Assembly: GCA_016186945.1 (NCBI GenBank) | Contig: JACPKR010000008.1 | Coordinates: forward strand, 67,950-103,871 | DNA: 35,922 bases | From: Deltaproteobacteria bacterium | Lineage (GTDB): Bacteria; Bdellovibrionota_B; Oligoflexia; Oligoflexales; Bog-1112 | Reading direction: 5' to 3' | Shown here: positions 1 to 35,922 of the stretch, piece after piece | Numbering within the stretch: the stretch's first letter is position 1 | Layout: each line of letters starts with the position of its first letter | Made by a program: the position numbers and the translations under genes | The notes under the pieces: generated by a model | What the model was told of the DNA's origin: nothing | Database searches by the model: none | Seen by the model: the letters and a program-made list of their open reading frames with translations, nothing else

Positions 1-1179
1 GAGTAAGCTGTTGGACGCCAGTCTGTTCGCGCCGTGCAAGCCGTTGCAGGCTACTTCTCCTAGGGCGTAAAGGTGGCGGATGTTCGTCTGTCCGAAGCTG
101 TCGGTCACCAGACCTCCGCATGAGTAATGCGCAGCAGGTACGACGGGTATCCATTCTCGACTGATGTCTATACCGAGTTCGGCACAGGTCTGAGCAATAT
201 TGGGGAATAAATCCCTCACGCGCGCGCCCATAGGTGTTGCGTCCAGGTAGACTTTGTCCTCGCCTGTTTTCTTCAGTTCGAAGTCAATTGCTCTCGCGAC
301 AATATCGCGGGGAGCCAGGGAAGCGCTTGGATGATACGCCTGCATAAACTCCCTGCCATGTGTATCTCTCAGCACCGCCCCTTCACCTCGCAACGCTTCG
401 GAGATGAGGAAATTTCTCGCCTTCGGGTGAAATAAGCAGGTGGGGTGAAATTGCATGAACTCGAGGTTGGCGACTTTGCACCCAGCCCTCCAGCCAATGG
501 CGAGACCATCGCCAGTGGAATGAGAAGGGTTGGAAGTGTAAAGGTACAGCCTGCCATGCCCCCCTGTGCAAAGATAGGTCTTGGCACTTTTTACAGTCAC
601 GATTTTACCGCTCTTAAGACTGAGGACGTAGGCCCCGAGGCAAATGTTGCTGGTGAAGTCAGGCTGGCATTTGTCTGTTGTCAGAAGGTCTATAGCGGCA
701 TGTTGGTCCATGATGCGAATGTATGGGCTTGTACTTGCATGACGGATGAGTGCGTTCATGATGGCACGACCGGTCATATCCTGGGAATGAACGACGCGGC
801 GGTGACTATGCCCTCCCTCGCGCGTGAGATGTAATTCAGAAACAGTACCATTCTCCAGCTTTGTAAAGCTCACCCCCCACTGGAGAAGGTCTTTGATCAC
901 AGCCGGGCCTGATTCTACAACAAGGCGAACTACGTCTGTATGGCACAGACCAGCGCCTGCCTGGAGCGTGTCGTTTACGTGCTGGTCAAAACTATCATCA
1001 TGATGAAGAACCGAGGCTATCCCCCCCTGAGCATAGAACGAATTGCTTTCAGAAAAATCACCCTTCGATATAATTAAGACGCTTTGTTTTGCCTCCGCAA
1101 GTTTGAGGGCCAGGTATAGACCTGCCAATCCGGAGCCGATGATAAGATTTTCAGTTTGAAATTCAGTCTCTTTTGCCAT
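1..1179 (-). CDS. nadB: L-aspartate oxidase, C-terminus beyond window
   Basis: FAD-dependent oxidation of L-aspartate to iminoaspartate, the first step of de novo NAD synthesis, in the cytoplasm. The frame is open without a stop from the ATG at 1179 to the left edge (393 codons). The N-terminus has the FAD-binding glycine motif (IIGSGLAGLYLALKLAE), then SFYAQGGIASV and MEFMQFHPT-type segments (here LEFMQFHPTCLFHP). The last visible residues, GEVACNGLHGANRLASNSLL, are the NadB C-terminal flavin-domain hallmark. About 140 residues of a normal-length NadB (about 530 aa) lie outside. It is divergent from pgsA across a 100-bp gap. Succinate dehydrogenase/fumarate reductase flavoproteins are related, but the GLHGANRLASNSLL block is specific for NadB. 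Confidence 0.95.
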   Translation of the reverse strand, partial: MAKETEFQTENLIIGSGLAGLYLALKLAEAKQSVLIISKGDFSESNSFYAQGGIASVLHHDDSFDQHVNDTLQAGAGLCHTDVVRLVVESGPAVIKDLLQWGVSFTKLENGTVSELHLTREGGHSHRRVVHSQDMTGRAIMNALIRHASTSPYIRIMDQHAAIDLLTTDKCQPDFTSNICLGAYVLSLKSGKIVTVKSAKTYLCTGGHGRLYLYTSNPSHSTGDGLAIGWRAGCKVANLEFMQFHPTCLFHPKARNFLISEALRGEGAVLRDTHGREFMQAYHPSASLAPRDIVARAIDFELKKTGEDKVYLDATPMGARVRDLFPNIAQTCAELGIDISREWIPVVPAAHYSCGGLVTDSFGQTNIRHLYALGEVACNGLHGANRLASNSLL

Positions 1180-1279
1180 ATTTTTAAACCGATCCTGTTT
1201 AACATCCTGCTTATTTGACCCGAGAATTCATTAGCATGGAATCACTGAAGCTTGTACGTAATTCTCTTTGGATTTTATT

Positions 1280-1846
1280 ATGCCAAATACACATAAATAC
1301 GCATGGTTGAGGGGCCTTCCTAACCAACTCACCCTTTTTAGAATCGCTGTGATCCCTCTTTTGCTTATCCTCTTTCCTTGGGGGATCAACAGCTTGAATA
1401 TTTTCTGCGCAGCCCTCTTTGCCATTGCTGCGCTTACGGACTTTGCCGACGGGTTCATTGCTCGTCAGTTCAAGATGGAAAGCAAGCTTGGCGGACTCAT
1501 AGACCCTATTGCTGACAAATTACTAACTACCGCCGGTTTAGTCCTCCTCACAGGAACGAACCTCGTATGGTCTTGGCTAGCAGGGATTTTGCTTTGTCGG
1601 GAAATTGCACTTTCTGGATTTCGTCTGCTAGCTCAGCAGCAGGGGCTTAGTATTCCTGTTAACTGGTTGGGAAAGGCCAAAACTTTTTTCCTCGATGTCG
1701 CTATTCCCTGTCTGATGGTTAAGAAGCCACTTTTCGGTTTCCCCTTTTGGGAAGTGGGCATGGTGAGCATTTGGATTGGCCTTGTTCTTTCGATCGTTTC
1801 GGCATGGGTCTATATCAAAGGGTTTTTACAACAAGCCGATCTTTAA
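1280..1846 (+). CDS. pgsA: CDP-diacylglycerol--glycerol-3-phosphate 3-phosphatidyltransferase
   Basis: Membrane enzyme that makes phosphatidylglycerol phosphate from CDP-diacylglycerol and glycerol 3-phosphate. The CDP-alcohol phosphotransferase signature is complete: D54, D57-G58, A61-R62, G71, D75 and D79 in the exact D-x2-DG-x2-AR-x8-G-x3-D-x3-D spacing. Several hydrophobic helices surround it, and the length (188 aa) is normal. I chose the ATG at 1280; an in-frame TTG lies at 1268, and neither has a strong ribosome binding site. PgpA, which dephosphorylates the product, is also in this window (29082-29558) but in a separate operon. The head group could differ (phosphatidylserine or cardiolipin synthase relatives), but the NQLTLFRI start and the size favour PgsA. 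Confidence 0.9.
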   Translation: MPNTHKYAWLRGLPNQLTLFRIAVIPLLLILFPWGINSLNIFCAALFAIAALTDFADGFIARQFKMESKLGGLIDPIADKLLTTAGLVLLTGTNLVWSWLAGILLCREIALSGFRLLAQQQGLSIPVNWLGKAKTFFLDVAIPCLMVKKPLFGFPFWEVGMVSIWIGLVLSIVSAWVYIKGFLQQADL

Positions 1847-1953
1847 TCCCCATGTTCTCTATAGTGTTCAAGTTTTCGTTGTTGATGGTAAAATAGACAT
1901 TAAAAAGATCAGGGAGAGCAAGAGGAAGGTCTAGCGATCTGTGGTCTTTCGAA

Positions 1954-2110
1954 AGTATAGAATTTGGGAAAAAGAATTTGTGGAGAGGACCTTTTTTGAA
2001 AAAAAGTTCCCCTCCACGCCTCCCCCCAAAAAACTTTAGATATTGAAGTTTTTGAAAAGGGGCTTGGGGAAAGAACTTTTTTCAAAAAGTTTTTCCCCAA
2101 ATTGATTATC
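1954..2110. repeat. Family B palindromic repeat, copy 1 (longest copy)
   Basis: Two consecutive hairpins. The first is 1980-2017, GTGGAGAGGACC with T-run against A-run and GTTCCCCTCCAC. The second is 2064-2100, TTGGGGAAAGAAC with T-run against A-run and a TTCCCCAA end. They are joined by a linker (2018-2063) that also occurs in copies at 10760, 15288 and 29011. The downstream end (CCCAAATTGATTATCTT) recurs in variant form at 10950-10964 and, inverted, near 34025-34040. It runs directly into the reading frame of the following MBL gene. Confidence 0.85.
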
Positions 2111-2178
2111 TTGGTGTCAGGGGTTCGCGCCCCACACACAAGAAAGAGCTTATTGGGTATGGGGGTAACTCCACTTCT

Positions 2179-2991
2179 TTGGAGTTTGTCTTTGAGAAGG
2201 AGGATTTCCATATCTTTCTTGACGGCGGATCGGGACTGGTCGCATGCGGAAGGGAATTAGGGATCAACCCGAAGAAGAAGAAAATCTATTTCGTGATCAC
2301 CCATACTCACTGGGACCACATTATGGGTTTCCCCTATTTTCTGCCTTTTCACAATGAGAACATGGAATTCACATTCTTTTCATCGACTACCTCCAAGGCT
2401 ACGTTTTCCGACCTTTTCCTGGGGTTGCAAAGGTCACGCCATCTGCCTGTTCCTCCTTTCCTCCTCCACGCAAAGATCAAGTTTGAATCCAAGCAGTCAG
2501 ATACTGAATTTCTCGTAGAAAACAAGGTGCGTATTCAAGCTCATCAAATCAACCACCAAGGGATTACACTCGGGTATCGTTTGGAATATGAAGATAAATC
2601 CGTTTCTGTGATCACTGACAATGCACCGATCAATGACGGCAACTATCTTGGCGAAGGCATGAAGGAAAAGGCTGCTCCTGATCCCAAAGCCTTTGAGCAA
2701 GAGTTTGACGAGTCGATGGTGCGGTTCTTGCGAAACTGTCATACTGCTGTTTTCGACACCCATTTCACTGAAGCAAACTTGAAACCGGACTGGGGGCATT
2801 CCACACCAGAGCGCGCACTCGCGTATTGCAAGAAAGCTGGTGTGAAGCGCCTCGTTCTGTTCCATCACGCACCTGAGGACATGGACGGTGATGTCGATAA
2901 AAAAGTCGCCGGAGTTCAAGAGGACGGGCGTACTCATGGGGTGGAAGTCGTTGCAGCCAGGGAAGGGGATATATGGAATCTCTCAAACTAA
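2179..2991 (+). CDS. MBL-fold metallo-hydrolase, first of a tandem pair, 5' end altered
   Basis: Metallo-beta-lactamase fold hydrolase of the class often annotated as cyclic-nucleotide phosphodiesterase or RNase Z-like. The zinc motif HTHWDH and the late motifs DTHF and WGHST are present. The first canonical in-frame start is TTG at 2179. The same frame is open further upstream and from 2101 encodes IDYLGVRGSRPTHKK followed by GYGGNSTS, the conserved FWGxRGS and GGNT blocks that open this family. So the true protein begins near 2101, but no ATG, GTG or TTG is in frame there, only ATT at 2101. That DNA is the end of a family B repeat, which seems to have replaced the start codon. The 3' end overlaps the next gene by 19 bp. 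Substrate unknown; expression uncertain. Confidence 0.75.
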   Translation: MEFVFEKEDFHIFLDGGSGLVACGRELGINPKKKKIYFVITHTHWDHIMGFPYFLPFHNENMEFTFFSSTTSKATFSDLFLGLQRSRHLPVPPFLLHAKIKFESKQSDTEFLVENKVRIQAHQINHQGITLGYRLEYEDKSVSVITDNAPINDGNYLGEGMKEKAAPDPKAFEQEFDESMVRFLRNCHTAVFDTHFTEANLKPDWGHSTPERALAYCKKAGVKRLVLFHHAPEDMDGDVDKKVAGVQEDGRTHGVEVVAAREGDIWNLSN

Positions 2992-3848
2992 AATTCTGGG
3001 GAACACGGGGTATCATCAGTTCTGCACGCAAATCCACAAACATATTTGGGGGGAACACAACCTGCCTTCAGGTGCTTCACGACAACCACCTCATCATTGT
3101 CGACACCGGCTTCGGCGTTGCTCTTTTGGGGGAAGAGCTGATGAAGCTCATTCTCGAGAAAAAAGAGAAGCTCACGATCCACATTTTCTTCACCCACTTT
3201 CACTGGGACCACATCCAAGGTTTGGCGTTCTTTCATCCTATTTATTTTCCGTCCACTAAACTACATTTGTACGCACCGATGACACGTAAGTTTATTTGGG
3301 AGAGCCTAGACATACTCTTTGATGGAAGCTATTCCCCGTTTGCCGGAATCGACAGCATGCCGTGCAATATTGAAATTCATGAACTGACCGGCCCCATAAA
3401 CATTGACAAAATAGAGGTCAGGTTCATACCTGTCGATCATCACATCAAGGGGAATGAAAAAACGGAATCGCTGACCTATGCATACAAGTTCAAAGCCGGT
3501 CCCCACTCGATTGTCTTTGCTCCCGACCATGAAGGAAGGGATTCCAGCATCAACGGACGCTTTGTCGAATTCTCAGAGGGGGTGGAAATCCTCGTGCATG
3601 ACGCTCAATTCATGGAGAATGATGCCGTTACGACAGGTTTGGGACATTCTACCGTTAACCAGGCTCTGAGAAATGCCCTGAAGGCACGTGCTCAGCTTAC
3701 TCTTCTCACGCACCACGATCCGAAACGTGACGACAATGAAATTCTGAAAGTCACGCGCGATCTTCGAAAATCGACGGAATTCAAAAGCGTTCGATTCGAA
3801 TATGCCCGAGAGGGTGTCATCTATGACCCTGCCCTGAGCGGAAAATAG
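2973..3848 (+). CDS. MBL-fold metallo-hydrolase, second of a tandem pair
   Basis: Intact paralogue of the preceding gene. It begins MESLKLKFWGTRGI, followed by FGGNTTCLQV and VDTGFG, then the zinc-binding HFHWDH, and later VDHH, APDHEG, HDAQF and GLGHST, the usual metal and core motifs of the family. The ATG at 2973 follows GGAAGGGG at a sensible distance and overlaps the upstream gene by 19 bp, so the two are translationally coupled. At 291 aa it is the expected length and has no signal peptide, so it is cytoplasmic. Family members hydrolyse phosphodiesters or related bonds; the substrate cannot be read from the sequence. The shared HWDH-I-x-G and GHST motifs indicate an old tandem duplication. 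Confidence 0.85.
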   Translation: MESLKLKFWGTRGIISSARKSTNIFGGNTTCLQVLHDNHLIIVDTGFGVALLGEELMKLILEKKEKLTIHIFFTHFHWDHIQGLAFFHPIYFPSTKLHLYAPMTRKFIWESLDILFDGSYSPFAGIDSMPCNIEIHELTGPINIDKIEVRFIPVDHHIKGNEKTESLTYAYKFKAGPHSIVFAPDHEGRDSSINGRFVEFSEGVEILVHDAQFMENDAVTTGLGHSTVNQALRNALKARAQLTLLTHHDPKRDDNEILKVTRDLRKSTEFKSVRFEYAREGVIYDPALSGK

Positions 3849-3856
3849 CTTTCATG

Positions 3857-3928
3857 TTTTGTTGCAAGGAGGTGGTTTGGAGGAAACTGCGCAGCTGGTT
3901 CCTCCAAGAAATTTCTTTTTGCTACAAA
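3857..3928 (+). repeat. Family A palindromic repeat, copy 1
   Basis: The 48-bp core at 3865-3912 contains AAGGAGGTGG, then the arms GGAGGAA and TTCCTCC around a centre with CTGCGCAG. The outer arms are TTTGTTGCAA on the left and TTGCTACAAA on the right, complementary except at one position. It lies between two plus-strand genes. Confidence 0.85.
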
Positions 3929-3980
3929 CTCACCGTTGGTGTAATTTCAGTCTACAATCCACTGGAAGCATAAGGGGAAC

Positions 3981-5027
3981 ATGATGGACGGTTCGAAGTT
4001 CGATGTTGTAACAATCTGTAACGCCTTGGTGGACATCAGCTATCAGGCTTCTAATGCCGACCTGGCGAAATTTCAACTCACCAAGGGCCATATGCACCTG
4101 GTTGATTCAGCAAAACAAAAAGCCATCCATGAACATTTTTCAGGCAAAAACGCATCCGTAGAGCTAGGCGGATCGTCATTGAATGTCATCCGGGCCTTGG
4201 CTGCGTTGCAGAAGAAAACTGCATTTATCGGGATGGTCTCCTCAGATCACTATGGTTATATCATCAAAAAACGCATGGAAGATTTGAAGATTGGAAACCG
4301 CCTTATCTTCTCAGATGAAGACTCTACGGGTACCTGCGTGATCCTTGTAACGAAAGATGGGGAGCGGACAGGGAATACGCACTTAGGAGCCTCCAGACTT
4401 TACAACAAGGATCACGTCCCCTTCGATGATATTCGTCGCACCCGGGTCTTCCATGTCTCCGGCTACCAATGGGACACAAAGTCGCAGAAGGAAGCCATCA
4501 TGGCCGCCCTTCAGGCTGCCAAGGAAGCAAACTGCAAGATCTCATTTGATGTCGCCGATCCGGCTGTAGTCATGCATCACAAAGGCGATTTTCTAAACAT
4601 CATCAGCGAATTTGCTGACATCGTTTTTGCAAATGAAGAAGAGACCCGACTTCTTTTTGATCGCAAGCCGACCGAAGCCGCGAGTTTAATCGCAGACATA
4701 GGCGCTATAGCTGCCATCAAACTCGGTTCCAAGGGAGCCCTCATCCAGAAAGGTAAGGAGATCTTTACAATTCCCCCTGTGAAAGCGACCGTTGTCGACA
4801 CAACAGCCGCGGGGGATATTTTCGCTGCAGGATTCCTCTTCGGCTATTTGTCGGAAATGTCACTCGACACATGCGGGCAGCTAGCCGCTTATATGGCCAG
4901 TGATGTGATCAGCCGCTTCGGCACGACCGTTTCTCACGAAGTTATCGAAAACGTGCTGCAAACCTACCAGGGATCAGGCTGGCCAGATGGGTTCTTAAAA
5001 CGAATGCGCTCCGAAGAATTGAGGTAG
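3981..5027 (+). CDS. PfkB-family carbohydrate/nucleoside kinase (adenosine-kinase-like)
   Basis: ATP-dependent ribokinase-fold kinase. The N-terminal half has the glycine-rich substrate site ELGGSSLNVIRALAALQ. The C-terminal signature reads DTTAAGDIFAAGFLFG, with the catalytic Asp in AAGD; the usual first Gly of DTxGAGD is Ala here. Length is 348 aa. ATG at 3981 follows AAGGGG. The sequence resembles adenosine kinases and sugar kinases of proteobacteria, and the window also holds purine and deoxynucleoside catabolism genes, so adenosine or another nucleoside is a reasonable substrate. Ribokinase or fructokinase activity cannot be excluded. Its 3' end overlaps the convergent gene at 4964 by 64 bp. 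Confidence 0.85.
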   Translation: MMDGSKFDVVTICNALVDISYQASNADLAKFQLTKGHMHLVDSAKQKAIHEHFSGKNASVELGGSSLNVIRALAALQKKTAFIGMVSSDHYGYIIKKRMEDLKIGNRLIFSDEDSTGTCVILVTKDGERTGNTHLGASRLYNKDHVPFDDIRRTRVFHVSGYQWDTKSQKEAIMAALQAAKEANCKISFDVADPAVVMHHKGDFLNIISEFADIVFANEEETRLLFDRKPTEAASLIADIGAIAAIKLGSKGALIQKGKEIFTIPPVKATVVDTTAAGDIFAAGFLFGYLSEMSLDTCGQLAAYMASDVISRFGTTVSHEVIENVLQTYQGSGWPDGFLKRMRSEELR

Positions 5028-5313
5028 AATTCAGCCCCCCGTACAAGATCCCAGTAAAAACGGGACGCCTTCTTGGGATCCTTAAACTCGGAAAAAGCCT
5101 CCCTCGTCTCTTTTATCTCCGGAATCGTGTAGGAAACATAAACGCGGATCACCCGCGGATGAATTTCGTACCATACCCGATTGGCAGTAAGGGCAAAAGT
5201 GACGCCTGGAAAGAGCCACCCCATTAGAAAAACATAAGTAATTGCGACACGTTGAAAAATGTGATCCAACGGCTTTACTTTCTTCTTAGAAAACGTATTA
5301 TATTGTCCTTTCA
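4964..5313 (-). CDS. small membrane or exported protein of unknown function
   Basis: I do not recognise a family. From the ATG at 5313 the product is 116 aa: a basic N-terminus (MKGQYNTFSKKKVK), one hydrophobic segment (ITYVFLMGWLFPGVTFAL) that could be a signal peptide or membrane anchor, then a soluble part with VWYEIHPRVIRVYVSYTIPE and FYWDLVRGAEFYL. A TTG start at 5344 would add ten residues. The last 64 bp overlap the end of the kinase gene on the other strand, and the start faces lepB divergently. No clear ribosome binding site was seen. Confidence 0.5.
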
Positions 5314-5382
5314 TCGGCACTGGGCATTGTCTGTTCGCAAGCAATTCTGCAAGGCGCTAAAAATCAAGGAGAAAATCAGAGA

Positions 5383-6129
5383 ATGGGCCTAAAAGATACC
5401 AAAGAAAAAAAGTCACAACCCGGCTTTTTTAGCTACGAAAATTTGCGTTCCCTATTTGTCCTCATAGTCATAATCCTCGCAATACGTTGGTCGTGTGCGT
5501 CTCCCTACCATGTGCCCACACCCTCTATGGAACCCTCCATCAAAGTCGGCGATCGTCTCCTCGCCTGGAAACTTGCCTACAATTTAAAGTTCCCTTTCAC
5601 AGATTTTGTCATAGCTGAATGGAGCGACATCAAACGCGGTGACATTATTATTTTCAAATACCCCAAGGATACGAGTCTGGACTATGTGAAAAGGGTCGTC
5701 GGACTTGCAGGAGATAGAATCCGTCTGATCAATGACGTACTTTATGTAAACGGTGTCCCGCAAACGAGAGTTCCGCATAACCATGATCGCAGCGTGCTCA
5801 CAGATATTAAAGCTGAGAAGGAACTAAAAATCCTCTTTGAAGAAACTCTCGATGACGTAAAGCATTGGACGATGAACTGGATTCCCGAACTTCGTCACCC
5901 TGGCCTGGGGAATTGGCCTTCCGATGGAAGCGAATACGTCGTACCTCCCGATTCAGTGTTTGTCATGGGTGACAATCGGGACGATTCCCAGGATTCCCGC
6001 TTCTGGAACGAAGTTCCCAAATCGTATGTTAAGGGAAAAGCTCTCTTTGTGATCTGGAGTATGTTCAGTGAAAAAGGGCATCTGATCCCTAGTTTCCGTT
6101 TCGACCGTTTCTTCAATTGGCTCCACTAG
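5383..6129 (+). CDS. lepB: signal peptidase I
   Basis: Removes signal peptides from exported proteins at the outer face of the inner membrane. One N-terminal membrane helix (about residues 22-38) is followed by the catalytic box PTPSMEPSIKVGD with the nucleophile Ser48. The lysine general base is Lys103 in YVKRVVGLAGD. The C-terminal signature GDNRDDSQDSR and the VKGKALFVIWS segment complete the family pattern. Length is 248 aa. The ATG at 5383 follows AAGGAG. An insert between the lysine box and GDNR (about residues 130-190) is longer than in small Gram-positive enzymes and common in proteobacterial ones. Confidence 0.95.
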   Translation: MGLKDTKEKKSQPGFFSYENLRSLFVLIVIILAIRWSCASPYHVPTPSMEPSIKVGDRLLAWKLAYNLKFPFTDFVIAEWSDIKRGDIIIFKYPKDTSLDYVKRVVGLAGDRIRLINDVLYVNGVPQTRVPHNHDRSVLTDIKAEKELKILFEETLDDVKHWTMNWIPELRHPGLGNWPSDGSEYVVPPDSVFVMGDNRDDSQDSRFWNEVPKSYVKGKALFVIWSMFSEKGHLIPSFRFDRFFNWLH

Positions 6130-6171
6130 GAGCGTTTTTATGAGCTTGGAATAATTGGGTCTTTTTTTGCA

Positions 6172-6579
6172 ATGTTATGTTACCGAGAAAATAGCCGAAG
6201 TATAGAAAAGTGGGACTGGGTGGAATTACTCAGAATTTCCGCTTACCATCCAACGTACGCCGTGAGGCAGAGCGCTATGAACGCAACGGACGGCTATATC
6301 TTCAAACGTGAATACTGGGTCGGAGATTCGCGCGATGGAGTGATTATCAATGGGGACGGCTACCATTTCTTCCGTATGCTACCCGTGGGCCTCATCTTAG
6401 AAGCTTACGAAATGTATGAAAACGAAGAGGGTGACGAAGTTGTAACCCCCCTTCCTGAAATGAACAACGTCCACTGGATCAACGACCTAGGTTTCAAAGA
6501 CCTCGAAGATCTCGACGAGATCGATGAAAGAGAATTTTCCCGAATAAAAAAGCGAAGTGGACAGCAACCCCAAGTCTAA
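6172..6579 (+). CDS. small acidic protein of unknown function
   Basis: 135 aa, no recognised family. The N-terminal part is mixed (KWDWVELLRISAYHPTYAVRQ), the middle has YIFKREYWVGDSRDGVIINGDGYHFF, and the C-terminus is strongly acidic (DLEDLDEIDERE). There is no signal peptide or membrane helix, so it is probably cytoplasmic. It starts 42 bp after lepB on the same strand and could be cotranscribed. The ATG at 6172 lacks a convincing ribosome binding site; another ATG at 6277 would give a shorter product. It converges on the gene at 6582 with a 2-bp gap. Confidence 0.6.
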   Translation: MLCYRENSRSIEKWDWVELLRISAYHPTYAVRQSAMNATDGYIFKREYWVGDSRDGVIINGDGYHFFRMLPVGLILEAYEMYENEEGDEVVTPLPEMNNVHWINDLGFKDLEDLDEIDEREFSRIKKRSGQQPQV

Positions 6580-6581
6580 GT

Positions 6582-7790
6582 TCACTCAGCGAGCAATGCC
6601 TGCAAGCGTGAGATGATCTGCTGATAGAGCGCAAGTCGCTGAGGAACATTTCCTCGGAAGGCACCCACTACCGAGCTAAAGAGGTTTGATTGAAAACCAT
6701 CCCTCACCCTAGCTTCGTCCGCAAGCGACAAGTGGCCGTACTCTCGTCTCATTTGCCCTAACAGCATCTGTAAAGGACCATCCGCTTTGATGAGCAGTTC
6801 CCTGTAGCGCGCCTCCACATTCAGCTGCGTTGCATGCGGTAGTATAGAGAACACGAGACGAGCCTCTGCTTGTGCGCCTCTCAAATGGTCCAGCAAAGCC
6901 TGCGCCTGTGCCAGCAGACGCCCCACTGTCTCAGCCCCTTGAGGGTCAGGCTCCAGATTCCCTAAGCGTCGTACGGTTAGGGCCCAAAGGCGCACCTGAG
7001 CGCGTTCGACAAGGAGGTCAAGGTCCACGACTCCCACAGGTACGCCTTCCAGAAGGATAGCTGCCTGTTCGTAGGCACGAACCACAAGCTCATAACGTTC
7101 CTGCACCGACCAAGCAGGGATCTGCGCTCCTTCAACCCGCAAAAAGTCCGTTACCAAATTTTCCTGATGAATATCTCGAATTCGCATAGCTAGATTGATA
7201 TACTGATGTGCCAGGTTGCTTCCTACCGCCTCGGGGTCGATGGTCATGAGGAGCAATTCCCTTGGAAGCGCTCCCAGCCAGGCAGGGCCGCTCCGTCGAA
7301 TCATTTCCAAGTGCGCTTCACGAACATTCTCCTGCCTCTCGGCCATGCGATCGCCTTGATTTACATACTGTGCTGCAAATTCCGAATTGTTTCTCACTCG
7401 GTCGACTGTGCGTTCGAAAAAGTCAATTACGCCATCCTCATTGGCCCATTGCATAATTGTCGGGTCAGCCGCAAGCCTTGTTAAAAGAAGTCTCTCAAAT
7501 CGCTCATACTCCTCTGGATCCCTCCATGTTTCACGATGGACTACCTTCGCAACACACTCAAGAACTCTGACTGTCATTCCAGTACCGAGAAGCGGTAGAA
7601 GGCGCTGCAAACGACCAAACTCCTCGTCAGAAAACCCTGCCCTAAAGTGCTCAATCAGTTCCGGAACGGAAGGACTGCCCCGACCGGAACGAATGTGCAG
7701 GGGAAAAACTTCAGCTGCGGCGAAAAGCACTCCCGACAAGCTGCTACTGCTAACCAACACCGCAAGAGCGACCTGTTGAAGCTTATCCAT
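6582..7790 (-). CDS. exported alpha-helical protein of unknown function
   Basis: 402 aa with a probable Sec signal peptide (LQQVALAVLVSSSSLSGVLFAAA). The rest is predicted mostly helical and rich in Leu, Ala, Arg and Glu, without a motif that I recognise. It is probably periplasmic. ATG at 7790 is preceded by GGAGGT at a good distance, so the start is reliable. It is divergent from the phosphatase-like lipoprotein at 8055, and a family A repeat occupies the shared upstream region. The leucine/arginine-rich helical hairpins could form repeats or a coiled bundle, but I see no clear period. Confidence 0.75.
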   Translation of the reverse strand: MDKLQQVALAVLVSSSSLSGVLFAAAEVFPLHIRSGRGSPSVPELIEHFRAGFSDEEFGRLQRLLPLLGTGMTVRVLECVAKVVHRETWRDPEEYERFERLLLTRLAADPTIMQWANEDGVIDFFERTVDRVRNNSEFAAQYVNQGDRMAERQENVREAHLEMIRRSGPAWLGALPRELLLMTIDPEAVGSNLAHQYINLAMRIRDIHQENLVTDFLRVEGAQIPAWSVQERYELVVRAYEQAAILLEGVPVGVVDLDLLVERAQVRLWALTVRRLGNLEPDPQGAETVGRLLAQAQALLDHLRGAQAEARLVFSILPHATQLNVEARYRELLIKADGPLQMLLGQMRREYGHLSLADEARVRDGFQSNLFSSVVGAFRGNVPQRLALYQQIISRLQALLAE

Positions 7791-7892
7791 GCCTGACCTC
7801 CACTGGCTGGGATTTCTTCCTTCAGTTAAAACCTACTCAGATTTGGCCGGTTGGTCAATTAATTTTGCTTTAAAAACAGGATAATATAACAA

Positions 7893-7992
7893 GCAAGGAG
7901 GTTGTTTGGAGGTGCGAGTGAAGCGTCGCCTCCCCCGGATTTCTTGGAGGAACCAGCTGCGCAGTTTCCTCCAAACCACCTCCTTGCCCCAA
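7893..7992 (-). repeat. Family A palindromic repeat, copy 2, with long outer arms
   Basis: Core in minus orientation at 7939-7986. On its left is the GC-rich module (GCGTCGCCTCCCCC, 7924-7936 region) and a degenerate outer arm CAAGGAGGTTGTTTGGAGG (7894-7912) that pairs with the core's own CCTCCAAACCACCTCCTTG. It lies in the divergent upstream region of 7790(-) and 8055(+). Confidence 0.85.
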
Positions 7993-8054
7993 AGCGCATG
8001 GTAATATATGTATATGCACCCATAGCTCCAAAAAATTCTGACAAAGAGGTCGAG

Positions 8055-8954
8055 ATGAAACATTGGTTCTGCTTAGGCCTTATCGCCGTAAGTCTTGCTT
8101 GCACAGCACCACAGGCTGTCGAACAGAGTTCTTATTCCATAGATTTAGAGAAGGTTAGTTCCGAGACGCTCCGCACGCACAATGCTCTGCTTCTCCAAGA
8201 CCCGCGTTACACCGACTCCATTCTAAGAGGAGCAAATAAGGTTGGCACTTCCAAGGTCTACAATGCCCAAACGCTTCAGACTCTGGTTGACTCCTTTGAA
8301 AAAAGGGGCGGGACCGTTGTGTTTGTTCCCTTCGATGAGCAGATGAAGATCAAGTTACCAAAGCAGGCTGATTTCTACCCGGTTTGCAAGGGAGGAGTGA
8401 ATCGTTCTCAAGTCACCTACATAGTTCTTCAGGAGCTTACGAAAGGCAACGAGCAATCCCGCATCGAGTTACCCCATGGTGTGGCCATAGGCTATGAAAG
8501 CCCTGACAATAGACCAATGGCCTATGAGAACCCAAGGGTGGTTACTACAAAAACTTATGAGCCAATCGATTTTTTGGGGGGTAATTCCTATTTTGAGACT
8601 GCCATGAAGTCCCCTCGTCCGAAGCGCTTTGGTTATGACCGCACAGATTTTTGCAAGGGGACGATAAGCTCAGCCCCTCTTAACTGCGATACTCCGAAGC
8701 AACGCAAGTATTTTGCGGATCATTATTGGACGGGACAAGGAGATAAACACCGAGTCTTCATCACGTTTGGCTCGGCTGGCGTGATCACCATGGAACGAGC
8801 CAACCCCACAGACACTACCGTTATCATATTTGCATTGGAAGACTATGTCTCGCAATTAGGCAATCATAGCCCGAATGCTTCCCAAGAAGATTTTGTGGGA
8901 GCGTTTCAACAGCTGAGGTCTAAAATTTCTTCTGTGCTGGTCATGCAGCAATAG
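8055..8954 (+). CDS. lipoprotein with a tyrosine-phosphatase-type P-loop
   Basis: 299 aa. The first 16 residues form a lipoprotein signal with lipobox SLAC (Cys16), so the mature protein is membrane-anchored. Residues 111-118 read CKGGVNRS, an exact match to the C-x-x-G-x-x-R-S/T phosphate loop of dual-specificity and tyrosine phosphatases. It is preceded by a hydrophobic strand (FYPV) and followed by a helix (QVTYIVLQEL), as in those enzymes. A general-acid Asp cannot be placed by eye. The C-terminal part (HRVFITFGSAGVITM, TVIIFALEDYV) is strand-rich and unknown to me. ATG at 8055 follows AAGAGGT; longer readings upstream merely translate the repeat. The gene ends inside the arm of another repeat copy. 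Confidence 0.7.
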   Translation: MKHWFCLGLIAVSLACTAPQAVEQSSYSIDLEKVSSETLRTHNALLLQDPRYTDSILRGANKVGTSKVYNAQTLQTLVDSFEKRGGTVVFVPFDEQMKIKLPKQADFYPVCKGGVNRSQVTYIVLQELTKGNEQSRIELPHGVAIGYESPDNRPMAYENPRVVTTKTYEPIDFLGGNSYFETAMKSPRPKRFGYDRTDFCKGTISSAPLNCDTPKQRKYFADHYWTGQGDKHRVFITFGSAGVITMERANPTDTTVIIFALEDYVSQLGNHSPNASQEDFVGAFQQLRSKISSVLVMQQ

Positions 8955-9009
8955 GGATTTCTTGGAGGAACCAGCTGCGCAGTTTCCTCCAAACCACCTC
9001 CTTGCTGCA
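8944..9009 (-). repeat. Family A palindromic repeat, copy 3
   Basis: Core in minus orientation at 8957-9004. The outer arms TGCAGCAA (8944-8951) and TTGCTGCA (9002-9009) are perfectly complementary. The left arm lies within the last codons (Met-Gln-Gln-stop) of the preceding gene. It sits between convergent genes. Confidence 0.85.
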
Positions 9010-9012
9010 ACG

Positions 9013-9231
9013 TCATTCCGCGTCATCATCTGCACCCACAAGTTCTTTCTTGCGGCTTTGCAGAATGCTGCGGTACCAGGAAAGTGTCTGGTCAATCAAC
9101 CATTGGTAAGCAGCAAATTGTGCAGGGGGGACTAATTCTTCACAGAAATCGAGAAGGTCGTTTTCTTCTCCTTTTGGGTTCTCCCGCATCCACTCTTTGA
9201 CCTTTTTCTTGAAGTCATTTATATCAAACAT
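9013..9231 (-). CDS. small conserved-looking cytoplasmic protein of unknown function
   Basis: 72 aa from the ATG at 9231 (MFDINDFKKKVKEWMRENP). It is highly charged and helical, ends in an acidic tail (GADDDAE), and has no signal or membrane segment. The segment DFCEELVPPAQFAAYQWLIDQTLSWYR looks like a folded helical core rather than a random frame. A longer reading to 9288 exists, but it would overlap the upstream region of the divergent gene. I do not recognise the family. Confidence 0.6.
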   Translation of the reverse strand: MFDINDFKKKVKEWMRENPKGEENDLLDFCEELVPPAQFAAYQWLIDQTLSWYRSILQSRKKELVGADDDAE

Positions 9232-9278
9232 TCGACTCTCTCGACTTTTGTGGGCCGATGTATGCCTTTCGTTTCGGA

Positions 9279-9305
9279 TTGCCTGCACAATCCTTTAGAT
9301 AATAT
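9279..9305 (+). promoter_or_regulatory. possible sigma-70-type promoter
   Basis: TTGCCT (9279-9284) and TAATAT (9300-9305) with a 15-bp spacer, or GATAAT at 9298-9303. It lies 25 bp before the preferred ATG at 9331. Spacing is suboptimal, so this is only a candidate. Confidence 0.25.
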
Positions 9306-9330
9306 GTTGCAGAATGAAAAGGACTTTCTA

Positions 9331-10032
9331 ATGGGACTTGCAACGAGAATGGAACCGATGATTTCTCTTGCCCAATTTACGACGTTGTCTGAGTTGACTA
9401 GACCTCATCCTGATTTTATCTTCCCCGAAAACGCACTTGCGTTTCTTGGGGACAATCTTAAAAAATCATTAAAAACTCTTCTTTCTTCACTGGATGTTTT
9501 GCACGAACCTGTTGTGCTGGGGCGTGTTCATCCGCAGGCAGTCATTGAAGGCCCTGTTTACATTGCAAAAAACGCCAATGTGGAGGCAAGCGCTTACATA
9601 CAAGGACCGACCTATATTGGCCCTGGGACGGAAGTCCGGCATGGGGCCTATATCCGTGGCAACGTCTATGTGGGTCAGGCATGTATCGTGGGGCACACAA
9701 CGGAAGTTAAGGGCGCCGTATTCCTGGATGGAGCCAAGGCAGGTCATTTTGCCTATGTGGGCGATTCCATCCTCGGGCAAAACGTCAACCTTGGCGCAGG
9801 GACCAAACTGGCAAATTTGAAACTGAAAGGCGATGAAGTTTTCTTTCAGGATCCTATTAGCGGCGATAGGATACGCAGCGGGCTTCGCAAGTTTGGCGCC
9901 CTCCTTGGTGACTATGCACAAACTGGCTGCAACAGTGTACTGTCCCCGGGGACTCTTCTCCTGCCGCACACGGCGGTACTCCCCTGCGTTCACTTCTGTG
10001 GTACCCTCAAGAAAGGTTTTGCCCGGGGCTGA
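9331..10032 (+). CDS. left-handed beta-helix (GlmU-C-like) sugar-nucleotide transferase-type protein
   Basis: 233 aa. After a helical N-terminus, residues from about 60 onward form repeated hexapeptide turns (VHPQAVIEGPVYIAKNANV, SAYIQGPTYIGPGT, GAYIRGNVYVGQ, VKGAVFLDGAKAGHFAYVG), the left-handed parallel beta-helix of the GlmU C-terminal domain and UDP-GlcNAc diphosphorylase-like proteins. NLGAGTKLANLK, followed by the late GCNSVLSPGTLLLP, matches the acetyltransferase-domain pattern of that group. No nucleotidyltransferase domain is present, so it may be a stand-alone acetyltransferase or a structural relative. The ATG at 9331 follows AAGGAC; in-frame GTG 9250 and ATGs at 9259 and 9304 have no ribosome binding site. 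Confidence 0.75.
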   Translation: MGLATRMEPMISLAQFTTLSELTRPHPDFIFPENALAFLGDNLKKSLKTLLSSLDVLHEPVVLGRVHPQAVIEGPVYIAKNANVEASAYIQGPTYIGPGTEVRHGAYIRGNVYVGQACIVGHTTEVKGAVFLDGAKAGHFAYVGDSILGQNVNLGAGTKLANLKLKGDEVFFQDPISGDRIRSGLRKFGALLGDYAQTGCNSVLSPGTLLLPHTAVLPCVHFCGTLKKGFARG

Positions 10033-10081
10033 TGACGGCCCCTCCTTAGGATTCCCAACAAAATTCCCAGAAAGGACCACC

Positions 10082-10750
10082 ATGAAACGATTGATCCTCT
10101 TGAGCAGCATGACCCTGAGTCTTGCTTGCGATGCTCACGAGAAAAAAATTAGCACGGAAAACGACAAAACCCTCTACACTCTTGGTCAAATGTATGCGAA
10201 AAGAGTGGGCAATCTCAGTCTAACACCTGACGAAGTCGATCTGATGTTACAGGGTATGAGGGACGGGCTGATAGGAGCCAAAGCTCAAGTCGATATCGAC
10301 AGTCAACAGCCACAAGTCCAGAAATTTATAGAGGAGAAAATGAACAAGTCATCACAAGCAGAAAAAGACAAAGGTAAGAAATACGTTGAAAGCTTTCTCA
10401 AGGAAGATGGCGTAAAAAGCACGACGTCAGGGCTGGCGTACAAAATTGTAAAGGCAGGAAGTGCCAAAAAACCAAGTCCTCAGGACACGGTGGAAGTTCA
10501 CTACCATGGGACTCTGATTGACGGAAAAGTTTTTGATTCTTCGGTCGATCGAGGTGAAAAAATATCTTTCCCTCTCAATGGAGTCATTCCGGGATGGACG
10601 GAAGGCTTACAGCTTATCGGTGAAGGGGGAGAAGTTAGGCTGGTCATCCCTTCTGAACTCGCTTACGGGGACAGAGGCTCCCCTCCTGTTATCCCCGGTG
10701 GCGCGACACTAATTTTCAACGTCTCCCTGTTTCGAATCAATCCCAAATAA
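10082..10750 (+). CDS. FKBP-type peptidyl-prolyl cis-trans isomerase, lipoprotein
   Basis: 222 aa with a lipoprotein signal ending SLAC (Cys16), placing it in the periplasm on a membrane. Residues about 25-110 are the helical FKBP N-terminal dimerisation region (KTLYTLGQMYAKRV, MLQGMRDGL) as in FkpA/Mip. The C-terminal FKBP domain has VEVHYHGTLIDGKVFDSS, GVIPGWTEGLQLIGEGGE and IPSELAYGD, with the usual hydrophobic pocket residues. It should assist folding of exported proteins. ATG at 10082 follows AAAGGA, and the gene follows the beta-helix gene on the same strand by about 50 bp, so the two may be cotranscribed. Confidence 0.92.
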   Translation: MKRLILLSSMTLSLACDAHEKKISTENDKTLYTLGQMYAKRVGNLSLTPDEVDLMLQGMRDGLIGAKAQVDIDSQQPQVQKFIEEKMNKSSQAEKDKGKKYVESFLKEDGVKSTTSGLAYKIVKAGSAKKPSPQDTVEVHYHGTLIDGKVFDSSVDRGEKISFPLNGVIPGWTEGLQLIGEGGEVRLVIPSELAYGDRGSPPVIPGGATLIFNVSLFRINPK

Positions 10751-10759
10751 CCTGAACAC

Positions 10760-10847
10760 CCAAGCCCCTTTTCAAAAACTTCAATATCTAAAGTTTTTTG
10801 GGGGGATGTGTGGAGGGGAACTTTTTTTCAAAAAAGGTCCTCTCCAC
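10760..10847. repeat. Family B palindromic repeat, copy 2 (inverted, interrupted)
   Basis: Reverse-oriented copy: AAGCCCCTTTTCAAAAACTT, the ATATCTAAAG linker and the GTGGAGGGGAAC hairpin arm, ending at CTCTCCAC. Its continuation (TTTCCCAAATTAATTATCTT, 10947-10966 region) lies beyond the CCGCGG palindrome, which therefore sits inside the copy. Confidence 0.8.
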
Positions 10848-10930
10848 TGTCATCCCGCGGCTCGACCGCGGGATCCAACGGCAGCCTCCCTCGAAAAAGT
10901 TGGATCCCGCGGTCAAGCCGCGGGATGACA
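10848..10930. repeat. CCGCGG-type double palindrome inserted in a family B copy
   Basis: The 32-bp arms 10848-10879 and 10899-10930 are inverted copies with one mismatch. Each arm is itself palindromic (ATCCCGCGG and CCGCGGGAT). Read through, it encodes the VIPRLDRGIQ and LDPAVKPRDD peptides well known from dispersed palindromic repeats of many proteobacteria, including Rickettsia-like endosymbionts. Confidence 0.85.
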
Positions 10931-10975
10931 GACTCGTAGAATTTGTTTCCCAAATTAATTATCTTGAACGCTGTA

Positions 10976-13555
10976 CTATATATCGCAATTCATTTTAGCA
11001 AACGCCTTCCCTGCTTTCTCTCTTAGTTCCTGGAGAAGGTCGGGGTGTGCAAGTTTGCTTTCCCGCAGCTTGGTCAATGCCGGGCACACAAGCGTTTTGC
11101 TGGAAACTTGCTCTGCTAAAAGGTCGATGGCTCCTAGTCGAACCCCTACAAATCTGTGTTCGTTCGCCTGCTCAATAAGAGTTGGGACTATTGACGGGCG
11201 GTCAAACTTAGCCTTAACCAGATGACCGACAATCCGACGGAACCAAAAGTAGGAAGCACTCCGCAACGAATTCTCAAGGAAAGGTATGCTGACTTCCGTA
11301 GGCTTTCCGGCTAGAACATCGATCAGATAGGCTCGGTCTTTGGTTACCCAATTTGTCTCATTAAGGCGATCGAGGGCAAATCGTTGGGCTTGAGCAAGAG
11401 AGGCATGGATCAGTTTATCCAACACGGCCTTGCGTTCCTCACTTAGGTCCACTAGCAGGTAGTCTTTTTCCCACTGGACGACTTCCTCTCCTGTCGGTTT
11501 TTCTTCCCGCTGGGTGAGTAACCACGCTTCCGTCGCTGCGTAGGCTCCCTGAATGATACGGTCCCACTCGCTTTTGCGAGCACCCACAGAGTTTAGCAAA
11601 CGTTCCACAACCTTTTTGTTCTCATGTTTTTTTGTGAGAAGCTCCCATGCATCAGCGACAAGATAGAGCGGTTGTCCGTCGAGGAGCGCTTCGGTGAATT
11701 CCTCCTGCGCAACTGGATCTAACGCAAGTAGGGCACGCGCTGCGTTGATGCGGGCACGCAAAAAGGGAGAATGCTTGAGTACAGCCAACCAGGCTTTAGA
11801 GTCTTGTTTTACCGTAAACTCGGCAGGCAAGAGCCAACGAGGATCGGCGTTGATAGCGAGCACCTCAAAGCCTGGATTGAGAGTGAATTCGTGTGTACTG
11901 TTAAAAACATCAAGCGTCGTCTTCCACCTTTGATCATTCGCCCCAATGGCTTCCACTTCGAGAGGGAACTGAAAGGTGGTCCATTTTGTTTCCTCTAGGG
12001 ACTGGTCCTGGGTGAGAGAAAGGGCCAGACCACCCTCTTTGTTTTTCCATTGGACAGTAGCTCTCGGATGACCAGCGCTTCGTACCCATTGGTCGAAGAA
12101 AACTTGCCAGGAAGTTCCCGTAACCGTTTCCAGGGCCGCTTGTAAATCCGTGTTGCGCACGGTTCGGGTTCCATGCTGCGTCAGATACAGGCGAAGCGCC
12201 TTTGTGAAATTCTCCTCGCCATCCATCGAAAGAAAGGAGTCTGCCACATGCCTCATAAGTTTGATAACAAGAGCGCCTTTTTCATAAGCGTGTGAGTCAA
12301 AAAGCATGTCGAAGTCTGCGTTGGGAGAAGAGAGAGGGTGGACGCGTTTTTGCGCTTCCTCGAAATAACCTGAACGCCAATAGTCTTCATAACCCAGGGC
12401 TGCGTTGTGAGCACCAACGTCTCTGAAAAACACATAAGGCAGATAACTCGCAAAGCCTTCGTTCAACCACAACTCAGACCATCGTTCACAGGTAACCCAG
12501 TCTCCAAACCACTGATGGGCCAATTCGTGCGCGACAACACCTTCACCAGAGCCATCGCCCACGATACGCCAGCCACCCATTGTCGTAGCTGTCTGATGCT
12601 CCATTGAAGTGCCCCACGCCTGAGCGACAGATTGCGCGTAGGATGCAAACGGATAATCGAGTCCCGTAAAACGACTGAAGCTTTCCATCATCTTTAAGGT
12701 CCGCCTTGTCTCCGCAAGTGCAGCAGATTGGATGGCCGGAGGCGCCCAAAGGGTCAACGGTTTTCCTTTGAAATGACCAAGATAGTGTACCTGGTAAGTT
12801 CCCACCGCAAGGCTTACCAAATACGGCGCGATAGGCTGCTCCATTTTGTATTGGAACACTACTTGATCGTTAAGATGTCTAAGAGCCACGAGCTTTCCAT
12901 TGCTCAACCCATTGAAACCATTGGGCACTGACAGTTCCACATCCAACAAAGCTTTATCCGCGGGTCGATCTATGCTGGGGAACCACATACGACTGTCTTC
13001 AGGTTGCGTGAACGTGTAACCGGCAGTCATCCGTTGCGGGTTCGTGGCGTCAGGACCCGTGAGGTAGAAGCTTTGAGCGCGTTCTGCACGGTAGGAGATT
13101 TCAACAGTCTTTGTTTCATTGAATTGCATTGGGGTGTGCAGAAAGACTTGCAAGACGTCCCCATCGTAGGCAAAGGGAAGCGCTTCACCTTGAGGAGTGT
13201 TCACTGCGCTAATCAGCATATCATAGGCATCGAATTCGACGATCCCGACGGGACGCAAGGCGCGAAATCGCAGCGAAGCTTTCCCCTCGATGTGTCCCGT
13301 TGTCGGATCGACATTTAGAGACAACCCGTAATGTTCCATATCGACAGAAACAGGCCGGTTGCGGGGGTGATTGTCCCAGGGATCAAGGACATCTAGATTT
13401 GCAGAGCCGTGGTTGAAAAGTCTTAGGGGAGCAGCCTTAAATTCCTGGTGAATGGGAACTTCATGATCAGGATGTGCAATCGTGCGCCAGTCGATGGGCT
13501 TTTGTGCAAGTAACGTTAGAGACCAAACAGCAACAAGGGGAGCCAAACGTTTCAC
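10976..13555 (-). CDS. M1-family zinc aminopeptidase, exported
   Basis: 859 aa gluzincin with a signal peptide (MKRLAPLVAVWSLTLLAQ). The zinc site is HELAHQWFGDW with His343, Glu344 and His347 and the third ligand Glu366 in LWLNEGFASY, 18 residues after His347 as the family requires. The substrate-binding GxMEN loop appears as GTSMEHQ (Glu319), with His in place of Asn. The N-terminal beta domain (residues about 70-260) and a long helical C-terminal region follow the M1 plan. It should trim peptides in the periplasm. The start is GTG at 13555, preceded by AAAGGAAA; the frame continues upstream only because it reads through a family A repeat. Confidence 0.9.
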   Translation of the reverse strand: MKRLAPLVAVWSLTLLAQKPIDWRTIAHPDHEVPIHQEFKAAPLRLFNHGSANLDVLDPWDNHPRNRPVSVDMEHYGLSLNVDPTTGHIEGKASLRFRALRPVGIVEFDAYDMLISAVNTPQGEALPFAYDGDVLQVFLHTPMQFNETKTVEISYRAERAQSFYLTGPDATNPQRMTAGYTFTQPEDSRMWFPSIDRPADKALLDVELSVPNGFNGLSNGKLVALRHLNDQVVFQYKMEQPIAPYLVSLAVGTYQVHYLGHFKGKPLTLWAPPAIQSAALAETRRTLKMMESFSRFTGLDYPFASYAQSVAQAWGTSMEHQTATTMGGWRIVGDGSGEGVVAHELAHQWFGDWVTCERWSELWLNEGFASYLPYVFFRDVGAHNAALGYEDYWRSGYFEEAQKRVHPLSSPNADFDMLFDSHAYEKGALVIKLMRHVADSFLSMDGEENFTKALRLYLTQHGTRTVRNTDLQAALETVTGTSWQVFFDQWVRSAGHPRATVQWKNKEGGLALSLTQDQSLEETKWTTFQFPLEVEAIGANDQRWKTTLDVFNSTHEFTLNPGFEVLAINADPRWLLPAEFTVKQDSKAWLAVLKHSPFLRARINAARALLALDPVAQEEFTEALLDGQPLYLVADAWELLTKKHENKKVVERLLNSVGARKSEWDRIIQGAYAATEAWLLTQREEKPTGEEVVQWEKDYLLVDLSEERKAVLDKLIHASLAQAQRFALDRLNETNWVTKDRAYLIDVLAGKPTEVSIPFLENSLRSASYFWFRRIVGHLVKAKFDRPSIVPTLIEQANEHRFVGVRLGAIDLLAEQVSSKTLVCPALTKLRESKLAHPDLLQELREKAGKAFAKMNCDI

Positions 13556-13613
13556 AGCTTTCCTTTCTTCTACGATGTATTTGAGACTTACGGGGATCAT
13601 ATAAGGAAGTCCC

Positions 13614-13721
13614 ACTTGTGGCAAGGACGTGGTTTGCCCCGCTTGTGGCAAGGAGGTGGTTTGGAGGAAACTGCGCAGCTGGTTCCTCCAAGACAAGACC
13701 CCCTCTCCCTTCCGCCACAGG
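13614..13721 (+). repeat. Family A palindromic repeat, copy 4, with duplicated left arm
   Basis: Core at 13649-13692. The outer arms TGTGGC (13644-13649) and GCCACA (13714-13719) are complementary. The left part occurs twice in a row (CTTGTGGCAAGGACGTGG from 13615, then CTTGTGGCAAGGAGGTGG from 13642), a partial tandem duplication. Confidence 0.8.
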
Positions 13722-14453
13722 TTAACGCTCGGGAATGTCAGCATTGTGGAATACGTTTTGAACGTCATCGAGGTCGTCTAGTAGGCCGATGAGTTTTTCA
13801 AGAGGGGCGACCTTGACGTCCTCCACTGCCGCAAGGTTTTGTGGGATGAATGTGATCTCGCAGAAGTTAGGGTCTGGACAGAATTCGTCCAAGGCTCCCT
13901 TGAGAGCCATGAGGTCGTTGGGTTCACAGAGGACCTCGTAGTGTCCATCGCTTTCTTTGACATCTTCGGCACCGTTGTCGATGGCTTTCTCAAAAAACGA
14001 TTCGTAGTCGGCGATTTTGTCCGCCTTATAAACGAGCATGCCTTTACGGGCAAACATCCAGCTTACTGAGCCATCGGTGCCCAAGTTTCCCCCAGCCTTC
14101 GTAAACATGCTTCTCACTTCGCCGACGGTTCGATTCAGGTTATCCGTCAGGCATTCAACGATAAGTGCCACACCGCCGGGCCCGTATCCTTCGTATGTCT
14201 TTTCAACATAGTTCGCACCAGCACCTTCCCCGATTCCCTTTTTAATGGCTTTCTGGCAGTTGTCTTTGGGCATATTTGCGGCCCTGGCTTTCGTAAGGGC
14301 CGTTCGAAGGCGCGGGTTATCTTCCGGATTACCACCACCGATGCGCGTAGCCACTGTTATCTCCAGGGCTATTTTTGAAAATAACTTCCCACGCTTAGAA
14401 TCTTGTGCCCCTTTTCGATGCTGGATATTTTTCCATTTGCTATGACCGGCCAT
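13722..14453 (-). CDS. yebC: YebC/PmpR-family protein
   Basis: 243 aa, near the usual family length. It opens MAGHSKWKNIQHRKGAQDSK, then RGKLFSKIALEITVA, NPRLRTALTKARAANMPKDN and YEGYGPGGVALIVECLTDN, all family signatures. The acidic middle and C-terminal domains are intact. Members are annotated as transcriptional regulators and, more recently, as factors that help ribosomes at difficult sequences; the role here cannot be settled by sequence. ATG at 14453. It starts 11 bp after the AMP nucleosidase stop on the same strand, so the two are probably cotranscribed. Its stop is adjacent to a repeat arm. Confidence 0.95.
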   Translation of the reverse strand: MAGHSKWKNIQHRKGAQDSKRGKLFSKIALEITVATRIGGGNPEDNPRLRTALTKARAANMPKDNCQKAIKKGIGEGAGANYVEKTYEGYGPGGVALIVECLTDNLNRTVGEVRSMFTKAGGNLGTDGSVSWMFARKGMLVYKADKIADYESFFEKAIDNGAEDVKESDGHYEVLCEPNDLMALKGALDEFCPDPNFCEITFIPQNLAAVEDVKVAPLEKLIGLLDDLDDVQNVFHNADIPER

Positions 14454-14464
14454 GGCCGCTGCTC

Positions 14465-15235
14465 CTAAAAACTGAAATGTTTGATCTGTTCCCCTTTAGA
14501 ACCAATTTCCGTCATAGCTTTGATACCAATTCCCAGGTGTTCGTCCACATACTTTTCTGTGATCTTGCGGTCACTTGTTTCAGTCTTCACCCCTTCCGGG
14601 ATCAGTGGAAGATCAGAAACCAATAGCAATGCCCCTCGTGCGATGTTGTTCATGAACCCAACCATGAAGATAGTCGCTGTCTCCATATCGACGCCAAGAA
14701 CCCGCAATTTTTTAAGTTTTCCCCTAAAGATCGAATCGTGTTCCCATATACGGCGGTTTGTCGTGTATATGACCCCTGTCCGATATTCCGTATTTTCTTC
14801 AAGGATTGTCTGTGAGACGAACTTATGCAGTTTGAACGAGGGAAGGGCTGGTACCTCCGGCGGGAAGTAGTCGAGTGAGGTTCCTTCTCCCCGAATGGCA
14901 GCCGTGGGAAGTATGTAATGTCCGATTTCTGTGGAATGTTTGATACCCCCACACTTGCCAAGAAAGAGTACGCCCTTGGGTTTGATGGCCCCTAGTAAAT
15001 CCATGATAGTCGCTGCGTTTGGTGAGCCGATGCCGAAGTTTATGATAGTCAGGTTATTCGCCGTGCTCGTCTGCATGGGAAACCCTTCTCCACGCACAGG
15101 AACGTTGAAGCGCTTTGCAAACCTTTGGACGTAATCATGAAAATTGGTCAGTAAGATGTACTCCGAAAAATCCCCCAAAGGCGTACCGGTGTAACGTGGA
15201 AGCCAATTGGCAACAATGTCCGCTTTTGTTTTCAT
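14465..15235 (-). CDS. amn: AMP nucleosidase, short form
   Basis: Hydrolyses AMP to adenine and ribose 5-phosphate. Key blocks are INFGIGSPNAATIMDLLGA, VLFLGKCGGIK, IRGEGTSLDYFPPEVPALPS, YTTNRRIWEHD and the active-site segment VDMETATIF, with LLLVSDLPLIPEGVKT near the end. At 256 aa it is the short single-domain form, lacking the N-terminal regulatory domain of E. coli Amn. Nucleoside phosphorylases share the fold, but PPEVPALPS and the TTNRR-x-WEHD motif are specific to AMP nucleosidases. It is divergent from the SpoIIE-type gene across a family B repeat and upstream of yebC. Confidence 0.92.
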   Translation of the reverse strand: MKTKADIVANWLPRYTGTPLGDFSEYILLTNFHDYVQRFAKRFNVPVRGEGFPMQTSTANNLTIINFGIGSPNAATIMDLLGAIKPKGVLFLGKCGGIKHSTEIGHYILPTAAIRGEGTSLDYFPPEVPALPSFKLHKFVSQTILEENTEYRTGVIYTTNRRIWEHDSIFRGKLKKLRVLGVDMETATIFMVGFMNNIARGALLLVSDLPLIPEGVKTETSDRKITEKYVDEHLGIGIKAMTEIGSKGEQIKHFSF

Positions 15236-15287
15236 CAGAAAACTCTCCCGTCTCTTCTAATTCAAACTGTTTCTCTATATTATATAA

Positions 15288-15387
15288 CTATAGTATTTGA
15301 AAAAAAGAATTTGTGGAGAGGACCTTTTTTGAAAAAAAGTTCCCCTCCACGCCTCCCCCCAAAAAACTTTAGATATTGAAGTTTTTG
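15288..15387. repeat. Family B palindromic repeat, copy 3
   Basis: The hairpin 15313-15350 is identical to that of copy 1, with the same ATTTGTGGAGAGG entry and the same CTTTAGATATTGAAG exit. It fills the divergent region between 15235(-) and 15399(+) and ends 11 bp before the next ATG, so it would form much of that gene's leader. Confidence 0.85.
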
Positions 15388-15398
15388 ACGAGAGCCGT

Positions 15399-17315
15399 AT
15401 GAAAAATCTTTTTAGATTTTCAATCTCCACCAAACTTCTTGTCGTAATAACCCTCATTCTTCTTGCCGTTACTATTCCCTTATCGTTTAAAGCTGCCGAC
15501 ATGTTCAAGACTGAGTCGAGTCGTCGTGAGGAGAATGCAAACATCACGTTTGCCAATGCGCGTGCGAGTGAACTTTCCGTAATCTTCAAAAACGTCCACG
15601 AAAAAGCGTCCATCATCGGTTCCATGATGCTCAGCCCTCAGGTGAACGCTTCAAAACAACTTCGCGATCTTGTTCGCTCCCTTTTCCTCAACGATCGCGA
15701 CATGCTTGCCCTGAATTTCTATCAGACCGGGGAAGAGGTCAAAAAAATCCACTCCTTCGTCAATCACACTAAATTGGAACAGATGGGGCAGTCGGAAGAT
15801 TACCTTACGCATCTGGAAAAGACCCTGAGTTTTCCCTTTCAACGGGTAATCAATGGCGAGGTGACGATAGAGAACAGGAGTTTGCCTGAGGGGCTGGCGA
15901 TCTTGACGTTTGGAATCCCCCTCGTGCAAGACGATAAAGGACGGGTAAGTTTCTTCGTCTTGGCCGATGTAAGGCAAAGCGGTTTTGAAAAGGAACTCCA
16001 CTTGGGAAGCGAGCGCAAGTCCTTCATGGTTAACAAAGCGGGGATCATCCTGGCTCATCCGGACGAAAAACTCGTGCTCAATCGTAGTGACTTCTCCCAT
16101 GTCGACATCGTCAAGCAGGCGTTGGAATCGAGGGTCTTGCGGGGGCAGTTCAAGTATCGTTCCGCCGAAGGGGCATTCTTTTACGGGGCCTTTACCAGAA
16201 CAGACTACGGGCCCGTGGTGATTACAGAAATTCCCGAGACAGTTGTGCTTGAGCCAGCTTTCATGATCCGTCGGGAAATCTATTACCTTACAGGGATTAT
16301 CTTGTCGATCTCACTTGTCCTGATCTTTCTTTTTTCCCTAACGCTGACTCGTCCCATCATTAAACTTTCCGAGATCGCCAGAGAAATCGGTGAAGGTAAA
16401 TTCGATATTCCCATCAAGAAACTCGTGCGATCCTCGGACGAGGTGGGGGACCTGGCTAGCTCTGTAAACTGGATGAGCGATAAAATTGCAAGCCTGCTCG
16501 TCCAGGAAAAGGCAAAAGCGGAAATCGAGAAAGAACTTGAAATCGCTAATGCCGTACAGATGACCTTTCTCTCCGATCCTTCCAACCTTGCCCCATTCAA
16601 CATCGCTTCGTTCTATGCGTCAGCTTCCCAATGCGGCGGAGACTGGTGGGGACACTATCGCGTTGCTCCCGAGGTCGAACTTCTGCTCATCGGTGACGCC
16701 ACAGGACACGGGGTCGCGGCAGCTCTAGTGACAGCAATGGCCTATTCCACGAGTGACATCTTTGCGCAGAAACTGATTCAAGGCCAGGATCGAGGATCTT
16801 ACAGACCATCGGTTATTTTGAAGGAACTCAACAGACTTCTCTACGACTGCCTGCATGGGCAATTCTGCATGTCGTTTTTTGCTGCCTTTATAGACGCAAA
16901 AAACAACACAGTCACCTATGCTAATGCCGGCCATTGTTTTCCCTACCTGATTCCCAAAGATCCTAAAGACGAGCGCGCCATAAAATCAGGAATGCTCCTC
17001 CCCGTAAGATCACTTCGATACCAACAGCCGACGGATGCTTCCATTCTCGGGATCAGAGATGATGTCAGCTTTGTTGACGAAACCGTGCAGCTTAAGAAAG
17101 GAGATCGTATTGTCTTCTATACGGACGGAGTCACGGAAGCACGTTCCGATGAAGGCGTTATGTGGGGAACAAAGAACTTCCTCAAATCCGTGACCAAACA
17201 TTACGACAACACCATTAAAGTCATGTGTGAAAATGTGATCAAAGATTTACGCACATACTATACCAAGGAAACCTTCGAGGATGACGCAACGCTTATTGTG
17301 ACCGAATACACTTAG
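15399..17315 (+). CDS. membrane sensor with Cache-like, HAMP and SpoIIE phosphatase domains
   Basis: 638 aa. Order: membrane helix (about 12-30), an extracytoplasmic Cache-like sensor (about 35-290, with FMVNKAGIILAHPDE typical of the fold), a second membrane helix (YYLTGIILSISLVLIFLFSL), HAMP (TRPIIKLSEIAREIGEGKFD), a short coiled coil (KAKAEIEKELEIANAVQ), then a PP2C/SpoIIE serine phosphatase. The phosphatase carries the metal-binding motifs GDWWGHY, GDATGHGVAAALVTAMA and FYTDGVTEA. Such proteins dephosphorylate anti-sigma-factor antagonists in response to outside signals. No antagonist or anti-sigma gene is next to it. A receiver-domain gene converges with it at a 1-bp gap. The leader consists of a family B repeat. 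Confidence 0.9.
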   Translation: MKNLFRFSISTKLLVVITLILLAVTIPLSFKAADMFKTESSRREENANITFANARASELSVIFKNVHEKASIIGSMMLSPQVNASKQLRDLVRSLFLNDRDMLALNFYQTGEEVKKIHSFVNHTKLEQMGQSEDYLTHLEKTLSFPFQRVINGEVTIENRSLPEGLAILTFGIPLVQDDKGRVSFFVLADVRQSGFEKELHLGSERKSFMVNKAGIILAHPDEKLVLNRSDFSHVDIVKQALESRVLRGQFKYRSAEGAFFYGAFTRTDYGPVVITEIPETVVLEPAFMIRREIYYLTGIILSISLVLIFLFSLTLTRPIIKLSEIAREIGEGKFDIPIKKLVRSSDEVGDLASSVNWMSDKIASLLVQEKAKAEIEKELEIANAVQMTFLSDPSNLAPFNIASFYASASQCGGDWWGHYRVAPEVELLLIGDATGHGVAAALVTAMAYSTSDIFAQKLIQGQDRGSYRPSVILKELNRLLYDCLHGQFCMSFFAAFIDAKNNTVTYANAGHCFPYLIPKDPKDERAIKSGMLLPVRSLRYQQPTDASILGIRDDVSFVDETVQLKKGDRIVFYTDGVTEARSDEGVMWGTKNFLKSVTKHYDNTIKVMCENVIKDLRTYYTKETFEDDATLIVTEYT

Positions 17316-17316
17316 T

Positions 17317-17691
17317 TCACCGTGATTTGAAGAGACACTCTTTGGCCTTCGAGAGAAGTTGCTCGAAGGGAAAAGGTTTGTGCAGGATGTCTACGGCTCC
17401 CAGTGAGCGGACTTCTTCACTCAGAATTTCCTGGAGGGCAGAAACAAAGATCACCGGCACTTTCTTATCGACTTGCCTAAACTGTTTGAGAAGGTTCAAA
17501 CCCGACATATACGGCATATTGATGTCGGAAACGATCAAATCAAAGTGGTTCTTTTTATGCAAGCTGATCGCTTCTGTGGGGTCGTTTGAATAGGTCGCCT
17601 GAAACCCCTCATCTCGAAATTTAATCGCCAGAACTTCTCCCAGATGCTCTTCATCCTCAACGATCAGTATATGTTTGGCAAGCTGTCCCAT
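17317..17691 (-). CDS. stand-alone response-regulator receiver protein
   Basis: 124 aa, a single CheY-like domain without output domain. Acidic pocket Glu12-Asp13 in VEDEE, phosphoacceptor Asp56 in IVSDINMP, Ser84 in FVSALQ and Lys105 in HKPFPF are all present, so phosphorylation is expected. ATG at 17691. It converges on the SpoIIE-type sensor-phosphatase gene with only 1 bp between stops; a functional link is possible but not shown. No histidine kinase is in the window. Confidence 0.9.
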   Translation of the reverse strand: MGQLAKHILIVEDEEHLGEVLAIKFRDEGFQATYSNDPTEAISLHKKNHFDLIVSDINMPYMSGLNLLKQFRQVDKKVPVIFVSALQEILSEEVRSLGAVDILHKPFPFEQLLSKAKECLFKSR

Positions 17692-17714
17692 TGATTCTCC
17701 AAAAACACCAAGCC

Positions 17715-17828
17715 CTGGGCAAGGAGGTGGTTTGGAGGAAACTGCGCAGCTGGTTCCTCCAAGAAATCCCTTGGGGGAGGCGACGCTTCACTCGCCCCCC
17801 CAAGCCCCCCTCTCCCTTTTTGCCACAA
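17715..17828 (+). repeat. Family A palindromic repeat, copy 5
   Basis: Core at 17720-17767, then the GC-rich module GGGGGAGGCGACGC with its CTCGCCCCCC partner (17773-17800) and CCCCCCTCTCCCT. Outer arms GGGCAA and TTGCCA are only partly complementary. It lies between divergent genes. Confidence 0.85.
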
Positions 17829-17851
17829 GATTATTATAGTACCATGAAAGA

Positions 17852-18877
17852 ATGAAATTTGTCATTTTCGCTGCGTTCTTAGTTTTTCTAACGGGCCTTA
17901 GCAAGATGCACTCGGGAACTTACGTGGGACCTCCGTCGGATCATTTTGATGGAACCTTGTTTTACAATCCTCAGCCCTTTCCGGAGAGACATTTCTTCTC
18001 CTTCCTGTGGATGAGGTTGACCAAGGATTGGGCCGAATGGCCGGAGCATGTCGAAACTATAGAGGGGCCGAAGCCTCCTTCACGGATCGTTCGCGGTATT
18101 CGCTACTCCGTCATCAACCACGCAAGCGTGCTTATACAAACACCCGAGTTGAATATCCTCACCGACCCTATTTGGTCGGAACGATGCAGTCCCTTTACCT
18201 GGATTGGCCCCAAGCGCGTCGTAAACCCAGGACTGCGATTTGAAGACCTACCTCCCATCGATGTCGTGCTTATCTCTCACAACCACTACGACTCGATGGA
18301 TATTCCTACCTTGGAACGCTTACAGGATCGGTTCAACCCCATCTTTTTTACGGGTTTGGGGAACAAGGATTTTCTGAACTACATGGGGATACAAAATGTT
18401 CAAGAACTCGACTGGTGGGATGTCGTGGAGTTGAAAGGGAGCGTCTTGCATTTCGTCCCAGCCGTACATTTTTCAGGTCGCGGTTTTTTTGACCGCAACC
18501 ACACCTTATGGGGCGGGTTCGTAGTGGATAGCAAGGCTGGGCGGATCTATTTCTCAGGAGATTCCGGCTACAGTGATCTTTTCAAGCGTATCGGAGCACA
18601 CTTTACGGATTTTACGCTAGCGTTTCTACCGATCGGAGCTTACGAGCCGAGGGAATTTATGGGACCCGTGCATATGAATCCATCTGAGGCAGTTAAAGTC
18701 CACCAGGAGATCCATGCTCGAAAATCTGTCGGTGTTCATTTCGGAACCTTTCATCTAACGGCTGAGGACATTGATGCCCCTAAGCGCGATTTACGGGAAG
18801 CTTTAGACCGGGCGCAGATTGCACATGACAAATTTGTGGTACCCGAGTTCGGTGCCGGTTATTGTGAAGGTTGCTAA
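17852..18877 (+). CDS. NAPE-PLD/UlaG-like MBL-fold hydrolase, probably membrane-linked
   Basis: 341 aa. N-terminal hydrophobic stretch (FVIFAAFLVFLTGLS) could be a signal or anchor. The fold markers are NHASVLIQTPELNILTDP, the zinc motif SHNHYDSMD, VPAVHFSGR and IYFSGDSGYSD, followed by IGAYEPREFMGPVHMNPSEAV and HFGTFHLT, the pattern of N-acylphosphatidylethanolamine phospholipase D-type and UlaG-like hydrolases. A lipid phosphodiester is a reasonable but unproven substrate. ATG at 17852. It is followed 15 bp later by the SGNH-like gene, suggesting an operon of two envelope hydrolase-type proteins. Confidence 0.85.
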   Translation: MKFVIFAAFLVFLTGLSKMHSGTYVGPPSDHFDGTLFYNPQPFPERHFFSFLWMRLTKDWAEWPEHVETIEGPKPPSRIVRGIRYSVINHASVLIQTPELNILTDPIWSERCSPFTWIGPKRVVNPGLRFEDLPPIDVVLISHNHYDSMDIPTLERLQDRFNPIFFTGLGNKDFLNYMGIQNVQELDWWDVVELKGSVLHFVPAVHFSGRGFFDRNHTLWGGFVVDSKAGRIYFSGDSGYSDLFKRIGAHFTDFTLAFLPIGAYEPREFMGPVHMNPSEAVKVHQEIHARKSVGVHFGTFHLTAEDIDAPKRDLREALDRAQIAHDKFVVPEFGAGYCEGC

Positions 18878-18892
18878 GAAACGGAGGAAACA

Positions 18893-20125
18893 TTGCGAAG
18901 ATTATTGGGACTTTTGATCGGCTTGATGTTTAGCTACCCAACGGGAGCAAGTAGCATATCTGTAGGCATTTTGGGAGATGGACTGTCAACTGGGGTAGCA
19001 GCGCATCCAGCTCTAACCTATGATTATAACGAACTCTGGAAGGTCATGTCCGGGGAGCGTTCCATCACTCCACTTTCTCACCCTCTGTTAGATTCCTTCG
19101 ACGTGAAGGATAAGCCTCTACCCCCGCAAGTCCTTTGGTCTGGGCTTCGCGAATTTGATGGCGAAAGCAACTGGGTGTTAAGCCACCTGACGAGAGGATT
19201 TGCAAAACTGTTTCTCGACACCCCTCAATATAGTTGGGGCTATTTGGTTGCGCGCAAGTTGGGAGCAGACCCTTCGCATATTTATGTGGCTGCTGAGGAA
19301 GGGGCTAAAGTAGCGAACTTCACTAGACAGGTCGATCGTCTCATTGACCACTTGGGAGGAAAGACTCCGGAACTTATCTTTGCCTTTTTTTCCGGAAACG
19401 ACCTCTGTGCAGGAAATATGCGTGGCGTCACCATGTCCGAAGACTTCGGGGATAGCATTCTGAAAGGTTTGCAATATATAGCCCGCAATGCGACTCCGTC
19501 GGAAGCCGGAACGCGAGTTTACCTCCCTCATTTCCTAAGTCTGACGCAACTTCTTACGAAACCTTCCATCATCAATCATGAAGTCATGGCGCACGGGGAA
19601 AAGATGACTTGTCACAATCTTCGCATGCAAGGTTTTCAACCTAGCTCACCCGTAACGATTCAGGACCTACCCTTCGAGGGACTTTACCTGAGTACCCTCC
19701 TTCCCCCTAACCCTGCTGTCAACTGTCCCACATTGTTTAGTCAAAGCCTGATTGCTGAGAGAGAACTTGGCTTTTTCACCCAGTTCAACCCGGAAAAAAA
19801 GAAAAAAGAGGTGGAAAAGATAGTTACCGATTATGTCAGCGAGATTGCCAACCATATCCGTAACTATCGCCGCCATACAAGCGACGCTGTAAGAAAGGCG
19901 ACGGACTGGGTGCGTGCAAACTACCCCAACAAGAACATCACGTTCCACGTTCTGGAAGGGACCGGGCGCCTGGAATTCGAAGGACAGGACATAGCGTCCA
20001 ATTGTCAGCATTTGTCACTGGAAGGACAGACCAAAATTGCACAAGCTGTTCTTGATGAGCTTAGGGCAGGCTTTTCCCTCGCACCCCATGGCGATACTTA
20101 TAAGCTATATCAATCATCAAATTGA
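18893..20125 (+). CDS. SGNH/GDSL-like exported protein with substituted catalytic residues
   Basis: 410 aa, starting at TTG 18893 after GGAGG. Signal peptide RLLGLLIGLMFSYPTGAS. Block I reads GILGDGLSTG, with Gly where GDSL enzymes carry the nucleophilic Ser. Block II is like AAEEGAKVANFTRQV, block III FFSGNDLCAG keeps Gly and Asn, and block V NCQHLSLEGQ keeps His but has Asn where Asp is usual (compare DCxHxS in lipid-acting relatives). So the fold is recognisable but two of the catalytic triad positions look changed. It may be inactive, use the neighbouring Ser, or bind rather than cleave. It overlaps punA by 65 bp at the 3' end. Confidence 0.7.
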   Translation: MRRLLGLLIGLMFSYPTGASSISVGILGDGLSTGVAAHPALTYDYNELWKVMSGERSITPLSHPLLDSFDVKDKPLPPQVLWSGLREFDGESNWVLSHLTRGFAKLFLDTPQYSWGYLVARKLGADPSHIYVAAEEGAKVANFTRQVDRLIDHLGGKTPELIFAFFSGNDLCAGNMRGVTMSEDFGDSILKGLQYIARNATPSEAGTRVYLPHFLSLTQLLTKPSIINHEVMAHGEKMTCHNLRMQGFQPSSPVTIQDLPFEGLYLSTLLPPNPAVNCPTLFSQSLIAERELGFFTQFNPEKKKKEVEKIVTDYVSEIANHIRNYRRHTSDAVRKATDWVRANYPNKNITFHVLEGTGRLEFEGQDIASNCQHLSLEGQTKIAQAVLDELRAGFSLAPHGDTYKLYQSSN

Positions 20126-20942
20126 CTAGGGAAGAAAATTGAACGGCTGTCGTGCGTCCAAACACCGTAACATCGTCATGACTTAAGGGTGAAGTTCCGA
20201 GTCCGCTTCCGTAATTAGTAATGCTTGAGACCCCATTCACTTTCATCCCTAAATAGCGGGCCATGATAACTTCTGGCACGGTCGACATGCCCACAACATC
20301 ACCGCCCATGCGTGCGATCATTTGAATTTCAGACGGTGTTTCAAACTGCGGGCCTAAGACCCCACAGTAGACACCACTATGGACGCGGGTTCCGAGCTTG
20401 GATGTCTGTAAAGTTTCGTAAATTCTCTCAATCGTCGGAAGATCATACGCTTGGCTCATATCTATAAAGGGAACGTTCTCACTTCTTCCAAAGAGGCCCT
20501 CAAGAGGAGATCGGCCCATGAGGTTGATGTGATCGCGAATGAGCATATATTCGCCGGGTCTATATTGCGGATTCACGCTACCTGTGGCGTTCGTCATGAT
20601 GATGTGTTGAATCCCAAGGCCCTTCATCAATTGAACGGGCAGGGTCACCACTGCGCTGCTATGTCCTTCGTAATAATGATAGCGCCCCATGGCTACAAGG
20701 ACGGGGTTGTCGGCTTGGGTCACTCCGAGCGCCCATTTTCCCCCGTGCCCTGCTACTGTTGGTGGGGGCATACCTTTGACCTTGTCGTAGTCGACAAGAA
20801 CGACATGTTTCAAAGTCTCGACAAAGGCACCCAAGCCCGATCCGAGGACAACGGCCACGGTCGGCTTTTTTTCTTGACGTTCCCATGTCAAAGCACTTTT
20901 TAGTGAAGTTAAAGCTTCATCAAGTTTTTCAAAGCGACTCAA
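20061..20942 (-). CDS. punA: purine nucleoside phosphorylase, trimeric type
   Basis: Phosphorolysis of purine (deoxy)nucleosides to base and (deoxy)ribose 1-phosphate in the cytoplasm. Motifs: VVLGSGLGAF, the phosphate/ribose segment GRYHYYEGHS, IIMTNATGSVNP, GVYCGVLGPQFETPSEI, GGDVVGMSTVPEV and the base-binding ITNYGSGLGTSPLSHDDV with the key Asn. 293 aa, normal for this family. It starts at ATG 20942, overlapping the end of deoA by 14 bp, so the two are coupled. The C-terminal 65 bp overlap the convergent SGNH-type gene. Confidence 0.93.
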   Translation of the reverse strand: MSRFEKLDEALTSLKSALTWERQEKKPTVAVVLGSGLGAFVETLKHVVLVDYDKVKGMPPPTVAGHGGKWALGVTQADNPVLVAMGRYHYYEGHSSAVVTLPVQLMKGLGIQHIIMTNATGSVNPQYRPGEYMLIRDHINLMGRSPLEGLFGRSENVPFIDMSQAYDLPTIERIYETLQTSKLGTRVHSGVYCGVLGPQFETPSEIQMIARMGGDVVGMSTVPEVIMARYLGMKVNGVSSITNYGSGLGTSPLSHDDVTVFGRTTAVQFSSLVNLMIDIAYKYRHGVRGKSLP

Positions 20943-22272
20943 TGGTCACCCCTTCTTCGATAAGGCGAGGGGCTTCAACGTTTCTGTCCCCGATGTTGTA
21001 GGCTCTTGTCAACAACTCGCGAATCTTCCCTTCGTGCTCGTTGAAATCAGTGCGTAAAGTGCAAAGGATCTCCCCTTTTTTCACGGCGTCGCCAACTTTC
21101 AAATGATGGGAGAGTGAGGTGTTGTAGGCAATTTCATCGGTTTGTTTCTGTCTACCTGCATGGGCTAACACAAGAGCCTCGCCTAAAAGGATGGTTTGCA
21201 TGCTTTCGATATAGCCAGACCGTTCAGCTCGGATTTCTATTTGAAATTTGGTCTGAGGAAAAGGGTCCAAGTCTCCCTCGAGCACTGAGCTGTCTCCTCC
21301 TTGAGCGTCGATAAGTTGGCAGAGACGTTCGAAGGGTCGGCCGGAGGCCAGGCTGTCTTCCACTTTTTCAAACGCCTGGTGTTTATCCCCACAGGCACCG
21401 CTTAGCAGAAGCAATTCTGCGGCGAAGCTCACAACAAGTTCCCGAGTATCGGCTATGTGGGCGCATTCGTCTTTCGTCTTTGTCAGTACTTCTACTGCTT
21501 CCACAACTTCGCACCAGTTCCCGGAAAGCAAACCGAGGGGCTGGTTCATATTCGTGATCATCGCTTTCGTCTTTGTCCCTGCGCCTGTGGCGGTTGTAAC
21601 AAGGGCCTTGGCCAATTCCCGTGCCTGGGGCAAGGTTTGCATGAAGGCACCAGTCCCCCACTTGACGTCGAGCAGGAGGACATCTAACGATTCTGCAAGT
21701 TTTTTCGCGAGAATACTGCTTGTAATAAGTGGTAAGGAAGGCACGTTGGCAGTAACGTCACGCAAGGCATACAAACGTCTATCGGCGGGAGCAATGTCGT
21801 CAGTCTGTCCTCCGAAGCAGAAACCGAAGCGCGCGACCAGTCGTTGAATTTCATCCATGCTTAATGCTGTACGCAGGCCAGGGATGCTGGCAAGTTTGTC
21901 GAGAGTTCCTCCTGAGAAGCCCAGTCCTCGTCCCGAAATCGTTGGCATCGCTAAGCCGAGGGATGCAACGAGCGGACCTAAGCTGATGGTCACCTTGTCG
22001 CCAACCCCACCTGTGGAGTGTTTGTCGACGACTGGTTTGGCGAGGCCGTCCCATTTGAGCGCTTTCCCGGAATCACGCATGGCCAAGCTTAGGTCGACAA
22101 TGTTGTCCCTCTGTAACCCTTTGTGAAAGACATGGGAAAGGAAAGCGACAACTTGCCCGTCCCCAGTTTCAGCAAGATGACCGATGAAATACTGGATATC
22201 TTCCCGCTTGAGTTTTCTTCCCTCTCGGGCTGCTTCTAGAAAGCTCGTGATGGAAAAAGGTGTTTGGGTCAT
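20929..22272 (-). CDS. deoA: thymidine phosphorylase
   Basis: Cleaves thymidine and deoxyuridine to base and deoxyribose 1-phosphate. Signatures: DKHSTGGVGDKVTISLGP and SGRGLGFSGGTLDKLASI, with the catalytic and phosphate-binding residues in place, KWGTGAFMQT, and a C-terminal biotinyl-like domain (SGYIESMQTILLGEALV). 447 aa, near the family norm. Pyrimidine nucleoside phosphorylases of Gram-positives are close relatives; deoA is favoured by context. It is the first gene of deoA-punA and divergent from deoC, with a family A repeat between them where a joint promoter region is expected. Confidence 0.92.
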   Translation of the reverse strand: MTQTPFSITSFLEAAREGRKLKREDIQYFIGHLAETGDGQVVAFLSHVFHKGLQRDNIVDLSLAMRDSGKALKWDGLAKPVVDKHSTGGVGDKVTISLGPLVASLGLAMPTISGRGLGFSGGTLDKLASIPGLRTALSMDEIQRLVARFGFCFGGQTDDIAPADRRLYALRDVTANVPSLPLITSSILAKKLAESLDVLLLDVKWGTGAFMQTLPQARELAKALVTTATGAGTKTKAMITNMNQPLGLLSGNWCEVVEAVEVLTKTKDECAHIADTRELVVSFAAELLLLSGACGDKHQAFEKVEDSLASGRPFERLCQLIDAQGGDSSVLEGDLDPFPQTKFQIEIRAERSGYIESMQTILLGEALVLAHAGRQKQTDEIAYNTSLSHHLKVGDAVKKGEILCTLRTDFNEHEGKIRELLTRAYNIGDRNVEAPRLIEEGVTIESL

Positions 22273-22302
22273 GCTTTTGCTTTCTTCATAGGGCGTAAGC
22301 TA

Positions 22303-22419
22303 CTTGGGGCAAGGAGGTGGTTTGGAGGAAACTGCGCAGCTGGTTCCTCCAAGAATTACCTTGAGGGAAACCATCTGCGAAGTTTTCCCTCAAACTCCCT
22401 TCCTTGCTATTGCCCCAAG
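22303..22419 (+). repeat. Family A palindromic repeat, copy 6, double unit
   Basis: A consensus core (from 22310) is followed by a diverged inverted copy of itself (CTTGAGGGAAACC at 22370-22382 and GTTTTCCCTCAA at 22382-22393), in which both stem arms changed together. The outer arms CTTGGGGCAA (22303-22312) and TTGCCCCAAG (22410-22419) are perfectly complementary. It lies between divergent deoA and deoC. Confidence 0.85.
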
Positions 22420-22489
22420 CGGATTACGTAGTGGATAGCACAAAGTTTGGACCTTGCAAAATTCAAAAAAGTCACCGATAACTCGGCGC

Positions 22490-23380
22490 ATGGAAACGTT
22501 GCTAAAAATGACAGTCGACCAAGTCGGCATTGAAGAACGTGCGGCACGCATCACCACACGTTCCATCAAGACATCAGCCAAACGCGAGGGGATCAAGTTG
22601 GCGATCAGCATGATCGACTTGACGACCCTGGAAGGCAAAGATTCACGCGGTAAGGTAGAAGCACTCTGTCGCAAGGCAATCAGGCCCGATCTAAACAATC
22701 CCGAGATTCCCTCGGTGGCAGCAGTTTGTGTGTATCCCAACATGGTAGCCTTGGCGAGACAGGCACTTTCGGGAACTTCGGTGAAAGTCGCCTCGGTTGC
22801 GACCGGTTTTCCTGCCGGACTTATACCCCTTTCCTTGAAAGTCGAGGAGACCAAACGCGCTGTCGCATCAGGTGCAGATGAGATCGACATGGTGATTGAC
22901 CGGGGAGCTTTCCTCTCCGGCGAGTTCCAGAAGGTGACGGACGAGATCGGGAGCATCAAGGAAGCATGTGGGAGCACCCACTTGAAAGTCATACTGGAAA
23001 CAGGCGAGTTGGAAACCTACGACAATATCCGCAAAGCAAGTTTGCTTGCCATGAACGCAGGAGCAGACTTCATCAAGACCTCGACTGGAAAAGTCAGTAT
23101 CAACTCGACGCTTCCGATCACCCTGGTCATGTTGGAAGCTATACGAGATTATTTTCGCCTTACAGGAAAACGTATCGGCATGAAATCAGCAGGTGGGATA
23201 CGAACCAGCAAGCTTGCCTTGCACTATCTCGCCCTGCTGAAGGAAAGCTTGGGAGACGACTGGCTTGATCCTTCCCTGTTTCGCTTCGGAGCCAGTGCGT
23301 TGACAAACGATCTGCTGATGCAGTTTGCCACACAAATCAGCGGCCGCTACCAGTCTGCTGACTATTTCACAAACGATTAG
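22490..23380 (+). CDS. deoC: deoxyribose-phosphate aldolase, long form
   Basis: Splits 2-deoxyribose 5-phosphate into glyceraldehyde 3-phosphate and acetaldehyde. The product resembles the longer eukaryotic/actinobacterial DERA rather than E. coli DeoC: ARITTRSIKTSAKREG, ISMIDLTTLEGKDSRGK, PSVAAVCVYPNMV, KVASVATGFPAG and ADEIDMVIDRGAFLSG. The Schiff-base lysine lies in DFIKTSTGKVS, and the second lysine in GMKSAGGIRT. 296 aa from ATG 22490; a TTG at 22454 would add 12 residues, and neither start has a clear ribosome binding site. Eight bp after it begins an ALDH gene, consistent with immediate oxidation of the acetaldehyde. Confidence 0.93.
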   Translation: METLLKMTVDQVGIEERAARITTRSIKTSAKREGIKLAISMIDLTTLEGKDSRGKVEALCRKAIRPDLNNPEIPSVAAVCVYPNMVALARQALSGTSVKVASVATGFPAGLIPLSLKVEETKRAVASGADEIDMVIDRGAFLSGEFQKVTDEIGSIKEACGSTHLKVILETGELETYDNIRKASLLAMNAGADFIKTSTGKVSINSTLPITLVMLEAIRDYFRLTGKRIGMKSAGGIRTSKLALHYLALLKESLGDDWLDPSLFRFGASALTNDLLMQFATQISGRYQSADYFTND

Positions 23381-23388
23381 GGTGTTCT

Positions 23389-24819
23389 ATGAAATGGGAT
23401 TACGCTCCAGCCCCAGAGTCTACAGCACTTATTAAACTTAAGCCGAAGTACGATCTCTTCATCGACGGTAAATTTGTAAAACCGCACTCTCGCAAATATT
23501 TCGATACCATCAACCCTGCGACTGAAGAAAAACTGAGTGAAGTCGCTCTGGCCGACCAGACGGATATCGACCTTGCCGTAAAGGCTGCGCGGAAAGCCTA
23601 TGAGAAATCGTGGTCGAAACTCAAACCCATCGAACGTGCGAAATACATCTACCGCATCGCTCGCCAGCTTCAGGAAAAAGCAAGGGAATTTGCGATCGTC
23701 GAAAGTATGGACGGGGGCAAACCGATCCGAGAATCGCGCGACATCGACGTTCCTCTAGCACTTGCTCATTTCTTCTACCACGCCGGCTGGGCAGACAAAC
23801 TTGAATATGCCCTGCCTCATAGAAAACCCAGGGCGCTAGGTGTAGCCGCACAAATCATTCCGTGGAATTTCCCGCTACTGATGGCAGCCTGGAAAATCGC
23901 CCCTGCGCTTGCTTGCGGAAACACGGTTGTTCTCAAACCTGCAGAAACAACTCCCCTCACGGCAATGCTTCTGGCTCAGCTCATCCAGGAAGCAGACTTG
24001 CCCCCGGGAGTCGTCAACATCGTCACAGGCTTCGGAGACACGGGCGCCCAACTCGTGCAACACCCTGACGTAGACAAGGTCGCCTTCACCGGCTCGACAG
24101 AAGTAGGTAAGCTCATCGCCCAAGCAGTGGCAGGAACCAACAAACGCCTGACCCTTGAACTGGGAGGAAAAGCGGCGAATATAATTTTCGAAGACGCCCC
24201 CCTCGACCAAGCTGTGGAAGGGATTATCAACGGTATCTACTTTAATCAGGGCCACGTTTGCTGTGCCGGTTCACGTCTGCTCATCCAAGAAGGTGTAGTA
24301 GAGACTGTTATACAGAAATTAAAAGACCGCATGGCCACCCTGCGGGTGGGTGACCCGCTCGACAAAAATACCGACGTGGGTGCCATCAATTCCATGGAGC
24401 AAGTCAAGAAGATCAAAAGCCTGGTTAAGTCGGGTATCGACGAAGGTTGTGAGTTCTACCAGCAGCCTTGCAAAGTTCCAGACAAGGGGTTTTGGTTCGC
24501 CCCCAGCTTCTTCACTAAGGTGGCCCAGTCGCACCGCATCGCCAACGAAGAGATTTTCGGCCCCGTTCTTGCGATCCTCACGTTTCGCACCCCTGAGGAA
24601 GCTGCGGAAAAAGCAAACAACACCGCCTTCGGCCTGTCTGCAGGCGTATGGACCGACAAAGGCTCAAAGATTTTCAAGCTCTCCAAGGCAATGCGCGCGG
24701 GTGTCGTGTGGGCAAACACCTACAATAAGTTCGACCCCACAAGTCCGTTCGGAGGTTACAAGGAGTCGGGCTACGGGCGAGAGGGAGGACTTCATGGCCT
24801 GAAAGGGTACCTGCGATGA
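23389..24819 (+). CDS. aldehyde dehydrogenase, catalytic half of a split ALDH16
   Basis: 476 aa NAD(P)-dependent ALDH. Cofactor motif AQIIPWNFPLLMAAWKIAPALACGNT, VVLKPAE, the FTGSTEVGK loop, Glu257 in LELGGKAA, and catalytic Cys291 in NQGHVCCAGSR; then EIFGPVLAILTF and the PFGGYKESGYGREGG end. The likely substrate is acetaldehyde from DeoC, which lies 8 bp upstream. The next gene overlaps by 4 bp and encodes a truncated second ALDH domain. Together (476 + 291 aa) they match the two-domain plan of bacterial ALDH16, which is usually one chain. The match to ALDH16 is by layout and resemblance, not by alignment. Confidence 0.9.
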   Translation: MKWDYAPAPESTALIKLKPKYDLFIDGKFVKPHSRKYFDTINPATEEKLSEVALADQTDIDLAVKAARKAYEKSWSKLKPIERAKYIYRIARQLQEKAREFAIVESMDGGKPIRESRDIDVPLALAHFFYHAGWADKLEYALPHRKPRALGVAAQIIPWNFPLLMAAWKIAPALACGNTVVLKPAETTPLTAMLLAQLIQEADLPPGVVNIVTGFGDTGAQLVQHPDVDKVAFTGSTEVGKLIAQAVAGTNKRLTLELGGKAANIIFEDAPLDQAVEGIINGIYFNQGHVCCAGSRLLIQEGVVETVIQKLKDRMATLRVGDPLDKNTDVGAINSMEQVKKIKSLVKSGIDEGCEFYQQPCKVPDKGFWFAPSFFTKVAQSHRIANEEIFGPVLAILTFRTPEEAAEKANNTAFGLSAGVWTDKGSKIFKLSKAMRAGVVWANTYNKFDPTSPFGGYKESGYGREGGLHGLKGYLR

Positions 24820-25691
24820 AACGAACAAACGTTCTCAAAACTTACAAACTTTTTATCAATGGCCAATTTCCCCGCAGTGAGTCGGGTCACTACTTCCAGG
24901 TGAAAGATCCCGAGACGAAAAAGATACTCGCTAATCTTGCCCGGGCCTCACGAAAAGATTTACGAGATGCGGTGAAAGCCGCGCGTGGAGCCTTCCCTTC
25001 TTGGTCAGGGAAAACAGCATACAATCGCGGGCAAATTCTTTACCGCATTGCAGAGATGCTGGAAGCCAGACGGACCGAATTCGCGGAGGCCATTATCGCA
25101 AGTACAGGGGCGAAACGTTCACAAGCCGATGACGAGGTAAGTGTCAGCATCGACCGAATGATATGGTACGCAGGATGGGCGGATAAATTTTCACAAGTGT
25201 TCAGCTCAGTAAACCCTGTGGCCCTGCCCTACTTCAACTTCACTATGCCCGAAGCTATGGGTGTCGTGGGAATTGTCGCAGCAGATGAACTGTCGCTACT
25301 TCCCCTTGTTTCGCAACTTGCTCCCGCAATCGTATCGGGAAACACAAGTCTTGTACTTGCCTCGGACAGCTTTCCCCTACCAGCTATTCTCTTCGCTGAA
25401 GTCTTGGCAACATCTGACGTCCCCCCAGGGGTGATCAACATCTTGACCGGACCTAGGAAGGAACTTCTCCCCCACCTTGCTAAGCACATGGATGTCAACG
25501 CTGTTCACTATGTGGGCCAGAACTCGGAAACACGGAAGCTTCTACAGACCGAAGGGGCTGCGAACGTCAAACGCATCATCGCCAGTGAAAAACCAAACGG
25601 CGACGGATGGTTTTCAGAGAAAGCTCAATCTCCCTACCTCATAGAAGCGTTCGTGGAAATGAAGACTACCTGGCACCCCGTAGGGACTTAG
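24816..25691 (+). CDS. truncated ALDH-like domain without catalytic residues
   Basis: 291 aa. It aligns by eye with the first half of an ALDH: YKLFINGQFPRSESG, RGAFPSWSGKTAYNRGQILYRIAEMLE, then a degenerate cofactor region where PWNFPLL is replaced by ADELSLL, and APAIVSGNTSLVLASD. It ends before the catalytic Glu and Cys regions, so it should be non-catalytic. The ATG at 24816 shares ATGA with the stop of the upstream ALDH, so the two proteins are made in coupled fashion. In ALDH16 enzymes a domain of this size is fused behind the active domain and shapes the dimer; a partner role is the best inference. It is not a decayed full-length gene: the frame is clean. Confidence 0.8.
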   Translation: MKRTNVLKTYKLFINGQFPRSESGHYFQVKDPETKKILANLARASRKDLRDAVKAARGAFPSWSGKTAYNRGQILYRIAEMLEARRTEFAEAIIASTGAKRSQADDEVSVSIDRMIWYAGWADKFSQVFSSVNPVALPYFNFTMPEAMGVVGIVAADELSLLPLVSQLAPAIVSGNTSLVLASDSFPLPAILFAEVLATSDVPPGVINILTGPRKELLPHLAKHMDVNAVHYVGQNSETRKLLQTEGAANVKRIIASEKPNGDGWFSEKAQSPYLIEAFVEMKTTWHPVGT

Positions 25692-25713
25692 ACCTTCGTT
25701 CGTCTTGACGGAC

Positions 25714-25841
25714 TAAGCCACTTGGGGCAAGGAGGTGGTTTGGAGGAAACTGCGCAGCTGGTTCCTCCAAGAAATCCGGGGGAGGCGACGCTTCCCTCGC
25801 CCCCCCAAACCCCCCTCTCCCTATTTGCCCCAAGTGGCTTA
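25714..25841 (+). repeat. Family A palindromic repeat, copy 7, with 17-bp perfect terminal inverted repeats
   Basis: Ends TAAGCCACTTGGGGCAA (25714-25730) and its exact complement at 25825-25841. Core at 25728-25775, GC-rich module at 25777-25802. The block 25722-25849 is an inverted copy of 27589-27716 with a single difference over 128 bp. Confidence 0.9.
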
Positions 25842-25863
25842 CGCATTACCTACGTCCCCCTGC

Positions 25864-27507
25864 TTAGGTTGACGATACGAGGGATTCCCGAATGCTAATC
25901 ACCGATTCTTTCTCTTCCTTGATCTTGCGGTAAAGAGCAGCAAGCTCAGAGACAAGGTTCATGCCCTCTGCTAACCTGTACGCATTGGCATCAAGACTGG
26001 CCAAAGTCTTAAAATGACTTGCGGTGAAAACTGCAGAAAAGAGTGACATAGCAACACCCGTCCATTTTTTTACACGACCTGCATTGACCCAACCTATTTG
26101 CTCATTAGGCTTAAGTTTGACTGTCTGAGCGGTTCTAATATGTACCTGCAAAATCTCTTGGCGACTTGTCCAAGCTTTGAAATCCTGATACTCCGCTTTT
26201 CTCCTAACCCAGTCGTCTTTGAAGAAATTGAGGCGTTCCCTTATCGTTCCAATGGCATCATAGTATGTCTTCTCGTTTGTACCGAGCCACTTTACCTGAG
26301 CGGTCGCTGCTAGGCTTCTAGTAGCTCGATAGTTCTCCCAGATACCTCTCTGAATCTCTTCTAACCGGTTATCAAGGGTCAACACCGTATTTTGATAATA
26401 GCTGATATCAGCAATACGATCCGGATTAATAATAAAATCAGCTCCCGGAAGCAGATGTCGCCTTAAAAAAGTTTTAACTTGCGGCGTTTTAATGTCTGCA
26501 TCCAAGCTTTGCAATTTGTTGTTAAAATCTATCACTGCCTTATTGATATAATCCTGCACTGCCTCCCATTCTCGGCTCAATTTTCGCATATTATCCTGAA
26601 GTCTGCTTGATTCCTGAACCCATTTGGCATATTCGTCAAAGTCAGCTTGCTTTTCTCGCTTGGCTTCCCATTCCTTCTCCTGGTAAAACCCTCGGTAGGT
26701 CATCAGGATACCTCCGGCAAAGCCGACTGCTCCCATCCCTAACAACACTCCTGCATAAACGCGCTCAAGAGTTATCGAGAGATCGCTTTTCTTTTTTTCT
26801 TCTTTCTCTTCATTTTCGCTTTCGCTGGTGCTTGTAAGTTTTTCGGACGTTTCTTTTTCGAGTTCGGTAGAAATATTGCTGAGCATGACTGCCGAGCAAA
26901 GCTCAGGAGACACCTCATCTAGTTGACGTTGCATCATTTTGCCGGTTTCTGTCTCCTTGGCGTCAGGATTTTCCTCTAGGTAGCGACGCATCACATCTCG
27001 GGAGGTCTGGCAATATTCTCGAATACGCGCTTCGTGTTCATAGATCTGAAGCAACCGTGCGTGCTTTTCAGGGTCGTTGGGAGCTTGATAAAAGCTGTGA
27101 GGCCCTGACCATTCTCCACATGTTTGTGCTTTGGCAGTACACCCTCTGATAAAGATATTAACCACGCCACTTTGTTTGAGAGGAAAATCATCGACTCCCT
27201 CGATAAAACTGTAGGGATTTTCCTGAGTGGGATCACATTGGGGAGCCAATGTATCAGTGCAAACTGCCATCTGGTATAGCTGAACGGCATCCCCTCCTTG
27301 CGCAGAAATTGCTAATCCATTGAGTCCCTCCACCAGCGAAACAGGTGTGAGACTCACTTTTTTCACAGCTAATGTCTCGGCGGAAGCCTGTGCTTGCAAA
27401 AAAGCTGCTTTTTCAATACTTGGCATGTCGTCAACTCGTGCCTTCCTCACCTGACAGGAGGCTGAAAGCAATGCCAAGACAGCAATCAAACGAGAGGCCT
27501 TGTACAT
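25864..27507 (-). CDS. large lipoprotein with an internal membrane segment, unknown function
   Basis: 547 aa, no family recognised. The signal ends LSASC (Cys18), a lipobox. Residues up to about 150 are mixed, with several cysteines (MAVCTDTLAPQCDP, IRGCTAKAQTCGEW) that could form disulfides. Then come an acidic/lysine-rich low-complexity stretch (TSESENEEKEEKKKSD), one hydrophobic helix (VYAGVLLGMGAVGFAGGILM) and a long charged coiled-coil-like region. Near the C-terminus is another weakly hydrophobic segment (KKWTGVAMSLFSAVFTA). It stands alone between two nearly identical inverted repeat copies and is more AT-rich than its neighbours, so it may be a mobile or exchangeable cargo gene. Start at ATG 27507. 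Confidence 0.75.
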   Translation of the reverse strand: MYKASRLIAVLALLSASCQVRKARVDDMPSIEKAAFLQAQASAETLAVKKVSLTPVSLVEGLNGLAISAQGGDAVQLYQMAVCTDTLAPQCDPTQENPYSFIEGVDDFPLKQSGVVNIFIRGCTAKAQTCGEWSGPHSFYQAPNDPEKHARLLQIYEHEARIREYCQTSRDVMRRYLEENPDAKETETGKMMQRQLDEVSPELCSAVMLSNISTELEKETSEKLTSTSESENEEKEEKKKSDLSITLERVYAGVLLGMGAVGFAGGILMTYRGFYQEKEWEAKREKQADFDEYAKWVQESSRLQDNMRKLSREWEAVQDYINKAVIDFNNKLQSLDADIKTPQVKTFLRRHLLPGADFIINPDRIADISYYQNTVLTLDNRLEEIQRGIWENYRATRSLAATAQVKWLGTNEKTYYDAIGTIRERLNFFKDDWVRRKAEYQDFKAWTSRQEILQVHIRTAQTVKLKPNEQIGWVNAGRVKKWTGVAMSLFSAVFTASHFKTLASLDANAYRLAEGMNLVSELAALYRKIKEEKESVISIRESLVSST

Positions 27508-27588
27508 AAACGTTCCCTGGAGAGTTTGGATGATCTTACAATCGTATATCGTAAATCAATCCACCTCCACACATTTCCAGCTGCTGGC

Positions 27589-27716
27589 GTAATGCGTAAG
27601 CCACTTGGGGCAAATAGGGAGAGGGGGGTTTGGGGGGGCGAGTGAAGCGTCGCCTCCCCCGGATTTCTTGGAGGAACCAGCTGCGCAGTTTCCTCCAAAC
27701 CACCTCCTTGCCCCAA
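27589..27716 (-). repeat. Family A palindromic repeat, copy 8 (partner of copy 7)
   Basis: Core in minus orientation at 27663-27710. Left end TAAGCCACTTGGGGCAA at 27597-27613; the right end keeps TTGCCCCA, then diverges. It is inverted relative to copy 7 and differs from it at one base in 128. Confidence 0.9.
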
Positions 27717-27762
27717 TGATTGGGTCCATGGGTTTTCTAGGCTCCTTTACTACGTTTTCAGC

Positions 27763-28935
27763 CTAGTCTCCTCGACCTGCCGTATGCTCAGCGAGCAAGG
27801 TCGCCAAAGATTGAACTCTCACCCGTCCGGAAAAGAGCGGAAAAGAGTCCGATTCAGGAGTCACAACATGAAGCGTATTGATTGCCAAACTGTCCATCGT
27901 CCTTTGCAGATGAGAATCTAAGTTTGGATTTGAGGAAGTTTTAAATTCAAACGCTTGCAGTTTCCCACGTTTTGAAAAAAGAAGGTCAATTTCCTCACCT
28001 TGATGGCTGCGGAAAAAGCCAATGGGGGGCTTTGGTTGGAAGCGCTCCAGGATGTGTCTTATGGCAAATCCTTCCCACACACTGCCAAAGCCAGGATGAT
28101 TGTACAAATCACTAAATTCTTCCAAATCAAGAAGACTATTAAAGACACCTGAATCGGAGAGATAATATTTTGCCGCCTTGACCAAGCGTTTCTTAAGGTT
28201 AACTTCGTATGGATCTAAGCGAAAAAGCATGAACGATCCTGTAAGAATATCAAGATATCTCTTTATCGTGGGGTGAGTGACGTCTAAGGATTGCCCCAAT
28301 TTCGAGTAGTTCATCACCTGACCATTACAATGAGCAAGCATCAACCACAGCCTACGCATGAGCGAAGGAGAGCAGTCGAAGCCCATCAAACTCAGATCTC
28401 TTTCCATAAAAGTCGAGAGAAAGTTCTCACGCCAAGAAAGGCTAACTTGACTGTTCTTAGCAAACAAGCTGTCAGGAAACCCGCCCCGTTCAAGGAGCAC
28501 ACGCCACGAAAATTTTTTATGGCTCATTTCATCAATAAAAAATGGTTTAAGCTCATGGTAAGCGATCCTGCCCGCCAAGGTTTCAGATGCCTGTCTTAAA
28601 AGCTCGGGAGAAGTCGAACCAAGAACCAGAAAGCGACCGGGTCGACGCCGCTCGTCGACGAGTGACCTGAGAACTGGAAATATTTCAGGCCGGCGCTGCA
28701 CCTCATCCAGGCAAATAAGTTTACCCTGGTGCTCGCGAAGGAAGAACTGGGCGTCAGTCAGCCTTGCCAAATCAGACGGCCGTTCTAAGTCCAAATAAAG
28801 GGAATCCGCGAAATCCCTGCAAATTGTCTTCGCAAGTGTCGTTTTTCCAACTTGCCTCGGGCCCAGGATCCCAACAACCGGAAATGAAGATAGACTCTCC
28901 CTGACACTTGATTCTATTTTTCTTTTTATTTCCAT
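27763..28935 (-). CDS. AAA-type ATPase with DUF4143-like C-terminus
   Basis: 390 aa. Walker A is GPRQVGKTTLAK, Walker B-like LICLDEVQRRPE, then LGSTSPELLRQASETLAGR, ELKPF and a winged-helix-like middle (YSKLGQSLDVTHPTIKRYLDIL). The C-terminal region (YYLSDSGVFNSL, GSVWEGFAIRHIL, GEEIDLLFSKRGKLQAFEFK) carries the E...D...E-x-K arrangement of a PD-(D/E)xK-like nuclease fold. These proteins are widespread, often single, and their function is poorly known. ATG at 28935; a TTG at 28980 would lie inside the inverted repeat 28955-28987 that sits just upstream. Confidence 0.85.
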   Translation of the reverse strand: MEIKRKIESSVRESLSSFPVVGILGPRQVGKTTLAKTICRDFADSLYLDLERPSDLARLTDAQFFLREHQGKLICLDEVQRRPEIFPVLRSLVDERRRPGRFLVLGSTSPELLRQASETLAGRIAYHELKPFFIDEMSHKKFSWRVLLERGGFPDSLFAKNSQVSLSWRENFLSTFMERDLSLMGFDCSPSLMRRLWLMLAHCNGQVMNYSKLGQSLDVTHPTIKRYLDILTGSFMLFRLDPYEVNLKKRLVKAAKYYLSDSGVFNSLLDLEEFSDLYNHPGFGSVWEGFAIRHILERFQPKPPIGFFRSHQGEEIDLLFSKRGKLQAFEFKTSSNPNLDSHLQRTMDSLAINTLHVVTPESDSFPLFSGRVRVQSLATLLAEHTAGRGD

Positions 28936-28954
28936 CCGTTGGCGTTCTTTCAGT

Positions 28955-28987
28955 ATGAAAATTGAAAATGCGGGTTTCAATTTTCAT
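28955..28987. promoter_or_regulatory. 13-bp perfect inverted repeat upstream of the ATPase gene, possible operator
   Basis: ATGAAAATTGAAA (28955-28967) and TTTCAATTTTCAT (28975-28987), separated by ATGCGGG. It lies 20 bp upstream of the ATPase start codon, where a dimeric repressor or a leader hairpin could act. It is unlike the repeat families of the window. Confidence 0.5.
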
Positions 28988-29010
28988 GATAAGCGAATTT
29001 GGCGGAAGGT

Positions 29011-29084
29011 CAATATCTAAAGTTTTTTGGGGGGAGGTGTGGAGGGGAACTTTTTTTCAAAAAAGGTCCTCTCCACAAATTCTA
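29011..29084. repeat. Family B palindromic repeat, copy 4 (inverted)
   Basis: Reads CAATATCTAAAG, the G-run, the hairpin 29039-29076 with arms GTGGAGGGGAAC and GTCCTCTCCAC, then AAATTCTA. The TAG stop of pgpA (29082-29084) is the last three bases of the copy. Confidence 0.85.
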
Positions 29085-29558
29085 TTTCTCAAAGATCCAC
29101 AGCACGAAAGCTGCAGCCCCTCCCGCGAGGATATCGTCGAAAAGAGTGGCGAAGGGATGGTGCCAGCGTCGATCGACTACGCGAATAGGCCAGGGTTTGA
29201 TGATGTCGAAAGTTCGAAAGAGGACAAAACCCAGGAGCAAATTCCCCCACACGGGTGCAAACCATACGGAGGTCAGAAACTGCCCTACAACCTCGTCAAT
29301 GACAATACGTCCGTCATCGTGGGGCCATGATGTTTCGATACCCCGTATGGAAATGTGAGCAAATACCGCGAGTGCCACTCCAAGAAGCGTCGCCGAAACC
29401 AGAAAGGAACTCGTCACCCCTCCCCACATTGCTTTAAGCAGAAGGTGGAAGAAGGCTGCCAAGAGAAGGCCCACCAGTGATCCCCAGGTCCCTGGGAAAA
29501 ACCTTAGCTCCCCCAGACCACCGACTGTGACGATAAGGCGTGCGGTTTTCGTCTTCAA
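29082..29558 (-). CDS. pgpA: phosphatidylglycerophosphatase A
   Basis: Removes phosphate from phosphatidylglycerol phosphate, the step after PgsA, at the inner membrane. 158 aa with GGLGELRFFPGTWGSLVG, DDGRIVIDEVVGQ (metal-binding acidic residues), LFRTFDIIKPWPI and ATLFDDILAGGAAA, all family motifs, and several hydrophobic helices. ATG at 29558 overlaps the end of the biotin-carrier gene by 4 bp, so it is the last gene of the carboxylase operon. Its stop codon lies in a family B repeat. Confidence 0.93.
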   Translation of the reverse strand: MKTKTARLIVTVGGLGELRFFPGTWGSLVGLLLAAFFHLLLKAMWGGVTSSFLVSATLLGVALAVFAHISIRGIETSWPHDDGRIVIDEVVGQFLTSVWFAPVWGNLLLGFVLFRTFDIIKPWPIRVVDRRWHHPFATLFDDILAGGAAAFVLWIFEK

Positions 29559-30121
29559 GTTTCTATCTCTGGTGCGGTTGAAAACAAAGCATCCCCCATT
29601 GTAATCTTCCCCTTGTCTTTAACATAAATGTCACGAACGACCCCTGTCAGTTCGGACAGAATTTTGTTTTCCATCTTCATCGCTTCTATGACGGCAACTT
29701 CGTCCCCAGCTTGAATACTGGCTCCTGGTGTCAAGAAAAGTTTTAGAATGGTACCTGTTAACGGGGAGTGCTGTTTTCCGGGAAGGGCCTTAGGCGTGAA
29801 TCGTTTTGCCAGGCGTGCCCGGCTTAACGGGCCAATGTCGGTTTCTACAACTGCCAGACCTGGCCCTGCGATCTGGAAGCGAACCCGCTTCTGTCCGTTG
29901 AACGGAAGCTTTTCAAAACTATGGTTGCGGACCCGAAAACAGCGCTCCATTGTCGGAAAATCTCCGGTCGACTCCGACACAAAGATAGCCTGATGAACGG
30001 GATCCCATCGGAGGAAGAATCGTTTGCCTCCAACATCTGCGAAAAACTTCTGCTGTGCTACCAAGCACGAGGGAAAGACAGCACGGTACGTTTTCTCTCC
30101 AAGTTTTACAAGCCACTCCAC
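29555..30121 (-). CDS. biotin carboxyl carrier subunit of an acyl-CoA carboxylase
   Basis: 188 aa from a GTG start at 30121 (GGGAG upstream). The C-terminal biotinyl domain has VIEAMKMENKI with the acceptor Lys149, preceded by SPLTGTILKLFLTPGASIQAGD. The N-terminal part corresponds to the BT-like connector found between the biotin carboxylase and biotinyl domains of propionyl-CoA carboxylase alpha chains (DPVHQAIFVSE, GPGLAVVETD). The gene begins 3 nt after the biotin carboxylase stop, so the alpha chain is split into two polypeptides (502 + 188 aa). Confidence 0.85.
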   Translation of the reverse strand: MEWLVKLGEKTYRAVFPSCLVAQQKFFADVGGKRFFLRWDPVHQAIFVSESTGDFPTMERCFRVRNHSFEKLPFNGQKRVRFQIAGPGLAVVETDIGPLSRARLAKRFTPKALPGKQHSPLTGTILKLFLTPGASIQAGDEVAVIEAMKMENKILSELTGVVRDIYVKDKGKITMGDALFSTAPEIET

Positions 30122-30124
30122 TTG

Positions 30125-31633
30125 CTACTCCCGTTTCGTCGCTTCCGATCGTGCCAGACGTTTCCAATGGCTCTCGCCCACGGGCGGTTCCATCTTGAAA
30201 TTCGACTCTTCCAAGGTCATCAAGCCAGCCAGAAGAACACAGACGTCATCGTCGACATGTTCCACCCTCGAGCGAGCTTTGTTTGCAAAGTAGGCCTCTT
30301 CATCTGCAATAAAGTGCGTGTGAATATTCCCTCTTTGGAAAGCGGGATGTATGAGCAGGGCTTCGTGAAAACTGATTGTGTTCGCTACACCTTCCAGGAG
30401 AAATTCCTGCAAACTGCTGCGCATCCTTGCCATGGCCTCCTCGCGCGTTCGTCCCCAAACCACCAGTTTCGCTAGGAGCGAATCATAGGTCGACGGCACA
30501 TCGTAGCCGGCTGTCAGGTGTGTGTCGACCCGTACATGCGGACCCGCGGGCAGGTGAAGGCGCTTGATGCGACCACTTTGCGGCATAAAGCCGCGCGCCG
30601 GATCTTCGGCGTTGATCCGAGCCTCCATCGACCAACCGTGTATCGACAGGTTCTCTTGGCGTATAGATAACGGCTCGCCTCCCGCAATCCGTATCTGCTC
30701 GGCAACGATGTCTGTGCCCGTAATCATTTCCGTAACGGGGTGTTCCACTTGTATGCGCGTGTTCATTTCCATAAAAAAAAGCTTGTCAGGATTCTCCCCG
30801 ATAAATTCAACCGTGCCCGTTCCGTGGTAACCTGCAGCCTGAGCTGCTTTCACAGCTATAGCTCCGTAATGTTCCCGTTGCTCTTTTGAGAGAAAGGCGC
30901 TGGGTGCCTCTTCAAACAGTTTCTGATGCCTGCGTTGAATGCTGCATTCCCGCTCGAAAAGATGGACACCGTTTCCGAATTGATCACAGAAAATCTGAAA
31001 TTCGATGTGCCGAGGTTTTTGCAGATAGCTTTCACAGAACACGTCCGCTCGGCCAAAGGCTGCTTGCGCTTCCCGCTGACAACTTTCAAACGCGTCTGCC
31101 AGTTCTTTCCTCTGGTTTACAATGCGCATCCCACGTCCACCTCCCCCGCCTGCTGCCTTGAGGATAAGGGGGAAGCCGATGCTCTTGGCTATTTCCTCCA
31201 ATTCCCCCACTCCCGCGATCGCATGATCACAGCCAGGCACGATGGGGACACCTTGCTTTTGCATAAGATTGCGCGCCCCGATTTTGTCCCCCATCAGCCG
31301 AATTGCCGATGGAGAAGGGCCTATGAATTTTGCAGAAGTCTGCGCCTCGATCGCTTCTGCAAACTCTGCATTTTCAGCCAGGAAACCGTAGCCGGGATGA
31401 ACCCCGTCTGCCCCACTCTCGCGAATACAACGAATAATCTTGGGGACGTTGAGGTAAGTTTCCAGGGAGTTCTGCCCCGGCAAATGAATGGCAAAGTCAG
31501 CAAGCGACACATGCATGCACTGACGGTCTACGTCGGAGAAAAGCGCTACACTTTCAATCCCAAGATCACGAAGGGAGCGGATGATCCGCACAGCGATTTC
31601 CCCCCGATTGGCTATCAACACTCGCTTAAACAA
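30125..31633 (-). CDS. biotin carboxylase subunit of an acyl-CoA carboxylase
   Basis: 502 aa. ATP-dependent carboxylation of biotin. Motifs: FKRVLIANRGEIAVRII at the start, HPGYGFLAENAEFA, the ATP-grasp loop AAGGGGGRGMRI, ERECSIQRRHQKLFEEAP and EMNTRIQVEHPVTEM with catalytic Arg and Glu. I place the start at TTG 31633, because it gives the standard MFKRVLIANRGE opening and lies 17 bp after the upstream stop. The ATG at 31708 would add 25 non-conserved residues and overlap the carboxyltransferase gene by 58 bp. It is the middle gene of the carboxyltransferase, biotin carboxylase, carrier order. Confidence 0.92.
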   Translation of the reverse strand: MFKRVLIANRGEIAVRIIRSLRDLGIESVALFSDVDRQCMHVSLADFAIHLPGQNSLETYLNVPKIIRCIRESGADGVHPGYGFLAENAEFAEAIEAQTSAKFIGPSPSAIRLMGDKIGARNLMQKQGVPIVPGCDHAIAGVGELEEIAKSIGFPLILKAAGGGGGRGMRIVNQRKELADAFESCQREAQAAFGRADVFCESYLQKPRHIEFQIFCDQFGNGVHLFERECSIQRRHQKLFEEAPSAFLSKEQREHYGAIAVKAAQAAGYHGTGTVEFIGENPDKLFFMEMNTRIQVEHPVTEMITGTDIVAEQIRIAGGEPLSIRQENLSIHGWSMEARINAEDPARGFMPQSGRIKRLHLPAGPHVRVDTHLTAGYDVPSTYDSLLAKLVVWGRTREEAMARMRSSLQEFLLEGVANTISFHEALLIHPAFQRGNIHTHFIADEEAYFANKARSRVEHVDDDVCVLLAGLMTLEESNFKMEPPVGESHWKRLARSEATKRE

Positions 31634-31650
31634 CGCTCGCCTCGTTTCCT

Positions 31651-33225
31651 CTACAGGGGAATGTTCCCGTGCTTTCGCTTGGGAAGGTTTACCCGTTTTG
31701 TTAAACATGATTTCAGTCCGCGCAAGAGGTAATCCCTCGTCTCGGAAGGTAGAAGCACGGCGTCGATATACCCCTTCGCAGCTGCAACATAAGGCGTTGC
31801 AAACTTCTTCGCATAGAGTTCGGTCTGTTTTTTCTCTTCCGCTTCGGAATCTTTCGCAAACTCGATTTCCTTCTTGAAAATGATCTTGCAGGCAGCAGCC
31901 GCTCCCATCACCGCAATTTCAGCGGAAGGCCAAGCAACGTTGATGTCCCCTCCGATATGTTTCGCCCCCATCACGATGTAAGCACCCCCGTAAGCTTTGC
32001 GAGAAATCACCGTCAGACGAGGGACCGTTGCTTCGCAATAGGCATAAAGTATCTTTGCACCATGCCGGATGATCCCCCCTTCCTCCTGATCTCTTCCAGG
32101 GTAAAAACCGGGGACGTCAACCATTGTCAGGATGGGAATATTAAAACAGTCGCAGAATCGAACGAACCGCGCCCCTTTCACCGATGCGTTGATGTCGATC
32201 GCTCCCGCCATGTGCTGCGGATTGTTGCCAACCACTCCGATGCTGTACCCACCGAGCCGCGCAAAACCCGTCACCATGTTAGGCGCAAACTCGCCTTTCA
32301 GTTCCCAGAACGAGTCGGGGTCGACAAGGCAATTGATCACTTCCTTCATATCGTAAGACTCGTTCGCATTCTCGGGAATGAGTGTGTCGATACGCTGCTT
32401 GTTTTCAATAAGACGCTCTGTCACAACAGCATCCTCACTCTTCGCAGGATCCTGTGCCAAGGGTGGGTCGTCCATATTGTTCGACGGAAGGTAAGACAGT
32501 AGTCGTTTCACTCCTACAAAAATGTCTTCCTCCGAAGCGAAGCGGCGGTCGCTTACCCCACTTTTCGTCGCATGCGTCCGTGCTCCTCCCAGATCCTCGA
32601 AACTAACTTCCTCACCGGTGACTGCTTTCACTACGTTAGGGCCCGTAATGAACATATGGCTTGTTTCTTCCACCATGAAAGTAAAATCCGTCATCGCTGG
32701 AGAATACACAGCACCTCCCGCACACGGACCGAGAATGAGAGACAGTTGAGGAATGACCCCGCTGGCCTGTACATTCAAATAGAAGATATCGGCATACCCT
32801 GCCAGACTAGCGACACCTTCGTGAATGCGCGCCCCCCCGGAATCGTTCAAGCCAAGCATCGGGGCTCCGTTCTGTATAGCCAACTTGTAAAGCTTGCAAA
32901 TTTTCTCTGCGACAGCTTTCGAAAGGCTTCCCCCGAACGTTGTAAAATCCTGTGCGAACGCATAAACCATCCGGCCTTCCACGTTCCCCCATCCCGTCAC
33001 CACCCCGTCGCCAAAGACATGCTTGCGGTCCATGCCAAAATCTTTGCAGTCGTGAACCATGAAGGCGTCCGTTTCCACAAACGAACCTTCGTCAAAGAGC
33101 ATCTGCAGACGTTCCCGCGCCGTCAGTTTCCCACGGGCATGCTGCTCCTTCTGTCCTTCCACGCCTCCACCAGCAAAAGTTTTCGCCCGATTTTCCAAAA
33201 GAGTGCGAACATCCACCCTTTCCAT
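31651..33225 (-). CDS. acyl-CoA carboxylase carboxyltransferase (PccB/AccD5-like)
   Basis: 524 aa. Transfers CO2 from carboxybiotin to an acyl-CoA. Crotonase-like double domain: HARGKLTARERLQMLFDEGSF, LNDSGGARIHEGVASLAGY, ILGPCAGGAVYSPAMTDF, then VVGNNPQHMAGAIDI, VDVPGFYPGRDQE and RKAYGGAYIVMGAKH. In propionyl-CoA-specific PccB the last motif normally reads GGAYDVM; here Ile replaces Asp, a position reported to steer acetyl- versus propionyl-CoA choice, so substrate is open. ATG at 33225 follows AAAGGGGA; an upstream start would overlap the lipoprotein gene. Confidence 0.92.
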   Translation of the reverse strand: MERVDVRTLLENRAKTFAGGGVEGQKEQHARGKLTARERLQMLFDEGSFVETDAFMVHDCKDFGMDRKHVFGDGVVTGWGNVEGRMVYAFAQDFTTFGGSLSKAVAEKICKLYKLAIQNGAPMLGLNDSGGARIHEGVASLAGYADIFYLNVQASGVIPQLSLILGPCAGGAVYSPAMTDFTFMVEETSHMFITGPNVVKAVTGEEVSFEDLGGARTHATKSGVSDRRFASEEDIFVGVKRLLSYLPSNNMDDPPLAQDPAKSEDAVVTERLIENKQRIDTLIPENANESYDMKEVINCLVDPDSFWELKGEFAPNMVTGFARLGGYSIGVVGNNPQHMAGAIDINASVKGARFVRFCDCFNIPILTMVDVPGFYPGRDQEEGGIIRHGAKILYAYCEATVPRLTVISRKAYGGAYIVMGAKHIGGDINVAWPSAEIAVMGAAAACKIIFKKEIEFAKDSEAEEKKQTELYAKKFATPYVAAAKGYIDAVLLPSETRDYLLRGLKSCLTKRVNLPKRKHGNIPL

Positions 33226-33235
33226 AAGTCCCCTT

Positions 33236-33988
33236 TCATAAGATGATGCGTCCCGGATACTGCCGCCAAAGGTCTTCAATCAAAATGCGTTCCCACAATT
33301 TCGTCCACGGGGGAAATTCCGGGAACTCCCCCTGAGTCGCATTCGCAAAAGCCTGCGTGGAATGCGTCGTGCGCCTACCACCCACCCAAATCAATTGCGC
33401 GGTTTCTACATCGACTAACAAGAGAGTAACCCCCAACGCCCTCTTCGACAGCATTAAACCTCGGTCATTCTCCCGATCCTCCCACGCAAAAGCGAAGATC
33501 GGCAAGAGCAAGGCATCACTTTCATGCGTTGCCTCACTAAAGGAACGAAGCCACTGCCGCCATTCGTCCCGTACTTTCACCGATTCGTTGTAAAACATCG
33601 CTATGTCCTGGCAATCTTCGCAAAGCTCCGGGTCATAGCGGAAAAAACTCGCTAACACGTCCATCAAACTCTGCTTCTTTGCTTCCACAAGAAACTTACC
33701 CAACGCCTTCGGAGTAAATCCCTTCATAAAAGGCTGAGCGTCGAAACTCAGCAAGATATAGTCGTCAAGCTCACGGCAAGGCTCCTTCAGGTCCTCGTCT
33801 CGAACATTGCTGCGCGGATGAGCAGGAAAATTTGAGGTCGACAACCACACCTGACAGGGTAACACAGCCGTGCGAGCCGGCACGTAACTTCTATAAGCAT
33901 CCTGTATACCCAGGCGAGGAGTCGGAGAGATAGTTGTACAACTTAACAAGAAAAAATAGAGCGTTAAACTTAGAAAGAAACGATGCAT
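33236..33988 (-). CDS. lipoprotein of unknown function, first gene of the carboxylase operon
   Basis: 250 aa. Signal MHRFFLSLTLYFFLLSC with the lipobox Cys at 17. Mature part has LDDYILLSFDAQPFMKGFTPKALGKFL, a CEDC motif (PELCEDCQDIAMF) and TLLLVDVETAQLIWVGGRR, resembling proteins where a strand-rich envelope domain reads a conserved D-V-E-T-x-x-L-I-W motif. I do not recognise the family. ATG at 33988 is preceded by AAAGGG. The stop is 10 bp before the carboxyltransferase ATG, so it is cotranscribed with that operon, though a functional link is unknown. Confidence 0.75.
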   Translation of the reverse strand: MHRFFLSLTLYFFLLSCTTISPTPRLGIQDAYRSYVPARTAVLPCQVWLSTSNFPAHPRSNVRDEDLKEPCRELDDYILLSFDAQPFMKGFTPKALGKFLVEAKKQSLMDVLASFFRYDPELCEDCQDIAMFYNESVKVRDEWRQWLRSFSEATHESDALLLPIFAFAWEDRENDRGLMLSKRALGVTLLLVDVETAQLIWVGGRRTTHSTQAFANATQGEFPEFPPWTKLWERILIEDLWRQYPGRIIL

Positions 33989-34014
33989 CGTCAGACCCTT
34001 TATCACACTTTACT

Positions 34015-34111
34015 ATAGTATTTAAGAGAATCAATTTTGGGAAAAACTTTTTGAAAAAAGTTCTTTCGAGGGAGGCGACACTTCACTTGCCCCCCAACCC
34101 CCCTCTCCCTA
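34015..34111. repeat. Hybrid repeat: family B end joined to family A GC-rich module
   Basis: 34025-34066 is the second hairpin of family B (TTTTGGGAAAAAC and GTTCTTT), inverted relative to copy 1. It continues at once into GGGAGGCGACACTTCACTTG and CCCCCCTCTCCCTA, the module seen in family A copies at 17773, 25777 and 27617. The TAG stop of the next gene (34109-34111) is its last bases. Confidence 0.8.
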
Positions 34112-35784
34112 GGGGCGATACTCCCACATGTCATTGAGCAGTTGGCCGAAACGATCGGTTCCGCCAAAGATGATGGTTTTTTGGTTTGCCGCATCATACA
34201 CGATGAAGGGACTTTTCCTTGCTTTGGGTTTGGAAAGAGGAGGAGAAGCCTTAACCCAGTCACTGCCTGTATAGTACCAGGAATCACTATTGGCCGTATC
34301 CTGATTATCTGCCGCAAACCCATAAACGAGCTGCCGCCGGCTATCGTAAATGGGCGTTTCCAATGTGGGTACTTCATTCGTGACCACTTTGTGCCAAGTC
34401 CCCGAGTAAAATTCAAAAGTGGCCCCAATAAAGGTCAACCCATTCCCCGCTGTCGGAGGAACTCTACCGTATGCTATCACCCGCGAACGTGAAGGATCAT
34501 AAACCATTCGATAAAAACTTGTCGGATCTGCACTATCTCCTGTGATCGTATTTAAAAGTGCATATTGGTTGGTTGAGCTGTTGTAGCTATAAGTCTGAAT
34601 GGTATTGCCGATACTCATTACTACTAAAAAGATCTTTGACGATGAGTCATAGGCGGCACTTATCCCGTTAACAGGATTGCTTGGTTTCGATGGCCCCCCC
34701 GATTTTACTTCCGTCCATACATTTGCCGTATAACCGAACTTATACGTTTTGTAGTCGGAATTACCTGATCCACTGGGATAGACAAACATGTAGGTTTCGC
34801 CTTCAGTATCATTGTAGGCGACTGCATTTCGAGAGATCGTAAGCGCAGTGGAAGCCAATTGAGTCCAGGCTCCTTGCGAATACGTCCAAGTTCCACAAGG
34901 CGAACTCCCAGAGTCGTTATGGCAGTAGAATAGTATCTTGCCCCTACTCGCATCATACACCATGCCCTTTGCAGTGTTGTAGTCGTACTGACTTTTCGGA
35001 GGACTTCCCGAATAGGATACTGAATGCCAATCCAGGATGTTTATCGTCTTCGTTTTTACAGATTCAACGTTCGAGGCATAGTCGACTGCAAAATATCGAA
35101 TCGTTGTCGTCTGGGTAATATTCTGGGCAAACTCAAATTTTGAAGAGGATGTTGTCGGAACAGAGCCGTCTGTCGTATAGTAGATAGTCGCCCCTTCGTT
35201 CACACTAAGGACCACACTTGCATCCCCAGTTAAGAGCGTTGACGATTCACTGAGTGTCGATCCATTTACTGTCATCGTTGTTGCTGGTGCTGTAGAATCT
35301 GCAGGATCCGACCATTTTTCGTTATAAAAATAGAAATTAACTCTGACATCTTCGACGTTCCCTGATGAGTCAACGGAAAGGTACTTGAGCGTTTTAGATG
35401 TTGTAATACATATAGGACAATTCGCTGTACTGCCGCAGGTGGATAAGCTTGGAGGATACTGGAAAGTTGCTGAAACTGTCGGATTCGATCCGTCCGTAGT
35501 AAAATACGTGGTTGCCGTTTCATTAGCGGTCAAAGAAACGCATAGCGGGTTACGAAAATCTGCCGAATCTTTGGAGGCTGTCGTAATCGGCGCATCAGTA
35601 TCTGTCTGGATGGTTATTTCGCCGACATTTAACGTTGTATTCTCTAGCAGCGTGACCTCTTTTTCATAAGTAAAAGGGGTTTTCTCAATGCGTAATGTGT
35701 ACTCTCCTGCTGGAATATAAATGATGTTGAATTTTCCTTCCTTATCCGTTTTAGCGAAGAAAGAATAACCCGGCAAATAAACAT
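34109..35784 (-). pseudogene. surface-type protein with chitobiase-C and kelch-like repeats, 5' end cut by an IS
   Basis: At least 555 aa in one open frame. Order: a carboxypeptidase regulatory-like beta domain (VHVYLPGYSFFAKTDKEG, PAGEYTLRIEKTPF), two chitobiase C-terminal-like repeats (TTYFTTDGSNPT, TIYYTTDGSVPT, each ending in YFAVD or YLSVD-x2-GNVE), then about five kelch-like blades (VYDASRGKILFY, AYDSSSKIFLVV, VYDPSRSRVIAYG, YDSRRQLVYGF, IVYDAANQKTIIFGG). The reading frame makes sense back to about 35784, then meets a stop at the IS end; the only canonical start left is TTG 35776. So the N-terminus and signal peptide are lost to the insertion. The stop codon comes from a repeat. Confidence 0.75.
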
Positions 35785-35922
35785 GAACCTATCTCACTAA
35801 ATTCATAACTAATTTTTGCCATAACAGGTCCAGGAGGACTTTTTATGGCCGGAAGATTTGAGGGTTTGAGTGATCCGGAGTGGGGACTTTTTGAACCTAT
35901 TCTCGATAAAAAAGGCAAAAGA
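35785..35922 (+). mobile_element. left end of an IS5-like insertion sequence, runs off the window
   Basis: The break in the kelch-type gene, followed by about 60 bp of AT-rich leader and a transposase start, marks an insertion. The left tip is probably near GAACCTATCTCACTAAATTC (from 35785). The terminal inverted repeat partner and target duplication are outside the window. Confidence 0.7.
35845..35922 (+). CDS. IS5-family transposase, N-terminal 26 residues only
   Basis: Begins ATG at 35845 after a strong AGGAGGAC. The visible product, MAGRFEGLSDPEWGLFEPIL, then DKKGKR, matches the start of the short IS5/IS1031-type transposases (often annotated DUF4096) found in many proteobacteria and host-associated bacteria. 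The DDE catalytic domain is beyond the edge, so activity cannot be judged. Confidence 0.75.
   Translation, partial: MAGRFEGLSDPEWGLFEPILDKKGKR

Follow-up and report, generated by a model that had tools for sequence, protein, structure and literature searches.

The window analysed here, a stretch of 35,922 nucleotides, spans positions 67950-103871 of contig 66 of the draft genome of an uncultured bacterium (G000; 2.66 Mb, 76 contigs, 91% complete). It carries repeated copies of a short sequence, the core, which consists of GCAAGGAGGTGG followed by the hairpin TTTGGAGGAA-ACTGCGCAGCTGG-TTCCTCCAAG and is 43-48 bases long. An initial annotation of this DNA had placed eight copies here, all of which were located, each scoring 66-69 bits with a covariance model. 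The model added a ninth, diverged and inverted copy. The 14-nt head of the core, CAAGGAGGTGGTTT, has 10 matches in the window at up to two mismatches, against 0.36 expected, and two partial head pieces are present, the second of them at 7894. The features are as follows.

3864-3910, + strand: core, singlet (covariance model, 68.6 bits)
7941-7987, - strand: core in a doublet spanning approximately 7894-7992
8959-9005, - strand: core, singlet (covariance model)
13622-13635, + strand: partial head piece in tandem, 27 bp upstream of the core at 13648-13694
13648-13694, + strand: core overlapping the extended 5' end of an opposite-strand M1-peptidase ORF (covariance model; crude ORF calls)
17719-17765, + strand: core in a doublet ending at approximately 17829 (covariance model)
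22309-22355, + strand: core, left half of an inverted doublet (covariance model)
22359-22407, - strand: diverged core GCAAGGAAGGGAGTTTGAGGGAAAACTTCGCAGATGGTTTCCCTCAAGG, right half of the doublet with the 22309 copy, absent from the initial list (covariance model, 58.2 bits)
25727-25773, + strand: core inside a MITE form ending at 25849, with right inverted end 25825-25849 and a decayed left end (covariance model)
27665-27711, - strand: core inside a MITE form beginning at 27589, with inverted end 27589-27613, the other end lost (covariance model)

A longer, 128-bp form had also been proposed and is real: segments 25722-25849 and 27589-27716 are 99% complementary. The description of all copies as intergenic was nearly right, except that by crude ORF calls two of them overlap extended ORF starts, namely the copy at 13648-13694 and that at 7941-7987, the latter overlapping the start of ORF 7902-8954. 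Both of these ORF starts are probably over-extended.

Copy number and distribution among genomes

Approximately 440 core copies are present in the 2.66-Mb genome, distributed over the two strands with a mean spacing of about 6 kb. The 21-nt core segment CAAGGAGGTGGTTTGGAGGAA matched the whole genome 438 times when one mismatch was allowed and 458 times when two were, and read backwards it had no match. With 438 genome-wide matches the core is not a local duplication, a possibility that the initial annotation had raised against its own reading.

Searching 95 other genomes with CAAGGAGGTGGTTTGGAGGAA returned a single two-mismatch match in each of two genomes, and no match in the one same-genus genome (75% complete). 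Diverged copies first came to light in G005 and G007, which represent two different genera of the same family, when part of the window was used as a DNA query. By covariance model the core was present in three of 56 related genomes, all drafts (G000, G005 and G007); the same-genus genome and 52 further relatives lacked it. The model scored no more than 110 candidates in any genome, so that its copy counts are lower bounds, at least 105-111 per carrier genome; G005 and G007 have at least 100 copies each. The apical motif GGAAACTGCGCAGCTGGTTCC, allowing one mismatch, occurred 382 times in G000, 82 times in G007 and 59 times in G005, and not at all in 40 other genomes of the order.

Structure of the core

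The anatomy of the core was studied in 146 copies from 760 kb of G000 stretches, the window included (approximately 29% of the genome). Its left boundary is sharp: the G before CAAGG is 98% conserved, and the next base outward 79%. From this boundary, core sites are 97-100% conserved in copies with unrelated flanks, and the core runs through TTCCTCCAA, after which conservation fades over GAAATCC. A tandem piece of the copy's own 5' part lies just upstream of 22 of the copies.

In the three genera, head (GCAAGGAGG) and apical part (AACTGCGCAGCTGGTT, with two bulges) are mostly constant and the stem varies. Its arms are TTTGGAGGAA/TTCCTCCAA in G000 and TCTGGGGAA/TTCCCCAGT, TATGGGGAA/TTCCCCATA or CAGGGGAA/TTCCCCTG in G007, with further variants in G005. 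Among 24 sequences from the three genera, 41 cells were changed on both sides of a pair, compared with 12.4 +/- 2.8 in shuffles; the covariation score was 0.331 versus 0.113 in shuffled alignments and at most 0.114 in slid registers. One compensatory change, G-C to T-A, falls within the apical stem. These compensatory changes between genera indicate that the hairpin structure itself has been kept. Each strand, taken as single-stranded DNA, folds more stably than shuffled sequences, and the effect is larger for the head strand (z -3.25).

Gene context

By crude ORF calls, 118 of the 146 cores lie outside ORF interiors, compared with 19% of random positions. Their orientation relative to neighbouring genes follows no rule, with 32, 29, 28 and 27 copies in the four classes, which agrees with the earlier view that copies found in all gene settings are not simply terminators. 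No clear strand bias with GC skew was seen in the 146-copy sample. Such intergenic, orientation-free placement is as expected of a tolerated selfish repeat, and not of a terminator or leader.

Singlets, doublets and the MITE form

The core occurs in G000 in three forms: as a singlet in unrelated DNA, as half of an inverted doublet, and in the interior of a MITE. Of the 146 copies sampled, 69 are paired in a doublet with an inverted hairpin of another sequence (GGGGGAGGCGACGCTTCACTCGCCCCCCC and variants) and seven with an inverted, diverged core; the remaining 70 are singlets, and 62 of these lack a recognisable TIR. Many doublets lie between 25-bp inverted ends (GTAATGCGTAAGCCACTTGGGGCAA), and the whole element is then 143-169 bp long. 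These ends begin with GTAA and are of the type GTAATGCGTAAGCC; 221 occurrences of the TIR were counted genome-wide, and forms of the element with a 77-bp internal deletion are present.

Among 29 full-length elements, 11 have exact 8-bp and four exact 9-bp target duplications. Fifteen of the 29 match at seven or more of the eight duplication positions, against 0.5 expected, and 19 have 8-9 bp duplications that are exact or have one mismatch. With terminal inverted repeats, target-site duplication and no coding capacity, the full-length form is a MITE, and its inverted ends and 8-9 bp duplications indicate that a DDE-type transposase moved it. This bears out the initial proposal that the repeat, having no coding capacity, could be mobile only in trans. 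Singlets showed no target duplication above background, and no empty sites for them were seen within the stretches read.

The arrangement differs between genera. The G007 cores that were read are mostly inverted pairs, heads inward and 143-433 bp apart, enclosing non-coding DNA built of nested palindromes; in G005, singlets predominate and inverted doublets are few. In REP nomenclature, heads inward and heads outward correspond here to TT and HH dimers, respectively (PMC3733652).

Divergence of the core and of its surroundings

In doublet-bearing copies, departures from consensus affect approximately 22% of sites in the outer arms, 0.9% in the core and approximately 7-12% in the remaining interior (subtype differences included). 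Copies without TIR had 0.53 core mismatches per 43 nt, versus 0.28 in TIR-intact copies. Core identity was 98.5% in singlets and 98.3% in doublets (permutation p = 0.63), and few decayed copies were detected by loose BLAST. Singlets of Pseudomonas REPINs are more diverged than doublets and are regarded as defunct (PMC3116915), a pattern that the core does not follow. The undecayed state of the singlets means that the core either moves by itself or is preserved in place, and its equal conservation in singlets and doublets could reflect constraint on the core rather than mobility. A weak CTTGTGG trace to the left of singlets, the remnant of a decayed arm, favours preservation in place for some copies.

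Search for the mobilizing enzyme

Four matches to Y1 transposase (PF01797) were found in G000: two are IS605 TnpA genes beside TnpB-like ORFs, and two are broken or cut by contig ends. G007 has one, an IS605, and G005 has twelve, several of them RAYT-like proteins of approximately 250 aa. No RAYT was found in G000, at 91% completeness, or in G007. In the eight genomes of the family that were searched, no Y1 gene was consistently flanked by cores, the RAYT-like genes of G005 included. The Y1/TnpA-REP partner suggested by the initial annotation thus did not emerge in G000, whose Y1 complement consists solely of IS605-type genes and remnants, none of them with clear core flanks. The ends of resident IS605 elements were rejected as the source of the core, as two loci (L031 and L032) have no core and the end regions of two others (L145 and L033) carry other hairpins.

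The initial annotation's alternative suggestion of a DDE transposase held for the larger element, by virtue of the inverted ends and target duplications, but no intact transposase was found. Elements of the IS66 family have GTAA ends and 8-bp duplications. The MITE is like them in its GTAA ends and mostly 8-bp duplications, traits of an IS66-derived MITE, and unlike them in that a minority of its duplications are 9 bp. The genome also holds a C-terminal IS66 fragment (26 bits, below the cut-off of 30), which adjoins an IS4/5-type element at a contig end. No IS66 catalytic domain that could have served as partner of the MITE is present in the G000 assembly; IS66 copies in G005 end in GTAAGCGCTTAGG, which is only partly like the MITE TIR. 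IS4/5 was rejected as the partner, its pieces at contig ends lacking the MITE inverted ends, and a search for IS256 transposase in G000 gave one short match. A pair of distant inverted ends (C23), considered as the bounds of an autonomous element, proved to be two separate MITE copies. We infer that the MITE transposase was IS66-like and is now reduced in G000 to the C-terminal fragment.

Comparison with known repeat families

The initial annotation had not recognised the family, and the wider searches concur: no Rfam family scored above its curated score for the core, phage, plasmid and viral collections gave no core match, and a literature search with the core sequence returned only unrelated papers containing the 12-mer. 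Like the GTAG and CGTC super-families of REPs, the core is a short palindrome (20-50 nt), high in copy and mostly intergenic, with a conserved unpaired 5' tag and a bulged stem, and it occurs as singlets and HH/TT dimers with patchy spread among species (PMC3733652, PMC8266576). Unlike REPs, it has neither a GTAG nor a CGTC tetranucleotide by the hairpin; its tag is GCAAGGAGG in all three genera and lies several bases from the stem foot. The apical part is moreover invariant over three genera, no RAYT was found in G000, and some copies are enclosed in a MITE that has target duplications. CGTC REP families are likewise without a dedicated transposase (PMC3733652). In structure, copy number and arrangement the core is close to REPs, but the tag and the RAYT, two defining traits of GTAG REPs, were not found. 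We therefore class it as REP-like and not as a true REP; the enclosed form is classed as a MITE.

The core shares with Pseudomonas REPINs (PMC3116915) the inverted doublets of a short palindrome, seen in the G000 doublets and the inverted pairs of G007, together with its non-autonomous nature and high copy number. It differs in that roughly one copy in two is a singlet, in that these singlets have diverged no further than the doublets, and in having no RAYT partner. Being short and non-coding, and having inverted ends as well as target duplications, the enclosed form resembles the Correia/NEMIS and Coxiella QMITE2 MITEs. QMITE2, which contains a REP and also occurs as truncated, REP-like copies, is a precedent for a MITE-REP composite (PMC10969869). 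Unlike in those MITEs, the ends here are much less conserved than the inner hairpin, which is also found alone at many unrelated sites and in other genera.

Discussion

We propose, with a probability of roughly 0.6, that the core is a small non-autonomous hairpin element of the REP kind, spread in part by a DDE-type, perhaps IS66-like, MITE. The family looks like a new REP/REPIN-like group of tiny selfish hairpin DNA. Its core comprises a fixed head (GCAAGGAGG), a stem free in sequence as long as it is paired, and an invariant bulged apical part (AACTGCGCAGCTGGTT). The enclosed form was moved as a 143-169 bp MITE by a DDE-type transposase. A trans-acting protein, most likely an HUH/Y1 enzyme, may recognise the core itself as a single-stranded hairpin by way of its head and apical part.

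A different explanation is that the core is a functional site of the host (a nucleoid, supercoiling, mRNA-end or protein-binding hairpin), scattered by the MITE and then kept by purifying selection or gene conversion while the inverted ends and flanks decayed. The much greater divergence of the outer arms than of the core in the same copies (approximately 22% versus 0.9%) is consistent with this, as are the arm trace at singlets, the scarcity of decayed cores and the structure kept between genera. However, a host site would be hard to reconcile with absence from the same-genus genome and 52 other relatives, with approximately 440 sites that follow no orientation or gene-position rule, and with the many singlet flanks that show no arm trace at all, and we consider it rather unlikely. 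Transcription terminators or cis-acting RNA elements are very improbable: although the hairpin is stable and mostly intergenic, and one G007 pair lies between two convergent genes, cores are equally numerous in all gene orientations, divergent regions included, no consistent T run follows the hairpin, and no Rfam family corresponds to it.

The MITE might alternatively be the only mobile entity, with singlets and doublets as fragments left by deletion, nested insertion and inter-copy recombination, all young enough for their cores to look identical. The restriction of target duplications to the enclosed form fits this account, and so do nested insertions at GGAGGAAAC|GTAATGCG, one-ended copies and the 77-bp deletion forms. 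Nevertheless, the left boundary G|CAAGG recurs as the point where singlets stop, divergence is far greater in the arms than in the cores of the same copies, and the cores of G005 and G007 occur without the G000-type MITE in the stretches read, so that we regard fragmentation as improbable. Returning to the REP-like element, a more specific version can be offered tentatively, as possible rather than probable: the singlet hairpin, and not the inverted doublet, would be the maintained or mobile unit, read via head and apical loop by a putative non-RAYT factor, uniform within each of the three genera and also carried by the MITE.

REP and REPIN repeats have been explained by a domesticated Y1 transposase that reads the GTAG tag, and REPIN theory treats singlets as dead remnants. 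The high-copy hairpin family described here carries a different tag, its singlets are undecayed, and in two of its three genomes no RAYT is visible; it also shows REP-like hairpins packed within a cut-and-paste MITE. If this is confirmed, the persistence of orphan REP families, such as those of the CGTC type, without a dedicated enzyme would become testable.

Additional palindromic repeats in the window

Two further palindromic repeats were found in the window in addition to family A, the REP-like hairpin core:
1953-2072, repeat with core GTGGAGAGGACCTTTTTTGAAAAAAAGTTCCCCTCCAC
10759-10847, repeat with core GTGGAGAGGACCTTTTTTGAAAAAAAGTTCCCCTCCAC
10847-10931, CTGTCATCCCGCGGCTCGACCGCGGGATCCAAC as an inverted pair with 33-nt arms and a 19-nt spacer
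15286-15405, repeat with core GTGGAGAGGACCTTTTTTGAAAAAAAGTTCCCCTCCAC
29010-29093, repeat with core GTGGAGAGGACCTTTTTTGAAAAAAAGTTCCCCTCCAC

Two copies of the GTGGAGAGGACCTTTTTTGAAAAAAAGTTCCCCTCCAC family are 90% alike over 120 nt, and others are complementary at 96-98% over 76-89 nt. The inverted pair of CTGTCATCCCGCGGCTCGACCGCGGGATCCAAC resembles the CGTC-type REPs, which are common in alphaproteobacteria. In another stretch (L048), a broken family A element near 8278 holds one CTGTCATCCCGCGGCTCGACCGCGGGATCCAAC copy and a sequence related to the GTGGAGAGGACCTTTTTTGAAAAAAAGTTCCCCTCCAC family is fused to a family A inverted end near 17291.

Transposase-related genes and fragments

At least six copies of a RAYT-like Y1 gene, which encodes about 250 aa, are present in G005, a related genus (L153-L158), with a DNA likeness of 77-86%; the blocks that these copies have in common barely reach past the gene, and cores consistently flanking the copies were not found in these stretches. 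Fragments were located at the end of contig C10:
L202 4548-5066, IS66 C-terminus-like fragment, adjoining an IS4/5-type transposase
We take a fragment in this interval to look like the C-terminus of a group II intron maturase.

Cores and family A pieces in other settings

In G007, another genus of the same family, two inverted cores bound non-coding elements of about 140-430 bp (L123-L133). These elements are built of nested imperfect palindromes, and the pieces common to them include GGGTCACAAATCGCAG and TGCGATTTTGAGAGG. Elsewhere, a methyltransferase-like ORF (L093 14225-15142, minus strand) owes its predicted C-terminal tail (GGGDASLAPPNPPLPICPKWLTHYLRSF...) to a family A element, and 35-bp tandem repeats that combine inverted end and head (GTAAGCCGGTTGGGGCAAGGAAGTGGTTTGGAGGC) lie directly upstream of a core at about 1049-1134 of L101.
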